64,000 nucleotides of DNA. Origin: a virus. The first letter of the stretch is position 1. Every line of letters starts with the position of its first letter. Where the stretch lies: the IMG/VR virus record IMGVR_UViG_3300024335_000010, positions 1-64,000 of that record; one strand, written 5' to 3'. Below are positions 1-64,000 of the stretch, in pieces. The notes under the pieces were generated by a model. It saw nothing but the letters and a program-made list of their open reading frames with translations, had not been told where the DNA came from and did not search any database. The translations under genes were made by a program, and so were the position numbers.

Positions 1-2
1 TT

Positions 3-3000
3 TCCGGTGTAGCACTTACTAGAGCTCAGGATTCCTTCAATAACATTATTACATCTATGATTAATGATTACACACCAGATGGTACAAACTATAACTACGG
101 TGATGGTCAAATTTCTGATAACCACGTGTTTGCTCGTCAAGCGCTTCAACTTAACAGAGAATTCTTAAAAGAAGAAGCAACAGCTTGGGTTAATACAAAC
201 TATGGCGGATTATCATATGATGTAAATAAATGTAAACGCGACACAGGTATTATGGTTGACGCGGTATCATACGATACACAACACGAGTCAAATACAGCAA
301 TGCTTGATGTTGCTAAACTATATTTTGAAAATGGTCTATCCACTTTAAGTACTGCTCAAAGGGCACCGACCGCTGCATTATATACTCACTTAAGTTCAGT
401 AGCAAGTCAAATCGTTCTGAAACAAACAGTATCAAGATCAGCTGGTAATACCGTTACTCAAAATACATCGTTTGGTGTGGTTACTGTTCCAATTGCACAG
501 CACATTACATCACTATGGAAAATCGTTGGCGATTTAATTGCTGATGACTCCTTAATCAATATGCCTGATCTTGTTGAAATTCCTACGAATACTGTAGGTG
601 CTGAAAACTATCTATATGATCCATCTGCAACAATTATCGCAGGACGTAAAGATAATCTACAAGATACTATTACTCAATACTTAAGAAATAACTTTGGTTA
701 CCTTGAGTACGATGAGGATCGTTGCCGAAGAGATACAGGTTATATTGTTGATGCGATATCACACGATATTCAATATGGTGGTAACTCTGCAATGCATGGT
801 ACTGCTGAACTTTACTTTAAGAATGCAGTGAATATTCTACCAATTGACCAACGTCAATCAACTAGAGAAGCATTTGAATATCTTGGTAAAGTAGTTCGTT
901 GGGTAACACGCAATGAAACAGTACCTCGTAAAGAAGGTCGCAAGTTTACACCAACAACAGCCACATACGATCCTGATACAGGCATATTTACTGCTACTAT
1001 GGCAAACCACAATCTTAAAATTGGCGATTACGTTATGATCGCACCAAACAGTATTGTGTTTACATGTGCTCTAGATGGCGACGTTCATAACCACCCTGCG
1101 CCAGAAGCACATCATCCATATTACAATGCACCGATGAAAATCACTGCAAGAACTGGAACAACTATTACTATGAATGTTGGTAAAGTTCCATATGGTAAAG
1201 GTGGCGGTGCTCATACATTCGTAAGCGCAACAATGAATGCAATTACTCACCTAACTGGTAACACGGTTAGACAAGAGTTTAAACACAGAGCTGCTCGTCG
1301 CACAATCGCAGATGAAGCGATGAACTTAGCAACCATGTTGGCAAAAGTTGCTGATGATAATAGCCCAGCAAATATTCCATCAAGAATTGATCCAGATACT
1401 TCTTGGATTGAAACAGGATTGATGACTGCTAAAAATGTAATTGACGATAATTCAATTCAAATGGCGAAAGATCTACAAATACATATTGGTAACGCTTACA
1501 ATGGTATATCATACTCGAAAGAGAAATGCCGCAGAGATGTTGGCGTAATGATTGATGCCGTATCACACGATGTTAACTATACCACAAACTATGCAATGAT
1601 AATGACTGCAGGTCTATACTTCGAAGGCGCGCATTCAATATTACCTGCAGACCAAAGACAACAAACCGCCGAGTTCTTTACAGAGATGGCCGGCGTTGTT
1701 AAGTCAGTTGTTCAAGGTCAGACAGCGTATCAGAGAGGATTTACTTCAACTGGTGCAACATACGATCCTGATACAGGTTACTTCACTGCAACTATTGATG
1801 CTGACCACGGTTTAGAAATTGGCGATTACGTATCGTTTGAACCTGAAAGCTTTACATTCTCATGTGATGTTGGTTCTGGTCCAGTTAACCATGCGGTACC
1901 TGAGTCACATCATCCATATTACGATGTTCCTTGTCCAATCCTTTACGTTGAAGGTAACGTAATAACAATGTGGGTAGGACCAGCAGCTACTTATTCTGGT
2001 GCTCATACATTCGTAAGTGCAACTGAAGGTGGACTGAAGAAAGCGGTTAGAACTTGGACAACACAAGATACTACATCAATCACTCCAGCAACCGCGGTTG
2101 AAGGTGAAGAGGTTGCTGACTTAGTTCGTATCGTAGAGGATGCAATCAGAAGAGATAATATTGACGGTCTACCAGATATCGTTGAGCCTGACACTTCTTG
2201 GGTTAACGCTACTAAGATTGAAGCTTCAAAAATTATTGATGATAATCTTGACGAACTTGCTGACGATGTTACTAAGTTCCTTAAAGATACATTCACTATT
2301 ATTGATTACTCTAAAGCTAAATGCCGCAGAGATGCTGGATATATCGTTGATGCGATGTCTTGGGATCTCAACTATGGCGGTAACTTAGCTACAAGATGGA
2401 ATGCAGATTTCTATTATTGGAATAACGAATTACGTATCCCAGAAGATACAAGAGTTGCGACAGCGAAAGCATATCGTCAACTTGGTAAAATCGTAAGTCA
2501 AGTTGTTATTGGTAAGCATCCAAATCAAGCTGTTCGTTCTGAGCTAGGTACAACTACTCAAGAAGCTCAAGCGATTGAACTCGGTGATATATTACATAAC
2601 GTAATGTTCTATGACTCACCTCAATCACTTGGTCCAAAAATTGAACCTAACTTTGCATGGGAAGAAAGTAAAGAGTTTAGCTTTGCTAAAGATATTTTAT
2701 CTAATAACAGAACTAAATTACAGCGTGAAGTACAACGTCACATTACTTCAACATACAAATTTATCGACTTGCCTAAAACATATCGTGATGGTGGTAACTT
2801 CCTTAAAGTTCTACAAAACGATTTCAAAGGTAGAGTTATTGATCCAGTTGTTGGTACAGTTGGTTCTGATAAAGGTTCAAGATCGTTTGTTGGTGCGTTG
2901 TTTAACATCGATGCTCAACATGTATTCCCAGTATTTAATCCACCAGAGGCATATGCTGATTGGCGTAGGTTAAGATTTAAAGGTACGGTTGACAATGTTC

Positions 3001-3596
3001 CAGCATTGGCTGCCTTAAACTCTATTTCAAAGAAATGGGATGCAAGAATTGTATCAACTACTCCTAGCGCTAACCGTTATGTAGGTAACATTTACGTATA
3101 CAACGGTGCAGGCGTTTGGAATATTATAAGTGAAGGCGCTAACAATACAGATTTACTTGACTCGTTCACTGGCGCATGGTCAAGAATGAAAACTTATATA
3201 AATAACAATATCGCTCCTGATGCAGATCATAGAACCATGGTAACCGAATTGATAGATAACCTTATCATAGACAGTGTCATAAGACCTAACTTCTTAACGT
3301 TTGGTTCGTTGGTTGAATCTATTGCTCACCAGTTTAACGGTGCATCGGCAGGTGTTAACAGAAACGCCTTACCGCTGAACTTTAGAAACGTAGGTGCCGC
3401 AATTGGTGCTAATGCCTCTGTATTGTCAGAAGGCGGAGGCCGGATCAGATGGTCAGGGTCAGACGAATTAAACAACCAGTACTTCGCAAGAGGTCTCAAA
3501 ATCAACGGTAGAACAGGTCGAATTGAAGGTCGTCCGTTTACTTCATCAGTGAGAAAACTTGCACGACGTGCATCTAACAGTAGGGCATCTCTATAA
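3..3596 (+). CDS. Repeat-rich virion structural protein, 5' end cut by the window edge
   Basis: The first ATG in this frame is at 57, but the frame stays open to the window edge and the upstream codons read as normal protein (SGVALTRAQDSFNN), so the gene very probably starts outside. At least 1,179 residues are visible. Four diverged copies of a helical unit of the type KCRRDxGxIxDAxSxDxxxGGN lie near residues 54, 218, 487 and 751 (counted from the ATG). A roughly 100-residue beta-type insert beginning with ATYDPDTGxFTAT and containing HHPYY occurs twice, near 297-397 and 564-658. Such units are familiar in structural proteins of marine T4-like phages, so a tail or fibre-associated virion role is likely; the exact position in the particle is unknown. 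The stop overlaps the next start (TAATG), indicating one transcript. Confidence 0.85.
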   Translation, partial: SGVALTRAQDSFNNIITSMINDYTPDGTNYNYGDGQISDNHVFARQALQLNREFLKEEATAWVNTNYGGLSYDVNKCKRDTGIMVDAVSYDTQHESNTAMLDVAKLYFENGLSTLSTAQRAPTAALYTHLSSVASQIVLKQTVSRSAGNTVTQNTSFGVVTVPIAQHITSLWKIVGDLIADDSLINMPDLVEIPTNTVGAENYLYDPSATIIAGRKDNLQDTITQYLRNNFGYLEYDEDRCRRDTGYIVDAISHDIQYGGNSAMHGTAELYFKNAVNILPIDQRQSTREAFEYLGKVVRWVTRNETVPRKEGRKFTPTTATYDPDTGIFTATMANHNLKIGDYVMIAPNSIVFTCALDGDVHNHPAPEAHHPYYNAPMKITARTGTTITMNVGKVPYGKGGGAHTFVSATMNAITHLTGNTVRQEFKHRAARRTIADEAMNLATMLAKVADDNSPANIPSRIDPDTSWIETGLMTAKNVIDDNSIQMAKDLQIHIGNAYNGISYSKEKCRRDVGVMIDAVSHDVNYTTNYAMIMTAGLYFEGAHSILPADQRQQTAEFFTEMAGVVKSVVQGQTAYQRGFTSTGATYDPDTGYFTATIDADHGLEIGDYVSFEPESFTFSCDVGSGPVNHAVPESHHPYYDVPCPILYVEGNVITMWVGPAATYSGAHTFVSATEGGLKKAVRTWTTQDTTSITPATAVEGEEVADLVRIVEDAIRRDNIDGLPDIVEPDTSWVNATKIEASKIIDDNLDELADDVTKFLKDTFTIIDYSKAKCRRDAGYIVDAMSWDLNYGGNLATRWNADFYYWNNELRIPEDTRVATAKAYRQLGKIVSQVVIGKHPNQAVRSELGTTTQEAQAIELGDILHNVMFYDSPQSLGPKIEPNFAWEESKEFSFAKDILSNNRTKLQREVQRHITSTYKFIDLPKTYRDGGNFLKVLQNDFKGRVIDPVVGTVGSDKGSRSFVGALFNIDAQHVFPVFNPPEAYADWRRLRFKGTVDNVPALAALNSISKKWDARIVSTTPSANRYVGNIYVYNGAGVWNIISEGANNTDLLDSFTGAWSRMKTYINNNIAPDADHRTMVTELIDNLIIDSVIRPNFLTFGSLVESIAHQFNGASAGVNRNALPLNFRNVGAAIGANASVLSEGGGRIRWSGSDELNNQYFARGLKINGRTGRIEGRPFTSSVRKLARRASNSRASL

Positions 3597-4018
3597 TGGC
3601 TATATACACAATCGCAACATCCCAGGCGCCAGATGCTAAACCGGTCGCCAAGTCCTTTACATTGACCACGAACTGGCAGACAATGATTGAGGTACCAAAC
3701 TATGAAGTTCCGGAACTAGTTTTCGGTGGTTCAACTACAACAGAACCCGGTGTTGGTGAAGTTATTTCGCCACTTATCTTATGTAACTTTACAGCAAATA
3801 CTGTAGCAGTTGATGTAAGAACACACAGGGAAGAAATTAATGCAGAGTTTTGGATTATTAGAAATTTACAAATTCCAGCATATGATACTGTTCCTTTACC
3901 ACTCAACGGTCAATTCTTTAGATCAGGCGATCTATTAGAAATCAAATGCGATACAAACCTCGCAGTTGATGCTACCTTATCCTTTACACTTGGTCAATCC
4001 GAGGAGGATGATGTATAA
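3596..4018 (+). CDS. Small virion-associated protein (unknown function)
   Basis: This 140-residue protein has no signal peptide or membrane segment. The sequence alternates short hydrophobic strands with polar turns, which suggests a single beta-sandwich, and it ends in an acidic tail (SEEDDV). It is coupled on both sides: its ATG shares a base with the preceding stop (TAATG at 3594-3598), and its own stop does the same with the collagen-like fibre gene. That packing between two structural genes points to a small particle or baseplate or fibre-attachment protein. I do not recognise a named family with certainty. Confidence 0.75.
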
Positions 4019-7000
4019 TGGCTTTCAAATCAATTAGCGGTTCACGAATAATTGGGCAGGGTACTCCGCAAGCAGTACCTATTCAATTAGATCCAGCCCC
4101 GTACAATGGAGCCATTGCTTATGGTTCAGACGGGTTAATTTATGTTTCTAATGGCACAGCATGGAACGCAGTTGGTGCAGGGGTTCAAGGTACATCCGGT
4201 TTACAAGGCGATGCAGGTTTACAAGGTACACAAGGTACATATGGACCGGGTTTTGACGTTATTGGTTCTGTTACTGATGTTGATACAGGTGGCGATCAGC
4301 AAGCAACTCTTAATACGGCATTCCCATCAGCTACAACTGGTCAAGGTGTTATTGATAACGCAGATGATGAGTTATGGGTTTATGATGGTGCGGTATGGGT
4401 AAACGTTGGATCGTTTAGAGGTGTTCAAGGTTTCATTGGTAACCAAGGTACACAAGGTGTGCAAGGAACTATTGGTGAAGAAGGTATTCAAGGTTCACGT
4501 GGTTTCCGTGGTTATCAAGGTACACAAGGTATTCAAGGTGCTGATGGTATCCAAGGCGTACAGGGTGTTCAAGGACCACAAGGTACTCAAGGAATTCAAG
4601 GTGTCCAAGGAGTTCAGGGAACTCAAGGAGTACAAGGGTTATTAGGTAACCAAGGTACACAGGGACCGCAATCTATTCAAGGTACTACTGGTATCCAAGG
4701 GGATCTTGGTTTTCAAGGTTTTTCTGGTGATGATGCCGGTCATGTAGTAGAATTTAGAATTAAAGATGAAATAGTACAAGCAGATCCAACTACTGGTGAA
4801 ATGATTATGAATGGCGCTGCTAATCCAGCAGACGATTTTTCCGGTGTTACAAGAATTTGGATTGATGATGAAGCATTCTATAGTGTAAATCTTGAAGGTT
4901 TATACACAGCAATCGCCGCATCATCTTCTACAAACAAAGCTTATATGAAGATTACTCTTCGCAACAATCCTGATGATTATGTTATATTCTCAGTTCAGGC
5001 AGCTACTGACCAAACAGGTTATTGGCAATTAGATGTTACTTATGTAGCAGGCGAAGGCGTTAAGGGCGATTTTGTTCAATTAGATACACCAACTCCGGGT
5101 ACAACACAGCGTTTACCAGTATTGGTTGCATTTAATATATCTGGTGACAGAGGTTTCCAAGGTATTCAAGGACCACAGGGAACTCAAGGTGTCCAAGGCG
5201 TTCAAGGTATTTTAGGCTTCCAAGGTATTCAAGGACCACAGTCAATCCAAGGTACTACTGGTATGCAGGGTATCCAAGGACAAAAAGGTATTCAAGGTAG
5301 CCAAGGAACACAGGGTCTACAAGGGCTGCAAGGTGTTCAATCAGTACAAGGTGTTCAAGGTTTACAGGGTCTACAAGGTGGAACCGGTGTTCAAGGTATA
5401 CAAGGTACTCAATCTGTTCAAGGTGTGCAAGGCGTCCAAGGTGGAGCTGGTTTACAAGGTAACCAAGGTACACAAGGCGATCAGGGAACACAAGGAGTTC
5501 AAGGTGCGGTTGGACATTATGGTGGTTTAACTTACGAGTGGGATTTCCTTAATAATAACACTGCTTCTACATTCCCAGGAACTAGTAAATGGAAAATAAA
5601 CAACGCTGATGTTTCGTTAGCAACTGTTTTAACACTTGACGATATTCCTTTAAATAACTACACTAACGATGTTGATGAAGTATTTGATTGGCTACAAACT
5701 ATTCCACAAGGGTCAGGTTCAAAAGGCTTAATTGTTGTTGAATCATTTGACGATGGTAATGGGCCGGGTGGTCACCATCAAGTTGTATACGAATTCACAA
5801 ACTTTACATGGGATGGCGCTGGAAAAACATTTGGTTGGTTCGATGTTACTTATGTTGGTTCATATGGCTTGCCTAATAATAATTGGCAAACAGATGTTAT
5901 TGATACATTACACCCTGCTAAAACATTAATTAACTTTGTTCCACGCGGCGAAGCTGGTACCCAAGGTGTACAAGGCGTACAGGGATTACAAGGTTTACAG
6001 GGTCTACAAGGGCTGCAAGGTACTCAAGGACCACAGTCAATCCAAGGTACTACTGGTATCCAAGGTGCTCAAGGTATTCAAGGTCAAGAAGGTGCTCGTA
6101 CATTTATTGTAACAAATAATGGCACAAGTGATTATTTAATTGATGGTGTAGCTGATCCAACAATTCACCTTATCCGTGGATTTACTTATATCTTTGATGT
6201 AAGCGCAGCAGGTCACCCGTTTGAAATTAGAGTTGCCCAAGGTGGAGCTGCTTATAATACTGGTGTAACAGGTAACGCGTCAGCAAGCGGTTTAATTATA
6301 TTCCGAGTACCATTTGATGCTCCTGCATCGCTTTATTATCAGTGTACAGTACATGCTGCAATGGGTGGCGATATTGTTACTTCAGATCTTGGTCCTCAAG
6401 GTACACAGGGTGTTCAAGGTATACAAGGCATTCAGGGTATTCAAGGATTACTAGGTTTCCAAGGTACGCAAGGTCCACAATCAATTCAAGGTACTGATGG
6501 CTTCCAAGGTGACTTAGGTTTCCAAGGCGTTCAAGGTGTGCCGGGACTTGTTGGTCCGCAGGGTACTCAAGGTACTGATGGTCTACAAGGTGGATCAGGT
6601 GTTCAAGGTCAAACAGGTTCGTTTGGTGGTGTTACTTTTGATTACACATTTAGCACAAATACTGCTACATCAGATCCGGGTGTAGGTACACTTAAGTTCA
6701 ATAATGCATCGTTTAACTCTGCAGGTAACCTGTATATGGACGATAGAGATGATAACTTTACAGACATTCAACCATTCCTTAGAACTATTGATGACTCAAC
6801 AAGCCCTATCAAAGGTCACTTTAAGTTATCTGAAAATGGTGCTCCGGAAAACTTTGCGGTATTTACTATCACTAGTGTTCAGGAAGTCGCAGGTTACTTT
6901 AACATAATATGTTCATATGTAAATGGTTCAGTTACAAGTATGACTGATGGACTTGATGTTGTAATTACTTTCGCAAGAACTGGTGACTTAGGTGCCACTG

Positions 7001-8718
7001 GTTCACAAGGTACTACTGGTATCCAAGGTGATACTGGTATTCAAGGTTTAGACGGTGGAATTGGTACAGTTGGTGCTCAAGGTACTCAAGGATTACAAGG
7101 ACTTCAAGGTTTAGACGGTGTTGGTGCTCAAGGTGCTACCGGTTTCCAAGGAGCATCTGGTCCACAAGGTACTGATGGTGAACAAGGTGAAGAAGGTGAA
7201 GTTGGTGGCGATGGACCACAAGGTGTACAAGGTAGCTTTGGTTTACAAGGTGGCGATGGCTTCCAAGGTATGCAGGGTTTCCAAGGTCCACAAGGTATTG
7301 GTGCTCCGGGTGCGGCAGGTTTCCAAGGTAACGATGGTTTCCAAGGTACTCAAGGTCCTCAGGCTTCTCAAGGTATACAAGGTATTACAGGTCCAATAGG
7401 ATTTGGTACTCAAGGTGTACAAGGTATGCAAGGCTTCCAAGGAGCTGAGGGTTTCCAAGGATTTGGCGGTAACCAAGGTACTGCAGGTGAAGGTAATCAA
7501 GGTGCACAAGGTGGTAACGGTTTCCAAGGTTTCCAAGGTGGATTAGGTTTCCAAGGACCAAACGGTTCAGGACAACAAGGTGTTCAAGGTTTCCAAGGTG
7601 CCGCAGGTATCGGTGATACTGGTTTACAAGGTGACAATGGTCCATCTGGTCCACAAGGTATTTCAGGTGAGTCTGGTGAAGGTGGTGTTCAAGGTTATGA
7701 AGGCTTCCAAGGATCGCAAGGTTTACAAGGTATTTCAGGTGGCGTTGGTGGAACTGGTACACAAGGTTTCCAAGGTACTCAAGGTGCTGATGGTTGGCAA
7801 GGTGTACAAGGTGCAACCGGGTTTGGTGCACAGGGTGTTCAAGGTATACAAGGTATGCAAGGTGACTTAGGTTTCCAAGGTGCTATTGGTGGCGGTGTTC
7901 AAGGTTATCAAGGTACTGCAGGCTTCCAAGGGGATTACGGTTTCCAAGGTACTCAAGGTGTTCAGGGACCGGGTAACGAAGGTGGTGTTGGTAACTTACA
8001 AAACATTCACACATCTCCATTACAGGATACTGCGTTATTCATTCCATTCTTTGAAGCTGGAGCAGACCAACGACCGTTGATGGCCACGTTAGGACCTAAC
8101 CCAGGTGGTGAACAAAACTTCTTCTATACATCTGGAGATGATGAGCTTAGTGTTGAAAACATTGATGCTGCTGGTAACATGACTGTTGGTGGTACATTAA
8201 CCGCAGGCAATCTTACAGGTATTACATCTGATATGAACTTACCTGATGATACGTACTTTGGTTTTGGTACTACTAATGCAATGAAGCTTGGTGTGGAATC
8301 AGGTACTGGTGCATTCTTATTAGATGCTGATACAACTACAGTAACATCAGTTAGGATTGAAGAAAGAGCAGGCGGTACTGCGGTATTTACTTTTGATACA
8401 ACAACCGGAGAATTTACTGCAACAGGCGATATTACTACAAACTCTGATGAAAGACTTAAAGAAAATGTTATTACTGTTGATAACGCACTTTCTAAAGTTA
8501 CAGACTTGCGTGGTGTATATTTTAACAAGAAAACAAATCCTGATGCCAGAAAAATTGGTTTAATTGCTCAGGAAGTTGAAAGAGTTATTCCTGAAGTTGT
8601 GATTGAAGATAAAACTGAAGATAAGATTAAATCAGTCGCATATGCCTCATTAGTCGGTCTGTTAGTTGAAGCTATCAAAGATTTAAAAGATGAGGTTGAC
8701 CAAATTAAAGGTCAATAA
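4018..8718 (+). CDS. Collagen-like tail fibre with cupredoxin-like domain and S74 chaperone
   Basis: The protein has 1,566 residues. Long stretches carry Gly at every third position, mostly as G-x-Q ([10 protein letters not shown]), with almost no proline, so this is a phage-style collagen-like trimer shaft. Globular beta domains interrupt it near residues 240-375, 500-645, 693-792 and 865-990. The third resembles a cupredoxin: His733, Cys776, His779 and Met782 are spaced like a type I copper site. The C-terminus (about 1476-1566, beginning SDERLKENV and containing GLIAQEVE) is an intramolecular chaperone of the endosialidase/peptidase S74 type, which normally trimerises the fibre and then cuts itself off. 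Role: trimeric fibre or host-contact appendage. A hairpin terminator follows at 8741-8779. Confidence 0.93.
4441..7980 (+). repeat. Degenerate GGT-xxx-CAA-GGT collagen-like coding repeat
   Basis: The coding strand carries hundreds of 9-base units of the type ggt-xxx-caa, densest at 4441-4730, 5150-5520, 5955-6090, 6395-6620 and 6990-7980. They encode Gly-x-Gln triplets. The units differ at wobble positions and are contiguous without spacers, so this is a protein-level repeat rather than a CRISPR or regulatory array. The low complexity makes it a likely site of recombination or copy-number change and of assembly error. Confidence 0.85.
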
Positions 8719-8740
8719 TTCTTGCAAATCTCAGTCATTA

Positions 8741-8779
8741 TAAGTGAGGGGGTCAAGCGATTGTGCCTCCTTATTTTTT
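8741..8779 (+). terminator. Rho-independent terminator after the collagen-like fibre gene
   Basis: TAAGTGAGG (8741-8749) pairs with CCTCCTTA (8766-8773) with one bulged base. The loop is about 16 nt and six T follow (8774-8779). It lies between a stop codon and the next late promoter, where a transcript end is expected. The long loop and bulge make it weaker than the terminator after the capsid gene. Confidence 0.6.
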
Positions 8780-8786
8780 ATAAATA
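8779..8786 (+). promoter_or_regulatory. T4-type late promoter (TATAAATA)
   Basis: This is an exact TATAAATA octamer, the core recognised in T4 by the late sigma factor gp55 with the sliding clamp. It directly follows the T-run of the preceding terminator and lies 26 bases before the next start codon. No -35 element is visible, as expected for this class. Confidence 0.75.
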
Positions 8787-8812
8787 GATAAAAGTAATAA
8801 AGAGATGAAAAA

Positions 8813-9139
8813 ATGGGATCCAAAGCAAATATCTATATAGATCAAGGTACTGATTTTCGTATTACGTTGGAAATGTTCGACGGAGACGATGATGATTTGG
8901 TGATAAACACATTTAGTTTTTTCGCAGACTTAAGAAAAATGTATTCATCAAAACGCGCAGCGGAATTCGTTGTAGAGAAAAACGAGAATGACATTACACT
9001 AGTTTTAGAGGCTGATGTTACAGCCAATCTAAGGCCGGGAAAATACGAGTATGATGTTTTAATGAGAAAATCCAGTGGTGAAATGTCCAAAATTGTTGAA
9101 GGTCTAGCAATAGTTATACCAACAATCACGGAGGTTTAG
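8813..9139 (+). CDS. Small beta-rich virion protein (baseplate/fibre-associated, putative)
   Basis: This 108-residue protein begins MGSKANIYIDQGTDFRITL and ends in a strand-rich segment with RPGKYEYDVLMR. The pattern (a polar binding strand, a charged loop, then a G-x-Y-x-Y-D-V strand) resembles the small Ig-like or BppU-N-like proteins that precede tail fibre genes in marine T4-like phages and match the 110-residue gene at 42990. It is the first gene after a terminator and late promoter, and it sits two bases before the GTG start of the next fibre gene. The specific role is not known. Confidence 0.75.
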   Translation: MGSKANIYIDQGTDFRITLEMFDGDDDDLVINTFSFFADLRKMYSSKRAAEFVVEKNENDITLVLEADVTANLRPGKYEYDVLMRKSSGEMSKIVEGLAIVIPTITEV

Positions 9140-9141
9140 CA

Positions 9142-12100
9142 GTGAGCATTAAAGTAAAAGTAGGTCAGTCCAATAAGATTAGGATTGTCGCAGCCGCTGA
9201 GAAAAAACCACTCATTACGCCAGATTCCATTACGCTTGGAATTGATACAGTTGGTCAATACGTTGCAAAAGTTGATGCAGGTTCTGGTATTATCGTTACA
9301 CCAGAACTTAATACAGAGAATGCAAATCTTGTTATATCTCACGCAGCTACATCAACGGAAATAAGTTCTAATAATGCCGGTTTAGTATTTGCTGGTAATA
9401 TTGATTTAGACCAATATGGTCACATTACTCAATTTAATAATCGTTCGTTTAGCGAAGACAACTTTGCTTATTCTAATAACGTAATTTCAACTAACGATAT
9501 TACACTTGGTACAACAGCCTTAACTCTTGGTGAGTCTTCAAACAATATCGTTGGACTTACAACATTTGAAGCAGGCGGTGTTGAATTATTTGATGGTACA
9601 TTTACTGCGAATGCCAACATAACATTTGACCCAGGTTCTAATAACGTTGTGGATATGTCTTTCCATAGAGTTTCTGGTATACTTGATCCTATTGATGGAT
9701 TTGATGCTATTAACAAAACGTATCTTGAGTTTGAATTAGATCGTGTTGAAACAACGATTAAAGTTTTTGACGATCCTATTATCGCAACTGATGCTACAAA
9801 CAAAAGATATGTTGATAATTTAGTACAGGGTTTCGTGGTTAGACCACAGGCTCTTGCCGCAACGACAGAAGATTTAGGTGCCACGTTTGAAACAGGAAAC
9901 TCGACGGTACGTGATACTCTTACTATTCCGCCAGTTAACTTTTTATATATCGACGATGTTACTACTTGGACACTTGGCAAAAACCTTCTCGTTAAAGACC
10001 AAACTGATAAAACACAAAACGGTTCTTATGATGTAATCCAAGTTGGTTCTGCCAATACTGAATGGATATTCCAAAGAGCTGATTTCAATACAAGCGAACA
10101 ACTTCCGGGTTCATACGAATTTGTTACTGACGGTACAATTAATGGTGGTACAGGTTGGGTTTCTACAGTTCTTGATGCTGCTAACTTTAACCTTAATACA
10201 GACCCTGTTGAATGGGCTCAGTTCCAAGGTGAAGGTACATTTACAGCAGGTGCTGGTTTAGTCCTTAACGGAACTCGATTTAGTGTAAACGAAACTCTTC
10301 CATTAAATCAGATTAATCCAGTAGGTGATGATTTAATAATCTCAGGAACAAGCGCAGTTCGTTTACCACAAGGTACAACACTAGAAAGACCAACTGAAGC
10401 AACTGGTCAAATTCGCTTTAATACTCAGGATAGCCAATTCGAAGGTTATGATGGAGTTGCATGGGCAGGCTTAGGTGGTACTGTTGATGTTGACCAAGAT
10501 ACAAAGGTTATAGCAGAAAACAGCCCAGGGTCTGACGACGATCAATTACAATTCTTTACTGGCGGTTCTAGAGTTGCTATGATGAATGCGAACAATGTTA
10601 CCACTTTCTATGGTGATGTTAATGTTCCTGTCATATCAACTTCCCTAAGACCAAATGTAACCGGTTCTTTAACACTCGGTGCACCAAATTATAACTTTGA
10701 TAAAATCTTTACAGGTAAGCTTGGTTCAGACGATGAGTTAATTAGAATTGATACTAATGGCGCGTTGGTTATGCCAAAAGGTACGACCGCTGAAAGGCCA
10801 GTTGGTATCGTTGGTGGATTACGCTATAATACTGAAGATGCTCGGTTTGAAGGTTACGATGGTACTGCTTGGGCTGGTCTTGCTGGCTCAGTTATGGATC
10901 TCGACAGAAATACATATATCATTGCTGAAACCGCTGCAGGTGTTGATAATAACGATTTAGATTTCTATACTGCCAATACTCAAAGAATGCAAATTGATGA
11001 GCTTGGTAATTTAAACTTTGGTCAAAATCTTAATCAAATTGTACTTAATTATAACACAGGTAATTTAGAAGTCAATACTAAAATTGTTTCAAATGCTAAC
11101 TTAGTACTTGATCCTACTGGTAATATTGATGCCGCAAATAATACAATTACTAATGTTGCTGACCCAGTTAATCTTAGTGATGTTGTTACTCTTAATTATC
11201 TTGGCGGATCATTCTCTTCTAAATTACAAATTGAAGATGGTGCTAATTCACACTTAACGGATATTGACTTACTACAAAATCCAACATTAAATCTTGGCCG
11301 TGGTTTAGAACTTCAGGATATTGATAGTGCAAACAACGAATTAAAAATTGGACTTGATGTTACTGGCGTTTCTGCTGAAATGTATGGTACTGATGGATTT
11401 ACTCCTCGTATACGTATTACTGAAGATGGTAGAATTGATTTTGCTACAGACATTCCATTAGAATTACAAGCTAACGCGATTCCAAACTTTACTGAAACAT
11501 CACGTGATATTATTGGTTTGATGTTTACAGACGGTAATGCAAATGGTGCAGGTGTATTTGCCGTAAACGATGATGTCAACGATGTAATGAATCTCTTTGC
11601 AGATAACTTCACTATTACACTGGGTGGAGACCTTGATGGTTCGGCACAAGTTACAAGACTTACAGATACAACTATTGATGCTGATATTACTACACAGTAT
11701 GTAAGGTTTATTTACCCAGACGGAATTACATCTGGTGTTACAGTTAACCAAGAGTTTATTGGTACAGGAGCTAACGCAAACGTTGCGATTGGTTTAGATT
11801 ATAGCCATCTTGATACGGTTTATGCCACGCTTGATGGTTCAACATTCACTGGTAACGTATTTGCTCCGAGATATTTTGACTCAGACAATAATAACTACTA
11901 TGGCGATTTTGCTGGAGAAACAAGACTAAACCAATTAAGAGTTGGTTATGGTCTAACATTCTCGCAAATTGGATTTGCTGATGGTCCCGGATCTCAGTCA
12001 ACGCTTTACGCCGGTCAAGGTAAAATTGGTTTCCTTGATAATACGTTTAACTTCTCTGCTTATTCCGAAAGGTCAACCGGTAATTGGTATGTAAACAATA

Positions 12101-13026
12101 ATGTATTAGCAGAAAAATTTGTTGATACAGATGCCACATCTTACTTCTTACATCCGGGTGGTACAGACTCTATATTCAAAGCACTTGAAGTTGATGGTAA
12201 TTTAAAATCAGGTTCAGTTTTAATTAATAACAGAACAGTTTCTACAGACGCAGGAACTGGCCACGATTTAATTCTTGACTCTGATACAAACGAAATAAGT
12301 GTAAGTAATAATATAATTAAAGATCTTGCTGACCCTGTTAGTTTACAGGATGCGGCAACTAAGGCTTACGTTGATGGTGTAGCACAAGGGTTAAGAGTTA
12401 TTCCTTCTGCTCTTGCAGCAACGACTGCTGATTTAGGTGCAACGTATAATCATGGAAATGGTACACTTACTATTCCTGCTAATATTATACTTGACATCGA
12501 CGGTGTAGCAAATTGGTCTCTCGGAGATAGAATTCTTGTTAAAGATCAAACTGCTTCACTAGAAAATGGTTCCTATGAAGTTACTACAATCGGTAGCGCG
12601 GCTATTGATTGGGTAATTACTCGAGGTGAATACTTTAATGAAACCTCGGAAATCCCAGGAGCCTTCCAATTCGTAACTGATGGTACTATAAATAATGGTA
12701 CTGGTTATGTTGCGACGGTAACAGATGCTGAAACATTTGCGCTTGGTACTGACGACGTTATTTGGTATCAATTCTCTGGTGCGGGTACATACTCGGCTGG
12801 AAGCGCGTTAACATTAACTGGTACTGAATTCTCTATAACCGATGGTGATATCACTAACGCTAAATTAGAGAACTCTACGTTTACAGTTATTGATGAAAGT
12901 GGTGCAACATCTGATATATCTCTAGGCACAAATCTAACCTTTACTGGTACTGATGGAGTCGATACTACAGTAACTGCGGGAAATGTCGCAATTGCTATTA
13001 ATGAAATTGACGGTGGAACGTTTTAA
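9142..13026 (+). CDS. Tail fibre protein with duplicated beta domain
   Basis: The protein has 1,294 residues. GTG is chosen as the start because GGAGG at 9130-9134 lies at the right distance. The N-terminal region (SIKVKVGQSNKIRIV) is probably the attachment part. A domain of about 150 residues (V-x-P-x-ALAATTxDLGAT ... GSYxV ... PGxxxFVTDGTIN) occurs twice, near 231-379 and 1081-1231. A shorter motif GTTxERPxxxxGxxRxNTxDxxFEGYDGxAWAGL also occurs twice. Near residue 912 it has one copy of the YFDSDNNNYYGDFAG unit that is repeated many times in the 2,795-residue fibre, linking the two proteins in evolution or assembly. It is a structural fibre component; receptor specificity cannot be read from the sequence. 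Confidence 0.88.
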   Translation: MSIKVKVGQSNKIRIVAAAEKKPLITPDSITLGIDTVGQYVAKVDAGSGIIVTPELNTENANLVISHAATSTEISSNNAGLVFAGNIDLDQYGHITQFNNRSFSEDNFAYSNNVISTNDITLGTTALTLGESSNNIVGLTTFEAGGVELFDGTFTANANITFDPGSNNVVDMSFHRVSGILDPIDGFDAINKTYLEFELDRVETTIKVFDDPIIATDATNKRYVDNLVQGFVVRPQALAATTEDLGATFETGNSTVRDTLTIPPVNFLYIDDVTTWTLGKNLLVKDQTDKTQNGSYDVIQVGSANTEWIFQRADFNTSEQLPGSYEFVTDGTINGGTGWVSTVLDAANFNLNTDPVEWAQFQGEGTFTAGAGLVLNGTRFSVNETLPLNQINPVGDDLIISGTSAVRLPQGTTLERPTEATGQIRFNTQDSQFEGYDGVAWAGLGGTVDVDQDTKVIAENSPGSDDDQLQFFTGGSRVAMMNANNVTTFYGDVNVPVISTSLRPNVTGSLTLGAPNYNFDKIFTGKLGSDDELIRIDTNGALVMPKGTTAERPVGIVGGLRYNTEDARFEGYDGTAWAGLAGSVMDLDRNTYIIAETAAGVDNNDLDFYTANTQRMQIDELGNLNFGQNLNQIVLNYNTGNLEVNTKIVSNANLVLDPTGNIDAANNTITNVADPVNLSDVVTLNYLGGSFSSKLQIEDGANSHLTDIDLLQNPTLNLGRGLELQDIDSANNELKIGLDVTGVSAEMYGTDGFTPRIRITEDGRIDFATDIPLELQANAIPNFTETSRDIIGLMFTDGNANGAGVFAVNDDVNDVMNLFADNFTITLGGDLDGSAQVTRLTDTTIDADITTQYVRFIYPDGITSGVTVNQEFIGTGANANVAIGLDYSHLDTVYATLDGSTFTGNVFAPRYFDSDNNNYYGDFAGETRLNQLRVGYGLTFSQIGFADGPGSQSTLYAGQGKIGFLDNTFNFSAYSERSTGNWYVNNNVLAEKFVDTDATSYFLHPGGTDSIFKALEVDGNLKSGSVLINNRTVSTDAGTGHDLILDSDTNEISVSNNIIKDLADPVSLQDAATKAYVDGVAQGLRVIPSALAATTADLGATYNHGNGTLTIPANIILDIDGVANWSLGDRILVKDQTASLENGSYEVTTIGSAAIDWVITRGEYFNETSEIPGAFQFVTDGTINNGTGYVATVTDAETFALGTDDVIWYQFSGAGTYSAGSALTLTGTEFSITDGDITNAKLENSTFTVIDESGATSDISLGTNLTFTGTDGVDTTVTAGNVAIAINEIDGGTF

Positions 13027-13088
13027 TTTATTAAAACTATATTATTGATTATTAAGATATATATCTATTATAACAAAGGGGCATACAT

Positions 13089-15194
13089 ATGTCAACAATA
13101 AAATTACGCCGCAGTTCAGTTGCGGGGCGTGTACCTACAGTTGCACAGTTAGATTTTGGTGAAATCGCCATTAACACTGCTGACGGTAAACTATATTTTA
13201 AAAAATATGATGCCGTTGCTAACACAGAATCAATTATCGATGTATCGGCAGACTTAGATGCCAGCGCGGTTCTTACCCTCCTTAAAACAGTTGATGGCGT
13301 AGGATCCGGCCTTGACTCAGACCTATTAGATGGTCAGTCTGGCGATTATTACTTAGATTATAATAACTTTACGAATGTACCACCTGCTACTTTAGACCTC
13401 ACATTAGACGGTAAAGTAACAGGCAATGCATTCTCTAATACTGGTGTTATGACTCTTACAACAGAGTTATCAAATACTGGTGTAACCGCAGGCTCGTATG
13501 GTTCGGCTTCTCTTGTACCCGTTTTCACGGTTGATGAAGATGGTCGAATTACTACAGCCAATACCGTTTCCGTGGCAGGTGTGGCAAACACTACATGGAC
13601 TATTGCTAATAATACATTTACTATTGGTACCGCTGATGGTAACTTTTACGACACACTTATTGATACGTTTACCGGCCTTGGTGTTATTGGAAACATTACA
13701 GTAACAGGCTTGGTAGATGGCCGGGATGTTGCTGCCGACGGTGCAAAGTTAGATTTATTAGAAGATGGATTGGATCTCACATTAACTGGTAAGGTTACGG
13801 GTACAGCTTCTTCAAATACTGGTGTAATGACTCTTACTACTGAGTTAGCAAATACTGGTGTAACAGCAGGCTCATATGGTTCGGCAACCGCCGTTCCGGT
13901 AATTACTGTTGACGAAGACGGGCGTTTAACATCTGTCACAACATCTTCAGTATCTGGCGTTGATGACTTTTCTTGGATTAGTGCAAACAACACTTTGGCA
14001 TTACAAACAGGTGATGGTACAAGCTATTACGTTGAGGTTGATACCTTTGGACAGGATATTGATGTAACAGGTAATATTACTGTTACTGGCAATGTTGATG
14101 GTAGAGACGTTTCGGTTGATGGTGCTAAACTCGATTTAATTGAAGATGGCGCAACCGCTGACCAAACTGCTGCCGAAATCCTTGCGGAACTTATTACAGT
14201 TGATGGTACAGGAACTGACTTAGATGCTGATAAACTTGATGGATTACATGCATCAGATATTTTATCACAGGCTGCAAATACTGCGGCAAACCAAATCGGA
14301 AATGGTAATGTTACAGTTCAAGGTGGATCAGGACTAACTGGTACTGGAAACTTTAACTTAAATGATTCCATTAATACAATAATTACAATAACCCACGACG
14401 ATACATCTTCAGTTGTTGATACTTCATTAGCATCAGGTCGTGTACTCACTGGTCTAACCTTTGATACGAATGGTCACGTACTAACACATGCAAATACACA
14501 ACTTGACGATCGTTATTATACCGAAACAGAATTAGATGCTGGTCAACTCGATAACAGATACTTTACTGAAACCGAATTAACAAGCGGTGAACTTGACAGT
14601 CGTTATTATACAGAGACCGAGCTAGATAATGGTGAACTTGACAGTCGTTATTATACAGAGACCGAGCTAGATAATGGTCAACTTAATTCTCTTTATTACA
14701 CAGAGACTGAATTAGATAATGGTCAACTTGATAGCAGATATTATACTGAAACAGAGTTAGATGCGGGTCAATTAGACAATCGCTATTATACTGAAACTGA
14801 AGCTGATAACAGATTTGTTAATGTTACTGGTGATACGATTACAGGTAACTTAACGGTTGAAGGCAACTTAAGTTTAGACCAAAGTACATTTATATCATCA
14901 ACAACCACGACAACTACAACAAGCTCGACAAACATTCACGCATTTCCGTATAGTAGTTTTAGTGGTGCTGAATATACAGTAACCGCAACTGAAGGTACTG
15001 ATCGTCAAATAACTAAACTATTGGTTACACACGACGGGTCAACCGCAATTGCTACTGAATACGGCGTTGTGTTTACGAGTACAGAGCTAGCAACGTTTGA
15101 TGTTGAAATTGATGGGTTTCTCGTTAAACTTAATGTGAATTCAAGTTCAGCATCTTCAACAGTATATAAAATTGCGGGAACACTGATTAAGTAA
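13089..15194 (+). CDS. Tail fibre protein with 15-residue tandem repeats
   Basis: The protein has 701 residues, with AAAGGGG eight bases before the ATG. The N-terminus (MSTIKLRRSSVAGRVP, then LDFGEIAINTADGKLYFK) is a common phage-fibre attachment segment. Two copies of a domain containing KVTG...SNTGVMTLTTEL...GVTAGSYGS follow. Residues 472-575 hold seven copies of a 15-residue unit LDxRYYTETELDxGQ, likely a coiled or beta-helical trimer shaft. The C-terminal 90 residues (from HAFPYSSFSGAEYTV) form a compact beta domain also seen at the ends of other marine phage fibre proteins. It is one of three consecutive fibre genes and was probably expressed late. Confidence 0.87.
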   Translation: MSTIKLRRSSVAGRVPTVAQLDFGEIAINTADGKLYFKKYDAVANTESIIDVSADLDASAVLTLLKTVDGVGSGLDSDLLDGQSGDYYLDYNNFTNVPPATLDLTLDGKVTGNAFSNTGVMTLTTELSNTGVTAGSYGSASLVPVFTVDEDGRITTANTVSVAGVANTTWTIANNTFTIGTADGNFYDTLIDTFTGLGVIGNITVTGLVDGRDVAADGAKLDLLEDGLDLTLTGKVTGTASSNTGVMTLTTELANTGVTAGSYGSATAVPVITVDEDGRLTSVTTSSVSGVDDFSWISANNTLALQTGDGTSYYVEVDTFGQDIDVTGNITVTGNVDGRDVSVDGAKLDLIEDGATADQTAAEILAELITVDGTGTDLDADKLDGLHASDILSQAANTAANQIGNGNVTVQGGSGLTGTGNFNLNDSINTIITITHDDTSSVVDTSLASGRVLTGLTFDTNGHVLTHANTQLDDRYYTETELDAGQLDNRYFTETELTSGELDSRYYTETELDNGELDSRYYTETELDNGQLNSLYYTETELDNGQLDSRYYTETELDAGQLDNRYYTETEADNRFVNVTGDTITGNLTVEGNLSLDQSTFISSTTTTTTTSSTNIHAFPYSSFSGAEYTVTATEGTDRQITKLLVTHDGSTAIATEYGVVFTSTELATFDVEIDGFLVKLNVNSSSASSTVYKIAGTLIK
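14502..14813 (+). repeat. 45-bp tandem repeat encoding LDSRYYTETELDNGQ units
   Basis: There are seven in-frame 45-base units starting at 14502, 14547, 14592, 14637, 14682, 14727 and 14772. Units three and four are almost identical at the DNA level, while the others have drifted, which suggests recent duplication by slippage or recombination inside a fibre shaft. Confidence 0.85.
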
Positions 15195-15198
15195 TCAT

Positions 15199-15206
15199 TA
15201 TAAATA
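15199..15206 (+). promoter_or_regulatory. T4-type late promoter (TATAAATA)
   Basis: An exact TATAAATA lies in the gap between two fibre genes, 37 bases before the chosen ATG at 15244. It would give the largest fibre gene, and possibly the radical SAM operon behind it, its own late transcript. Confidence 0.72.
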
Positions 15207-15243
15207 CAATAAAGAATAAGCCTAACTGGGGAGAGTGAACCGA

Positions 15244-18200
15244 ATGGCAAATGATAAGAAATTCATAGTAAAGAACGGTCTTCAATCGGAGAATAACGTT
15301 CTTGTCGGCACATCCTCTGATGATGGTGTAAATAAATTACAAGTATCAGGCACAGCCAAACTTACAAGCACAGGCTCATCGGTTCCAATTACTGTTGAGA
15401 ACACAGGAGGTATTGATACTCCTTTAATGGATTTTGCAGGCGGCGTAGGTGCATTACGAATTAAAAATACAGGTAGTGGTGACTACAGTATTTACAATAC
15501 CTCAGGCTCAAACGAAATAAAATTTAATGATAATACGGCAAGCGGTTTGGTATTCAAAGCCGGTAATAACGTCCAGCTTACAATTAATACTACTGAAGCG
15601 GATTTTACTAATGTTCCTTCCATTAACGGCGTACCAGTTTGGTATAGTGGTAACGATGGTACAGGATCAGGCTTAGATGCCGATTTTCTTGATGGAATTG
15701 ACTCATTATCGTTTGTTCGTTCTGACCAAAATGATACATTGGACGGTGATTATATTATCACTGGTAACCTTACAGTACAAGGTACACGTACCGAAGTTCA
15801 ATCAGAAACAGTTTTAATTGCCGATAACTTAATTACTCTTAATAGTAATTTTACTACAGGAGCTCCGACAGAAAATGCTGGTTGGGAAGTTCTTCGTGGT
15901 AATTTACCAAATTCATCTTTACAATGGGATGAAACAAATGATTGGTTTAAACTAATATCAGGAGGTACAGACTTAGGTCGTATTATTACAACTGATGATG
16001 AAGGTGCAGGTAACTTATTTGATGCTGACACGGTTGATGGATTAGAAGCTGCTCAGTTTATTCGCTCAGATGTTAACGATGTTGCTACAGGTAACTTAGA
16101 GTTTGAAGGTACAGTTGCTATTGGTGATGGAACTGGCTCAGCACTACTTACTATGCGTGGTGCGGGTAACAATAGAGTTATGGCATCAGACAATGGTAAA
16201 ATTGGTTTCCTTGATGGCGTATTTGCTTATCAAACATATTCAGATTTAAATGGAGATTGGACTGTTGGTCGTAATCTTATTGCTGATAAATTTTTAGACT
16301 CTGCTGATAATACATATCTATCTTGGCCTTCTGATACATCTAGGTTAAATAACATCAGTCTTGTTGGGACAATTTCGCACGATGGCGATGCTGATACATA
16401 TATTAATTTCCCGGCTGCTAACCAATTTGAAGTTTATACTGGTGGAGGTCAAAGGTTATTAATTACTGACACTGACGTAACATCATTAGTTGATGTAAAG
16501 GCTCCTCGCTATTTAGATAGCGGTAATAATGCATATCTTGGTGACTTTGCTGGTACATCTGTAATGAATACGATTGGAATTGACAGCGATCTTTTCCATA
16601 ATGGTGATACCGATACTAAGTTATCATTTGATACCGACACAATCAATTTAAACACAGGTGGAGCAACAAGATTAGCAATCACTGATACGTCGGTTACATC
16701 ATCAGTTGACTTAATCGCACCAAGGTTCCTTGACTCAAGTGACAATAACTTTTATGCTGATCCTGCCGGTACATCGGTATTTAATAACCTTGGGATTAAC
16801 GATGACTTATTCCATAATGGTGATACTAATAATAAGATTTCTTTTGGCGCAGATACGCAAACATTTACAACAAATGGCGCTGCACGATTAACTCTTAATA
16901 ATTCAAATGCAACATTCACGTATAATGTTCTTGCACCACAATTTGTCGACTCTGATAATAACTCATATTATGGTGACTTTGCTGGTACATCGGTAATGAA
17001 TAATATTAGTTTACAAGGTGATATTATTCATCAAGGAGATGCTGATACACTTATTACATTCTCTGCTGCAAACGAATTTAAAGTAAGAACTGGTGGTTCT
17101 GATAGATTATTCGTAAGAGATTCTGGTGTAACTGCCGTTGACAATATGAAAGCACCGGTATATTATGATACATCAGGAACCACAAATTATTTGGATCTTG
17201 GTCAAACTGGTGCTTCTGACTCACTTAGAGTTGGTGGTCGTATTAATGTTGGAGCAGGCACAGACTTTAATCTTGTAGATAATAACTCAGGCACTGGCGG
17301 AATTATGATCGCGCCATACGCAGGATTAGGTGCAACTACTAACCCTACAATTTCAATCGCTGGTAATAATGGCGGGCTATCGCTCTTATCACTTAATAGA
17401 ATTGACATTGGTGGTAATCCATACCAAAGTAAAAATGCTTATTGGGCAGAGTTCTTATCAGATGGCGCAGCGGCGTTCTCTATTCGTGGTGATAACTCAA
17501 GGAATGCTTACTTTATATCTGATGCAGACCAAGGAGTTTACTTCTACGATAGTGGTGCATCAACTAGATTAGCAATGCTTAGCACAGGGGATATTACAAT
17601 CGGTAATGACTCAGTCGCATATACTCAACATGATAATACACCGATATTAAATAGCGGAACAAAAACAGATAGTAAACTTCACATAGATGGATCGCTTCAA
17701 CTTAATGGTACTGATGATGCATATGTTGTCGGTAATGGAACTGCTACATTCCTAAGAATGGATGAACTTGGCTTTGGTCAAGGTGGCGGTTTCTATATGA
17801 ACGATGCCAACAATCTTAGAATTAGAAATAATAAATTACTCACATCAACAGGTAATGCTTCATTCGCTCAATACCTAGATGCAGATGATGTTTTATTCTA
17901 CGGTGACTTTGCTAGTACATCACGAATGAATAATATAAGTCTTGTCGGTGAAATTATACACGACGGAAATACTAATACTAAAATTGGTTTTGGCGCTGAC
18001 CAAATTATATTTACTGCCGGTGGAACCGCACAGCTTGATGTATATTCAACATATGCTGAAGCTGCAACAGATATGCGTTCTCCAATATTCTCTGATGCTG
18101 GTGGAACTTACAAGTTTGAGCCAAATACAGCCAATGCTCATAGGTTCACAACACCAACTGGTACTTTAGATATTGGATCTAAGGTTGCAGGGTCAGCTCA

Positions 18201-21200
18201 GTTTGATACAGACAGAGCAATATTCCTATTCAATAAGAGAGTGAATTTCAACGGCGGCATATCAGCAGCCGATGCCAATGACATGGCATATTTCCCTACT
18301 TATTACGATTATAATGACAACGCTTATTATGGTGACTTTGCTGGTACATCAGTAATGAATAGAATTGACTTAGACGATTATATTAGACATAAAGGTGATG
18401 AAGATACATACTTCGGTTTCTCAGCCGCTGGTATCTATAAATTGTTTATCAATAATACACAGAGATTAAACATTGATGATAACTCTGCTGACTTTAACCT
18501 TGATGTTTACGCTCCACGTTATTATGACTCAGGAAACAATGCTTATTATTTAGATCCTGCTTCAACATCTATACTTAATGTTGTTAGAACAAATCAAATC
18601 CAAATGGATGGCAGTTCTCTAACTATCGACTCACCATCAGGTCCTAAAGGGACTATTATGGTTGAAGGCGAAAGAGATGGTTATGCAGGTTATATGATTA
18701 GTAATGACTGGGGCTTTATATCCAGCGGTGCTACAGAGATGGGTCTGTATAACGAGACTGATAATGAATGGTCACTGACTGCAAACAGAAATAACTTTAC
18801 AAGATTACATTCAAATAACATTCACCAAATTGGTGCTGAAAACGGTTATGGTTCTGCTCCAAACAGTATGCGTTCTCCAATATTCTATGATTTAAATAAC
18901 GCTGCATTTTATATGCAACCGTCTGGTCAATCTAGACTTAAATCTGTTAAGGCAGGCGATAGCGCAATCTTTAATAATACTACATATCCACTTGAAGTTA
19001 AGTCTGCACAACAACGTTTGATCGTTTTACAAAATACTACTGCTGATGCTAACTTCCCATCTATATTCCACCAAACAAGAAACTCTCGCTCTGCGATGGG
19101 TATTTCGTTTAATAATATAGGTGAGCGTTTCTGGTTCTCAGAAAATGGTGACATACAAGCTTATGGCGCTGGTATATTTGGATCACTTGCTCTTAATGGT
19201 GGTAATGAAAATCTTGGATTGTTAAAAACGTATGGCTCTGGCCTTGCTGATATGAAAATGTTTGATGCATCAGATTATTGGGATAAACGAGTTATCCAAC
19301 CAATGCAAGGTATTGAAAATAGCGCAACTACATCTACCAGTGATTATGTTTTAAATGGTGATGGCCCATTCGCATCAAGTTATGTATTAAGAACTAACGG
19401 TTACAGAGATTTTGACTCTGACTTTATTCCAGTTGAGCCGGGAGAAACAATTTATGCAGAACAGGCAGTACGACGCATCAGTGGTACTGGCGGTTTATTT
19501 TACTTAGGTGTTAGACAATACGATAAAGATAAAAATCCAATTGCTGCTAACGATGGTATTGTATACTTCGCGGCATCTGCGGTTGACCACACCGCCACAG
19601 GCTGGACTGAATATAAAGGTGAGCATACGCTTCCAACTACCCATACGCCATTTAATGGTTCAGATGGTGCAGGTGTTCGGTTTGTTAGATTAGTTTCTCT
19701 TATGAACTTTGCGCCAAACGGTGCAACTCGTGAATTTGGTCCACCAATTCTAAAGAGAGTTGATGTACAATCGAGTATAAAAGCTGAAGGATTAACTGTC
19801 GTTACTGATGCTTCAATCGGTGGGGATCTTACTGTTACTGGTGATGTTTCTGCAGACAACATATCAGCAAATATTATTGATGCTGGTAGGTTTAGAGATC
19901 TTAACGATACTAACTATTATATTGAACCAAAAGGTCCATCTAAAGTCGCAGGTAACTGGGATTGGACAAATGGTAATATTAATAACGTAAACAAATTAAC
20001 ATTCAACGATCCGGGACCGTCTGAAGGACTAGCATGGAACGGCGGAAACCTATGGCAAATTTATGAGTCACCAAATGACTTAGCAACAAATTCTGGTGGT
20101 AATTTACAATTTACATCTGGCGCCGGTAATGGTACATATCGTTTACGTGTTGAGTCTGACGGTGATGTTTGGGCTGGACGTTATTCATATGCTCAAAGGT
20201 TTTATGACTCTAATAACTCAGCTTATTATGCTGACCCTGCTTCAACATCTGTATTTAACGAAATACGTGCTGATGAATATATCAGACATAATGGTGATAC
20301 AAATACATATATCAGATTTATTGGCGCTGACGATATGCAGTTGGTTGCTGGTGGAACTCAAATGCTTAGAATGGCAGAGGGTACTAACCCAGACAGACTA
20401 AGATTTGTTACTGACGATAACTGGACTGATGCTAATGGTGATTGGGCTATGTCTCGTAATGTTGTTGTAACAGGTACGCATACTGCTCTAAACGGTTCTT
20501 ATGCAAGTCGGTTCTATGACTCAGACGATAATGCTTATTATTTAGATCCTGCTTCAACATCTCTTACTAATGTTCTTCGTGCAAACGCAGTTCAATTTGG
20601 TGGCTCAACTTATCAATTAGATACATCTACTGGTAATTATGGTTCCATTAGTGTAACTGGTAATAAAGGTGGTTACGCAGGTTATGCTATTAACGATGAC
20701 TGGGTATTCATGTCAAGTGGAGCTGGTATTGCTGGTATCTATAACGATACGAACAATCAGTGGGCTACGATCTATCGCCAAGCAGGTGATACAGAACTTC
20801 ATTGGGCTGGTACAGAACAAGCCTCTACTAAAGATGGTTTCTTCTTAGGTACTAATCAGTTACGTTCACCAATTTGGTATGATAGTGATAACACTGCATA
20901 TAAAATTGATGGTAACGGTACTTCAAGACTATTAACACTACAAGTTGATAACGTAATCCAAGGTAATGTTGATGGTTATGCTCAAACATTGTTACGAAAA
21001 GATAACCGTATTATTGAACCAAATGAAGATACTGCGGGTCGACTAACGTTTGGTTTCACATCTTGGAACAACGATAACACTGCACCATATGCCGATTACT
21101 TACACTTAAGATCTTACACAGACTCTTCTGGTGGTTCAGATAACTTATTGATGTTTAAAAAGTCTGGTCGTGGTATGCGTCTATGGCAACAGTCATGGAA

Positions 21201-23631
21201 CTCAGGTACAGCCTATTCTTCTTATTCTGATATTGCTATCTATAACGCTAACCCAGGTGGTGGTACAAGTTCATACTTCTATGCAAGTAGATTAGTTGAC
21301 TCAGATAATACGTCTTTCTATATGGATCCATCAAATACATCAAAAGTTGATGTTATTCAGTTTGCTGATGGTGGTGAAGCTCAATTTATTACGGGTGCTG
21401 GTAATGTTCGTGGTTATATCCAAGCTACTGATACAAACGATAATCATTTAATTATTGCTACATCGGGTGGTGAAGACATCGCATTTAAAGATGGCGGATT
21501 ATCCGGAACAACAAATCTTCTCGTTCGTGGTGACGGTAATGTATTCGTAACAGGCGGAGCTTACGCTGGCAGATATTACGATAGAGATAGCACAGGTTAT
21601 TATGGTGACTTTGCTAGTACATCGGTAATGCACACACTTGATATTCGTTCTGAAGTATATAACGATGGTTGGTTCCGTAACGATACAAATGGTAGAGGTT
21701 TATATAACACTGCAACAGGTCAGCATTTCTATTCAGATAATGATGACTATTGGAACATTGCTGGTGGTTCATCTGCTAATGGTATACGATTTAGAGATGA
21801 AAACGCCGGTACTATTCGAGGTTATGTATATGCAAATAACTCGAATGATATTGGTTTCCTTAATAATAGTGCAGGATGGGCATTAAGAACTCGCGGTGGT
21901 ACAACTGAAGTATATGGTAATATGTATGCCGATGTTTATTACGATCGTAACAACTCTTCATACTTCTTAAATCCAGCCGGTGACAACAGTTTTGCTGGCG
22001 ATGTTCGAGCAAATAGGTTTATACATAAAGATGATGTATCACAAGACGATACGTTTGGTTTATACTTTTCATCTAATGAATCAGCTGCTTATGCTATTTA
22101 CCGTGAAGGCGGTGGTTGGTCATATCGTTACCCTGATTTAAGAATTGCTTTCCATACAGGTATTAAGTTTGGTGCTAATGCAAACTATAATGGTATGCGT
22201 TTCTATGATGACTACAACATGAATAATCAGGTTATGTCAATCAACAATGCGACTGATCCATTAGGTGCTAATGATGTTTATGTAAATAACTCATTACAAG
22301 CACGTAGTTCATTAAGAGCTCAAATATTCTATGACAATAATAACACGGGTCGTTATACAGACCCTGCATCTACATCTCAAATGAATGTTGTACGAGCTGA
22401 CCAGTTTGATATGCGTGATCGTGGTGACTTTATTACCTTATACGGTGATAACAGCACAAACCACTCAATCTCTGCTAGAGATCTTAATGGTAACACTTCT
22501 GACGATATTCGTATCAACTCATATGGTTCTGTGTATATTAACTTAGACTCAAATAACAACAATACTTCTGGCGCAGACTTCTATATTGGCCGACACGGTC
22601 AGGCAACTGGTGGTATTGGTAACTCTGACTTGTTTAGAGTTTATGGTGATGCAAACTATGCTTACTCAGGATTTAGCTTCCGTGCGCCTATCTTCTATGA
22701 CTCAAACAACACCGGTTATTATTGTGATCCAGCATCGTTTTCTAACTTTAATACAGGTATGAGAGGCAACGATATTTATGCTAGGAGTTGGCTCCGAAAT
22801 GATTCAGCACGCAATGGATTATATAACCAAGGTACAGGTGGACACTTTTATTCTTATCAAGGTCAGTATTGGGCTGCTACTGGTAACAATAACTCTTCAT
22901 CTATGTCTTTCCAACTTAGAGCGACATATAACGGTACAATGTGTCGTTGGATGTATGGTGACAGAACATGGTCCGGTGATTTAAATGCTGCAGGACAATG
23001 GCAGTTAAGAACTCGCCACCAAGATGGTTATTCACCATGTATTAGATTTGAAGAATCAGGTAACGAAAGCTGGACAGGTAACCCAGGAAACGACGTTGGT
23101 AAAATTGAATATCACTCAAACCGTTTCTATATCGTTGCAGGCGGAAACTCAAACAGAATTTGTCAGTTTAGACAAAATGGTTCTGATAGATCTTATATCG
23201 CAAACGATGGTGTGTTTGTTGGTACGGCTACGTCAGCAAGATGGGCTGACCTTGCAGAGAGATATGAAGCAGACGCGATTTATGGTCCTGGGTATATCCT
23301 AGGTATCGGCGGCGATAAAGAAGTAACATTGTATCAACCCGGAATGCCAGTTGCTGGTGCGGTTTCTACAAATCCTGCATACAGAATGAATGAGCATATT
23401 GAATATGACAACGATGACTCTATTGAGTCTAAGATGAACCCATTCGTTGCTCTTAAAGGACGTATTCCAGTTCTTATTAATGGCGATGCAACTAAAGGTC
23501 AATGGATTATTGCTGATCGTGATGGTAAAGGCCGTGCCGTAGACTATGGTACTGCTGGTATAAATAGCTTTGATATTATTGGTATTGCGATATCTGATAG
23601 TGAAAATGGTGAAGTAGAGGTTAAAGTATAG
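15244..23631 (+). CDS. Giant long tail fibre protein (about 2,795 residues)
   Basis: An upstream GTG at 15235 is in frame, but ATG 15244 fits better because GGGGAGAG lies about ten bases before it and MANDKKFIVKNGL is a typical fibre N-terminus. The body contains roughly nineteen diverged units of the form FYDSDNNxYYxDPASTSxxNxxR spaced 80-200 residues apart, beginning near nucleotide 16290 and ending near 22760, with beta-rich segments between them. The C-terminus (from ATSARWADLAERYEADA to VKV) is a conserved marine-phage fibre end-domain with AGAVSTNPAY and VALKGRIPV motifs. By size and position it is the distal long tail fibre. The two CHxS proteins start two bases after its stop, in the slot of the tip adhesin gene in T4 relatives. 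Confidence 0.9.
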   Translation: MANDKKFIVKNGLQSENNVLVGTSSDDGVNKLQVSGTAKLTSTGSSVPITVENTGGIDTPLMDFAGGVGALRIKNTGSGDYSIYNTSGSNEIKFNDNTASGLVFKAGNNVQLTINTTEADFTNVPSINGVPVWYSGNDGTGSGLDADFLDGIDSLSFVRSDQNDTLDGDYIITGNLTVQGTRTEVQSETVLIADNLITLNSNFTTGAPTENAGWEVLRGNLPNSSLQWDETNDWFKLISGGTDLGRIITTDDEGAGNLFDADTVDGLEAAQFIRSDVNDVATGNLEFEGTVAIGDGTGSALLTMRGAGNNRVMASDNGKIGFLDGVFAYQTYSDLNGDWTVGRNLIADKFLDSADNTYLSWPSDTSRLNNISLVGTISHDGDADTYINFPAANQFEVYTGGGQRLLITDTDVTSLVDVKAPRYLDSGNNAYLGDFAGTSVMNTIGIDSDLFHNGDTDTKLSFDTDTINLNTGGATRLAITDTSVTSSVDLIAPRFLDSSDNNFYADPAGTSVFNNLGINDDLFHNGDTNNKISFGADTQTFTTNGAARLTLNNSNATFTYNVLAPQFVDSDNNSYYGDFAGTSVMNNISLQGDIIHQGDADTLITFSAANEFKVRTGGSDRLFVRDSGVTAVDNMKAPVYYDTSGTTNYLDLGQTGASDSLRVGGRINVGAGTDFNLVDNNSGTGGIMIAPYAGLGATTNPTISIAGNNGGLSLLSLNRIDIGGNPYQSKNAYWAEFLSDGAAAFSIRGDNSRNAYFISDADQGVYFYDSGASTRLAMLSTGDITIGNDSVAYTQHDNTPILNSGTKTDSKLHIDGSLQLNGTDDAYVVGNGTATFLRMDELGFGQGGGFYMNDANNLRIRNNKLLTSTGNASFAQYLDADDVLFYGDFASTSRMNNISLVGEIIHDGNTNTKIGFGADQIIFTAGGTAQLDVYSTYAEAATDMRSPIFSDAGGTYKFEPNTANAHRFTTPTGTLDIGSKVAGSAQFDTDRAIFLFNKRVNFNGGISAADANDMAYFPTYYDYNDNAYYGDFAGTSVMNRIDLDDYIRHKGDEDTYFGFSAAGIYKLFINNTQRLNIDDNSADFNLDVYAPRYYDSGNNAYYLDPASTSILNVVRTNQIQMDGSSLTIDSPSGPKGTIMVEGERDGYAGYMISNDWGFISSGATEMGLYNETDNEWSLTANRNNFTRLHSNNIHQIGAENGYGSAPNSMRSPIFYDLNNAAFYMQPSGQSRLKSVKAGDSAIFNNTTYPLEVKSAQQRLIVLQNTTADANFPSIFHQTRNSRSAMGISFNNIGERFWFSENGDIQAYGAGIFGSLALNGGNENLGLLKTYGSGLADMKMFDASDYWDKRVIQPMQGIENSATTSTSDYVLNGDGPFASSYVLRTNGYRDFDSDFIPVEPGETIYAEQAVRRISGTGGLFYLGVRQYDKDKNPIAANDGIVYFAASAVDHTATGWTEYKGEHTLPTTHTPFNGSDGAGVRFVRLVSLMNFAPNGATREFGPPILKRVDVQSSIKAEGLTVVTDASIGGDLTVTGDVSADNISANIIDAGRFRDLNDTNYYIEPKGPSKVAGNWDWTNGNINNVNKLTFNDPGPSEGLAWNGGNLWQIYESPNDLATNSGGNLQFTSGAGNGTYRLRVESDGDVWAGRYSYAQRFYDSNNSAYYADPASTSVFNEIRADEYIRHNGDTNTYIRFIGADDMQLVAGGTQMLRMAEGTNPDRLRFVTDDNWTDANGDWAMSRNVVVTGTHTALNGSYASRFYDSDDNAYYLDPASTSLTNVLRANAVQFGGSTYQLDTSTGNYGSISVTGNKGGYAGYAINDDWVFMSSGAGIAGIYNDTNNQWATIYRQAGDTELHWAGTEQASTKDGFFLGTNQLRSPIWYDSDNTAYKIDGNGTSRLLTLQVDNVIQGNVDGYAQTLLRKDNRIIEPNEDTAGRLTFGFTSWNNDNTAPYADYLHLRSYTDSSGGSDNLLMFKKSGRGMRLWQQSWNSGTAYSSYSDIAIYNANPGGGTSSYFYASRLVDSDNTSFYMDPSNTSKVDVIQFADGGEAQFITGAGNVRGYIQATDTNDNHLIIATSGGEDIAFKDGGLSGTTNLLVRGDGNVFVTGGAYAGRYYDRDSTGYYGDFASTSVMHTLDIRSEVYNDGWFRNDTNGRGLYNTATGQHFYSDNDDYWNIAGGSSANGIRFRDENAGTIRGYVYANNSNDIGFLNNSAGWALRTRGGTTEVYGNMYADVYYDRNNSSYFLNPAGDNSFAGDVRANRFIHKDDVSQDDTFGLYFSSNESAAYAIYREGGGWSYRYPDLRIAFHTGIKFGANANYNGMRFYDDYNMNNQVMSINNATDPLGANDVYVNNSLQARSSLRAQIFYDNNNTGRYTDPASTSQMNVVRADQFDMRDRGDFITLYGDNSTNHSISARDLNGNTSDDIRINSYGSVYINLDSNNNNTSGADFYIGRHGQATGGIGNSDLFRVYGDANYAYSGFSFRAPIFYDSNNTGYYCDPASFSNFNTGMRGNDIYARSWLRNDSARNGLYNQGTGGHFYSYQGQYWAATGNNNSSSMSFQLRATYNGTMCRWMYGDRTWSGDLNAAGQWQLRTRHQDGYSPCIRFEESGNESWTGNPGNDVGKIEYHSNRFYIVAGGNSNRICQFRQNGSDRSYIANDGVFVGTATSARWADLAERYEADAIYGPGYILGIGGDKEVTLYQPGMPVAGAVSTNPAYRMNEHIEYDNDDSIESKMNPFVALKGRIPVLINGDATKGQWIIADRDGKGRAVDYGTAGINSFDIIGIAISDSENGEVEVKV
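16290..22770 (+). repeat. About 19 diverged YDSxNxxYYxDPASTS coding units in the long fibre
   Basis: The encoded unit (Y/F)xDxxNxxYY(G/A/L)D(F/P)A(G/S)TSxxN recurs about nineteen times at irregular spacing. The DNA of the units is diverged, and some copies are degraded (for example near 18090 and 20890). They probably mark the repeating structural nodes of the fibre shaft. Confidence 0.75.
23559..23566 (+). promoter_or_regulatory. Possible internal late promoter before the CHxS protein genes
   Basis: TATAAATA occurs inside the last codons of the long fibre gene, 66 bases before the first CHxS gene. The same octamer also occurs by chance inside other genes here (3197, 25375), so this is only suggestive, but the distance and direction suit a late transcript of the putative precursor genes. 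Confidence 0.3.
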
Positions 23632-23632
23632 T

Positions 23633-24013
23633 ATGCCAACGTATGCACAGTTAAATACAAATGTAAGAAACCAATGTGGTCGACAATTAAGAACATTTGA
23701 TAGAACCGTAGGATTTTATATCAACGCTTATGTTAGAGGTTCTAACTGGGGAACAAGTTATACCAGAGGTCAATGGCATTATACGCGGTTTGAATACGTA
23801 AATGCAAACTACTATGTATATAACAATTATCTGGATAGCGGTATATACACTGGCGGAATTATTCGTTCTGGTGATGTTATTGATTCTATTCGTAGCGTTG
23901 TTCGTAGAACGGTTGATTTATGCGAAGGTAGAATATCTAACAGAACTATTAATGCATATTATTGCCACGCAAGTTGCCATTCTTCGTGTCATAGTTCGAG
24001 AGGGCGCCGCTAA
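23633..24013 (+). CDS. CHxS-tailed protein 1: putative radical SAM substrate / fibre-tip protein
   Basis: The protein has 126 residues. The core (about 17-105) is rich in Tyr, Arg and Asn, with RQLRTFDRTVGFYINAYVR and SYTRGQWHYTRFEYVNANYY. The C-terminal 18 residues are YYCHASCHSSCHSSRGRR, with Cys111, Cys115 and Cys119 each followed by His and Ser, then a basic end. It is about 60% identical by eye to the next gene, and the tail is almost unchanged. A leader-like core followed by a short Cys/His/Ser tail, next to several radical SAM genes, is the classic layout of a ribosomal peptide precursor. The His-x-Ser spacing recalls HxsA of the His-Xaa-Ser systems, but Cys is interleaved and homology is not shown. 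The position directly behind the long fibre gene also fits a tip adhesin. Function is inferred, not known. Confidence 0.85.
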   Translation: MPTYAQLNTNVRNQCGRQLRTFDRTVGFYINAYVRGSNWGTSYTRGQWHYTRFEYVNANYYVYNNYLDSGIYTGGIIRSGDVIDSIRSVVRRTVDLCEGRISNRTINAYYCHASCHSSCHSSRGRR

Positions 24014-24396
24014 TGACTATGGATAGAAATGACGTTAGGTCGTGGGTAAGAACATATAGTGGTCAACAATTAAGAACGTTCGATAGAACGGTTGGAATTT
24101 ATGTTAACGCATATGTAAGAGCTAGTAGTGCTGCTACCAGTTATACTAGAGGACAGTGGCATTACCATAGATTTGAATATGTTAATGCAAACTACTATGT
24201 ATATGATAACTATGTAGATGGTGGTATCAATAGTGGTAATATTATTTACGGACAGGATATTGTTGATACATTGGAAGATATAACTAGAAGAACAGTTGAT
24301 CTAATTGAAGGAAGAATGTCAAACAGAACTATTAACGCATACTATTGTCACGCAAGTTGTCATACTAGTTGCCACAGTTCGAGAGGAAGAAGATAA
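24013..24396 (+). CDS. CHxS-tailed protein 2: paralogue, putative radical SAM substrate
   Basis: The protein has 127 residues, and its start shares a base with the preceding stop (TAATG). Its only cysteines are the three in the tail (Cys112, 116, 120 in YYCHASCHTSCHSSRGRR), so any Cys-directed modification must be there. In the last 20 codons, ten differ silently from the paralogue (including all three Cys codons) and only one changes an amino acid (Ser to Thr). The tail is therefore held by selection, not by recent copying. The core keeps QLRTFDRTVG, TRGQWHYxRFEYVNANYYVY and RRTVDLxEGRxSNRTINAYY. The first radical SAM gene starts one base after its stop. Precursor or modified virion protein is the best guess. 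Confidence 0.85.
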   Translation: MTMDRNDVRSWVRTYSGQQLRTFDRTVGIYVNAYVRASSAATSYTRGQWHYHRFEYVNANYYVYDNYVDGGINSGNIIYGQDIVDTLEDITRRTVDLIEGRMSNRTINAYYCHASCHTSCHSSRGRR

Positions 24397-24397
24397 G

Positions 24398-25573
24398 ATG
24401 TCAATGCAAAAATCATATTGTAAGCAAATGCGGTACTCTGGTCCAGAAAGCCTAACACCGTCAGATGCTACTAAGTTTGATGTTCTAATTCAAATGGAAG
24501 TTTTAGCAGGATGTAATCACGGCTGCTTAGGTTGTTTCGTTGATAAAAACATAGACCCTGCTATGAACCAACAAATTATTGATAGAGCAAAAGAATTAGC
24601 AGATGGTGTAAAAAGAACTGGACTTAACTTAAGAGAGTTCGTTATTGGACCAACAGACTTTTTCACTGCTAAAAATACAGAGTCAGTATTAAATAATTCA
24701 GTAGTCCAAGAAATTATGAGAGAACATACTGGCGCTCGTATCGCGGCACCTGCTAAATTTGATTTGGCTACTATGGATAAAGTAAAAGAAATCTTTGCCG
24801 TACTTGATGATGAGGATAAGTATCGTCGCGAAATGATTATCGAATTTATTATGCCAATCGGTAGAGTAGATCAGATGTTAAACGATGACGAATATTTTAA
24901 TAACGTTATGGAAAAGGTAGAGTTCTTTAAAAATAATACACCAAAACAAATGGATTGGTCGTGGACATTACAGGCTTCTAACGTTGTTGGTAGAAAAATT
25001 GATAAAGAAACTTATAATAAAATTATTCAAAAATCTGTAAACGAATATGAAACAATTGTAGAAATGAACCCTGCTTTCTCTAGAGCCAATTCACAATTGA
25101 TACAAAGAAAGAATTTATTTGGTTGGAACGATTTCCTTGGTAGAGTTATTGATAAAGATAATGCGCAAGAAACCGTTATGTCAATGGCTAATCTTTATTG
25201 TAACTCAATTAACTTTGTTGGACTTACTATTGTCCCAGGAGAAAATGGTCCAACTACACACCTAAATGTAATGCTGCATGAGCAAGCGTTTTTCTTAGGT
25301 AATAAAAATTTAGATGTTACTGGTTTAACATTCGAGCAAATATTAGATCGTAAAAATGAACTAGTGACAAAAGGTATAAATAGGTCTAGTAAAGTAAAAG
25401 ATTGTGCTGACTGTAAATTTGCAGTTGCCTGTGCAAGCAGATTAATCTTTGAAGCCCAAGAATCATTAAACGTCAACGGTTGTGTATTGAACAAAGATGT
25501 CCTTGCAGAATATAACCCGTATGATTTTACTTGGAACGATGACGCAATAGAAAAATTAGGAGTAAGATCATGA
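24398..25573 (+). CDS. Radical SAM protein with C-terminal twitch-type cluster (plus-strand paralogue 1)
   Basis: The frame is open further upstream, but ATG 24398 is chosen: it follows the previous stop by one base and has GAGAGGAAG ahead of it. The enzyme has 391 residues. Cys39, Cys43 and Cys46 form the CxxxCxxC that binds the SAM-cleaving 4Fe-4S cluster (AGCNHGCLGCF). Where most family members have GGE, residues 84-87 read GPTD in VIGPTDFF. The C-terminus has C-x2-C-x5-C-x14-C-like spacing (Cys336, 339, 345 and a later Cys in NGC), as in a twitch or half-SPASM domain holding one auxiliary cluster. Such enzymes commonly modify peptides. Its substrates are probably the two CHxS proteins immediately upstream. 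The chemistry (thioether, epimer, C-C or C-N bond) cannot be predicted. Confidence 0.9.
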   Translation: MSMQKSYCKQMRYSGPESLTPSDATKFDVLIQMEVLAGCNHGCLGCFVDKNIDPAMNQQIIDRAKELADGVKRTGLNLREFVIGPTDFFTAKNTESVLNNSVVQEIMREHTGARIAAPAKFDLATMDKVKEIFAVLDDEDKYRREMIIEFIMPIGRVDQMLNDDEYFNNVMEKVEFFKNNTPKQMDWSWTLQASNVVGRKIDKETYNKIIQKSVNEYETIVEMNPAFSRANSQLIQRKNLFGWNDFLGRVIDKDNAQETVMSMANLYCNSINFVGLTIVPGENGPTTHLNVMLHEQAFFLGNKNLDVTGLTFEQILDRKNELVTKGINRSSKVKDCADCKFAVACASRLIFEAQESLNVNGCVLNKDVLAEYNPYDFTWNDDAIEKLGVRS

Positions 25574-26673
25574 TTGGGCAGAGTTTATATTACTTAAATA
25601 ATAAAAAGTATATTACGAATACACAAAACGTTGAAACAGTAATTGGTGAATTAAATTCTTTTTACCACACTGCTGAACCAAGACGAATTACTATTGTACA
25701 GCCTGACCTTGTAGACTCATTTCTTCAGCCTGCTGAGTATGAAGCGCTGGCAGAAGGTGCACGATCAGGCTCATCAGAACTATTAGATTTTGAAGAATGG
25801 GATACTATTGCCAATCCTACTTATATTCAAAATAGTGATAAGCGTATTCTTATGTTTACAGACGAAGAGGATATGATTAAAGTATTTGCAAAATATACTG
25901 CTGGTTTGTTAACATCATGTGGTTTTTATCCTGACGCAGATGCAACAACAATTAATGCGATGGTTGCTCATTATATGGAAGCAGTTATTAACCAAGATTT
26001 AGTATTATCTTTAATGAGCAACTCGACAGTTTATAACGATGTTAGAAACCATACAAATACTTTATTAAATGCTGAAGGCGAAACACCTTGGGTAATTACA
26101 TATCAGAATGGTAAAAACTTTAGTTATGACTTGCTATTCTTCTTAAACGATTTCTATTCATGTGCAGGCGTTTCAGAATTGATTGTTGAAAAATTTACTA
26201 TTCATTCACCAGTTATGGCAAAAGATGTTATGGAACACTTTACTTCACGTCGTCACTACTCGGCATATATTATGTCAGTTATTGATTATATGAATGCTAA
26301 TGCAACTGAAGAAAATGGCTGGGCTACAGATAAACAACAATTCTTTAAAGACGTATATGTAAATGCTGCTAATAAATCTAACTATACATTAGCGTTTTAT
26401 AAATTAGAAGAAATGTGGAATAAAGTTAAAGACGACGCTGCCTTTATAGCCGTTCATCAAAATAAAGCTGATACGACTGCTGACGGTTGGGAATACATGG
26501 ATTTATATACTGAAATCAATAACGTGTTCCCTATTGTTAAAAAAGTTTTAGAAAGAAACTTTAACACAGATAATATTAGAGAAGACTTGGCATTAATTAA
26601 CACAGATGTTCAGTTCTTTTCAAAACGTCAAAACAGAATTCCATATTTAATTCATAAATACCCATTGATATAA
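25570..26673 (+). CDS. Unknown protein encoded in the radical SAM operon (367 aa)
   Basis: The start overlaps the preceding stop as ATGA, so the two are translationally coupled. The protein has no CxxxCxxC, no signal peptide and no membrane span. It is acidic and predicted mostly helical in its second half (VMEHFTSRRHYSAYIMSVIDYMNAN), with a beta-like start (YYLNNKKYITNTQNVETVIGEL). I do not recognise a family. Its place between radical SAM genes suggests a substrate-binding partner, scaffold or chaperone for modification, by analogy with recognition proteins in peptide-modification clusters; no RRE/PqqD-like fold is evident by eye. It could instead be a virion protein. Confidence 0.8.
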   Translation: MIGQSLYYLNNKKYITNTQNVETVIGELNSFYHTAEPRRITIVQPDLVDSFLQPAEYEALAEGARSGSSELLDFEEWDTIANPTYIQNSDKRILMFTDEEDMIKVFAKYTAGLLTSCGFYPDADATTINAMVAHYMEAVINQDLVLSLMSNSTVYNDVRNHTNTLLNAEGETPWVITYQNGKNFSYDLLFFLNDFYSCAGVSELIVEKFTIHSPVMAKDVMEHFTSRRHYSAYIMSVIDYMNANATEENGWATDKQQFFKDVYVNAANKSNYTLAFYKLEEMWNKVKDDAAFIAVHQNKADTTADGWEYMDLYTEINNVFPIVKKVLERNFNTDNIREDLALINTDVQFFSKRQNRIPYLIHKYPLI

Positions 26674-26688
26674 GAAAGTGATTTTATT

Positions 26689-27525
26689 ATGAGTGAAGAG
26701 CAAACTTTATATACGCTGCCATTAGCACCGCAAAATTTAGTTGAAATATATAAATTAAAAGAAGACAACGAAAACTTTGTTTTATGGGTAGATTATTTAG
26801 CATCAAAAGAAAAGTTATCAGCCAAACATATTCTAATCTATTTGGCCAATACTAATTTTAAAACAACCTTTGCGCAGGTTGACGAAGAACTATTAATAGA
26901 ATATATTAAATCAGACTTTATCGTAGAAGCACCACTGCTATCACGGTTTGTTGTAATGGCAATCAAAGTAAGATACATGTATGAGTTTAATGGCTTAGAA
27001 GAACAATTACTTGGCCTCTTTAGTAAAGAACAATTGCACGACTTCGTAGACAAAAACTATGAACTTATAGAAGATGTTTGTAATGCAATGGCTGAACTTA
27101 TTCCATTCACACTCTGCAAATTTTACGAAAACTTATCAGATGAAAACAAAGCAATTGAAGTTGATGTAAAAGAAGCTGTTGAGCAAATTGAAGTAACTGA
27201 CAAGCCAGCAAATTGTGGTCCAAACGTTGCACGCCTTCTTATAGATGGCTGGGATGGTTTCCTATTAGTTTGTTCTATGCTTGGATTTAAACAAGAATAT
27301 AATAAACAGATGTATAATGATAAACCTGCATACTTTGGTAAAGATTTGTTTTTCTTATTGACACAAAGTAATATTACTAGTAACATTTTATCAATGATGC
27401 CTCCTGGGTTTATTAACAGCGTTGAAATTCCAAAACCAAAGTCTGATGAAGATTTACAAGCTGAAATCGAAGCAGAGGCTAAAGCCAATGCCGCTAGTGT
27501 AGCCGATGATAGTAAAACTGAATAA
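26689..27525 (+). CDS. Unknown protein encoded in the radical SAM operon (278 aa)
   Basis: This protein is mostly helical and acidic, with a charged, low-complexity C-terminal tail (about residues 240-278, rich in Glu, Ala and Lys) that looks disordered. It has no recognised catalytic motif. The gene overlaps the next radical SAM gene by 20 bases, and the ATG of that gene lies in a different frame inside its tail codons. Together with the 367-residue protein it is one of two non-radical-SAM partners in this half of the island. An adaptor or recognition role is possible but unsupported by a motif. Confidence 0.78.
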   Translation: MSEEQTLYTLPLAPQNLVEIYKLKEDNENFVLWVDYLASKEKLSAKHILIYLANTNFKTTFAQVDEELLIEYIKSDFIVEAPLLSRFVVMAIKVRYMYEFNGLEEQLLGLFSKEQLHDFVDKNYELIEDVCNAMAELIPFTLCKFYENLSDENKAIEVDVKEAVEQIEVTDKPANCGPNVARLLIDGWDGFLLVCSMLGFKQEYNKQMYNDKPAYFGKDLFFLLTQSNITSNILSMMPPGFINSVEIPKPKSDEDLQAEIEAEAKANAASVADDSKTE

Positions 27526-28528
27526 AACATATGCAGGTTATTATACGTATGATAAAGATAAGAGCCCTATTAATACAGACTTCTTACGTACTGAAATAAA
27601 CCTAGACATATTACATGGCTGCGCTCAGTCGTGCCCAGGATGTTTTATTCCACGTAAAAACCTTACTAAACCTGAATACTTAGAAACATTATACAATTTA
27701 TTAATGGACGGCGCATATTATCCTGACGAGATAACGATTGGACCTACTGACATTTTTGATGCAGAGAACTTCCATGAAATTATGAAACATCCATATATGA
27801 AAAAGCTTTACGAAATATCAGCAGTTGGATTTACATCAACATTACTTCAATCATATGCCGAGATAAGAACTAAACTTGATATGATATGGAGTTTATATGA
27901 AGGTGTTCATAGAGTACCTGATATTGATTTTAAAATCGTTTTAGATATAGACAAGTACCTTGATGGAGAACTAGACGATTGGAACCGTAAACTTAAAATG
28001 TTTGAGTTAGGTTCAGTTCAATTTAGAGTTAATTATCATAAAGATGTATTTAAGCGTATCACATATAACGACTTATGTCAACGGATATATGATGACTATA
28101 ATGCACCAGTTATAATTACACCGTCGTTTTTAACAGATAGGAACGCGCGTGGTAAAGTAGAACAACACCTTGCAAACTTTAGACGTGAAATGATTGAGCA
28201 AGATATTGATAAGAAATGGCTTAACCTTTATACATTTTTTGATGCAAAGTTTAATGGATATGGCTGCCAAAATTATAGCTTCTATAATAATAAACTATAT
28301 TTAAATCCATTCTTGTATGATGTTATTATTCAAAGAACTCCAAATTTTGAAACAACAATGGATGCGAATACTTTATATGAAAATATAGATTATGCTCAAC
28401 AGGTTGATGATTGTAATGGCTGCGAGTATATGATGAGTTGTGCTGAACGTAATATACATTTATATATGGAGTCGCGAGGATTAGATAGCTGCGTCGCATT
28501 AAAGGAATATATGTATGCCTCTGATTAA
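27506..28528 (+). CDS. Radical SAM protein with twitch-type C-terminus (plus-strand paralogue 2)
   Basis: The enzyme has 340 residues. Cys39, Cys43 and Cys46 (HGCAQSCPGCFIPR) bind the radical SAM cluster, at the same residue numbers as in paralogues 1, 4 and 5. The GGE site is replaced by IGPTDIF. The C-terminus has C-x2-C-x5-C-x16-C (DDCNGCEYMMSC ... DSC) for one auxiliary cluster. The mid-region PSFLTDRNA corresponds to the P-S-x-x-R-(S/A) element of its paralogues but lacks their Arg at the usual place, so this copy may differ in substrate handling. It overlaps both neighbours, so expression is coupled. Confidence 0.9.
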   Translation: MIVKLNKTYAGYYTYDKDKSPINTDFLRTEINLDILHGCAQSCPGCFIPRKNLTKPEYLETLYNLLMDGAYYPDEITIGPTDIFDAENFHEIMKHPYMKKLYEISAVGFTSTLLQSYAEIRTKLDMIWSLYEGVHRVPDIDFKIVLDIDKYLDGELDDWNRKLKMFELGSVQFRVNYHKDVFKRITYNDLCQRIYDDYNAPVIITPSFLTDRNARGKVEQHLANFRREMIEQDIDKKWLNLYTFFDAKFNGYGCQNYSFYNNKLYLNPFLYDVIIQRTPNFETTMDANTLYENIDYAQQVDDCNGCEYMMSCAERNIHLYMESRGLDSCVALKEYMYASD

Positions 28529-29672
28529 AAATAATCTCTATTATGAGATGACGACAGAGACCCAAACTAAGCCCGTCAGCGCTGTTAAAATTCAAATGGA
28601 TGTACTAGACGGTTGTCACCACAAGTGCCCTGGATGCTTTGTACATCGACGGGGTAACTCTAGTGATAAAAGCCAAGTATATATGGCAAAAGAGTTCATA
28701 CGTTCTATTACTGACCAAGGGATACTTGTTGATGAAATATTAATTGGTCCTACAGACTTTTTAGCATCAGAAAATTTCTATCAAGTAATGCCAGAACTCG
28801 TAGATATCATTAATGAAAACTCACCTATCCTAGCTTTTGTCTCTACTCTTATTGATGGTGATATTAAAAAGTTTTGCGATTTCCTTATTGATAATATTAA
28901 TTTAGATACTGAAATAGAAATTGGTATCGCTACAAATCCACATAAGTTTTTTACTGACGAATACACAAAACATATATCAGATATGTTAGCCTATATAGAT
29001 ACACACATTCAACATGAGGTTACTTATACGTTTGTTGTTAACATTAAAGATTATGGATTAGATTATGAGGCATTGCATGATCAGGCTGTAAAACGTTTTG
29101 ATACTATATTAGATTTTATTCCGTCAGTATCTCGTTCGCATAAAGCAAACATAATCTTAAAAACGCTTGATGAGTTTAACGAATACTTTAGCACATGGCA
29201 CCAAGAGTCCAAGCTAAACAATATTATGGTAGACCATTCTCACGCAGGTATTAATTACACTGTATTAAACTACAAACGCGGTGAATGGTATTTAAGTCCA
29301 TTTATGTATGAGAACATGGCGATATATGATGATATGTTTAAAGTCAAATCTTTTGATGATGTTGTTCCAATGGTTGAACATCAAATTAAAAGAGCAAAAG
29401 GTACTGAATGCGAGGATTGCCCATTATTCTTTAGTTGTTATAACAGAAAAATAATAATGTTAAGGGATTACCTTGGAGTAGACCGCTGCATAGCACCAAA
29501 AGAGAATATGCTAAATAATATAAACAATTATAATGGTCCTGCTCAGACAATGTATGGATGGGATGGTTATTCTGTTGAAAACGATAAGAACGGTTATCGT
29601 AAAAAGTTTTTAGTTACTGATGATGACGATCCAGAACTAAAACGATTAAAGGATATATCATATGTTAAATAA
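28515..29672 (+). CDS. Radical SAM protein with twitch-type C-terminus (plus-strand paralogue 3)
   Basis: ATG 28515 is preferred over 28548 because AAAGGA (about 28501-28506) is spaced correctly from it. The enzyme has 385 residues. Cys34, Cys38 and Cys41 (DGCHHKCPGCFVHRRGN) form the SAM cluster site, followed by LIGPTDFLASEN in place of a GGE motif. A conserved IPSVSRSHKAN lies about two thirds along. The C-terminal cluster is C-x2-C-x5-C (TECEDCPLFFSC) plus a later Cys (DRC). A tail of about 60 residues beyond the last Cys (ending in LKDISYVK) is longer than in its paralogues. It is in the same operon with overlapping starts and stops. Confidence 0.9.
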   Translation: MPLIKNNLYYEMTTETQTKPVSAVKIQMDVLDGCHHKCPGCFVHRRGNSSDKSQVYMAKEFIRSITDQGILVDEILIGPTDFLASENFYQVMPELVDIINENSPILAFVSTLIDGDIKKFCDFLIDNINLDTEIEIGIATNPHKFFTDEYTKHISDMLAYIDTHIQHEVTYTFVVNIKDYGLDYEALHDQAVKRFDTILDFIPSVSRSHKANIILKTLDEFNEYFSTWHQESKLNNIMVDHSHAGINYTVLNYKRGEWYLSPFMYENMAIYDDMFKVKSFDDVVPMVEHQIKRAKGTECEDCPLFFSCYNRKIIMLRDYLGVDRCIAPKENMLNNINNYNGPAQTMYGWDGYSVENDKNGYRKKFLVTDDDDPELKRLKDISYVK

Positions 29673-30816
29673 TGATTGGAAAAATATTGTAGACGGTGGG
29701 CGAGGTGAGGAATTTACTTCAATCGACAATATGAAAGAATATAAAATACAGGTCAACCTTGAAATACTCGAAGGTTGTTCATATATGTGTCCGGGTTGTT
29801 TTGTTAAACGTAAAGGTAATTGGAACCCAAACTCAATCGCAACATTTCATTCCTTGGCATTTGAATTAAAAGATAGAACTGATATTGTATTAGACGACAT
29901 TGTGATTGGCCCAACCGACTTTTATGGTGCTCAAAATTTAGAAGAGATTATTAATAATCAAAGGCTTGCTGATGCCATATCCATGATGCCTGAAGATAAT
30001 AGAAATATCCAACATAACTGTTCTATACTCGGATCATTATCTGAAAAAGATATTGAAGGTAAAATAAAAGCTATTGAAAACTCAATGCTAGGCGAAGTAG
30101 TCGAAGCATGGGATGTACAAATTGCTTTGGATTTAAATAGATTAATGAATGATCAGGTATACCTAGATGCACTTGATGAAAGAGTTGAAACATTTAAAAA
30201 TAGTTCTTTAAACTTTGAAATAAGTATGGCTACTAATATCGTGCAAGGTGTAGAAGATATATTATTTCCTGCTATTGAATTTGTTAGAGCTAGGTATGAA
30301 ACAGTAATCGAAGTATTACCGTCAGTAGTACGTTCTTTTAATCATAGCGCAAAGCACGGAGACAAACTATTTGAATGGAATGATATGTTAACTCGATTGG
30401 CTGCAGATCCACATAAGTTTAAAAACAAATTCCATTTCTTACAAGGTGACGTATCACATAAAGCGTTTCATTATTCTGTAGTTAGTATATACCACGGAGA
30501 TATGTATTTGTCGCCATTCATATATGAGAATGCTCAAATCCATACAGATGATTTTAAAGTTGATAATAGTTGGCTTTGGTTACCTGATGCCGATATTGTT
30601 GATTATATATTAAACAAAAAGAACGAGATTGTCAATAGCCAAATTGAAAAAAGTTCTGAAAAAGAGTGTGGCAGTTGTAAGTATTTAAATATATGTGCGA
30701 ATAGAATGGTTCCAATGATTATGGATACTGTGTTTGATGGAAGAAAAGAATGCATCTTAAATAAAGATGTAATTGGTTTATATGATGATGAGGTATACCA
30801 TGGGAATAGTTACTAA
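29662..30816 (+). CDS. Radical SAM protein with twitch-type C-terminus (plus-strand paralogue 4)
   Basis: The enzyme has 384 residues. Cys39, Cys43 and Cys46 (EGCSYMCPGCFVKRKGN) form the radical SAM site. The second strand ends VIGPTDFYGAQN, so GPTD again replaces GGE. LPSVVRSFNHS matches the P-S-x-x-R-S element. The C-terminal C-x2-C-x5-C (KECGSCKYLNIC) and a later Cys (KEC) would hold an auxiliary 4Fe-4S cluster. It starts 11 bases inside the end of the previous gene. Tandem paralogy with its neighbours suggests that successive duplications have specialised either for different residues of the three-Cys tail or for the two CHxS proteins. Confidence 0.9.
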   Translation: MLNNDWKNIVDGGRGEEFTSIDNMKEYKIQVNLEILEGCSYMCPGCFVKRKGNWNPNSIATFHSLAFELKDRTDIVLDDIVIGPTDFYGAQNLEEIINNQRLADAISMMPEDNRNIQHNCSILGSLSEKDIEGKIKAIENSMLGEVVEAWDVQIALDLNRLMNDQVYLDALDERVETFKNSSLNFEISMATNIVQGVEDILFPAIEFVRARYETVIEVLPSVVRSFNHSAKHGDKLFEWNDMLTRLAADPHKFKNKFHFLQGDVSHKAFHYSVVSIYHGDMYLSPFIYENAQIHTDDFKVDNSWLWLPDADIVDYILNKKNEIVNSQIEKSSEKECGSCKYLNICANRMVPMIMDTVFDGRKECILNKDVIGLYDDEVYHGNSY

Positions 30817-31828
30817 CAATAAGCGTGCTGCACAAGCTGATAAAGATTTTGATTTATCCTTTAGTGAAGGACATGAAATCAAAGTACAATTTAATTGCGA
30901 AGTATTATCTGGCTGCGAGTTTAAATGTAAAGGTTGTTTTGTCAATAAACTCGGATCAAATATGGGATCATTTGATAGATTAAACAACGCCATTGATTTA
31001 TTTAATACCAATGGCTATCGCGTGTCAACCATTAATATTGGTCCAACTGATTTATTTGGTAATAATAATATCACCGAGTTGTTGAAAGACGAAACATTCC
31101 GAGAGTGTTTAAGTAAAGTAACTACTATTCAATTCGTTACAACATTAGAAAAGATTGATTTTAATATTATTGAAATGCTGAATAGTATTCCAAAGGCCGA
31201 GGGATTTATGTATGATTGTAACATAGCCCTGCAGCCGCCAGTTAATTGGAATGTACTTGAATATAAATTAGGAATATTAAATGAGTTGACAGATGATTTA
31301 AATTATTATATGGTATATAATATGGGTAATGATGATGTTGAGAATAATAAAGTACTCGAGATGTCAAAACTTGTTGAGGAACGGTTTGATTCTATACTTA
31401 CTTTAAATCCATCATTCTTCCGAGCACCTAAATCTAAAGTGCAAAAGCATCTTATTGAGAAATGGAAAAACTATGACTTTGCCGACGACCTTATGCCTAA
31501 AACATTTATTGACCAAGCACAAGGTGGTTCTTTAGAATTAAATTATACTTATTGTAACGAACGTTTCTTTTGGACACCATTCGTATATGATATTGCTTTA
31601 ATTGGTACAGATAATTTTGTGGTCAAAGATGAAAACGATATTGAGTCATGGACTCAAGTAAAAGAAAATAAGTTTATGTCACAGTTGACTTATTCAAGTG
31701 AAACTGACAATTGTGCTTCTTGTAAAAATTTAATGACATGTATTGATAAAGGTGTCCTATCTTATATGGAACACCATTCACTTACTGCGTGTGTGTTTCC
31801 GGGAGTGATAACGTCCGATAAAGGTTGA
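30800..31828 (+). CDS. Radical SAM protein with twitch-type C-terminus (plus-strand paralogue 5)
   Basis: The ATG at 30800 is chosen over an upstream in-frame start at 30773 because TGAGGT lies about seven bases before it, and because this places the cluster cysteines at 39, 43 and 46 as in the paralogues. The enzyme has 342 residues: SGCEFKCKGCFVNK, then NIGPTDLFGNNN, NPSFFRAPKSK, and a C-terminal C-x2-C-x5-C (DNCASCKNLMTC) plus Cys in LTAC. The last 51 bases overlap the 3' end of the converging minus-strand gene at 31778. No terminator is visible after it. Confidence 0.9.
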   Translation: MGIVTNNKRAAQADKDFDLSFSEGHEIKVQFNCEVLSGCEFKCKGCFVNKLGSNMGSFDRLNNAIDLFNTNGYRVSTINIGPTDLFGNNNITELLKDETFRECLSKVTTIQFVTTLEKIDFNIIEMLNSIPKAEGFMYDCNIALQPPVNWNVLEYKLGILNELTDDLNYYMVYNMGNDDVENNKVLEMSKLVEERFDSILTLNPSFFRAPKSKVQKHLIEKWKNYDFADDLMPKTFIDQAQGGSLELNYTYCNERFFWTPFVYDIALIGTDNFVVKDENDIESWTQVKENKFMSQLTYSSETDNCASCKNLMTCIDKGVLSYMEHHSLTACVFPGVITSDKG

Positions 31829-32497
31829 TGGATATACGTGTTGTATTCTATGCCATTTCTCTTTTGATTCTACCTCATGCATTTTAATATCAAGTTCCAT
31901 TTCGTGCATTGGGTATATTGACATTAAAGGCGTACCATATTTAAGTGTAACAGTATATTCTTCGTCTTTAATTGGAAACGCTAAGAATACGTTTAATGTG
32001 TGTTGGTCATAAAAGTTTGTAATCCCAGGTGATATTAAAATATCGTGCTTACGCAAATCCTCACTATAATGGCATTCAGTAATCATAAACTCTTTACGTT
32101 CGCTTGCCTTAACAGCCCAAGGTCCATGTAATTTAAATACAGTTCTATTTGGATATAATGTATCGCCAAATTGTTTACGTTCATGTTGAGATCCATCAAG
32201 TTGACCAGAATTATGTAATGGCTCAATGCACTCAACATTGCCATTTGGTTTTACTCTAAAAATACCATCTGACCACAATTTAAGAACGATAGGCTTACGC
32301 ATATAATCAACAATTCCTGGGCATGTTTTAATCGTCGGAGTTGGAACGTTAACGCCAACCCTAGACCTAAATTGGTCATACGAATTCTTAATAGATTTCC
32401 ACCACGTTGGTGGCTTAGTTCTGGCTTTAATTGGTTGTAAGTCTACAAGTGTTTGGTGTGCTGTGTAAAAATCAAGTTTAAGTTTTTTCTTTATCAT
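31778..32497 (-). CDS. Conserved phage protein of unknown function, last gene of minus-strand radical SAM operon
   Basis: The protein has 239 residues, with AGGA nine bases before the ATG. It contains no Cys cluster. The sequence is a mixed beta protein with W- and P-rich segments: TKPPTWWKSIKNSY, then TIKTCPGIVDYMRKPIVLKLWSDG. I have seen proteins of this general look in marine T4-like phages but cannot name the family. It overlaps the preceding radical SAM gene by 20 bases, and its 3' end overlaps the converging plus-strand radical SAM gene by 51 bases. It may be a partner of the modification enzymes or an unrelated passenger. Confidence 0.8.
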   Translation of the reverse strand: MIKKKLKLDFYTAHQTLVDLQPIKARTKPPTWWKSIKNSYDQFRSRVGVNVPTPTIKTCPGIVDYMRKPIVLKLWSDGIFRVKPNGNVECIEPLHNSGQLDGSQHERKQFGDTLYPNRTVFKLHGPWAVKASERKEFMITECHYSEDLRKHDILISPGITNFYDQHTLNVFLAFPIKDEEYTVTLKYGTPLMSIYPMHEMELDIKMHEVESKEKWHRIQHVYPSTFIGRYHSRKHTRSK

Positions 32498-33554
32498 AAT
32501 TAAATCCTGTTATCAAATTTTGACCTGTTTTGTCCATATAATTAAACCACATTCTCATTATGCAGTCAGGTAAATCGCGTTCTCTGTTTTTCCAATCCCA
32601 TTGTGTATAGCAGCGGAAACCACATTTATTCCACCACTTACAAGATAAGCAACCATTCTCGTCCATATAGGCTTGCATCATTCCGGCGTTATCTTTAGGT
32701 TTGTATTCTGTATTAAAATCTCGTTGATCGTATCTATCCCACCGACAATTTGATGTAGAATTATCTGGGAATATCGTAACCTTGTTTAAAGCCAAGCAAT
32801 GCATATGGTTACTCTCATTATATATGAGATCTTTAATAGGGTTAATGTCAGGATAGTGATGGTATACAAATTTTAAAAACTCGAGGTACTCACTATCTGA
32901 TGGAATCATATAATCATATCCACGATCTGGAATATAATCATCAAAGTAAAATTCATCAAACTTTTCATATAAGTAATGGAAATACTCATCGTCGTCTGCC
33001 ATAAACTTTTTGATTGACAAAGTAGTAGCAACCATATTAATAGATATGATATAATCAGCAAAGTATTCTATATTTTTAGCGTATGGACCTTTTGTTGGTC
33101 GCCCGTCAAAATCGTATGAACATATAATATAGGAAGGGATAGCTTCAGCGTTTAAGTCGTCGAGTAGTCGCTGAACTCTATCTCGTTTACTGAATTGAAA
33201 CGATGTTACCCATACAACTTTAATCTTTTGTTTATGTTCATCAAATATCTTTTTGATTGCTACTAAAAAATCAAAGTAAACAGGGTAAGCCCATTCTGAT
33301 ATTCTATCTTGGAATAACTCGCCACCAACCATATTGATTTGTATTATATCAACTCTGCCTTTCATCTTAATGACATGTTGTTCAACCAAATCTAATTTAG
33401 AAAATATCTCTTCCCTGCTCAAACCTACGGTAGATTTTTTATCGTGGTGACAGAACGAACAATTGAGATGACAGTTTTCAAATAAAGTCAACTCAATCTC
33501 GGCTATATCCGGACGTTTAGTTTCTAATAGTGTTTTTGTTATTTCAAAGTCCAA
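32478..33554 (-). CDS. Radical SAM/SPASM protein (minus-strand enzyme D)
   Basis: No in-frame ATG lies before the catalytic cysteines. TTG 33554 is chosen because AAAGAGG sits about nine bases upstream; another TTG at 33602 has no ribosome site. From 33554 the product has 358 residues. Cys28, Cys32 and Cys35 (ENCHLNCSFCHH) bind the SAM cluster, followed by MVGGELF, a true GGE motif. The C-terminal half carries a full SPASM pattern: an early Cys pair around HCLALN...SNC, then C-x2-C-x5-C-x3-C (CLSCKWWNKCGFRC) and a last Cys (LPDC), for two auxiliary clusters. SPASM enzymes typically modify ribosomal peptides or protein side chains. It is unlike the GPTD paralogues on the plus strand. Confidence 0.88.
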   Translation of the reverse strand: MDFEITKTLLETKRPDIAEIELTLFENCHLNCSFCHHDKKSTVGLSREEIFSKLDLVEQHVIKMKGRVDIIQINMVGGELFQDRISEWAYPVYFDFLVAIKKIFDEHKQKIKVVWVTSFQFSKRDRVQRLLDDLNAEAIPSYIICSYDFDGRPTKGPYAKNIEYFADYIISINMVATTLSIKKFMADDDEYFHYLYEKFDEFYFDDYIPDRGYDYMIPSDSEYLEFLKFVYHHYPDINPIKDLIYNESNHMHCLALNKVTIFPDNSTSNCRWDRYDQRDFNTEYKPKDNAGMMQAYMDENGCLSCKWWNKCGFRCYTQWDWKNRERDLPDCIMRMWFNYMDKTGQNLITGFNYDKEKT

Positions 33555-33942
33555 ATAACATTTCCTCTTTATAGTATTCGTATATGTCAGGTACCATACC
33601 AAGTTTTTCGTTAAAGTCTAATTTAAATAATATTTCGTCATATGTATCTTTGTCTTGCCAATATGGAACAAAGTGTGGATCGTTATTAAACAATAAAGCT
33701 TCGTCATTAAGCGCATCAAAGAATGGTTCTTTAAAATCTCTGTTTAACCAATGCGCATAACATATCGCAACCACATATGATTTTGCAGGATAAATCCATT
33801 CGTCAACATATTCTCTGAAATGTATAAGAGCATAATCAACAATATTATCTGGCTGCCAATTAATTTCTACGTCAGTCAGATCATCTTTAAACAACGATGC
33901 CGTTAAATGATATGCGCTTTGCCTAGCTTTCCATTCTTTCAT
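33544..33942 (-). CDS. Unknown 132-residue protein between two radical SAM genes
   Basis: This is an acidic, aromatic-rich protein (many Tyr, Trp, Phe and Asp) with no cysteine clusters and no membrane segment. Its start overlaps the end of the preceding radical SAM gene by 20 bases, and its end overlaps the next by about 11, so it belongs to the operon. Size and position would suit a peptide-recognition partner, but no RRE/PqqD signature can be read by eye. A substrate role is less likely because it lacks an obvious core peptide. Confidence 0.72.
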   Translation of the reverse strand: MKEWKARQSAYHLTASLFKDDLTDVEINWQPDNIVDYALIHFREYVDEWIYPAKSYVVAICYAHWLNRDFKEPFFDALNDEALLFNNDPHFVPYWQDKDTYDEILFKLDFNEKLGMVPDIYEYYKEEMLFGL

Positions 33943-34837
33943 AATAATCTAATAACCCTTTATATCCATTACAACTATTGGTTAAGTCGTGTACATACCG
34001 ATAATGTTCTGTTAAACATTTCCCATAATAAGAACATGCCTTACATATATCGCTCAAATTATTCTCAGGTTCTTCACGTGCCCACGTTAAATATTCATGG
34101 TAAGTGTCGTACTCTTTAAAGTATTCTCTATCATATTTATCAAATTCCAAGACGCCAAATTTTCCACGTGGCGTTATGTAAACGTGGTCATTACTAAAAG
34201 CATCATACTTACCTTCTATGCTATTGTATATATTATCAATGTTTTGGAAATTAAAATTCTTTTCTGTATTTGCTTCATCAAACTTAATAACGAAATCTTC
34301 AAAGTCTTTATGTGTTACATTATGTTGGTTTGCTTGATTAATTGAATATGGTTTAATTTCAACTGACTGAACATTAGAAATCATATTAAGCGTAAAGATC
34401 ATAAACTCTACATCCATCTCTAATACTTTTGGCGAGGCTAATATCAATACAGATAAATCTTTATTGGCATTCATCATGTTATTTAAAATGTGCTGCTCTT
34501 TTTCTCTGGCATGGAAATCATATGATACGGATAACGTTACATCCTCATCTCTAAAAAAGTCAGGGAATGCCGATAAGTTAGTATTGATATTAATAGGACC
34601 TTTATAATGATTGCGTATTACTTTCTTTAATGAATAATAATATTCTGGCGATAGTAAACCAATCTCTCCACCATATAAATCAACATGACCAACCTTGTCA
34701 GTAATTTGTTGTAGGCTGTTTTCTAACCATAAAGGAGTAATTTTATGTCTATCGTTTAATTGCTCTGTAGTTAAATAACAGAAATCACAAGCAAAGTTAC
34801 AATAGTATGTTGGATTAATTGATAGATTCATTAACAT
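33923..34837 (-). CDS. Radical SAM protein with twitch-type C-terminus (minus-strand enzyme C)
   Basis: The enzyme has 304 residues. Cys13, Cys17 and Cys20 (YYCNFACDFCYL) form the SAM cluster site, and YGGEIGLL is the GGE motif. The C-terminus has C-x2-C-x5-C (DICKACSYYGKC) and a later Cys (NSC), enough for one auxiliary cluster. It is the smallest of the four minus-strand enzymes. It overlaps both neighbouring genes, so the set is translationally coupled. Substrate unknown. Confidence 0.9.
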   Translation of the reverse strand: MLMNLSINPTYYCNFACDFCYLTTEQLNDRHKITPLWLENSLQQITDKVGHVDLYGGEIGLLSPEYYYSLKKVIRNHYKGPININTNLSAFPDFFRDEDVTLSVSYDFHAREKEQHILNNMMNANKDLSVLILASPKVLEMDVEFMIFTLNMISNVQSVEIKPYSINQANQHNVTHKDFEDFVIKFDEANTEKNFNFQNIDNIYNSIEGKYDAFSNDHVYITPRGKFGVLEFDKYDREYFKEYDTYHEYLTWAREEPENNLSDICKACSYYGKCLTEHYRYVHDLTNSCNGYKGLLDYYERMES

Positions 34838-35855
34838 AAGGTGTCGCCAATCCCGGATCCATTCCGTTTATTTCAAGTATTCTTGGTGCTAGTTTTTTCA
34901 TATGATAACAATGATCCTCAGCTTGACCTTCGCGTTTCATATCACGTACAGTTTTCTTACAACCATTACATATATCAAACATTGGACATGTATAACAAGC
35001 CATTTTCATTGTCTGTATATTAGGATCATTCTGCAATGGTGTCTGCATTTCACCATTCATCTCTTCTTCAAAATTAATAGGGTAATCGTAATCGTCAGCA
35101 AACGAACCACAAGAATAGTAATCACCACCCGGATTAAATGCACGAATACCACTATCGCATTGCCTATTCTGTGGGCAAGAGGTGTAACTATTTTTATTTA
35201 ATCTTACCATCATTTGTTTAGTATTGTGTTCATATTCTGCTAAGCCCATATCATATATCTTTATATAGGTTTCGTATATTTTACTTAGCCTAAACGTAGA
35301 ACCTTGTACGCCAGAAGCCATAGCGTAATTAAGTTTACATTCAACTCCCATTTCTTTAGCAAGCTCTACATTTTTAATTGCATCATCAAAGTTTTCATCA
35401 ACGATTACAGAAATAAAACTTGGACGTTCACCAGTATGTTTTAACATAGCATCTGATACCCGCCAAAAATCTTTTTCAGTAAACTCAGAGTAATCACCTT
35501 TTAATCTTCCACCACCATATTGAAATGATGTAGTACATCCAAATCTTTCGTGTTTAAATAAAGGTAACCATTTCTCTGGTCTAATAAGGAATGGCCAAAG
35601 ATTTGATGTAAAACTAATTGATGCAGGGTAATCGTGTTCGTCAAGGTGAGCAATCAAATCCCAATACCATTTTGGATCAACCATTAACGGATCACCACCA
35701 TTTACAATAATCGTATTGGTGTCAGGATAGCGTTTTAGAAATTTATAAACATATTCTAAATCAAGTAAACCAGCCTTATCAGCATCAATATCAGTTGATG
35801 AACAGAAGGTACACTTGAAATTACAAGCCTCTGTTGGTTTAATAATTAAATCCAT
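34815..35855 (-). CDS. Radical SAM/SPASM protein (minus-strand enzyme B)
   Basis: The enzyme has 346 residues. Cys11, Cys15 and Cys18 (EACNFKCTFCSS) bind the SAM cluster, and NGGDPLM corresponds to the GGE motif with Asp instead of Glu. A SPASM-type C-terminus is clear: CDSGIRAFNPGGDYYSC, then ACYTCPMFDICNGC and a last Cys in DHC. This is the arrangement of peptide-maturing and sulfatase-maturing enzymes with two auxiliary clusters. It overlaps the upstream enzyme by 10 bases. Confidence 0.92.
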   Translation of the reverse strand: MDLIIKPTEACNFKCTFCSSTDIDADKAGLLDLEYVYKFLKRYPDTNTIIVNGGDPLMVDPKWYWDLIAHLDEHDYPASISFTSNLWPFLIRPEKWLPLFKHERFGCTTSFQYGGGRLKGDYSEFTEKDFWRVSDAMLKHTGERPSFISVIVDENFDDAIKNVELAKEMGVECKLNYAMASGVQGSTFRLSKIYETYIKIYDMGLAEYEHNTKQMMVRLNKNSYTSCPQNRQCDSGIRAFNPGGDYYSCGSFADDYDYPINFEEEMNGEMQTPLQNDPNIQTMKMACYTCPMFDICNGCKKTVRDMKREGQAEDHCYHMKKLAPRILEINGMDPGLATPYVNESIN

Positions 35856-36874
35856 CCCTTATCCTTTGCAAGTTTCATCATTAATGTTTTAGGTGCTGGG
35901 CAAACATCTTCCATCCATTGAAGTTGGTGACAATCAGAATGGCAATATATAAACACAGGACAATCATAACAGCGTGGATCTCTTTCGTGCATTTCACATG
36001 ATATAACTTCCATACGTTTTGGCGATTGACGAACTTCTTTTGCAGGAGTATCAATAGTACCATACCATTGAGTTGGTGCAGTGTTAGGACAACCGGCTAC
36101 AGTCCCATCGGCATTGATGGTATGTAATTTTTGTTCGCAGTCTCTACAAAAAGTTCCGTTAAAAAATTGTCCTTTACTAAACTTATCATAAACAGAACCA
36201 AGAAACGCATTGGCTACAGGATGGTCTTGTGTAGTTTCGTGCATCTTCATCCAAAAGGCATCTAACTCACTGTTATGCGGAAAAATATCTAAGTTAATTG
36301 TTGCATTACCATCATGTGTTAAACGCTCATAGTTTATACACTCAACACCTAATGAATGCATATAGTCAGCTATTTCAAGCGGATCCATTTTAACTACATC
36401 TTTTGAGACTGATATAAAACATTTAACAAAACATCCTTCGTCAACTAAACGTTTTACATTGTCTTCCCATAGTTTACGCTGCTTTTCGTTAGAGAACCTA
36501 ATGTTTGGATCCCAAGATGTGCCTACAGAACCACCATCTAATAATTTTAAAAACTCAAGTCTTTCATCAGTAAGTTTATAAACCAAATTAGTTGTAATAC
36601 CATGCGTACATCGGTCACCCCAATGTTCTTTAGTAATATTATAAAACTTCATTAGGTCTGCCATAGGTGCTAATAAAGGTTCACCACCGTGGTATTCAAA
36701 ATGTATTTCGTTTGTACCATCACACAACTCATTACACCACTTAGCAGTCTTTTCAGCATCAAAGTAGATTTTTCTACCGTTAATACCAGACGTAAAGCAG
36801 TGTGCGCAATTAAGATTGCAGGTTTCAGTCGTTTTTACGTATACGAGTAAGTGTTTCTGTATCGCCAATGCCAT
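35846..36874 (-). CDS. Radical SAM/SPASM protein, anSME-like (minus-strand enzyme A)
   Basis: The enzyme has 342 residues. Cys19, Cys23 and Cys26 (ETCNLNCAHCFT) form the SAM site, and YHGGEPLL is a textbook GGE motif. The C-terminal SPASM set is complete: a Cys before INADGTVAGC, then C-x2-C-x5-C-x3-C (CYDCPVFIYCHSDC) and a final Cys (DVC). This is the overall layout of anaerobic sulfatase-maturating and peptide-modifying enzymes. The start overlaps the end of the cupin-like gene by 50 bases, and no ribosome site is obvious, so translation may depend on coupling. Confidence 0.92.
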   Translation of the reverse strand: MALAIQKHLLVYVKTTETCNLNCAHCFTSGINGRKIYFDAEKTAKWCNELCDGTNEIHFEYHGGEPLLAPMADLMKFYNITKEHWGDRCTHGITTNLVYKLTDERLEFLKLLDGGSVGTSWDPNIRFSNEKQRKLWEDNVKRLVDEGCFVKCFISVSKDVVKMDPLEIADYMHSLGVECINYERLTHDGNATINLDIFPHNSELDAFWMKMHETTQDHPVANAFLGSVYDKFSKGQFFNGTFCRDCEQKLHTINADGTVAGCPNTAPTQWYGTIDTPAKEVRQSPKRMEVISCEMHERDPRCYDCPVFIYCHSDCHQLQWMEDVCPAPKTLMMKLAKDKGWI

Positions 36875-37295
36875 ATGAGATCATCAATGCCTTTTCATAA
36901 TTAAGTGCTCTGTGTTTAGTATTTTTAGCAATACCAATTTTGTCGCGAGGTCCTAGTGTATATTCTTTACCATCTATTTCTAAAGTCTTTTTACCGGCTA
37001 TGCACTCTATTAAAATATCTATAGGATCCGTGTGAGTATCAAACGATGGACCATTGTCATTGTTATAGAAGATGTGTGCAGTTCCAGCTATATGTGGAAA
37101 CCATTGCTCGGCTTGTTCTACTTTAATCGTAGCTTTGTTTGCTAATAAAATTGTAATAGCACCAAGGTAAGAAATGTATTCTGAATGTTCTAAATAATGT
37201 TGATTGCCGTTATTATCTATATGAGATACATCATGGTTCTCAAAGCATTCTTCTGTCATTAACCAGTTTTCAAATTCTTCAAATGTTTCTATCAT
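36825..37295 (-). CDS. Cupin/JmjC-like Fe(II) oxygenase-type protein, first gene of minus-strand radical SAM operon
   Basis: The protein has 156 residues. The central part reads as a cupin barrel: FDTHTDPIDI supplies an H-x-D pair, a G-rich turn and KTLEIDGKEY follow, and TKHRALN supplies a distal His. This is the 2-His-1-carboxylate layout of JmjC/cupin dioxygenases. It lacks the N-terminal helical bulk of larger protein hydroxylases, so it may be a small oxygenase or only a sugar-binding cupin. It heads an operon of four radical SAM enzymes and could act on the same substrate. An early-type promoter and an overlapping TATAAATA lie just upstream (37326-37359). Confidence 0.75.
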   Translation of the reverse strand: MIETFEEFENWLMTEECFENHDVSHIDNNGNQHYLEHSEYISYLGAITILLANKATIKVEQAEQWFPHIAGTAHIFYNNDNGPSFDTHTDPIDILIECIAGKKTLEIDGKEYTLGPRDKIGIAKNTKHRALNYEKALMISYGIGDTETLTRIRKND

Positions 37296-37325
37296 AATGT
37301 AGTTCCAATGGTAATATACGATATG

Positions 37326-37333
37326 TATTTATA
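37326..37333 (-). promoter_or_regulatory. T4-type late promoter on the minus strand (TATAAATA)
   Basis: On the minus strand TATAAATA spans 37333 to 37326, 30 bases before the cupin-like gene start. It shares three bases with the sigma70-type -10 box next to it, so the operon may be transcribed both early and late. An exact match in this AT-rich gap could be chance, but position and direction are right. Confidence 0.5.
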
Positions 37334-37359
37334 ATACCACAAAGAAGCGAATATGTCAA
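37331..37359 (-). promoter_or_regulatory. Sigma70-type early promoter for the minus-strand radical SAM operon
   Basis: Reading the minus strand, TTGACA (37359-37354) and TATTAT (37336-37331) are 17 bp apart, with TGG just before the -10 box (extended -10). The cupin-like gene starts about 35 bases downstream. It is nearly the same as the early promoters at 61-64 kb. Confidence 0.75.
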
Positions 37360-37371
37360 CCAGTTATATGT

Positions 37372-37379
37372 TATAAATA
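37372..37379 (+). promoter_or_regulatory. T4-type late promoter (TATAAATA)
   Basis: An exact TATAAATA on the plus strand lies 26 bases before the oxygenase ATG and back to back with the minus-strand promoters of the radical SAM operon. The gap 37296-37405 is therefore a divergent control region. Confidence 0.72.
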
Positions 37380-37405
37380 GATTCATATATTATGGAGATT
37401 GTGTT

Positions 37406-37969
37406 ATGGAATTTAAAGAAATGTGGCCAACAAAGATTGGCTCAGGAAAATTTGATACTGATGGATTAATAGAATATATTTTTACTAACTATGATTTAAA
37501 TAACATGGAAGGTGAAGTAAACGGTGGAAATATATTCAAAGATAATTCAGATGAAATGAATAAATTTAAAGACATGGTATATAGCAACTTTGATCGCTAT
37601 CTCTATGCAAGCATTGGAAAACATATTACAGATTATAAAGCGCACGAGATGAAAGCGTGGATTACTGGTCATGGAAAAGATTATAACATGACTATACATA
37701 ATCACTCAGGTGCTCATTTGTCTGGTGTATTTTATATACTAGCTGAAGACCAAAACTCTGGTGGCGATATTGTTTTTTCAGATCCAAGAACAAACGCAAA
37801 TCGTGGCTACGATGATTGGTGGAACGATGTATTTGATAAAAAAGCAATCACACCAAAAACTGGAGATTTTATGATATTTCCAAGCTTTACATACCACCAC
37901 GTCAATCCTTATTATTCTAGTCTTAGAATATGTGTACCGGTTGACTTATATTTGTATCGCGGTGGGTAA
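37406..37969 (+). CDS. 2-oxoglutarate/Fe(II)-dependent oxygenase, phage type
   Basis: The protein has 187 residues, with GGAG about ten bases before the ATG. It carries the layout of the phage/prokaryotic 2OG-Fe(II) oxygenase family (TIGR02466-like): HNHSGAHLSGVFYIL with the first His ligand, GGDIVFSDPR, then GDFMIFPSFTYHHVNPYYSSLR, giving the distal His and the Arg that binds 2-oxoglutarate. Such genes are common beside structural genes in marine T4-like phages; substrates are mostly unknown, with protein hydroxylation proposed. It has its own late promoter and is followed by a second one. Confidence 0.85.
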   Translation: MEFKEMWPTKIGSGKFDTDGLIEYIFTNYDLNNMEGEVNGGNIFKDNSDEMNKFKDMVYSNFDRYLYASIGKHITDYKAHEMKAWITGHGKDYNMTIHNHSGAHLSGVFYILAEDQNSGGDIVFSDPRTNANRGYDDWWNDVFDKKAITPKTGDFMIFPSFTYHHVNPYYSSLRICVPVDLYLYRGG

Positions 37970-37971
37970 TG

Positions 37972-37979
37972 TATAAATA
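37972..37979 (+). promoter_or_regulatory. T4-type late promoter (TATAAATA)
   Basis: An exact octamer lies three bases after the oxygenase stop codon and 59 bases before the next ATG. A five-codon frame (MNQTL) at 38005-38022 lies in between and may be meaningless. Confidence 0.68.
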
Positions 37980-38038
37980 GAACTATAAATTAAAAGAGTG
38001 TAAGATGAATCAAACACTATAATTAAATGGAGACAATA

Positions 38039-38416
38039 ATGGCATTTACATATACTTATTCTGTCCGTAACTTGAAGGTACAAGATCAAGTAAACGCGGC
38101 CGGTGAAACTTTAACAAACGCGGTAGTTCAAACTTACTGGGAAATTCAAGGCACAAATGAAGCAGGACAAGTTGGAAAATTTTCTGGCGCAACTCCATTC
38201 TCGGCTGCCAATGTACCAGCTGGATCATTCACGGCGTTTGAAGAATTAGAAGAATCGCATGTAACAGGCTGGATCGCTGCAGTGATTAATGCTGATCCAC
38301 AATACAAAGCGCATATTGATGATCAAATCCAAAAAGATATTGACATAAATGTACAAACTGAAGTTTCTGGTCCAGAATTACCTTGGGGTGTAGAACCTGA
38401 AGCTCCTGTAGAATAA
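38039..38416 (+). CDS. Conserved marine-phage virion-associated protein (paralogue 1)
   Basis: ATG 38039 is preferred over an in-frame ATG at 38027 because GGAG lies six bases upstream. The protein has 125 residues with the motif AVVQTYWEIQGTNEAGQVGKF and SGATPF, a family often found beside structural genes in cyanophage-like and other marine myoviruses. The C-terminal part is predicted helical and ends in a Pro/Glu-rich tail. The next gene is a diverged copy (both start TYT/TYS, have NAAGE.L and WI/VIAWV.EAL). Role unknown, probably a particle component. Confidence 0.75.
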   Translation: MAFTYTYSVRNLKVQDQVNAAGETLTNAVVQTYWEIQGTNEAGQVGKFSGATPFSAANVPAGSFTAFEELEESHVTGWIAAVINADPQYKAHIDDQIQKDIDINVQTEVSGPELPWGVEPEAPVE

Positions 38417-38420
38417 GAGT

Positions 38421-38756
38421 ATGAGCATGACTTATACTTGGGAGATACTAAAGCTTGGAACATTAGACCAAACTAATGCCGCAGGTGAAGTTTTATCAGA
38501 TGCCATCATTTCTGTTAAATGGAAAAAGATAGCAACCAACGAGGCGAATAAAAAAGCAAGCTACGTTTCAACTACAAAGCTTGACTTATCAACAACATCG
38601 GCTGCAGATTATATTGATTTGGATAGTGTTACTAAAGCCAATGTTATAGCGTGGGTTGAAGAAGCATTAGGTGCTGATAAGATTGCCACTATAAATAATA
38701 TTCTCGACTCAAAGGTTGAACAAAATACAATGACTATGATTACCCCTAATTGGTAA
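38421..38756 (+). CDS. Conserved marine-phage virion-associated protein (paralogue 2)
   Basis: The protein has 111 residues and starts four bases after the previous stop. It shares the layout of the 125-residue neighbour: an N-terminal strand pair (TYTWEILKLGTLDQTNAAGEVLSDAIISVKW), a variable loop, then helices (VTKANVIAWVEEALG). It lacks the SGATPF motif and the Pro-rich end, so it is a shortened or diverged duplicate. The exact role is unknown. Confidence 0.72.
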   Translation: MSMTYTWEILKLGTLDQTNAAGEVLSDAIISVKWKKIATNEANKKASYVSTTKLDLSTTSAADYIDLDSVTKANVIAWVEEALGADKIATINNILDSKVEQNTMTMITPNW

Positions 38757-38785
38757 TTATCTAAACTTTATATTATGGAGTTATT

Positions 38786-39829
38786 ATGCACGATTTGCAC
38801 ATGGGTGGCTTGGCCACATATGCTTTAAAACGAGGTGGTTCAATCCATCCTATTATCATACCAACAGAAGTACTTGGTAATGAAACTGGGATTATGAATC
38901 CCTCGGTTTTTCAGCACAAAGATAAACTCTTTATTAACGTAAGACACGTTAACTATTATCTATATCACAGCGAAGGTAAAAAGTTTCCTCATCAGTGGGG
39001 TCCTTTGGTGTACATACATCCAGAAAATGATGTAACACTTACAACTCATAATGTTATGTGCGAACTTGACAGTAATTTAAATATGGTCAACGCACAGCGT
39101 GTTCATATGGCTTTAGATACAGGTAAGCCGACATGGAACTTTATTGGTTTAGAAGATTGCCGACTATTTAGTTGGGAAGATAGAATGTTCCTATGTGGTG
39201 TACGCAGAGATTGTTATGATGATAAAGGCCGTGGTCGTATGGAAATGGCAGAGATTGAATTTATTGATGGTCAATGGACAGAGGTTTCTCGTAATCCTAT
39301 TCCTTCTCCAAATGGTGATAAATCATATTGCGAAAAGAATTGGATGCCAATACTTGATATGCCATACCACTTTGTTAAATGGACTAACCCAACACAAGTT
39401 ATCAAATACGATATTGAAACGCAAACAACTGAAGACGCGGTATATGATAAAGACAAATATATGGAAGCCAATAAAGACTTTAGAGGTGGTTCACAAGTTA
39501 TTCGTATTAACGATAACCAGCGAATGGCATTTATCCACGAAACAAATTTACTAAGAGATCCTTTTGGTAGAAAAGATGGTAACTATGCGCATCGAGTAAT
39601 TATCTGGGATAACGATTGGAATATTGTTCATAAGTCTAGAGAATTCCATTTTATGGGAACGTATTACGACCACGTAAAAGGTCAGGATTATAATATTGAG
39701 TTTGTTACTGGTGTTGCGATAATAGGGGACGACATTCTAATATCTTATGGATGGCAGGATAACGCTTCTTATATATTAAAGCTGCCTAAAACAGTGTTTG
39801 CTAACTTTTTGGCTATGGGTGAAATATGA
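38786..39829 (+). CDS. GH130-like five-bladed beta-propeller protein (glycosidase/phosphorylase-like)
   Basis: The protein has 347 residues. The blade pattern and motifs (NPSVFQHKDKLFINVRHVNY, GLEDCRLFSWEDRMFLCGVRRD, EKNWMPI, HETN, HRVIIWD, EFVTGVAI, ISYGWQDNASYIL) match the sugar-binding propeller found in GH130 mannoside phosphorylases and in glycan-related proteins of marine phages. Catalytic activity cannot be confirmed by eye. It overlaps the next gene (ATGA) and is followed by methyltransferase and sugar-nucleotide genes, so glycan metabolism or particle decoration is the likely setting. Confidence 0.75.
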   Translation: MHDLHMGGLATYALKRGGSIHPIIIPTEVLGNETGIMNPSVFQHKDKLFINVRHVNYYLYHSEGKKFPHQWGPLVYIHPENDVTLTTHNVMCELDSNLNMVNAQRVHMALDTGKPTWNFIGLEDCRLFSWEDRMFLCGVRRDCYDDKGRGRMEMAEIEFIDGQWTEVSRNPIPSPNGDKSYCEKNWMPILDMPYHFVKWTNPTQVIKYDIETQTTEDAVYDKDKYMEANKDFRGGSQVIRINDNQRMAFIHETNLLRDPFGRKDGNYAHRVIIWDNDWNIVHKSREFHFMGTYYDHVKGQDYNIEFVTGVAIIGDDILISYGWQDNASYILKLPKTVFANFLAMGEI

Positions 39830-41058
39830 TATTTAAAAATAAACAGTTATTGCATGATGTTATTATGGATTATGATAATCCTTTTAAAATGTTTAATTTG
39901 GCAAAAGAATATGATAAATTAAAACAAGGTGCTGCTGCCTTTGGCTGGTATTTACGTGCTGCAGATTTTTGCGAAGGTGAAACAGACGAAGAAAAAGAAC
40001 TTCAGTATAGATGTATGGTACTTGGCGCTGCATTGTTTGCCAGATCAGAAGCCAGAAATCAAACGGTTAACGGTTTAATTAAAAGTGCCATATCAGTTTT
40101 ACCTGCGAGACCAGAGGCTTATTATTGGGCTGCTAAATATTCAATAGAACAAAGTAATTTTAGAGATGGAGCGATGTACGCCAAAATGGGTATGGATTGC
40201 GAAGACGTTGAACCAAATAAAGAATTAGATTATCCCGGATCAGTTGGTTTAGAATATTGCTTTGCTGTATCTAAATGGAAATCAGATGGGCGAGATGACT
40301 CTAAAAATTTATTCTTTGATTTAAAACATAAACGTAAATTAGATATGAATAAAGAAATGCGCGAAAGCGTTGATTGGTGGATAAGTCAAGTTGGCTATCC
40401 TAGTACACTGCCATATACCGATGCTGAAAGTAGTAAATATAAATTTACATTTGATGGTTTAGATAAAGTAAAGAAAAACTATTCTCGTCACTTCCAAGAT
40501 ATGTTTGTTTTATCAACTTTAAATGGTAAAAAGAATGGCACGTTTATTGAAGTAGGATCAGGTCACCCGACATTGTTTAATAATACATACCTATTAGAAA
40601 AAGACTTTGGCTGGAAAGGCTTATCAGTTGATGTTTCTGAAAGAATGTGCGCTATATTTAGTAGGAAACGTAACACAACCGCGGTTCTTGCTGATGCGAG
40701 TCAAGTTAACTTTAAAGATTTATTTAAACAAAACTGTATTGAACAACACGTAGATTTTTTACGTATCAATGCAGATAACGCATCTTTAGTAACATTAGAA
40801 AATATACCATTTAACGAATATGAGTTTTCAATAATTCAAATTCAACACAACGAATGTTGGTGGGGATCGGATCTTAAAGATAAGACCAGAAAAATACTAA
40901 AAGAAATTGGATATATATTGTTAGTACCAAATGTTGCAGTTGATGAAACAAATGCGTACGAAGATTGGTGGGTACATCCCGGGTTTGTTAACCAAAATAT
41001 GCGTACAAACAAAAAGACCAATTTTGCTTGGAATTATATGATGAAGGAGAGAATGTAA
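39826..41058 (+). CDS. TPR-like domain fused to FkbM-type methyltransferase
   Basis: The protein has 410 residues. The first 170 or so form paired helices (MFNLAKEYDKLKQGAAAFGWYLRAADF, LPARPEAYYWAAKYS) of the tetratricopeptide type found attached to phage glycosyltransferases. The second half is an FkbM-type SAM-dependent methyltransferase: FIEVGSGHPTLFNNTYLLEK is the glycine-rich SAM loop, followed by GWKGLSVDVSE and LRINADNASL. In related phage proteins a glycosyltransferase domain sits before the TPR part; it is absent here. Likely role: O-methylation of a sugar. It is coupled to both neighbours. Confidence 0.83.
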   Translation: MIFKNKQLLHDVIMDYDNPFKMFNLAKEYDKLKQGAAAFGWYLRAADFCEGETDEEKELQYRCMVLGAALFARSEARNQTVNGLIKSAISVLPARPEAYYWAAKYSIEQSNFRDGAMYAKMGMDCEDVEPNKELDYPGSVGLEYCFAVSKWKSDGRDDSKNLFFDLKHKRKLDMNKEMRESVDWWISQVGYPSTLPYTDAESSKYKFTFDGLDKVKKNYSRHFQDMFVLSTLNGKKNGTFIEVGSGHPTLFNNTYLLEKDFGWKGLSVDVSERMCAIFSRKRNTTAVLADASQVNFKDLFKQNCIEQHVDFLRINADNASLVTLENIPFNEYEFSIIQIQHNECWWGSDLKDKTRKILKEIGYILLVPNVAVDETNAYEDWWVHPGFVNQNMRTNKKTNFAWNYMMKERM

Positions 41059-41831
41059 TGAAACCGGTAATTTGTACAGGTGGGTTTGATCCCCTACACT
41101 CAGGACATATTGAATATTTTAAAGCAGCAAAAGAACTTGGTAGTATTTTGTTTGTTGGCGTAAACAGCGATGAATGGTTAACTCGTAAAAAGGGTAAACC
41201 TTTTATGTCTGTTGAAGAACGCATGGCTATTATTAAAGAACTTGGCTGTGTAGGCCATGTATTTACTTTTGATGACTCAGACGATACTGCATGTGATGCT
41301 ATTCGGTATGTAGCAAAACAAGCTCCACGAAATTCAGAAATCATATTTGTTAATGGCGGTGATCGTAAAAAAGGAACAACGCCAGAAGTAGAGTTTGCTA
41401 AAGAATTACGTGATGAGTGTAATGTATCGTTTATGTTTGGAGTTGGTGGTGAAGATAAAAAGAACAGTTCATCGTGGATCCTAAAGGAATGGGATAAGCC
41501 AACAACGCAAAGACTATGGGGTAAATATAGAGACTTAGACCAAAATGGTCATTGGAAAGTAAAAGAGTTATCGGTTGATGTTGGTAAATCATTATCAGAC
41601 CAACGCCATTTTGTTCGTTCCGAACATTGGCATATCGTTGATGGTGAATTAAAAATGGATTTAGAATTTAATAATGGTTACTCTACATCTAAAGTATATA
41701 AAACCGGTGACAGTATTGATATTCCAGTAAAATGTTGGCATCACGCGACCAATGTTGGCGACCGTCCAGTCAAAGTAATTGAAGTATGGATGGGAAATAC
41801 TCTATCGGAAGATGATATTGAACGAAGATAA
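41058..41831 (+). CDS. Nucleotidyltransferase-cupin fusion (sugar-nucleotide related)
   Basis: ATG 41058 overlaps the preceding stop (TAATG) and has AAGGAG nine bases upstream, so the longer in-frame start at 41028 is rejected. The protein has 257 residues. The N-terminal part (1-140) is a cytidylyltransferase-like fold: GGFDPLHSGHIEYFKAA holds the H-x-G-H signature, then VGVNSDEWLTRKKG and MSVEER, as in RfaE/TagD enzymes. The C-terminal part (150-257) resembles the mannose-6-phosphate isomerase cupin of ManC: WGKYRDL, LSDQRHFVRSEHWHIVDG, IPVKCWHHATN, VIEVWMGNTLSEDDIER. The fusion suggests that it makes or epimerises an activated sugar. It is the last gene of this block. Confidence 0.85.
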   Translation: MKPVICTGGFDPLHSGHIEYFKAAKELGSILFVGVNSDEWLTRKKGKPFMSVEERMAIIKELGCVGHVFTFDDSDDTACDAIRYVAKQAPRNSEIIFVNGGDRKKGTTPEVEFAKELRDECNVSFMFGVGGEDKKNSSSWILKEWDKPTTQRLWGKYRDLDQNGHWKVKELSVDVGKSLSDQRHFVRSEHWHIVDGELKMDLEFNNGYSTSKVYKTGDSIDIPVKCWHHATNVGDRPVKVIEVWMGNTLSEDDIERR

Positions 41832-41861
41832 CATTATTATTGTTTTGTAGTAGATAAATCT

Positions 41862-41889
41862 ATTATACCACACTGGATTTATATGTCAA
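41862..41889 (-). promoter_or_regulatory. Orphan sigma70-type promoter facing into the nucleotidyltransferase gene
   Basis: On the minus strand, TTGACA (41889-41884) and TATAAT (41867-41862) are 16 bp apart, with TGG before the -10 box. The core is shared with the minus-strand radical SAM promoter (GTTGACATAT ... TGTGGTAT). No minus-strand gene follows; transcription would run antisense to the gene ending at 41831. Confidence 0.6.
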
Positions 41890-41898
41890 CTCTTTTTT

Positions 41899-41906
41899 TA
41901 TAAATA
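41899..41906 (+). promoter_or_regulatory. T4-type late promoter (TATAAATA)
   Basis: An exact octamer preceded by a T-run lies 33 bases before the start of the 135-residue virion protein. It opens the neck-to-terminase block and lies back to back with an orphan minus-strand promoter. Confidence 0.72.
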
Positions 41907-41939
41907 TAGATAAATAATATTGAAACAAAGGAGAGAAAG

Positions 41940-42347
41940 ATGGCTTTTCAGTTATCACCGGGAGCTCGTAATGGTACACTTCAGTCATTAGAGACAACAG
42001 TCGGTGCAAACCCTATTTTAACTATCGCAACTGGTGTGGCACCTACAGAATGTCAATCAGCAAATACTGGTAACATCGTTGCTACTATGATATTGCCTAC
42101 CGAATGGTTAGCAGTTCCTTCAGGCGGCGTAATTCAGTTGTCTGGTAATTGGCAAGACTTATCTGCTGATGCGTCAGGTACAGCAGGTTATTTTAGAATT
42201 CATCAAAGCGATGGAACAGTTTGCCACATGCAAGGTACAATCACAGCGTCAGGTGGCGGTGGAGATATGCAGTTAGATAACACTAACATTGCTATTGGTC
42301 AGCAAATTACAATAACAACATTTTCAATTACCGCTGGTGGCGCATAA
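41940..42347 (+). CDS. Small virion structural protein (135 aa)
   Basis: A late promoter and a strong AAAGGAG site precede the ATG. The sequence (MAFQLSPGARNGTLQSLE ... ILPTEWLAVPSGGVIQLSGNW ... GYFRIHQSDGTVCHMQGT) is a Gly/Thr-rich beta protein of a kind often seen beside neck genes in marine T4-like phages. It has no membrane segment. It is likely a head- or tail-decorating or baseplate-associated protein. The family name is not recognised. Confidence 0.75.
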   Translation: MAFQLSPGARNGTLQSLETTVGANPILTIATGVAPTECQSANTGNIVATMILPTEWLAVPSGGVIQLSGNWQDLSADASGTAGYFRIHQSDGTVCHMQGTITASGGGGDMQLDNTNIAIGQQITITTFSITAGGA

Positions 42348-42358
42348 GGACTGAATAA

Positions 42359-42949
42359 ATGTCCGCAAATGGCGTATTTACATCAACACTAGATTTAAGC
42401 TTCTTTGGAGGTGGTTTTTCAACTATCGCTGGAGAGGCTTCTAGTACATTTGACTATACATTTAGTTCTGATGTTTTTGTACCAGTACTTGCTGAATTAA
42501 ATCAAACCTTAACATTTGATGTTCAAGTTGCCGTTGAGACCCCGACGGTATACGGTGAATTTAGTGGAACTATACCATTTACTTTGACTGAACCTGCTCG
42601 TATTGAGTTTGGTATACAGAGTTACTTATATTCTGGCAATAATGAAATTGACTTTACTGCTTCTTCAAGTGGTTTCTCAGTAATTTCTGGTGGTGCAGAT
42701 ATAATATTCCCAATTACAATATCCGGTACTATGGCGCAATTCTCGTTGGGTCAAACTACAGGAGCATTTGGGTTTGCTCTTAATTCAACAGTAATTAACT
42801 ATACGCTTACAAATAGAGCACGGTCTGGTCCAAATTCTATAGAGCTGACAAATACTAAAGAAAATAATGTTCTTATACGTAGAACATCAGAACCAAACAA
42901 TATAAAACTAAAAAATATTGGTTTAACTTATGCTGAAGTTAGAAACTAA
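42359..42949 (+). CDS. Unknown virion-associated beta protein (196 aa)
   Basis: AAGGA lies about seven bases before the ATG. The protein is Ser/Thr/Phe-rich with alternating strands (STFDYTFSSDVFVPVLAELNQTLTFDVQVAVE) and no charged catalytic cluster. The last 50 residues contain a twice-repeated NSIELTN/NNIKLKN motif. By setting between structural genes it is probably part of the particle; nothing more can be said. Confidence 0.7.
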   Translation: MSANGVFTSTLDLSFFGGGFSTIAGEASSTFDYTFSSDVFVPVLAELNQTLTFDVQVAVETPTVYGEFSGTIPFTLTEPARIEFGIQSYLYSGNNEIDFTASSSGFSVISGGADIIFPITISGTMAQFSLGQTTGAFGFALNSTVINYTLTNRARSGPNSIELTNTKENNVLIRRTSEPNNIKLKNIGLTYAEVRN

Positions 42950-42989
42950 TTTATTTTAATAAATAAAAGTAAACCTTGGAGATAAACAC

Positions 42990-43322
42990 ATGGCGGCGAA
43001 TTTTTACATAAAGCAAAACGACACTGCTCCGTCCATTGAAGCCGTCTTAACAGACTCAACTGGCCGAGCAAAATCATTGATCCTTGCTTCGCAAGTAAAG
43101 TTTAATATGTCAACAGAAGAAGGCTCAAGCTTAGTTAATTTAGGCACTGCATCTATTATTAATGCCACGAAGGGTATAGTATCTTATCCTTGGCAGGCTG
43201 GAGATACATCAAATACGGGAATTCACAACGCCGAATTCCAAGTAACATATACTAACGGTCAAATTGAAACGTTTCCTAACTCAGGATACATCAAAATAAT
43301 CATTAGAGAAGAGTTAGGATAA
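42990..43322 (+). CDS. BppU N-terminal-like baseplate/fibre attachment protein
   Basis: The protein has 110 residues, with GGAG before the ATG. The pattern FYIKQNDTAPSIEAVLTDSTGRAKSL, then VKFNM, a G-I-V-x-Y-x-W turn and dT-x-G-x-H-x-A-E-F-Q-V fits the small beta domain found at the N-terminus of BppU-type phage baseplate proteins. As a stand-alone protein it probably links appendages to the baseplate or neck. It sits three bases before the neck gene gp13. A variant late-promoter core (AATAAATA at 42958) precedes it. Confidence 0.75.
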   Translation: MAANFYIKQNDTAPSIEAVLTDSTGRAKSLILASQVKFNMSTEEGSSLVNLGTASIINATKGIVSYPWQAGDTSNTGIHNAEFQVTYTNGQIETFPNSGYIKIIIREELG

Positions 43323-43325
43323 GAC

Positions 43326-44069
43326 ATGGCACAACCTCAATCTAGAGAAGATTTTAAAGATTTTATTTTAAGAAAGATCGGCGCACCAGTAATTGAAATT
43401 AACGTTGCTGACGAACAGGTTGATGATCGTGTAGATGAGGCAGTTTCTTTTTGGAGAGATTATCATTATAATGGTAGTCAATTAGTATATCTTAAGCATC
43501 AGATTACTGAAGCTGATAAGGAAAACGGATATATTCCTTTGCCACCAAACTTACTTGGTATTTCTAAAATATTTGGTTTTGATACTAATATTTCTACAGG
43601 TACTGGTATGTTTAACGTTAACTATCAATTCGTTTTAAATAACATACAAGATATGACTAGTTACTCTATGCAGACTTATTATATGACAATGCAACATATT
43701 GAGTTTATGCAAGAGCTACTTGTTGGTAAACCATTAATTCGTTATAATAAGTACGTAAACAAATTACACATTGATACTGATACTAAACAATGGAGAGTTG
43801 GCGGCTATATTATTATTGAAGCATACGACATTCTTGATGAAGACGCATATGCAGAATTATGGACAGACAGATGGCTGCAAAATTATGCCGCGGTTTTAGT
43901 CAGAGAGCAATGGGGCATGAACCTTACTAAATTTAACCAAATGACTTTAGTTGGTGGTGTACAGTTCAACGGAGAACAAATATTAGCAGAGGCGAGAGCT
44001 GACAGGGAGAGAATTGAAGAAGACGCAATCAGATCGCTTCAACCTCTCACTTACAATTTTATTGGATAA
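43326..44069 (+). CDS. gp13: Neck protein, T4 gp13-like
   Basis: The protein has 247 residues. It starts SREDFKDFILRKIGAPVIEINVADEQVDDRVDEAVSFWRDYHYNGS, the usual start of T4-like gp13. Further on it has MTSYSMQTYYMTMQHIEFMQEL and WRVGGYIIIEAYD, also typical. In T4, gp13 with gp14 forms the neck ring that closes the filled head and joins the tail. The assignment rests on motif and on its place directly before gp14, gp15, terminase and sheath. It is transcribed with its neighbours. Confidence 0.9.
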   Translation: MAQPQSREDFKDFILRKIGAPVIEINVADEQVDDRVDEAVSFWRDYHYNGSQLVYLKHQITEADKENGYIPLPPNLLGISKIFGFDTNISTGTGMFNVNYQFVLNNIQDMTSYSMQTYYMTMQHIEFMQELLVGKPLIRYNKYVNKLHIDTDTKQWRVGGYIIIEAYDILDEDAYAELWTDRWLQNYAAVLVREQWGMNLTKFNQMTLVGGVQFNGEQILAEARADRERIEEDAIRSLQPLTYNFIG

Positions 44070-44072
44070 GTT

Positions 44073-44750
44073 ATGGCAACGAACGCATATTTTAGAAATC
44101 ATGATAACGTATATGAGCAAAACTTAATTGACGATTTAGTTATTGAGTCAATTAAGATTTATGGCATAGACGTCAAATTCATTACAAGATTACACGAAAA
44201 CATTGACAGAATTCTAAACGAAGATGATTTGCCAACGTTTGATAAGTATTATGATTTTGAAGTATACATTAAAAACGTTGATGGATTTGAAGGCGAAGGT
44301 GACTTTTTATCTAAGTTTGGTTTACAAATTCGTGACTCAATTACATTCACTGTTGCTATTCGTACTTTTGAGCAATACGTTACACGCGAACAAGATACGC
44401 GAAAACGTCCACTTGAAGGTGAAATGATTTGGATGCCACTCAATCAAAAAATGTATAAGATCCAACACGTTGAACACGAAAGTGTATTCTATCAAACTGG
44501 CGCGCTGCAAGTATATGACATGCGTTGTGAATTGGCTGAATACTCTGGTGAAACGTTTGATACTGGCTATTATGAAATTGATAACTACTTTGCGGACATT
44601 GATACATCAGCAAATACGGTTACATCACTTACATCACTTGAAGGTGTTGACCCACTTGCAAATAACCTTGCGTTTGAAGATCAGGCAGATGATATATTAG
44701 ACTTCTCTGAAATGGATCCATTCAGCGAAAACATTTCTATACAGGATTAA
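44073..44750 (+). CDS. gp14: Neck protein, T4 gp14-like
   Basis: The protein has 225 residues. It contains the start common to T4-like gp14 (NAYFRNHDNVYEQNLIDDLVIESIKIYGID) and EGEMIWMPLNQKMYKIQHVEHESVFYQ, which is widely conserved. The last 50 residues are acidic and low in complexity. In T4, gp14 is the outer neck ring partner of gp13. It starts three bases after gp13 and ends four bases before gp15. Confidence 0.92.
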   Translation: MATNAYFRNHDNVYEQNLIDDLVIESIKIYGIDVKFITRLHENIDRILNEDDLPTFDKYYDFEVYIKNVDGFEGEGDFLSKFGLQIRDSITFTVAIRTFEQYVTREQDTRKRPLEGEMIWMPLNQKMYKIQHVEHESVFYQTGALQVYDMRCELAEYSGETFDTGYYEIDNYFADIDTSANTVTSLTSLEGVDPLANNLAFEDQADDILDFSEMDPFSENISIQD

Positions 44751-44754
44751 CAAT

Positions 44755-46866
44755 ATGGCAATCGCAAATTATTTTTATAATTCAACTACAAGAAAATACG
44801 TAGCTTTGTTTGGAACACTGTTTAATCAGTTAAAGATCCAAAGGCACGATAACGCTGGTGTACTTAAAAAAGAAATGATTGTTCCATTAGCCTATGCTCC
44901 ATATCAAAAGATATTAGCAAGGGTAGCCGGTGATCCAGATTTAATTAATAGTCGTCGTCCTGCTATGACGTTACCACGTATGTCTTTTGAAATACAAAAC
45001 ATTTCATATGATCCTACACGCAAATTAGCAACAACTGGTAAAATGATTAAACGAGGTAAGGCAGAAACAGATGATGCTAGGTCTTACGTATATAATCCTG
45101 TACCATATAACTTAGATTTTTCTTTGTATATTATGACAAAGTATTCAGAAGATGCGACAAAAATACTAGAACAAATTATACCATTCTTTACACCAGATTG
45201 GACCGTAGGCGCTAAAATGATACCAGATTTAGATCCTATTGACATACCTGTTGTTTTAAACAGCGTAACAATCGAGGATCTTTATGAAGGTGCGTTTGAC
45301 GAAAGACAAATGGTTTTACATACACTTACCTTTACGCTTAGAGGTTATTACTTTGGCCCAGAGAAAAAGAAAAAGGTTATTAAATTTGTTGACGTCGATA
45401 TGTTTAATGGTACTGATACTAACTCCCCATTCTTAGAAGGCATTGATATTCAACCGGGTCTATCAACCGCAAATACGCCAATAACTGACGTCGGTGAAAC
45501 AGCAACCGCTATATCATCTTTGTCAACAGGTTCAGTAAGTAACATTAGAATAACTAACGATGGTGAAAACTATAACTCAAATACTGCCGTCACTATTAGC
45601 GCGCCTGACGTAGCAAATGCAGACATAACGTCGACTATAACAAATAGTGCAGTGACTGGTTTGACAATCAATGATGGTGGTGGTTATTTCAGTAATATAC
45701 CAACAGTAACTGTAGGGTTACCAGACACGCCTTTAACAACGGCTACCGCAACTGCCACATTAAGTGGAGATTCCGTTGCTAACGTATCTATAACAAACCC
45801 AGGCAATTTTTATAATACTCCGGGTTTTTCAATAGCACCTCCACCAAATGTGGCTGCAGAGTTTAAGTTTGGCGATGATGCATTAGCACACAGTAGCGAA
45901 GATGATGTTACTCTATTACATACATTTACTGGATATTTTAATTCTAACACTGGATATAAAGTATCATTTTGGATTTACCCAACATCATTTCCGGGTGGTA
46001 ATAATCCAATGTCAGTACTCTTTGCGCCATTTACAAAAATATTCTTTACTGCTGATACTGGTAATGTTAGGTTCCAATATGGTGGTGCACCAGTCGTTAC
46101 TTCTGATACTAACTTAATCATTAATCAATGGAACCATGTAGAAGTAGAACATTACACAAACCTTATTCGTATTAATGTTAATGGCTTATATGGTACGCAA
46201 GAAACACGTGGAGCAGGTAACGTTGCATTCCCAGGACATACATATCGAGCTGGTGATGCTCAAGGTAACGAGTCGGTATTTGATGGAGCTAATAGAAGCT
46301 TCCTTGGATACTTAGATAATGTAACTTGGGAAACAACAGGCGATATGCCTACTGCGTCTAGTGGTGATCCATATACGATACCAACAACTGCAAGAACAGG
46401 TGATTTATTTACCAAAAACTTTGATAAGGATCTTCCAGTAGCCTCAATAACAGTGACTGACGGTGAGGTAATTTCTATTGATGTTACTTCTGGTGGATCT
46501 GGGTATACCACGGCTCCAATTGTTACGATTGATGATCCTGACGATATTCCTGCGACGTTCGTTGCTACAGCAACTCCAACATTAGTAAATGGTATCATAG
46601 ACTCAATTACAATAAATAATGCAGGGAAGTTCTACGCGAACGCTCCAGTAATTACTGTTTCTCCGCCAACATCGTCACAGGCAACTGCTATAGCAAATGT
46701 CGGTAATAACGGGGATGTTCAATCAATAACTATAACCGACGCAGGATCCGGATACAGAAATCCACCTGCAGTGACTATATCGTCTCCAGACTTTGGATCA
46801 GTTCCATACCAAGACATTGAATTTAATGACAACTGGGGTATTATTAAAACCATAGTGAGTGAATAA
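44755..46866 (+). CDS. gp15: Tail sheath stabiliser/completion protein gp15-like, with long C-terminal extension
   Basis: The protein has 703 residues, against about 270 in T4. The first 250 are the gp15 module (MAIANYFYNSTTRKYVALFGTLFNQ, RPAMTLPRMSFEIQNISYDPTRK, PYNLDFSLYIMTKY), which caps the tail and stops the sheath from sliding. The rest is an added part: short beta units ITNDGENYNSN..VTISAP and SGGSGYTTAPIVTIDDP, repeated before and after a LamG/concanavalin-like domain at about 368-530 (KVSFWIYPTSF ... NQWNHVEVEHYTNLIRINVNG). The extension should stick out at the head-tail joint and could bind carbohydrate. The three last repeats end at the C-terminus. Confidence 0.87.
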   Translation: MAIANYFYNSTTRKYVALFGTLFNQLKIQRHDNAGVLKKEMIVPLAYAPYQKILARVAGDPDLINSRRPAMTLPRMSFEIQNISYDPTRKLATTGKMIKRGKAETDDARSYVYNPVPYNLDFSLYIMTKYSEDATKILEQIIPFFTPDWTVGAKMIPDLDPIDIPVVLNSVTIEDLYEGAFDERQMVLHTLTFTLRGYYFGPEKKKKVIKFVDVDMFNGTDTNSPFLEGIDIQPGLSTANTPITDVGETATAISSLSTGSVSNIRITNDGENYNSNTAVTISAPDVANADITSTITNSAVTGLTINDGGGYFSNIPTVTVGLPDTPLTTATATATLSGDSVANVSITNPGNFYNTPGFSIAPPPNVAAEFKFGDDALAHSSEDDVTLLHTFTGYFNSNTGYKVSFWIYPTSFPGGNNPMSVLFAPFTKIFFTADTGNVRFQYGGAPVVTSDTNLIINQWNHVEVEHYTNLIRINVNGLYGTQETRGAGNVAFPGHTYRAGDAQGNESVFDGANRSFLGYLDNVTWETTGDMPTASSGDPYTIPTTARTGDLFTKNFDKDLPVASITVTDGEVISIDVTSGGSGYTTAPIVTIDDPDDIPATFVATATPTLVNGIIDSITINNAGKFYANAPVITVSPPTSSQATAIANVGNNGDVQSITITDAGSGYRNPPAVTISSPDFGSVPYQDIEFNDNWGIIKTIVSE

Positions 46867-46867
46867 T

Positions 46868-47311
46868 ATGAATGATAAGATAGCTGAAAACCTCGGACTG
46901 AGACCGCTTTCAGAAATTAGAGAAGAGGAATTGGCATCCCAGCCGGAAGAAGTTGTTGAAGAAATACTTCCAGCAATAGTAACCGACGAGGATGATGAAA
47001 ACCTTAGAGATCTCGCAAAGGTTCGTGAAAACATAGAAGGTGTTATCGAGCTAGGAAACGATGCGGTTAGAGAAATGTTAGAAATTGCTAAACAATCAGA
47101 GTCAGCTCGCGGTTTTGAAGTTGTTTCTACTCTAATGAAAACTCTGCTTGATGCTAACAAAGATTTCGCTGATGTTTCAACTAAGAAAAAGTTTGCAGAG
47201 GAAGAGATTAATGCGCCTAAAGAAGCTGCACAAACTAACACTGTGAATAACAATCTTATTGTGTCTACTGCTGACTTATTAAAAATGTTGAAAGATACTG
47301 AGAATGGCTGA
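46868..47311 (+). CDS. gp16: Small terminase subunit, T4 gp16-like
   Basis: A GTG at 46859 is in frame three codons upstream, but ATG 46868 follows the gp15 stop by one base and is preferred. The protein has 147 residues, acidic at the start, with a central helical pair (LAKVRENIEGVIELGNDAVREMLEIAKQSES, RGFEVVSTLMKTLLDANKDF) characteristic of T4-like small terminases. It recognises concatemeric phage DNA and regulates the gp17 motor. It overlaps gp17 by eight bases. Confidence 0.87.
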   Translation: MNDKIAENLGLRPLSEIREEELASQPEEVVEEILPAIVTDEDDENLRDLAKVRENIEGVIELGNDAVREMLEIAKQSESARGFEVVSTLMKTLLDANKDFADVSTKKKFAEEEINAPKEAAQTNTVNNNLIVSTADLLKMLKDTENG

Positions 47312-48893
47312 TGGTTATTTAGGAAACTCAAATCTTAAAAGGATTGGTGAAGAGATAGAATGGTCTCCTGAACTTTTAAAGGAGTACATGAAATGCGCAC
47401 AAGATCCTATTTACTTTGCGAAAAACTATATTAAAATTGTACACGTTGATAAAGGATTAGTTCCATTTAAGATGTACGATTACCAAGAAAACATTACGCG
47501 GAAAATTACAGACAATAGGCGCCTAGCAGTTTTAACGGCACGTCAGTCTGGTAAAACAACCACGGCGATGGCTATCATTTTACACTATGTTTTATTTAAC
47601 GAATTTAAAACTGTTGCTATTTTGGCTAACAAAGGTGACGCTGCTCGAGAAGTTATGGCAAGAGTTAAGCTTGCATTTGAGGCATTACCTAAATGGCTGC
47701 AACAAGGGGTTGAAGAATGGAACAAAGGAAACATTGCACTTGAGAATGGTTGTCAAGTTTTGGCAGGTACTACATCGTCAAGTGCTATTCGTGGTAAGTC
47801 TGTTAATTTTCTATATCTCGATGAGGTTGCATTTATTGAAGGATACGACGAATTTTTCGCATCTGTTTATCCTACTATTTCGTCTGGCGAGTCAACAAAA
47901 CTTTTAATGACTTCTACTCCAAATGGATTAAACCATTTTTGGAAAACATGTACTGGCGCAAAAGAGGGTAGTAACGGTTACGAATATGAAGAGGTTATGT
48001 GGCATGATGTTCCGGGTCGAGATGAAAAATGGCGTAAGGAAACGATCGAAGCATTAGACCACGACGAAGAAAAATTCAACCAAGAATACTGCTGCCAATT
48101 TCTAGGTAGTTCTGGTACTCTTATCGCAGGTTGGAAACTAAAAGAATTATTACACGCAACACCAATAGCGCAGCTTGATGGTTTTATACAATACGAAAAG
48201 CCGATTAAAGAAAGACAGTATTGTATGACGGTCGATGTTGCTCGTGGTAAAGGTTTAGACTATTCATGTTTTTCAGTAATTGATATTACCGAAATGCCAT
48301 ATAAACAAGTGGCGGTCTTTAGAGATAACATGGTCGGACCAATTGACTTTGCATCAGTTGTTTATAGAATAGGCCAAGTATATAATACTGCTGCAGTTTT
48401 AATTGAAGTTAACGATATCGGAGAACAGGTTGCTGATGTTCTCTTAATGGATTATGGTTATGACAATATACTATATACCGCAAATAACGGACGCTCTGGT
48501 AAAATGCTTACTGGTGGGTTTGGTAAAAAAGTAGATAATGGAATACGAACAACCAAAAATGTTAAAGCAACTGGCTGCAGTATGCTTAAAATGTTAATTG
48601 AACAAAACCAACTTATTATTCAAGATTTTGATACAATACAAGAGATTAGTCGATTCTCTAAAAAGGCTAATTCATATGAAGCAGAGTCAGGATTTCATGA
48701 CGATTTGGTTATGAACCTTGTTCTATTCGCATGGATGACTGAACAGGCATATTTCAAAGATATGACTGACATAAATACACTTATAAAGTTACGAGAGAAG
48801 ACAGAAGAACAAATTGAGGAGGAACTGTTACCTTTTGGCTTTGTTGATAGTGGCGAAGATTTTTACTATGAAGACGACGGCCTCAGACTGTGA
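47304..48893 (+). CDS. gp17: Large terminase subunit (ATPase/nuclease), T4 gp17-like
   Basis: The protein has 529 residues. Walker A is TARQSGKTTTA (about 78-88), Walker B with the catalytic Glu is FLYLDEVAF (about 169-177), and TSTPNG matches the coupling motif. The C-terminal RNase H-like nuclease has its first Asp in TVDVARGKGLDYS (about 308-320), EVNDIG with the next acidic residue, and FHDDLVMNL at the end. It packages DNA into the prohead by translocation and headful cutting. The length is somewhat shorter than T4 (610), as usual in marine relatives. The start overlaps gp16. Confidence 0.97.
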   Translation: MADGYLGNSNLKRIGEEIEWSPELLKEYMKCAQDPIYFAKNYIKIVHVDKGLVPFKMYDYQENITRKITDNRRLAVLTARQSGKTTTAMAIILHYVLFNEFKTVAILANKGDAAREVMARVKLAFEALPKWLQQGVEEWNKGNIALENGCQVLAGTTSSSAIRGKSVNFLYLDEVAFIEGYDEFFASVYPTISSGESTKLLMTSTPNGLNHFWKTCTGAKEGSNGYEYEEVMWHDVPGRDEKWRKETIEALDHDEEKFNQEYCCQFLGSSGTLIAGWKLKELLHATPIAQLDGFIQYEKPIKERQYCMTVDVARGKGLDYSCFSVIDITEMPYKQVAVFRDNMVGPIDFASVVYRIGQVYNTAAVLIEVNDIGEQVADVLLMDYGYDNILYTANNGRSGKMLTGGFGKKVDNGIRTTKNVKATGCSMLKMLIEQNQLIIQDFDTIQEISRFSKKANSYEAESGFHDDLVMNLVLFAWMTEQAYFKDMTDINTLIKLREKTEEQIEEELLPFGFVDSGEDFYYEDDGLRL

Positions 48894-48918
48894 GTCATTT
48901 ATATAGAATACCTTTTTT

Positions 48919-48926
48919 TATAAATA
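48919..48926 (+). promoter_or_regulatory. T4-type late promoter before tail sheath gene
   Basis: An exact TATAAATA behind a T-run lies 61 bases before the gp18 start, in the 94-base gap after the terminase gene. Confidence 0.75.
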
Positions 48927-48987
48927 GAAACAGTAAGAAATATATAAAACAAGATTAACGCGTTTTCAATACATAAAGGAGAAAAAT

Positions 48988-50940
48988 ATGGCTTTTTCCG
49001 TAAGTCCCTCTGTTATCGTTCGAGAAGTTGATGCTTCCCAGGCAGTACCAGCCATTTCAACACCACCAGCTGCTTTGGCAGGTGTGTTTAGATGGGGTCC
49101 GACTAACGAACCATTGCTGTTATCATCAGAAAATCAACTCGTAGATCGTTTTGGTGCACCTAATGATAGCAATTACGAAACATTTTTTACAGCTGCTGAT
49201 TACTTATCGTATTCAAATGCTCTGTATGTTGTTCGTGCAGAAGATGGTTCAACCGAAGCTAACAGTACAACACTAGATTTAACTTATAATGCAAACAATG
49301 TAGTAATTGCAGACAACAGTGACTATGGTGCTTTTAAAGCGAAGTATAAAGGTGAACTTGGTGATTCATTACAAGTTGCTTGGGTAACTTCAGACGGCTT
49401 TGAAAGCGAATTCGTTGCAGTTGCAGGAATTCCAACAAATAAAGTTTCAAATACTCAAATAGATCAGGTTATCAGTTTTAACGCTGCTAATGTTCAATTT
49501 GAAACTGCTAATACACAAAACCTAATAGATTTATCTGCAGGTGACGTATTAGAAATTGGTAACGAGTCAGTCGGATACCAAGAACTAAGAGTTAGCTCAT
49601 TCACAGAGACAGGAGTAGAAGTTGAAGCAACTCCGGGAGATGCTAATACTGCATTCCTTGCTTTATACACATACGATATTGAGTTTGCTAACAAATATAC
49701 ACTAGCTGAAACAGATCTTGCTAAATTGTCAATGAAAAAGAAATGGCAACATGGCGCAACATTCGCTAGAAAGCCAGACGCAGGCAATATTCACGTAGCA
49801 GTGATTGACGAAGATGGTTTAATTTCCGGTACAAAAGGATTTATGCTAGAAAAATTCGAAAATATTTCAACAACACCGGGTGCGGTTTCACCACAAGGTA
49901 CTTCTAATTATTATGGTACAGTGATTGAAAACTTTTCTAATTGGGTACAAGTTGACTATGCGTCGCAAATTGGTACTGCAAATACAGCAGTAGCGAAATA
50001 TGAATCATTCTCAGGTGGAAATCCTAGTGGAAATACTGCATTATCTGAAGCTAAGGCTACCTTAGCTCAATTAGGCGCAGCATATGATACTTTAAGAAGT
50101 TCTAACGAAATCGACATTGCATTTGTATTACAAGGTAAAGGCGATGATGCTGCAGTAAGAGCAAACTATATTGTTTCTAATATTTGTGAAACAAGAAAAG
50201 ATTGCGTTGCATTTATCTCACCATCTAAGGAAGCTGTTGTTGACGAACTTAAAATGAATGCTAAACTTACAAACGTAATTGCATATCGTAACAAGGTACA
50301 AAATTCGTCATACACATTCATTGACTCTGGATACAAATACCGCTATGATAAGTATAACGATGTATATCGTTGGACACCATTAAACGGTGATATGGCTGGA
50401 TTAGCAGCTAGAGTTGAACCTTGGGAATCACCAGCTGGTTTCAGAAAAGGTGTAATCAAAAACGTTGTTAAGCTAGCATTTAACCCTAGCAAAACAATGA
50501 GAGATTTATTGTATGGTTCAGACATTAACCCTGTTATGTCTCAAGTAGGTCAAGGTATTGTACTATTTGGTGATAAAACTGGTTTAGGTCTAGCATCTGC
50601 GTTTGATCGTCTAAATGTTCGTAGGTTGTTTATCGCGGTTGAGAAATCTATCGCTACAGCAGCTCAAAGCTTCTTGTTTGAATTGAACGATGAATTCACT
50701 CAAACACAGTTTAAGAATATTGTAGATCCGTTCTTACGTGATATCCAAGGAAGGCGTGGTATTATTGATTACAGAGTAGTCAGTGACTCAACCGTTAACA
50801 CTCCTGAGGTAATTGACCAAAATAAATTCCGTGCAAGCATATTCATCAAACCAGCCCGTTCTATTAACGTTATCGAATTAACATTCGTTGCTACAAGAAC
50901 AGGTATTGAATTTGACGAAATTGTTGGTCAGTTAACTTAA
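48988..50940 (+). CDS. gp18: Tail sheath protein, T4 gp18-like
   Basis: The protein has 650 residues, with AAAGGAG before the ATG. The N-terminus (VSPSVIVREVDASQAVPAISTPPAALAGVFRWGP) is the family hallmark, and the C-terminal domain has the conserved RLFIAVEKSIATAAQSFLFELND and RGIIDYRVVSD, the part that forms the inner sheath ring and bonds to neighbours. It contracts to drive the tube into the host. Protruding middle domains (about 110-370) are the most variable part. Followed by the tube gene after 33 bases. Confidence 0.97.
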   Translation: MAFSVSPSVIVREVDASQAVPAISTPPAALAGVFRWGPTNEPLLLSSENQLVDRFGAPNDSNYETFFTAADYLSYSNALYVVRAEDGSTEANSTTLDLTYNANNVVIADNSDYGAFKAKYKGELGDSLQVAWVTSDGFESEFVAVAGIPTNKVSNTQIDQVISFNAANVQFETANTQNLIDLSAGDVLEIGNESVGYQELRVSSFTETGVEVEATPGDANTAFLALYTYDIEFANKYTLAETDLAKLSMKKKWQHGATFARKPDAGNIHVAVIDEDGLISGTKGFMLEKFENISTTPGAVSPQGTSNYYGTVIENFSNWVQVDYASQIGTANTAVAKYESFSGGNPSGNTALSEAKATLAQLGAAYDTLRSSNEIDIAFVLQGKGDDAAVRANYIVSNICETRKDCVAFISPSKEAVVDELKMNAKLTNVIAYRNKVQNSSYTFIDSGYKYRYDKYNDVYRWTPLNGDMAGLAARVEPWESPAGFRKGVIKNVVKLAFNPSKTMRDLLYGSDINPVMSQVGQGIVLFGDKTGLGLASAFDRLNVRRLFIAVEKSIATAAQSFLFELNDEFTQTQFKNIVDPFLRDIQGRRGIIDYRVVSDSTVNTPEVIDQNKFRASIFIKPARSINVIELTFVATRTGIEFDEIVGQLT

Positions 50941-50973
50941 ATAAATAAGAATAGAAAATAGGAGAAAATAGAC

Positions 50974-51507
50974 ATGGCATTCAATATCAACCAGTTCAAA
51001 TCAGAGCTCGTCGGTGGCGGTGCACGTCCTACCCTGTTCCAATGTCAAATCACTAACCCAATTGCTCCAGAAGCTGACATCAAAACTCCGTTTATGATCC
51101 GTTCAGCAGGTATCCCAGAATCAATTCTGGGGCAATTTACGGTACCTTACTTTGGTCGTCAGATCAAGTATGCCGGTGATAGAACATTTCAGGATTGGAC
51201 CGTGCAGGTAATCAACGATGAAGACTTTGCAGTACGCAATGCAATGGAAGCTTGGTCAAACGCGATCAACTCACATGACTCTAATACTAGAGCATTGCCA
51301 CAAGACTACAAATCAACTGGACAAATTACTCAGTTCAGTAAAGATGGTTCAATTCTTAGAACATATATCTTTGAAGGTATGTATCCAGTCGGTATCGACG
51401 GTATCCAAATGGATTGGGCACAGTCTGATACAATCGAAGAATTTGGAGTTACATTCCAATATGACTTATGGCGTGTTGAGGGTAATACCGGCATTCCAAC
51501 TACTTAA
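50974..51507 (+). CDS. gp19: Tail tube protein, T4 gp19-like
   Basis: The protein has 177 residues. MAFNINQFKSELVGGGARPTLFQCQITNP, then GRQIKYAGDRTFQDWTVQVINDEDF and EGMYPVGIDGIQMDWAQSDTIEEFGVTFQYD are typical of T4-like tube subunits. They stack as hexamers and form the DNA channel inside the sheath. GGAG precedes the ATG, and a variant late core (AATAAATA, 50940-50947) lies 26 bases upstream. Confidence 0.97.
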   Translation: MAFNINQFKSELVGGGARPTLFQCQITNPIAPEADIKTPFMIRSAGIPESILGQFTVPYFGRQIKYAGDRTFQDWTVQVINDEDFAVRNAMEAWSNAINSHDSNTRALPQDYKSTGQITQFSKDGSILRTYIFEGMYPVGIDGIQMDWAQSDTIEEFGVTFQYDLWRVEGNTGIPTT

Positions 51508-51526
51508 ATAATGAGAAAGTGAATAA

Positions 51527-53047
51527 ATGAAGATTTTTGGTTTTGACATTAAACGAGACACAGATGACGGGGAGGGCTTTCAGCCTTCCTCTTTTGCTGA
51601 ACCTCAAAATGACGATGGAGCTATCACCGTTGGTAACGCAATGGGTGGCTTCTATAGTACACTCTTGGATATGGAAGGCACTGCTAAAACTGAATCGGAA
51701 TTGGTAACAAAATACCGAGGATTAGCACACCAACCAGAAATTGCACAAGCTGTTGACGAAGTAATCAATGAAGCGATTAGTGTAGATACAGATGATAAGG
51801 TTGTTGAAGTTCTTTTGGACGATACAGACTTACCAGACAAAGTTAAGAAAATAGTTATAGAAGAGTTTGATGGCATCTTGTCATTAATGGATTTTTCTAC
51901 AACAGCTTACGAAACGTTCCAAAAATTCTATGTTGATGGTCGATTAAACTATCACGTTATTATTGATCCGGAAAATATCCCTGAAGGGATTAAAGAATTA
52001 CGATATGTAGATCCACGTAAATTAAAACTTATTCGTGAAGTTGATAAACGTGAAAAGGATCCACATTCAGGTATCCCAGTTAAAAAAGTTAAATCAGAAT
52101 ATTATATGTATTCTGAAACAGGATTTGGATCAAACAAATCAAGCTCTGCAGGCGGTGGTACTCAAGGATATAAAATTGCTAAGGACTCTATTGCTAGAGT
52201 TACTTCAGGCGTAATGAATGAAAACAATTCATTGGTCTTATCATATTTACATCCTTCAATAAAGCCACTCAACCAGTTAAGGATGTTGGAAGATGCAACA
52301 GTTATTTACACAATTACACGAGCTCCTGAAAGAAGAGTCTTCTATATTGATGTTGGCAACTTACCTAAATCGAAAGCTGAGCAGTATTTAAGAGACATGA
52401 TGGTTCGCCATAAAAACAAGTTACAATATAACTCGTCAACCGGTGAAATTACAGATGCTCGTAAAATGATGACTATGACTGAAGACTTTTGGTTTCCTCG
52501 TCGTGGTGGTGAACGTTCAACTGAAGTTGATACGATGGCAGGCGGAAACGCAGCTGGATTAACAGACGATACTAATATGCAATACTTCCAACGTAAATTA
52601 TACAAATCATTAAAGGTTCCGCTATCGCGTTTAGAACCAGAGACAATGTATTCGTTTGGTCGTGTTTCAGAAATTACTCGTGATGAATTAAAATTTAGTA
52701 AATTCATTAAAAGACTAAGAGCGCGTTTTACGTCTATCTTTACGTCACTACTTGAAAAGCAATTAGTACTTAAAGGTGTTTTAACGCCAGAAGAATTTGC
52801 TGAAATTAAAAACGCTATTCGTTACGATTTTGTTCAGGATAACTATTTCCAAGAGCTTAAAGAAGCTGAAATTACTCGTGAAAGACTCAGTACTCTACGT
52901 GAAGTTGAAGAACATGTTGGCACATACTATTCTAGAGAATGGGTATTGCGTAACGTTCTTCGTATGTCAGAGGAAGAAATGGGTGACATGAAGGATCAAA
53001 TCGAAGCTGAAGCCAAAGAAAATCCGCCGGAAGAGGCAGAAGAATAA
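51527..53047 (+). CDS. gp20: Portal vertex protein, T4 gp20-like
   Basis: The protein has 506 residues. The sequence contains the usual T4-like portal segments: TKYRGLAHQPEIAQAVDEVINEAI, FYVDGRLNYHVIIDP, RAPERRVFYIDVGNLPKSKAEQYL, DFWFPRRGGERSTEVDTMAGG and SLKVPLSRLEPE. The dodecamer forms the DNA entry channel of the head and starts prohead assembly. The C-terminal end is acidic. It is a standard marker gene for T4-like phage trees. Confidence 0.97.
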   Translation: MKIFGFDIKRDTDDGEGFQPSSFAEPQNDDGAITVGNAMGGFYSTLLDMEGTAKTESELVTKYRGLAHQPEIAQAVDEVINEAISVDTDDKVVEVLLDDTDLPDKVKKIVIEEFDGILSLMDFSTTAYETFQKFYVDGRLNYHVIIDPENIPEGIKELRYVDPRKLKLIREVDKREKDPHSGIPVKKVKSEYYMYSETGFGSNKSSSAGGGTQGYKIAKDSIARVTSGVMNENNSLVLSYLHPSIKPLNQLRMLEDATVIYTITRAPERRVFYIDVGNLPKSKAEQYLRDMMVRHKNKLQYNSSTGEITDARKMMTMTEDFWFPRRGGERSTEVDTMAGGNAAGLTDDTNMQYFQRKLYKSLKVPLSRLEPETMYSFGRVSEITRDELKFSKFIKRLRARFTSIFTSLLEKQLVLKGVLTPEEFAEIKNAIRYDFVQDNYFQELKEAEITRERLSTLREVEEHVGTYYSREWVLRNVLRMSEEEMGDMKDQIEAEAKENPPEEAEE

Positions 53048-53066
53048 AATGAGAACAATAAATTCA

Positions 53067-53074
53067 TATAAATA
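53067..53074 (+). promoter_or_regulatory. T4-type late promoter before the prohead core gene
   Basis: An exact TATAAATA on the plus strand lies 27 bases before the chosen ATG. It lies in a 54-base gap rich in A and T, so chance is possible. Confidence 0.62.
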
Positions 53075-53101
53075 TATACAAACAAAATTAGGAGTTAAGT
53101 G

Positions 53102-54385
53102 ATGAAAACGTTTAAAAATATCCTTAGCGAAGTTGCTCAGCCGAAATCTTCGGAAGAAAAAGCTTTCAAAGATTTACATAACCAAAAACCTGGGCAGCAC
53201 CCTGTAGCTCCAGACAATCAGTTTAGCGGTGATATTGGAAAACCAAAGGCTGTACGTAAAGCGGATAACACACCAGAAAAAGCTGATGCTGAATACGATA
53301 CAGCTTATGGCGATAAACCAGACCAAGAGCCTGTATTACGTAAAGGCAGAAAGTTTAGCCAGTTTAGAGCAAACGAATCAAAAGAAATGTCAAATATGAA
53401 AGCATTAGACAAAGCTTCTGAAACAACTCCTGAAGGTAAGAAAAAAGTTTCTCTTGCTAAAGCTCCTTGGGAAAAAGATAAAAATGAAGATGTTAACGAA
53501 GGTATTATCGGAAACATGTTGAATAAGAGAAAAGCAGCTAAGCAATTGAATACTGCTCTAGACTATCATAACAAAAGAGAAGCTGAACATAAAGATGATG
53601 CTGAACATAAAGCTAAGATGCCAACCGGTGGCAAAGACAAATATTCTGCTTCAACAAAAAGATTTATCAAGCGTAAAGTTAAATTCTCGAATGATGAAGC
53701 TAAGCATCACGCAAAAGCTGCTGGACACTTGAACAACGCTTTAAAGGCTAACAAAGATGGCGATCACGCAGGCGTTAAATCTGCTATGAAAGCTTACCAT
53801 AAGCACCATAAGATAAAAATGGGTGTTCATCATGACTTACCACACACTTCTGACAAAACTGGCACATATGGTGGCACATATAAAGAAGATCTTTCTGATA
53901 AGGTTTCTGACATTGCATTTGGTAAGTGGAACGAAGCTTTAAGTGGTGGACAAAAGAAACTTGACCATAACAAAAATGGTAAAATTGATGGACACGATTT
54001 TGCTATCATGCGTGCAAAAGGTAAAAAAAAGACTGAAGTAGCTGAAACTACTTCTTCTGCGATGAAACACGGCGTTACTCAAACAGGACCAGACGGTAAG
54101 ACTCGTACGGTTTTCAAAAAGACTAGAACAGACCAAACAGACGATAGAGGTCAAGATATTATTCGGCGTGAAAGCTTTTCTGAAATGTTAGACGAAGCTG
54201 TTAAAGTGGGAAACATGAGATTAAAAAATGGCAAAAACGTAAAGGTATCTAAACAAGATGCTAAACTGTTAAATGACTTTTATAAAAATCTTAATGCAAA
54301 AAACCGCAGAGACATGTCAAAGGTAATGATGAAAGACGAAGCAGGGTTTAAAGAGATCGTAGGGTTTGCCCGAGAAGCGTTATAA
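53102..54385 (+). CDS. Prohead core / assembly-associated protein
   Basis: ATG 53102 is chosen over GTG 53099 because GGAG at 53091 is better spaced. The protein has 427 residues and is highly charged, rich in Lys, Glu, His and Ala. It starts MKTFKNILSEVAQPKSSEEKAFKDLHNQ, a start seen in similarly placed proteins between portal and protease genes of marine T4-like phages. A His/Lys-rich central region (AKHHAKAAGHLNNALKA, HKHHK) and a DHNKNGKIDGHDFAIMR segment that looks like a single EF-hand-type calcium loop follow. It takes the place of T4 genes 67/68. Its exact role is uncertain. Confidence 0.8.
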   Translation: MKTFKNILSEVAQPKSSEEKAFKDLHNQKPGQHPVAPDNQFSGDIGKPKAVRKADNTPEKADAEYDTAYGDKPDQEPVLRKGRKFSQFRANESKEMSNMKALDKASETTPEGKKKVSLAKAPWEKDKNEDVNEGIIGNMLNKRKAAKQLNTALDYHNKREAEHKDDAEHKAKMPTGGKDKYSASTKRFIKRKVKFSNDEAKHHAKAAGHLNNALKANKDGDHAGVKSAMKAYHKHHKIKMGVHHDLPHTSDKTGTYGGTYKEDLSDKVSDIAFGKWNEALSGGQKKLDHNKNGKIDGHDFAIMRAKGKKKTEVAETTSSAMKHGVTQTGPDGKTRTVFKKTRTDQTDDRGQDIIRRESFSEMLDEAVKVGNMRLKNGKNVKVSKQDAKLLNDFYKNLNAKNRRDMSKVMMKDEAGFKEIVGFAREAL

Positions 54386-54388
54386 ATA
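54381..54388 (+). promoter_or_regulatory. T4-type late promoter overlapping a stop codon, before protease gene
   Basis: An exact TATAAATA includes the TAA stop of the core protein gene and lies 21 bases before the gp21 ATG. Such overlap of promoter and stop is common in compact T4-like late regions. Confidence 0.68.
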
Positions 54389-54409
54389 AAAAATTAAAGG
54401 ATCTAAGAT

Positions 54410-55102
54410 ATGAGACTAATAACAGAAGTTGTAGAAGAATGCAATGTTGCCGTAGAAATGAACGAAGAAACGGGTAAGAAAACTCATTTCATCGAAGGTA
54501 TTTTTATGCAAGGCGATATTAAAAACCGCAACGGAAGAATTTATCCGTCGCAGATTTTAGAAAAAGAAATGGTCAGATATAATGCTGACTTTGTAGAAAC
54601 AAAGCGAGCGCTAGGCGAATTGGGTCACCCAGACGGACCTACAATCAACGGCGATCGCGTGTCTCATCTTATTACAGAGATGAAACGAGAGGGATCAAAC
54701 TTCACTGGTAAAGCCAAAATTCTTGGTACACCAATGGGTGAGATAGTCAAAACATTTATGGACGAGGGTGTTAAGATCGGTGTATCTACCCGCGGATTAG
54801 GTTCAGTTAAAGCAACGAGAGATGGTATTATGGAAGTACAAAATGACTTTCATCTAGCCACTGTCGACATCGTGACTGACCCATCTGGTCCAAATTGTTT
54901 TGTAAATGGTATTATGGAGAATGCTGAATACTATTACGATATAGCTTCAGGTAACTGGATTGCTCAGGAACCTATTGAACAAGTTATTGAAGAAATACAA
55001 GAAGTAGTAGAAAAGCAAATTAGACGTGTTGTCACTAAAATCGATGAAGGCACTGCGTCTGAATTATTCGAGCGTTTTGTGAACTCACTTAGAAAAAGTT
55101 GA
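54410..55102 (+). CDS. gp21: Prohead protease, T4 gp21-like
   Basis: The protein has 230 residues of the herpes/U9-type serine protease family. GELGHPDGP has the catalytic His, and KIGVSTRGLGS has the catalytic Ser. GIFMQGDIKNRNGRIYP near the start is also conserved. It cleaves core and capsid proteins after (L/I)-x-E during head maturation; a matching site is visible in gp23 (Leu59-Ser-Glu61). It precedes the scaffold and capsid genes as in T4. Confidence 0.95.
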   Translation: MRLITEVVEECNVAVEMNEETGKKTHFIEGIFMQGDIKNRNGRIYPSQILEKEMVRYNADFVETKRALGELGHPDGPTINGDRVSHLITEMKREGSNFTGKAKILGTPMGEIVKTFMDEGVKIGVSTRGLGSVKATRDGIMEVQNDFHLATVDIVTDPSGPNCFVNGIMENAEYYYDIASGNWIAQEPIEQVIEEIQEVVEKQIRRVVTKIDEGTASELFERFVNSLRKS

Positions 55103-55115
55103 AAAATAATATTAT

Positions 55116-55123
55116 TATAAATA
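55116..55123 (+). promoter_or_regulatory. T4-type late promoter before scaffold gene
   Basis: An exact TATAAATA lies 43 bases before the gp22 ATG, in a 64-base AT-rich gap. Confidence 0.68.
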
Positions 55124-55166
55124 ATACTCATATAATACAAGTATCCAAATAAAAGGAGTAGAACAT

Positions 55167-56126
55167 ATGTCAAATGACTTAGACGAAAAGTTCGTCGAAA
55201 AATCTGGCGGAACAGGTGTTCCTGCGGCAGAAGTTATGGATCCTGCGACACCAGCAGGCGGCGTACATAAGAAGAAAAAAGCTGACGTAAACAAAAAGGT
55301 TGATCCAACAGCCGATAAAGTTGCACCAGCACCAATGCAAGCGGAAGAATCAGAAGTAGACTCTGATGAAATCGTAGAAGAAGTAATTGAAGTAGCAGAG
55401 TCAATCGCGACTATTTTCGAAGGCATGGATTTGTCTGAAGAATTTACAGCTAAAGCAACTATGGTATTCGAAGCTGCGGTTAACGAAGCGGCAACAGCCA
55501 AGGCTGACGCTATCATCGTTGAGAAAACAGAAGTTCTAGAAACATCAATGCAAACTGCGCTTGATGAATCAGTTGAACAGATGTTAGAAAATCTTGACTC
55601 ATATCTTGACTACGTTGTAGAAGAGTGGATGTCAGAGAACGAAATTGCTATTGAAGCCGGTATTAAGGTAGAGATGGCGGAGTCGTTAATGGACGGTCTT
55701 AAAGGCCTATTCGAAGAGCACAACATTGATGTTGATGAGGAAACTCTAGACGTCGTTGCTGGACTTGAAGAAGAAATTGAAACATTAAAAGCAGACGCTA
55801 ATAAAGCGATTGTTGAGAATGTTGAGCTCAAAAAAGCAGCTGATGCACAAACAGCGGCTGGCGTTTTTGCTGAAATGACTGAAGGTCTTACACTTGTAGA
55901 ACAAGAAAGATTTAAAGTATTATCAGAAAAGCTTGCTTTCGATAATGTTGACAGCTACAAATCAGACCTTGCAACACTAAAGGAATCGTTCTTCAAAAAA
56001 GCGAAACCAGTAGTTGAGGAAGTCACTGAAGAAGAAGCAATTATCACAGAGGACACAGAAGTGAAACAACCACTTTCTGAGCACTCAACGATCAATGCTC
56101 TTTTAGCAGATTTGAACCGTAACTAA
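55167..56126 (+). CDS. gp22: Prohead scaffolding core protein, T4 gp22-like
   Basis: The protein has 319 residues, strongly acidic (many Glu, Asp and Ala) and predicted almost entirely helical, with coiled-coil stretches near 90-215. The N-terminal 60 residues are basic and flexible. It forms the inner core of the prohead and is degraded by the gp21 protease. Assignment rests on composition and on its place between protease and capsid genes. AAAGGAG precedes the ATG. Confidence 0.9.
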   Translation: MSNDLDEKFVEKSGGTGVPAAEVMDPATPAGGVHKKKKADVNKKVDPTADKVAPAPMQAEESEVDSDEIVEEVIEVAESIATIFEGMDLSEEFTAKATMVFEAAVNEAATAKADAIIVEKTEVLETSMQTALDESVEQMLENLDSYLDYVVEEWMSENEIAIEAGIKVEMAESLMDGLKGLFEEHNIDVDEETLDVVAGLEEEIETLKADANKAIVENVELKKAADAQTAAGVFAEMTEGLTLVEQERFKVLSEKLAFDNVDSYKSDLATLKESFFKKAKPVVEEVTEEEAIITEDTEVKQPLSEHSTINALLADLNRN

Positions 56127-56151
56127 GTAACCCAATGAAAAACCTAACTTT

Positions 56152-56159
56152 TATAAATA
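56152..56159 (+). promoter_or_regulatory. T4-type late promoter before the major capsid gene
   Basis: An exact TATAAATA lies 34 bases before the gp23 ATG, which itself has an AAGGAG site. It would drive the most abundant late transcript, which ends at the hairpin at 57540. Confidence 0.75.
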
Positions 56160-56193
56160 TATCCAGAATAAATCAACAAGGAGATAGAATCTA

Positions 56194-57510
56194 ATGACTC
56201 AGTCAAACTATCAAGCATTAGTTGAAAAATGGGGTCCAATCTTGGAGCATTCCTCTTTTTCTGCTATTACAGACAACCACAAGAAATCTGTCACAGCGAC
56301 AATTCTTGAAAACACAGAAAAAGCTTTAGCAGAGTCAGGCGACTTATCTGCTAACATGACAGGCTTGCTTTCTGAAACAGCTGCGAACGATGTAGGCACA
56401 GGCGGTTTCGCTTCTACTTCTGCTGCTGGCGGACCAACAGCTGGTTACGACCCAGTACTTATCTCATTAGTACGTCGTGCAATGCCAAACTTGATCGCAT
56501 ACGATATTGCTGGCGTTCAGCCAATGACAGGCCCAACAGGCTTGATCTTCGCAATGCGTTCAACACATACTAACCAAACTGCTGCTAACGAAGTATTCTA
56601 CAACGAAGCAGATACTTCATTCTCTGGTGCAGGTACTCACTCTGCAAACGCTCCAGGTCAAGCATCAGTAACAACTGGTACTGGTATGGATACAGCCGAT
56701 GCTGAAGCACTTGGTTCAACTGGCGACGCATTTGCTGAAATGGCTTTCTCAATCGAAAAAGTTACAGTAGCTGCTAAGTCAAGAGCTTTAAAAGCTGAAT
56801 ACACAACAGAGCTTGCTCAGGATCTTAAAGCCGTACACGGTTTGGATGCTGAAACAGAACTAGCGAACATTCTACAGTCTGAAATCCTAGTAGAAATCAA
56901 CCGTGAATTAGTTCGTACAATCTACACTAACGCGGTACAAGGCGCGAGCGCAACGGCAACTCCGGGCACATTCGACTTAGATGTTGATGCTAACGGTCGT
57001 TGGTCAGTAGAGAAGTTCAAAGGTCTTATGTTCCAAATCGAGCAAGAAGCTAACGCGATTGCTAAAGGCACAAGACGTGGTAAAGGTAACATGGTTATCT
57101 GTTCATCTGATGTTGCTTCTGCACTTCAAATGGCAGGTGTCCTAGATTACACACCAGCTCTTAACTCTAACTCACTAAACGTTGATGATACAGGCAACAC
57201 ATTTGCTGGTGTTCTTAACGGACGTTACAAAGTGTATATCGACCCATATGCAGGCGCTAACTACATGGTAGTAGGATATAAAGGTTCATCATCTTTCGAT
57301 GCTGGTCTATTCTATTGTCCATATGTGCCATTACAAATGGTTCGTGCAGTTGGTGAGAATTCTTTCCAACCAAAAATCGGCTTTAAAACTCGTTACGGAA
57401 TGGTTTCAAACCCATTTGCAAAAGGTGCAACTCAAGGTACACCTCCGGGCGAACTAGAAGCAGACACAAACGTTTACTACCGTCGTGTAATTGTAAACAA
57501 CTTGTTCTAA
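56194..57510 (+). CDS. gp23: Major capsid protein, T4 gp23-like
   Basis: The protein has 438 residues. The N-terminal 61 residues are a scaffold-like delta region ending in a gp21 cleavage motif (Leu59-Ser60-Glu61). The mature HK97-fold part contains the family's PMTGPTGLIFAMRS, IEKVTVAAKSRALKAEYTTELAQDLKAVHGLDAETELANIL, and the end (RYGMVSNPFAKG ... YYRRVIVNNLF). It builds the hexamers of the head. No separate vertex gene gp24 is in the window. Compact form, as in other marine T4-like phages; codon use is skewed to preferred codons, fitting high expression. Confidence 0.97.
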   Translation: MTQSNYQALVEKWGPILEHSSFSAITDNHKKSVTATILENTEKALAESGDLSANMTGLLSETAANDVGTGGFASTSAAGGPTAGYDPVLISLVRRAMPNLIAYDIAGVQPMTGPTGLIFAMRSTHTNQTAANEVFYNEADTSFSGAGTHSANAPGQASVTTGTGMDTADAEALGSTGDAFAEMAFSIEKVTVAAKSRALKAEYTTELAQDLKAVHGLDAETELANILQSEILVEINRELVRTIYTNAVQGASATATPGTFDLDVDANGRWSVEKFKGLMFQIEQEANAIAKGTRRGKGNMVICSSDVASALQMAGVLDYTPALNSNSLNVDDTGNTFAGVLNGRYKVYIDPYAGANYMVVGYKGSSSFDAGLFYCPYVPLQMVRAVGENSFQPKIGFKTRYGMVSNPFAKGATQGTPPGELEADTNVYYRRVIVNNLF

Positions 57511-57539
57511 AAGCAAGATATCGGTTAACGATACTAACT

Positions 57540-57567
57540 GGGGAAGCTTTCGGGCTTCCCTTTTTTT
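57540..57567 (+). terminator. Strong rho-independent terminator after the major capsid gene
   Basis: GGGAAGC (57541-57547) pairs perfectly with GCTTCCC (57554-57560) around a six-base loop, and seven T follow. It closes the late plus-strand block where it meets the converging minus-strand genes. The T-run reaches the stop codon of the minus-strand gene. Confidence 0.93.
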
Positions 57568-58312
57568 ATGCGAGATAGTCTGGGAGATATGACGCTTTAG
57601 ACAAAAAGTCATTATATGAATCTTCGACTTTGTCTTGTTTGTAGAATAACCATTTGTGTATTCTCTGCCATATACTCTTTTCTACCATTGGATAACCAAA
57701 CGAAAATACTATACATTCATAATGAGTATAGTTACGATTAGTTTGTATATTCCAAAATTTAGTAAGTTCTAAATCAGTATATGGTTTTTGTCTGCGTCTT
57801 TGTTGTGGTGCTTCGTTATATTTTTGGTCGTCATAAACAATGTGTAACGTTATACCACCTTCAGACCACCAAGGTATTTCATGGCACGGTCTTTCAACAG
57901 TGTTTATCGTATTATCGTACCAGTGGATATTACAATTAAGTTTATCTACTGATTCAATAAATTCTTTCTTTTGTTCTTTATTATTGAATACTACTCCAAT
58001 ATACCTATGCTTTGAGTCGTCATGCCCTTGGCAACTAGTAAATGTTAAATAACCTTTCGCGTGCAAAGCAAGTACACCCTCCTTCACACGCGGTTCTAGG
58101 TTTTGTTCAATAATATCAGAATATTGGCTTACAAAAGTACTAACGTAATTACCATCTTCATCTTGGAAACAATAAGTTCTTCCGTTGATTAAATGATCGT
58201 TACCCTTAACAAACATCGCGTAACGATGCCCATCTTCAGCTGAATTGAGTTGTGGCTCGTTTGATTCTTGCTGTTGATAATAAGGTACTGTAATTTCGTA
58301 TTGAGGTCGCAT
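57566..58312 (-). CDS. Unknown accessory protein (248 aa), last gene of early minus-strand block
   Basis: The protein has no membrane segment or signal peptide. A central motif GYLTFTSCQGHDDSKHRYIGVVFNN looks like the ligand-binding part of small phage proteins that recall TYW3-type folds, but the match is weak. The C-terminal third is rich in aromatic residues. It overlaps or abuts the GapR-like gene at its start. No function is assigned. The capsid terminator lies just past its 3' end. Confidence 0.75.
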   Translation of the reverse strand: MRPQYEITVPYYQQQESNEPQLNSAEDGHRYAMFVKGNDHLINGRTYCFQDEDGNYVSTFVSQYSDIIEQNLEPRVKEGVLALHAKGYLTFTSCQGHDDSKHRYIGVVFNNKEQKKEFIESVDKLNCNIHWYDNTINTVERPCHEIPWWSEGGITLHIVYDDQKYNEAPQQRRRQKPYTDLELTKFWNIQTNRNYTHYECIVFSFGYPMVEKSIWQRIHKWLFYKQDKVEDSYNDFLSKASYLPDYLA

Positions 58313-58554
58313 TACATTCCTAATGCATCCATGTACAGTTCAGTAATAGCGTTTTCATTATCAACATCGTCACGATTACGTTTACGAATTGAAACGATTT
58401 TGCGTAGGATTTTTGCTTCGTATCCACGACCTTTTGCTTCAGACATTACTTCTCTAATTTGGTCAGCAACCGCTGCCTTTTCTTCTTCCAAGGTTTCAAT
58501 CCGTTCAATAAACGCACGTAATTCGTCCGCTGTTACACTTGCTGTATCATTCAT
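58312..58554 (-). CDS. GapR/DUF2312-like nucleoid-associated protein
   Basis: The protein has 80 residues. The pattern VTADELRAFIERIETLEEEKAAVADQIREVMSEAKGRGYEAKILRKIVSIRK, then an acidic linker and ELYMDALG, is that of GapR/DUF2312: a long N-terminal coiled coil and a basic C-terminal helix that clamp overtwisted AT-rich DNA in Caulobacter. The family is almost confined to Alphaproteobacteria and their phages, so this is the best hint of host class here. A phage copy could help organise phage DNA in replication or take over host chromosome structure. It is the penultimate gene of the minus-strand block. Confidence 0.85.
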   Translation of the reverse strand: MNDTASVTADELRAFIERIETLEEEKAAVADQIREVMSEAKGRGYEAKILRKIVSIRKRNRDDVDNENAITELYMDALGM

Positions 58555-58877
58555 TATGTATTCCTTTTCAATTTGTAGTATTTATTGTAGGTCTGTTTGA
58601 CCTCGTTTAATTCTGGATGACGATGTATCCATTGCCCTGTTGAGGAATCAAATTGTTCTCGAAAGAACCTATCCATTACCTCGTTACCAGTATCAATAGA
58701 TGTATCTACTTCCAGACATTTCTTATCAAACTCAGCATCCGACATTATTTCAGAATTTTCAATTTCATAAGCATAAGCGGCTATACTGAGTTTGATGCGA
58801 AGGTGCGTCTGCTTTTCGACAGGCGAACCCCATTTAGTAGGTTTATCTTCTTCGTGAAAGAATGATTCTAACGACAT
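58554..58877 (-). CDS. Small phage protein of unknown function (107 aa)
   Basis: This is a compact helical protein containing YAYEIENSEIMSDAEFDKKCLEV and FDSSTGQWIHRHPEL. The first segment loosely resembles the Ia domain at the start of bacterial NAD-dependent DNA ligases (Y-x-x-D-x-P-x-x-S-D-A-E-Y-D), which would bind NMN, but the catalytic domain is absent, so no activity is claimed. It abuts the GapR-like gene with shared stop and start bases. Confidence 0.72.
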   Translation of the reverse strand: MSLESFFHEEDKPTKWGSPVEKQTHLRIKLSIAAYAYEIENSEIMSDAEFDKKCLEVDTSIDTGNEVMDRFFREQFDSSTGQWIHRHPELNEVKQTYNKYYKLKRNT

Positions 58878-59288
58878 TTATAATTTACCGTCTTCTCTCA
58901 TTTGTTTACGGATTTTAGTAGCCGATATATCATGTATATCTTTACCTAAATCATGTTCAGTAAATGTATATCCAACACCACGGCCATAACTAATATCTAC
59001 AATGTTTGGCACTTCAAGAATTAAATACTGGTTTCCATTGTAAAAGCCATGTGGGGCTAATCCTTTTTCAATATTAGCAATTACATCAATAATACCAAAA
59101 GGATTATCATCTTGTTTGGCAGTACGTCCTGCGCCTGCGTCACCTTCAAAATTAAACACGTCACGGATCATAATAACAACTTGACCTGTAACTGAATGTG
59201 CACGTTTAAACAGTTCAGTATGTCCATCGTGCCATGGCTGCCATCTTCCCAACATTTGTACTGTTGGCTTTTTATAATCAAACATCAT
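58878..59288 (-). CDS. Cytidylyltransferase-like nucleotidyltransferase
   Basis: The protein has 136 residues. GRWQPWHDGHTELFKRA contains the HDGH form of the (H/T)-x-G-H nucleotide-binding signature, and ISATKIRKQM near the end is the ISSTxxR motif. This is the minimal fold of NMN adenylyltransferases and glycerol-phosphate/phosphopantetheine-type transferases; the substrate cannot be told from sequence. Similar genes sit beside a small kinase in marine T4-like phages, as here. It overlaps the kinase-like gene upstream by 11 bases. Confidence 0.82.
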   Translation of the reverse strand: MMFDYKKPTVQMLGRWQPWHDGHTELFKRAHSVTGQVVIMIRDVFNFEGDAGAGRTAKQDDNPFGIIDVIANIEKGLAPHGFYNGNQYLILEVPNIVDISYGRGVGYTFTEHDLGKDIHDISATKIRKQMREDGKL

Positions 59289-59709
59289 TAATCCTTATAT
59301 GTCTTGCGATAGCATCGGCTAAAGCTTCATCTGTGTTATCAAACCATTTTTCTACATGATAATTTACGTTATTAATAAGTGGTGTCTCAAACATTTTATT
59401 CGTATCTTTAAATCGACCTTCTTTAATAGTGTCCATCCATACAGTATAGTCAGCATCAAAAATAGCCCTAGTAACTTCAGTTGGACAAACAAAGTCACAT
59501 ATAACTGTACGATCATGATACTTTTCGTGGTTAGCAATAGATGCCATTCGATGTGCTTGACGATATCTTGCTGCTTCAGAAAATTCCCAGTCATTAGCCA
59601 TACGACGTATTTCGTCTGCATTAAACCAAGCACATTCTAAACGTTTTTGTAATCGTTCGGCTAGCCAAGTTTTACCAGAACCCGGCAAGCCAAAAATCAA
59701 TATTTTCAT
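59278..59709 (-). CDS. Adenylylsulfate kinase-like P-loop kinase
   Basis: The protein has 143 residues. GLPGSGKTWLAERL is the Walker A loop at the start, followed by FNADEIRRMANDWEFS and ICDFVCPTEVTRAIF, then VWMDTIKEGRFKDTNKMF, the arrangement of adenylylsulfate (APS) kinases. It is shorter than bacterial CysC (about 200), so its substrate may differ, for example a nucleotide or sugar-linked compound. The pair with the adjacent nucleotidyltransferase suggests a two-step activation of a small molecule. Confidence 0.83.
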   Translation of the reverse strand: MKILIFGLPGSGKTWLAERLQKRLECAWFNADEIRRMANDWEFSEAARYRQAHRMASIANHEKYHDRTVICDFVCPTEVTRAIFDADYTVWMDTIKEGRFKDTNKMFETPLINNVNYHVEKWFDNTDEALADAIARHIRINDV

Positions 59710-59712
59710 TAA

Positions 59713-60069
59713 TTAGTCCTCATCTCCAAGATTAACGTTGGACTCTGTAACGATCAGTGAGCCAACTACAACGAATATATATAAAGAAACTATGCCTGCA
59801 AAAAACTGATAACCAGCAGACCAAATTAAATATGTTGATAATGCCATAACTGCGTTATGTAAAAATTTCCAATTAACAGGAATATGGTCAGCATATGATA
59901 ATTCAACATCCCATGCGGGACTGAGTACTAAGATGCTTACTTTTACAAATTGAAACAGTGCGTATAAGATAGGTAATGCGCTAAGGAGTAAGTAATAGGG
60001 ATCATCAAAATATTGATAGCCAATAATTCCACCGAGATGAAAGCCAATATAAATTAAAGTATAGTTCAT
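59713..60069 (-). CDS. Small integral membrane protein (118 aa)
   Basis: Three to four hydrophobic segments are visible: near residues 4-20, 26-50, 71-88 and 90-107. The C-terminus is acidic and probably cytoplasmic. There is no signal-peptide cleavage site or enzyme motif. It lies in the early minus-strand block, four bases from the kinase-like gene and four from the 31-residue membrane peptide frame. Candidates are superinfection exclusion or host membrane remodelling, with no direct evidence. Confidence 0.75.
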   Translation of the reverse strand: MNYTLIYIGFHLGGIIGYQYFDDPYYLLLSALPILYALFQFVKVSILVLSPAWDVELSYADHIPVNWKFLHNAVMALSTYLIWSAGYQFFAGIVSLYIFVVVGSLIVTESNVNLGDED

Positions 60070-60072
60070 TTG

Positions 60073-60168
60073 TTATATTCCACGAATAATCATTAAAGGA
60101 TCTAATGCAATGAGGATTAGACCAAATACTAATCCCCATGCAATAACTTGTGCGTAAAGTTTAAGCAT
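60073..60168 (-). CDS. Possible 31-residue single-span membrane peptide
   Basis: The frame starts with ATG at 60168, overlapping the last eight bases of the DUF932 gene, and ends four bases before the membrane protein start. The peptide MLKLYAQVIAWGLVFGLILI with a short ALDPLMIIRGI end is one hydrophobic helix. It fills the only gap between two genes almost exactly and would be translated by coupling. No ribosome site of its own is seen, so it remains a candidate. Confidence 0.45.
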   Translation of the reverse strand: MLKLYAQVIAWGLVFGLILIALDPLMIIRGI

Positions 60169-61114
60169 CAGCCATGTCTAATGCGACAGTCAATGCATCA
60201 ACTTTACGTTTTGCGTTTCCACCAAACCATGCAGAAGCCATACGCGAGTCAGCTGAACGACCTAAGTTATGGTCAGTCATATATGTAACTGCGTTGTAGG
60301 CATTCCACCAAGTTCCGGGTGCATATTCGTGCCCAGGTTGATCCTCGACGATAGCCATCGCATCTTTAGCAGTACGAGCCAAAGTTTCTTTTTCCTTTGT
60401 GGATTTTCCAAACACAACACCAAAGAACTCAGTAAGTTTCTCATCAGTGTAACGTTTTGAACCAAGAAACTCTGCGGCATTTTTGAATTCCTCAACTTTA
60501 TTGTGACCAATACCAAGGATTTCTTTTACACTTGCTGGATCAAACACTGAACGATGATTTACACGTACAGATGGTTGACCTTTTTCATGTAAAGCCACTG
60601 CTAATGTGTTGTTACAAACTACACGTTCCATAACAAATTTGATGTCAATGGATTTACCATAGATATGTGGATTAGAAAATAGTAGGTAACCTTTTACCTC
60701 ATCTCCACCAAATAGTTCAAAACCATCTTGTACATCTGCTAATGCCCATACCAAACGTCCATCTTTAAGAGAACCTGCGGTATCCATTTGCATATCGCCA
60801 CTTGATACGAATTCAGTAAAAAAGTCAAATGCATCAGCATTTTGAACAGGGTTCCAACCTTTACCAACTTGTGTTAGTACTTTTCCGTCAGTTGAACGAA
60901 TAAGCGCTTTTTGACCAGTTGCTACAACATCGCCTTTCCAACGTGCAAAGCATTCTGATTCTTCAACTTCCCAGTCAAGACCAGCAGCTTTCATCATTTC
61001 TTGTGGTGACATATCGTCTGATACCGGTGTACCAAGACCATGCCAAGGTAGACCTTTACTTGCGCGGTAAGCCATCTGAGCTTGACCGTTAACCATTTCT
61101 AGTTCGTGAGACAT
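60161..61114 (-). CDS. DUF932 phage/plasmid-like protein
   Basis: The protein has 317 residues, with AAGGAAATGAA before the ATG. WHGLGTPV near the start, WEVEESE, GKVLTQVGKGWNPVQNADAFDFF, then VCNNTLAVAL and VRVNHRSV are hallmarks of DUF932 (TIGR03299-type phage/plasmid-like proteins). These are widespread in large phages and plasmids; some have been linked to DNA metabolism, but the biochemical role is not established. A near-consensus early promoter (61144-61172) lies directly upstream, so it probably opens the block that runs down to 57566. Confidence 0.92.
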   Translation of the reverse strand: MSHELEMVNGQAQMAYRASKGLPWHGLGTPVSDDMSPQEMMKAAGLDWEVEESECFARWKGDVVATGQKALIRSTDGKVLTQVGKGWNPVQNADAFDFFTEFVSSGDMQMDTAGSLKDGRLVWALADVQDGFELFGGDEVKGYLLFSNPHIYGKSIDIKFVMERVVCNNTLAVALHEKGQPSVRVNHRSVFDPASVKEILGIGHNKVEEFKNAAEFLGSKRYTDEKLTEFFGVVFGKSTKEKETLARTAKDAMAIVEDQPGHEYAPGTWWNAYNAVTYMTDHNLGRSADSRMASAWFGGNAKRKVDALTVALDMADA

Positions 61115-61143
61115 TTCATTTCCTTTTCATTTTGTATATAACT

Positions 61144-61172
61144 AATATAACTGATTCTATTGAGAATGTCAA
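61144..61172 (-). promoter_or_regulatory. Sigma70-type early promoter for the DUF932 operon
   Basis: On the minus strand, TTGACA (61172-61167) and TATATT (61149-61144) are separated by 17 bp. Start codon of the DUF932 gene follows 29 bases after the -10 box. Confidence 0.85.
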
Positions 61173-61189
61173 TAGTTGTTTTCATTTTA

Positions 61190-61462
61190 TTATCTAACTT
61201 CGTAACCAAGAACGTCTGCGACAAAATCTTTACCAAGATCGTTTGCAAATGCCACGATTAATTCTTCACGTGGTGCAGTGTCCATTTCATCAATATGTTT
61301 TGCTAATTTTTGAGGATCGGCTGCTTCATAAAGTGCGATAGCAGTGTCAACATCGTTTACATCGTCAATGTACAAGTTATGGAACTCGCCATAATTTCCA
61401 GCCAACTCAATAAGTTCGGCTTTAACAGCTTTTACGTTTGATAAGATTTCGTAGTTTAACAT
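61190..61462 (-). CDS. Small acidic protein of unknown function (90 aa)
   Basis: AAAGGA precedes the ATG, and an early promoter lies 28 bases upstream, so this is a single-gene or leading transcript. The protein is acidic and helical (VKAVKAELIELAGNYGEFHNLYIDDVNDVDTAIALYEA). There are no Cys or metal motifs. Similar small acidic proteins in early regions often bind host regulators, but nothing here shows that. Confidence 0.75.
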   Translation of the reverse strand: MLNYEILSNVKAVKAELIELAGNYGEFHNLYIDDVNDVDTAIALYEAADPQKLAKHIDEMDTAPREELIVAFANDLGKDFVADVLGYEVR

Positions 61463-61489
61463 TTTAGTATTCCTTTATTTGTTGATTCT

Positions 61490-61518
61490 AATATACCAAA
61501 TAAAATAGTAAATGTCAA
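61490..61518 (-). promoter_or_regulatory. Sigma70-type early promoter for the 90-residue protein gene
   Basis: On the minus strand, TTGACA (61518-61513) and TATATT (61495-61490) are 17 bp apart, with TGG just before the -10 box. The ATG follows 27 bases later. Confidence 0.85.
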
Positions 61519-61542
61519 TAGTTAATTTCATTTCATACGAAA

Positions 61543-61866
61543 TTAATGTACGGTTTGATTTGGCATTGGTAATGAGTCAATCATTTCCGTACCGTGATCT
61601 CCGTAACCAGATCTACATATGTCGTATATAGTAACAAATGAAGAATCAGAATAAGACTCTATTTCAGCAACGAAACAATGCTTTAAATGTGGTCTAATAA
61701 ATTTGTGCATATATTCAAATGCTTCTCTGCGCGTCTTCCAAGAAACCGCTTGTGTTAACTCTAAAAAGTTATGTGCAGAAAACAACATTCCTACTCCACC
61801 CATTTCCTCATCGTTTCGTGTACCTAAAAATACACCGTCGTCTGGATCAATTATTATGTACTTCAA
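61543..61866 (-). CDS. Unknown small protein with TTG start (107 aa)
   Basis: No early in-frame ATG exists, so TTG 61866 is used; AAAGGG lies about eight bases before it, inside the end of the upstream gene. The sequence KYIIIDPDDGVFLGTRNDEEMGGVGMLFSAHNFLEL ... KTRREAFEYMHKFI suggests a small alpha/beta fold with a helix that recalls phage proteins modifying how arguments in a strand are displayed as a nuclease-like or acyl-protein fold, but no motif is diagnostic. It overlaps the preceding gene by 20 bases, so it depends on the promoter at 62769. Confidence 0.65.
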   Translation of the reverse strand: MKYIIIDPDDGVFLGTRNDEEMGGVGMLFSAHNFLELTQAVSWKTRREAFEYMHKFIRPHLKHCFVAEIESYSDSSFVTIYDICRSGYGDHGTEMIDSLPMPNQTVH

Positions 61867-62431
61867 GTGGATACCCTTTAAACCCTTCCCACCAATATGG
61901 TGCTATTCTACCTTTTTGCCATACCGCGAATTCCTTAGCAGCATGATAATAATTACGATATGCCTGTACTGGATTACCTTCAACTTTACATTCTGGATAG
62001 TGGTTCATAGCTTGAGGGAACTCAGTCAAACCAATGTCTGGTATGTTTGTAGGAGGTGTAGAAAGGATATCTTTTAATTTGTTTATAGTCATATGAGTCT
62101 TTTTATACCTTAGTTGGAACTCATCAGAAAGCCCTAAAAGGTGCTCGTAGTGCCATATATAATTGGCCTTAGATGCCATCGTCCATACCGTACATGGATG
62201 TGCGTGATGAACAGCTTTATATAGTATTTCTTCCATGTTTCCACTGTTGTGAACATAGTATTTTACCATACGTTTGCCAGATTTTGAAGGTCGTTTTTCC
62301 ATATAACCATCAAGCATACGATGTGCAGTGGACAACATTTGACCTGCCTCAACTATCATTTTTGAGCAGTGCTTGTCACACATCATTTGAGCCGCTTCGC
62401 GCGGCTCTTCTGATAAGACGAATATATTCAT
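61847..62431 (-). CDS. Conserved phage protein, DenV-like in look but function unknown (194 aa)
   Basis: The protein starts MNIFVLSEEPREAAQMMCDKHCSKMIVEAGQMLSTAHRMLDG, then HHAHPCTVWTMASKANYIWHYEHLLGL, LRYKKTHMT, PQAMNHYPE and AYRNYYHAAKEFAVWQKGRIAPYWW. This pattern (CDKH, NYxWxxEH, YRxYY, TWW-like end) is spread through many phages. Its His/Cys-rich start somewhat resembles pyrimidine-dimer glycosylases of the DenV type, but the assignment is uncertain. It overlaps the next gene and is in a three-gene early operon. Confidence 0.8.
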   Translation of the reverse strand: MNIFVLSEEPREAAQMMCDKHCSKMIVEAGQMLSTAHRMLDGYMEKRPSKSGKRMVKYYVHNSGNMEEILYKAVHHAHPCTVWTMASKANYIWHYEHLLGLSDEFQLRYKKTHMTINKLKDILSTPPTNIPDIGLTEFPQAMNHYPECKVEGNPVQAYRNYYHAAKEFAVWQKGRIAPYWWEGFKGYPLEVHNN

Positions 62432-62432
62432 A

Positions 62433-62741
62433 TTACTTTCCCATTATTTTATCATGCCATTCAGGGTTTTTGTTAGCAAGAATTGCGTGAGGAGTCATAC
62501 CAAACAAGTAAGCATTTGCGTAATCTTCAACTGTGTGATTAGCAATAAGTTCTTTAAGAAACTTTGCTTTTGTAATCGGTCCTTTATATTTAAACCGAGC
62601 GATGAAAAGATCCTTACCTTTTCCAACGTTTGAAGGATGGATGCGAGGATGTGCTTCCCATACTGGACGACCTTCATAATCGCCTTGGTACATTAAGTAT
62701 CCACCGTGGTAGCTGAACTTTGTTTTGTCAAATTTTGTCAT
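62433..62741 (-). CDS. Unknown small basic protein (102 aa), first gene of an early operon
   Basis: AAGGAAAC precedes the ATG. The sequence FSYHGGYLMYQGDYEGRPVWEAHPRIHPSNVGKGKDLFIARFKYKG forms a beta-rich start followed by helices (TKAKFLKELIANHTVEDYANAYLFG). It is moderately basic, so it may bind nucleic acid, but there is no known motif. A near-consensus early promoter lies 28 bases upstream. Confidence 0.72.
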   Translation of the reverse strand: MTKFDKTKFSYHGGYLMYQGDYEGRPVWEAHPRIHPSNVGKGKDLFIARFKYKGPITKAKFLKELIANHTVEDYANAYLFGMTPHAILANKNPEWHDKIMGK

Positions 62742-62768
62742 AATATAGTTTCCTTATTGATTGATTCT

Positions 62769-62797
62769 AATATAACCAATTTCATAACGAATGTCAA
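62769..62797 (-). promoter_or_regulatory. Sigma70-type early promoter for the 62.7-61.5 kb operon
   Basis: On the minus strand, TTGACA (62797-62792) and TATATT (62774-62769) are 17 bp apart. The -10 box is followed by AGAATCA, as at 61490. Confidence 0.85.
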
Positions 62798-62810
62798 TAG
62801 TTAATTTTAT

Positions 62811-62978
62811 TTATTTCCAAGAAGCTTCAAGTGCTTCAAAATTTGACAACATATCTTTCTTTTCTATCAGTAGTTTTTCCAAACTATGAAGGGCAGCAAA
62901 TTTCTCATCAGCCGCCCCTTCGTTAATTGCTATTAACGCATTTTCAATAACTTTTATATCGTGTGCTACTTCAACCAT
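62811..62978 (-). CDS. Small coiled-coil-like protein with its own early promoter (55 aa)
   Basis: The ATG at 62978 has AAAGGAG about eight bases upstream (62987-62993). An early promoter lies at 63004-63032. The stop TAA at 62811 is 14 bases before the next promoter. The product (MVEVAHDIKVIENALIAINE ... LEKLLIEKKDMLSNFEALEASWK) is short, acidic-to-neutral and predicted as a pair of helices. Promoter, ribosome site and tight fit between neighbours support a real gene. Function unknown. Confidence 0.75.
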   Translation of the reverse strand: MVEVAHDIKVIENALIAINEGAADEKFAALHSLEKLLIEKKDMLSNFEALEASWK

Positions 62979-63003
62979 TTTGATTCTCCTTTAATTTAGA
63001 ATC

Positions 63004-63032
63004 AATATATCACAGTTTATAGCAGATGTCAA
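63004..63032 (-). promoter_or_regulatory. Sigma70-type early promoter for the 55-residue gene
   Basis: On the minus strand, TTGACA (63032-63027) and TATATT (63009-63004) are 17 bp apart. It sits immediately after the stop codon of the 76-residue protein gene. Confidence 0.85.
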
Positions 63033-63033
63033 T

Positions 63034-63264
63034 CTATACTACGCGTGGTTCTTGTGGTTCTTTAAAATGAATTCCAATCATGTCTAATACGTCTTGGTAT
63101 TTTGCCATTTCTAAGATTTCTAATTCCATTGCTTCAAACACATCAGGATGTTCGCCAATACCTGCAGGGTTTGCAAGATATACTTCGACATTCATTTTAT
63201 GTTTATCAATGTGACCTTGTGCATGTGAACGCATAGCTTCCAACATTTTGTTTCTATCAATCAT
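63034..63264 (-). CDS. Small conserved phage protein (76 aa)
   Basis: AAAAAGGAATAT precedes the ATG. HIDKHKMNVEVYLANPAGIGEHPDVFEAMELEI is a conserved segment in small proteins of marine T4-like phages, including cyanophages, always beside a replication or nuclease gene. Role unknown. It starts one base after the stop of the PD-(D/E)XK nuclease-like gene, so the two are on one transcript. Confidence 0.75.
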   Translation of the reverse strand: MIDRNKMLEAMRSHAQGHIDKHKMNVEVYLANPAGIGEHPDVFEAMELEILEMAKYQDVLDMIGIHFKEPQEPRVV

Positions 63265-63265
63265 A

Positions 63266-63934
63266 TTATATTCCTTTTTGCTTTTTATATTCTTTACGTA
63301 CTTTTAAGAAGTGTTCTAAATAATCATACGTGTTTACTTTAAAAACTTGAGGCTCTGAACCATCCACGGTAATCAGAATCACACCTTGTTTAATTGGTAT
63401 GCCGGTTCGTTCATAAAACGCTGCGGCATAAAAGGATGCTTGGATAAAATAACTTGTAATCCATTCTTCCTTTTTTGGTTTGCGAGATGTTTTAAAATCA
63501 ACGATAGATAGTTGACCATCAAACTCTGCAATACAATCTACTTGTCCCGCACACTTAAGGCGATCACTATATAGAAATTCTTCTTGGAACCAAACATTGT
63601 CTAAACGTTCATCCAAAATTGTTTTAAGATCATTAAACGAAGCGATGTTTGCAGGCATAGCACCTTTAGACCATCCTTCAACGTTATCAATATAATCTTC
63701 TGCTAATTTATGGACCGCAGTCCCTCGTGTGGCAGCTTGAGTAGAAATTCTATTTGCCTCTGCCTCACCGACACGTTTACGCCACTCAAGAATACCTTGT
63801 TTACTTAATATGCCAAGTACTGTGGTTATTGATGGATATGCTGATCCATCTGGCGTAAAATATCTTCTACCTGCTTCGGTAGTTTTACGTGTTAGTTTTG
63901 GGAGCACTACATCGTGCTCTACATGATTAAACAT
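63266..63934 (-). CDS. PD-(D/E)XK nuclease, RecB/Cas4-like exonuclease domain
   Basis: The protein has 222 residues. GTAVHKLAEDYI carries the His near the active site, AGQVDCIAEFDGQLSIVDFKTSRK supplies the D...D-x-K metal site (Asp in GQVD, Asp-x-Lys in VDFKTS), and YFIQASFYAAAF supplies the motif-IV-like Gln/Tyr. This is the phage-type PD-(D/E)XK exonuclease seen in Cas4/RecB relatives. It probably processes DNA ends in recombination or degrades host DNA; it is a stand-alone nuclease without a helicase domain. The start ATG at 63934 is followed upstream by an early promoter. Confidence 0.87.
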   Translation of the reverse strand: MFNHVEHDVVLPKLTRKTTEAGRRYFTPDGSAYPSITTVLGILSKQGILEWRKRVGEAEANRISTQAATRGTAVHKLAEDYIDNVEGWSKGAMPANIASFNDLKTILDERLDNVWFQEEFLYSDRLKCAGQVDCIAEFDGQLSIVDFKTSRKPKKEEWITSYFIQASFYAAAFYERTGIPIKQGVILITVDGSEPQVFKVNTYDYLEHFLKVRKEYKKQKGI

Positions 63935-63962
63935 AATATAAACCTCAAGTTAATTTAAATCT

Positions 63963-63991
63963 ATAATATCATAGATTCAATCAAATGTCAA
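63963..63991 (-). promoter_or_regulatory. Sigma70-type early promoter for the nuclease operon
   Basis: On the minus strand, TTGACA (63991-63986) and TATTAT (63968-63963) are 17 bp apart. The nuclease-like gene starts 28 bases after the -10 box. Nothing more is readable up to the window end at 64000. Confidence 0.82.
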
Positions 63992-64000
63992 TAGTTTTAT

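Follow-up and report, generated by a model that had tools for sequence, protein, structure and literature searches.

Radical-SAM genes linked to small Cys-His-x-Ser-tailed proteins beside fibre genes in large phages and some Bdellovibrionota

Anaerobic sulfatase-maturating enzymes (anSMEs) oxidize a Cys or Ser of a protein, and the His-Xaa-Ser (Hxs) system is reportedly owed to Haft and Basu. Like the locus described here, the Hxs system combines a product containing His-x-Ser with paired radical-SAM enzymes (PMC9062424, available in part). In the Aeromonas giant phage 332-Vera, eight radical-SAM genes lie within a structural-gene cluster; its authors call such radical-SAM content “highly unusual”, and DT01 is among its two most similar genomes (PMC12390700, 2025, available in part). 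A sequence-only reading of the marine phage DNA analyzed here had known of no described phage system with nine radical-SAM genes. That remark needs qualifying: the available part of the 332-Vera report already places eight in one giant phage. Our literature searches found no described Cys-His-x-Ser (CHxS) tail, substrate, or bacterial counterpart.

The window, meaning the whole 64,000-nucleotide stretch of viral DNA that was analyzed, carries its radical-SAM set over ~14 kb (23633-37295). In an open-frame check, this region contained nine radical-SAM-type genes, all at the coordinates and on the strands that the sequence-only reading had assigned, together with two CHxS-tailed proteins, one cupin, and four proteins of unknown function. 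The boundary moves to 37969 once the 2OG-Fe oxygenase gene OG is included. Most adjacent genes overlap or touch, and the plus and minus runs meet at 31778-31828, as expected from the two converging runs of overlapping genes proposed earlier; the T4-like phage context also held, with a terminase, a sheath stabilizer, and a scaffold found. The features are listed below.

FIB, 15235..23631, plus strand: 2,798-aa tail-fibre protein, with 1 base between it and S1 downstream
S1, 23633..24013, plus strand: 126 aa, candidate substrate, C-terminal end CHASCHSSCHSSRGRR
CHxS tail of S1, 23963..24010, plus strand: 16 residues, from the motif scan
S2, 24013..24396, plus strand: 127 aa, candidate substrate, 67% identity with S1, C-terminal end CHASCHTSCHSSRGRR
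CHxS tail of S2, 24346..24393, plus strand: 16 residues, from the motif scan
R1, 24398..25573, plus strand: divergent radical-SAM-type enzyme, GPTD subfamily
U1, 25570..26673, plus strand: 367 aa, unknown, observed only in window-type modules (18 loci)
U2, 26689..27525, plus strand: 278 aa, core component, fold not recognized
R2, 27506..28528, plus strand: radical-SAM-type, divergent
R3, 28515..29672, plus strand: radical-SAM-type, divergent, PF04055 0.0029
R4, 29662..30816, plus strand: radical-SAM-type, divergent
R5, 30800..31828, plus strand: radical-SAM-type, divergent
U3, 31778..32497, minus strand: 239 aa, unknown, PHROG 7084, present in some window-type relatives only
R6, 32478..33602, minus strand: core radical-SAM enzyme, GGE
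U4, 33544..33942, minus strand: 132 aa, core unknown, PHROG 20737 (E 8e-33)
R7, 33923..34837, minus strand: core radical-SAM enzyme
R8, 34815..35855, minus strand: core radical-SAM/SPASM-type enzyme, most conserved of the set
R9, 35846..36874, minus strand: core radical-SAM/SPASM-type enzyme, adjoining the tail protein in many phages besides this one
CUP, 36825..37295, minus strand: cupin with an HxD...H triad
OG, 37406..37969, plus strand: 2OG-Fe(II) oxygenase (PF13759, E 5.6e-14), beyond the limits first given for the set

The CUP triad (H88, D90, H128) showed no variation in 8 aligned rows, and CUP is probably an Fe-dependent oxygenase. Relatives of OG lie inside the module in 15 of 76 loci elsewhere. 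U1 had no family match above cut-off.

S1 and S2 both end in a repeated Cys-His-x-Ser tail, CHxSCHxSCHxSRGRR, which is 16 residues long and was matched twice in the window against 0.00 matches expected. A motif scan of viral contigs returned 142 matches, of which 137 run exactly to a stop codon; 115 of the 120 loci have such a match. The search pattern forces C and H. At the unforced positions, Ser was found in 91/78/90% and Gly in 91% of 157 C-terminal matches, compared with 8/8/9% and 3% at the same positions in 65 non-C-terminal matches. With a pattern requiring only one repeat, all three repeats were present in 27/27 tails of fetched stretches. The tail was compared across 144 distinct proteins, whose scaffolds form groups without detectable mutual similarity; conservation of the C-terminal tail is an observation, and CHxSCHxSCHxSRGRR at a C-terminus could serve as a simple signature for naming hypothetical phage proteins. 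A structural model of S2 consists of a helix, two strands, a long helix, and the tail (mean pLDDT 77.7), with no good match among solved structures. In phages as well as in Bdellovibrionota, U2 adjoins the tail protein (113 matches in 111 loci in an iterated search). It was modeled with a pLDDT of 92; its best match in the PDB had an E value of 0.89, and none was usable. Since neither model has a good solved-structure match, neither fold backs a role.

All nine enzymes carry the CxxxCxxC motif and C-terminal Cys cluster first noted from the sequence. R8 lies above the Pfam cut-off for radical SAM, and R7 (E 1e-5) and R9 (2e-5) are near it; R6 is weak by Pfam (0.007) but matches PHROG 1802 “radical SAM” at 2.7e-19. 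Among the divergent genes, PF04055 reached 0.003 for R3 and 0.034 for R1 and was not listed for R2, R4, and R5 in the Pfam search. The R1-R5 family mostly has GPTD where GGE is expected, and CxxxCxxC is present in 115 of 116 members with a length of at least 270 aa. A profile of this family (114 members) matched the R6 profile with 93% probability (E 2.5e-7), R7 with 88.5%, and R9 with 82%, but R8 with only 5.5%; controls gave 0.1-0.2%. Superfamily membership of R1-R5, weak by Pfam, rests only on profile-profile matches to R6, R7, and R9, not R8. Judged by CxxxCxxC plus a profile-related fold, the set as a whole qualifies as radical SAM; failure of profile searches to find this fold would have refuted the sequence-only reading, and the family was found, though weakly for R1-R5. 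SPASM models were approached but not reached (TIGR04085 has a cut-off of 27 bits, and R9 scored 25.7 and R8 22.3; PF13186 has one of 21.5, and R9 scored 16.6), and we therefore limit the label to “SPASM-type”. The nearest solved structure to R8, which has 327 relatives in viral contigs, is an anSME (E 6e-8, profile positions 2-321 of 344). The best NCBIfam matches of R9 include the peptide maturases DarE, DynA, HxsB, and PapB, and those of R8 also include maturases of antibacterial peptides (DarE, DynA), all far under cut-off. R1-R9 are all under purifying selection: comparison with the L006/L264 contig gave dN/dS values of 0.03-0.08 for every enzyme.

We observed that tail and enzymes are linked in both directions. 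R-family genes were found in 73 of the 76 loci with an exactly C-terminal tail among L021-L100, and the remaining three (L049, L053, L099) have R8 elsewhere on the contig. Among L101-L140 they were found at 35 of 39 loci; three of the other four span only 1.1-2.4 kb, and the contig of the last, L131, includes R8. Conversely, among the best 80 of the 327 R8 relatives, every contig on which at least 10 kb separates R8 from either end carries the tail (18/18), as do 22/23 at a margin of 8 kb, 27/32 at 5 kb, and 29/80 with no margin required, many contigs being short; a reversed-pattern control gave 0/80. Related phages that keep the enzymes without CHxS genes, which would have counted against the earlier proposal, were thus absent from the 18 contigs where flanking DNA sufficed. 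One locus, L187, has the tail without enzymes, and U2 is missing from its genome.

The locus is also linked to fibre genes. The C-terminal 299 aa of FIB match PHROG tail fibre 19602 (E 1e-10), and in 24/24 window-type loci having an upstream ORF, a profile of this domain built from 43 collected rows located it upstream of the tail gene at a distance of <200 bp. Of the 81 loci in scaffold group A, the larger group, 36 have the fibre domain within 6 kb; it was not found in 8 loci despite >6 kb of upstream DNA, nor in 16 loci with 2-6 kb. The core of CUP, R9, tail protein, U2, R6, R8, R7, and U4 is present, with virion genes nearby, in each of five cultured jumbo phages (FLC6, SURPRISE13, Atu_ph07, Phosso, DT01), and the FLC6 and SURPRISE13 modules enclose two dihydrofolate reductase genes. 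Most virion proteins of Atu_ph07 identified by mass spectrometry come from three gene runs, one of which is CDS 170-215 (PMC6102473, available in part). CDS 170 is the tail protein, provided that CDS and gp numbering coincide, which is the case for tail sheath gp140. On the available part of that report, gp170 stands first in a run described as rich in virion proteins, and its own presence in virions is inferred. With Atu_ph07, which grows on A. tumefaciens C58, and Phosso, on S. meliloti, the proposal below could be checked directly on virions by mass spectrometry.

Of 290 Bdellovibrionota genomes, 15 contain the U2 marker; the contigs are chromosomal, and one of them, 4.15 Mb long, has cytochrome bc genes alongside. 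At nine bacterial loci, a prepilin-like protein is joined to a phage fibre chaperone, with Peptidase_S74 in 9/9 such ORFs tested. Among 11 wider bacterial stretches, this gene was not noticed in two (L255, L258), and the tail is altered, with fewer or changed repeats, in five (L251-L254, L257), or six counting L255. Some Bdellovibrionota share enzymes and tail with distantly related large phages, often close to genes for attachment fibres; a predatory habit of the carriers is not established.

We consider it likely that the region encodes a multienzyme pathway modifying the 16-residue C-terminal tail of small fibre-associated proteins that act in adhesion, and the radical enzymes probably produce an attachment component that carries chemical modifications. 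That the CHxS proteins are substrates of protein or peptide modification, as first suggested from the sequence, remains the best-supported reading, given the two-way co-occurrence in distant phages and Bdellovibrionota, although no modification has been measured. We infer that S1 and S2 would be produced as folded domains bearing the tail, on whose Cys, His, and Ser residues R9, R6, R8, and R7, with the iron oxygenases CUP and OG, may put cross-links or oxidations. R1-R5 would be lineage-specific additions to this pathway, and U2 and U4, whose roles are inferred, would most likely present the substrate or help folding. The mature protein is envisaged as joining a host-contact structure beside the tail fibre, a virion location and attachment role that are likewise inferred, and some Bdellovibrionota may apply the same device to a pilus-like fibre. 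Least certain of all is the chemistry; our guess, made with low confidence, is that each CHxS repeat receives one ring or thioether, for example from His or Cys to the Ser two or three residues on. More broadly, we offer only tentatively, at somewhat less than even chances, that phages and some Bdellovibrionota share a dedicated radical-SAM/iron-oxygenase chemistry turning C-terminal CHxS repeats of a fibre protein into a rigid, cross-linked, or reactive tip (e.g., aldehyde or thioether) that grips Gram-negative surfaces. We know of no description of such a chemically armed adhesin as a virion part. If true, a virus particle would bear a part with side chains rebuilt by radical chemistry, which would broaden the biology of phage adsorption as well as the repertoire of known protein modifications; the module in Bdellovibrio relatives would point to a single chemical tool common to two unrelated attackers of Gram-negative cells, with the proviso on predation given above.

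A different product is imaginable. The tail could be cleaved from the folded domain, which would then be its leader, and set free as a true RiPP: a small modified peptide serving as a signal or as a toxin aimed at competitors. The resemblance of R9 and R8 to DarE and DynA would fit, as would the Arg-rich end as a processing site, and the module of the Bdellovibrionota locus L249 adjoins ABC-transporter genes with a trypsin-like gene beyond, which would equally suit a secreted peptide. However, no protease or exporter was recognized among the window's module genes, the fibre domain stands directly upstream in every window-type locus that could be scored, and the Atu_ph07 tail gene is the first of a run with many virion proteins, as far as the available part of that study goes; we judge a released peptide improbable.

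We hold it quite improbable, too, that the tail is chiefly a metal-binding tip, in which Cys/His repeats of several chains hold iron or zinc while the enzymes act elsewhere or merely prime the site. The T4 long-fibre needle holds iron at His-x-His sites, CHxS repeats could provide metal ligands, the tail protein adjoins fibre genes in window-type loci, and H and C are invariant among matches, if only by force of the search pattern. A metal tip nevertheless leaves unexplained both the two-way travel of several radical-SAM enzymes and oxygenases with the tail and the conservation of Ser at unforced positions. The same linkage, extending over distant phages and bacterial chromosomes, leads us to give very little credence to enzymes serving host metabolism during infection (cofactor or nucleotide chemistry) with the tail genes as passengers: the dihydrofolate reductase genes in two modules and some matches to NrdG and MoaA models point that way, but those matches are generic and far under cut-off.

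Returning to modification of a fibre-associated tail, the locus can be set against known systems. It is linked to 332-Vera through DT01, which carries the CHxS module by our analysis, whereas the available part of the 332-Vera report gives no substrate, tail, or function (PMC12390700). Similarly, the Pelagimyophage host recognition cluster is described, in the part available, with cassettes mentioned only in passing and no substrate or system given (PMC7029224). The locus had been read as a RiPP-like cluster carried by a virus. Modification with C-terminal repeats survives from that reading; a classic small-peptide cluster fits less well, because the tail, while resembling a RiPP core, ends a 126-127 aa protein that has a predicted structure and adjoins a fibre gene. 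The module is not peculiar to this phage. Radical-SAM RiPP maturation (ranthipeptide, darobactin, dynobactin; PapB, DarE, DynA) also places SPASM-type enzymes beside a ribosomal product with C-terminal repeats. Here, in contrast, the substrate candidate is of 126-127 aa, beside a fibre gene and in a virus; four core radical-SAM families occur together, family cut-offs are missed widely, and no RRE-like leader-binding domain (without a dedicated RRE profile set, and with U2 the only unknown that was modeled) or protease was recognized in the window's module. The tail differs from the Hxs product in having Cys ahead of each His and an RGRR end. Hxs maturase models were not reached (R9, 31.0 bits against the HxsB cut-off of 370; R8, 23.2 against 267.9 for HxsC), and no Hxs model was listed for S1, U3, and U4 (E up to 10) or for S2, U1, and U2 (E up to 1), the presence of HxsA and HxsD in the library being unchecked. 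The likeness of R8 to its nearest solved relative, anSME, is nearly full length but remote (E 6e-8 with a profile), and R8 stayed below the cut-off of the anaerobic sulfatase maturase model (TIGR03942, 41.8 bits against 349.45); no sulfatase was recognized. Finally, the MAT fibres of Bdellovibrio are phage-fibre-like adhesins, 13 of 21 with S74, that the predator uses on prey; that paper's text mentions neither “pilin” nor “radical SAM” (PMC10769870). In contrast to MAT fibres, the bacterial proteins described here begin with a prepilin-like segment joined to an S74 domain, and they lie beside radical-SAM enzymes.

The window covers nearly the whole of a virus record 64,102 bases long. Its structural genes are T4-like: a terminase, a tail-sheath stabiliser, a scaffold, and several large fibres. 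By terminase, the window's nearest relatives in the collection of named phages are the Sinorhizobium phages phiN3 and phiM12 (57%). The sequence-only reading had described an island of radical SAM genes together with two CHxS-tailed proteins, and we confirm this observation. The module lies between a large fibre and later structural genes, and its mostly overlapping genes form two runs that converge at 31.8 kb:

15235-23631, fibre of 2,798 amino acids (FIB)
Plus-strand run: S1 and S2 (small CHxS-tailed proteins, candidate substrates), R1 (radical-SAM-type), U1 and U2 (unknown proteins), R2, R3, R4, R5
Minus-strand run: CUP (cupin), R9, R8, R7, U4 (unknown), R6, U3 (unknown)
37406-37969, after the module, 2OG-Fe(II) oxygenase (PF13759, E 5.6e-14); elsewhere its relatives lie inside the module

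The oxygenase is followed, at 38027-41058, by a DUF7936 protein with its small neighbour and by two large ORFs that match nothing in Pfam or PHROG. A separate tail fibre at 4018-8718 has nine collagen stretches and Peptidase_S74 near its end.

S1 ends in CHASCHSSCHSSRGRR and S2 in CHASCHTSCHSSRGRR; these tails are alike at 15 of 16 residues, and full-length identity is 67%. A tblastn search with S2 against named phages gave no match up to E 0.1, and the tail proteins of five cultured jumbo phages (FLC6, SURPRISE13, Atu_ph07, Phosso, and DT01) have little in common with S2 beyond the tail. This led us to a scan with the tail as the only query. The motif ended exactly at a stop codon in 137 of 142 matches in viral contigs (115 of 120 loci, with at least 120 loci present). 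Because the scan pattern fixes the Cys, His, and Arg residues of the tail, the unforced positions and the stop itself constitute the test. Among the matches listed, the unforced positions were Ser in 91, 78, and 90% and Gly in 91% of 157 C-terminal matches, compared with Ser in 8, 8, and 9% and Gly in 3% of 65 other matches, and 144 distinct proteins carried 76 different tails. Excluded before counting were four viral matches due to chance (L026, L061, L075, and L078), L136, whose tail is truncated by the end of the stretch, and L153, another chance match, with no family. Within L101-L228, the 72 matches not ending at a stop are L136 and 71 in genome contigs. The loci are not independent lineages, as several lie on one contig (e.g., L001, L021, and L262).

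The scaffolds preceding the tail in the 144 proteins fell into groups of 90, 39, 3, 2, 2, and 2 plus six singles, with no similarity between groups at E 1e-3. The retention of one tail on unrelated scaffolds is what would be expected if the enzymes read the tail. Repeat number can vary: a tail protein on the minus strand of L052 has four repeats, CHSNCHSNCHSNCHTNRSRR, and the module genes at that locus are low-scoring.

The tail and the enzymes accompany one another in phages whichever is used as the starting point. Both tail genes are present in ten close IMG/VR relatives, and the enzymes alongside them are of matching kinds over as much of each stretch as is available. Three of these relatives (L005, L007, and L008) lack R2, R4, and R5, and their genes all run on a single strand; a second copy of R5 is present in L009. 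Each of the five cultured jumbo phages has CUP, R9, a tail protein, U2, R6, R8, R7, and U4. In the Burkholderia phages FLC6 (L016:14216-15429) and SURPRISE13 (L020:14001-15178), two tandem dihydrofolate reductase-like genes lie within the module, and in Atu_ph07 the U4 relative (L017:7662-8084) is separated from the other module genes by ~5 kb and lies on the opposite strand, yet is kept. Starting from the tail, R-family genes were found, among the matches listed, in 73 of 76 loci in L021-L100, frequently arranged as CUP-R9-tail-R6-R8-R7-U4 and accompanied by oxygenases, and in 35 of 39 loci in L101-L140. The three exceptions in the former set have R8 elsewhere on their contigs; among the four in the latter, three come from stretches 1.1-2.4 kb long, and the contig of L131 contains R8. 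Starting from R8, the most conserved enzyme, we searched the contigs of the best 80 of 327 relatives with a pattern comprising only the last repeat and the stop. The tail was present in 29 of these 80 contigs, many of them short, and the reversed pattern in none of 80. Within the same best 80 of 327, the tail was found in 27 of 32 contigs where R8 lies 5 kb or more from each end, in 22 of 23 at 8 kb or more, and in 18 of 18 at 10 kb or more; thus, enzymes kept without CHxS genes, which would have refuted the sequence-only reading, were not encountered at this distance. All 27 tails read from fetched stretches of the R8 set have three repeats.

Of the nine radical SAM enzymes in the sequence-only reading, R6-R9 are identified as such by their motifs (CxxxCxxC plus GGE or GGD) and by profile support; the R8 profile aligned with those of R6, R7, and R9 at 97-99% probability each. 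R1-R5 form a divergent subfamily, of which Pfam lists only R3 (0.003) and R1 (0.034) and not the remaining three. Among the 115 family members with the Cys motif, 95 have a GPTD-like motif in place of the usual GGE, 6 have GGE/D, and 14 have neither. The family profile (114 rows) aligned with R6 at 93%, R7 at 88.5%, and R9 at 82%, but with R8 at only 5.5%; three control families gave 0.1-0.2%. No significant match to solved structures was obtained with the R1-R5 profile, nor any match in single-sequence searches with R9 and R7. All nine genes are maintained by selection, since dN/dS is 0.03-0.08 for each (versus the contig of L006/L264). In CUP, the HxD...H triad is conserved in all eight aligned rows.

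As to chemistry, the best NCBIfam match of R9 is DarE, a peptide cross-linking enzyme, with DynA, HxsB, and PapB lower in the list, and the best matches of R8 are DynA and sulfatase maturase; all are far below cut-off. Among solved structures, the closest relative of R8 is anaerobic sulfatase maturase. Given the chemistry of known maturases, these distant matches and the solved relative would fit a ring, a thioether, or an oxidised Ser in each repeat, with no choice possible among the three. We also tested identity with the known Hxs system and dropped it, as the HxsB match of R9 is far below the NCBIfam cut-off.

We next consider the fibre context, using a profile of the C-terminal domain of FIB that was built from fibre C-termini occurring in these very loci. 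In all 24 loci of the window's kind with an upstream ORF, this domain precedes the tail gene by <200 bp. In the larger scaffold group, 36 of 81 loci have the domain no more than 6 kb away; those without it have upstream DNA of >6 kb (8 loci), 2-6 kb (16), or less (21). Other groups had it in 2 of 8, and 19 loci have no upstream ORF. The tail protein of Atu_ph07 is gp170. The majority of Atu_ph07 virion proteins identified by mass spectrometry are reported to come from CDS 31-76, 170-215, and 284-329 (PMC6102473); gp170 is likely among them, though its own detection was not seen.

Within the core gene order, U2 is a direct neighbour of the tail protein. An iterated U2 profile search reached 111 loci, including four cultured phages and five Bdellovibrionota loci. 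Neither the S2 model (best Foldseek E in the PDB 0.7; best VIA Z 3.0, rmsd 6.9 over 72 residues) nor the U2 model (pLDDT 92, a confident model; best Foldseek E in the PDB 0.9; best VIA Z 3.2, rmsd 2.8 over 57) gave a usable match, and this absence does not demonstrate a new fold. Viral structure matches of U2 (RSF1, Atu_ph07, and uncultured phages) are all without function. No link could be made between U1 and the 345-355-amino-acid protein that occupies a comparable position in the modules of jumbo phages and Bdellovibrionota.

The module is also found in bacterial genomes. The motif occurs at 88 genome loci and is C-terminal in 17, of which 15 have module genes (9 Bdellovibrionota, 6 others). 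The six others are 12-92 kb contigs from metagenome bins and may be phage DNA; L200 and L227 also contain the phage fibre domain. The U2 profile was positive in 15 of 290 Bdellovibrionota genomes, 8 of which had come up in the motif scan beforehand. Here the contigs that encode the core enzymes are chromosomal (one measures 4.15 Mb), and Rieske and cytochrome b genes are found next to the enzymes. All 11 stretches (L228, L249-L258) encode a tail protein, with three plain repeats in five and changed repeats in six (e.g., CHGNFPPPCHGSRGRR); the tail of L255 is changed. Nine of the 11 (L228, L249-L254, L256, and L257, not L255 or L258) encode a protein with a prepilin-like N-terminus and Peptidase_S74, a phage fibre chaperone; S74 was found in 9 of 9 tested, and the prepilin motif exceeds the Pfam cut-off in five, whose four counterparts are prepilin-like by eye. 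These genes look like a pilus-borne phage-type fibre. Bdellovibrio is reported to use S74 fibres on prey (PMC10769870); we have no predation data for module carriers. Bacterial "tip" proteins (184-209 amino acids) beside the prepilin-S74 genes were considered as homologues of the phage fibre C-terminal domain, but profile comparison gave only 4.9% probability, and we therefore claim no homology. A single group among the phage rows of the R8 tree takes in 10 of the 11 Bdellovibrionota rows (92/96, just below the tree's own star), leaving the direction of transfer unresolved; in a quick, unfinished R6 tree with long branches, they are not grouped.

Several bacterial loci have further neighbours. 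In L249 (Bdellovibrionota), one or more ABC-transporter genes (1890-5283) adjoin the module, and a trypsin-like gene (18975-19754) lies beyond (profiled: 1890-3662 and 18975-19754). In a Halobacteriovoraceae genome, the module has next to it another radical-SAM protein (L250:16572-18311), which weakly matches a B12-binding domain; an ORF that looks similar by eye comes after R6 in L256. L187, a 5,408-base contig from a 1.0 Mb bin, encodes a protein ending in CHSSCHGSCHGSRTRR, with no module gene on the contig and no U2 match in the genome.

Radical-SAM genes in phages have already been noticed. Aeromonas phage 332-Vera is reported to have eight (PMC12390700), the host-recognition islands of pelagimyophages contain cassettes of them (PMC7029224), and such genes have been annotated in FLC6 (PMC8066314), SURPRISE13 (PMC11898562), and RP12/RP31 (PMC5468394). 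The term "radical SAM" is absent from the accessible text of a jumbo-phage survey (PMC7824862) and of a Sinorhizobium phage paper (PMC11242549). Substrate, tail, and bacterial counterpart are unnamed in the accessible parts of the cited literature, and the search behind it took in no preprints and few subscription journals.

We observed the gene set, the tail, their linkage, selection on the enzymes, and the fibre context. From these we infer that the R enzymes would act on the tail, that U2 or U4 may present it, and that the product could be a part making contact with the host. The linkage in both directions and the fibre context support, and widen, the original proposal of a modification system, now read as a radical-SAM system of wide distribution for the maturation of fibre-associated proteins, its function inferred throughout. 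It is of the same kind as known radical-SAM maturation of ribosomal products, whereas the substrate, the setting, and the enzyme set are new here.
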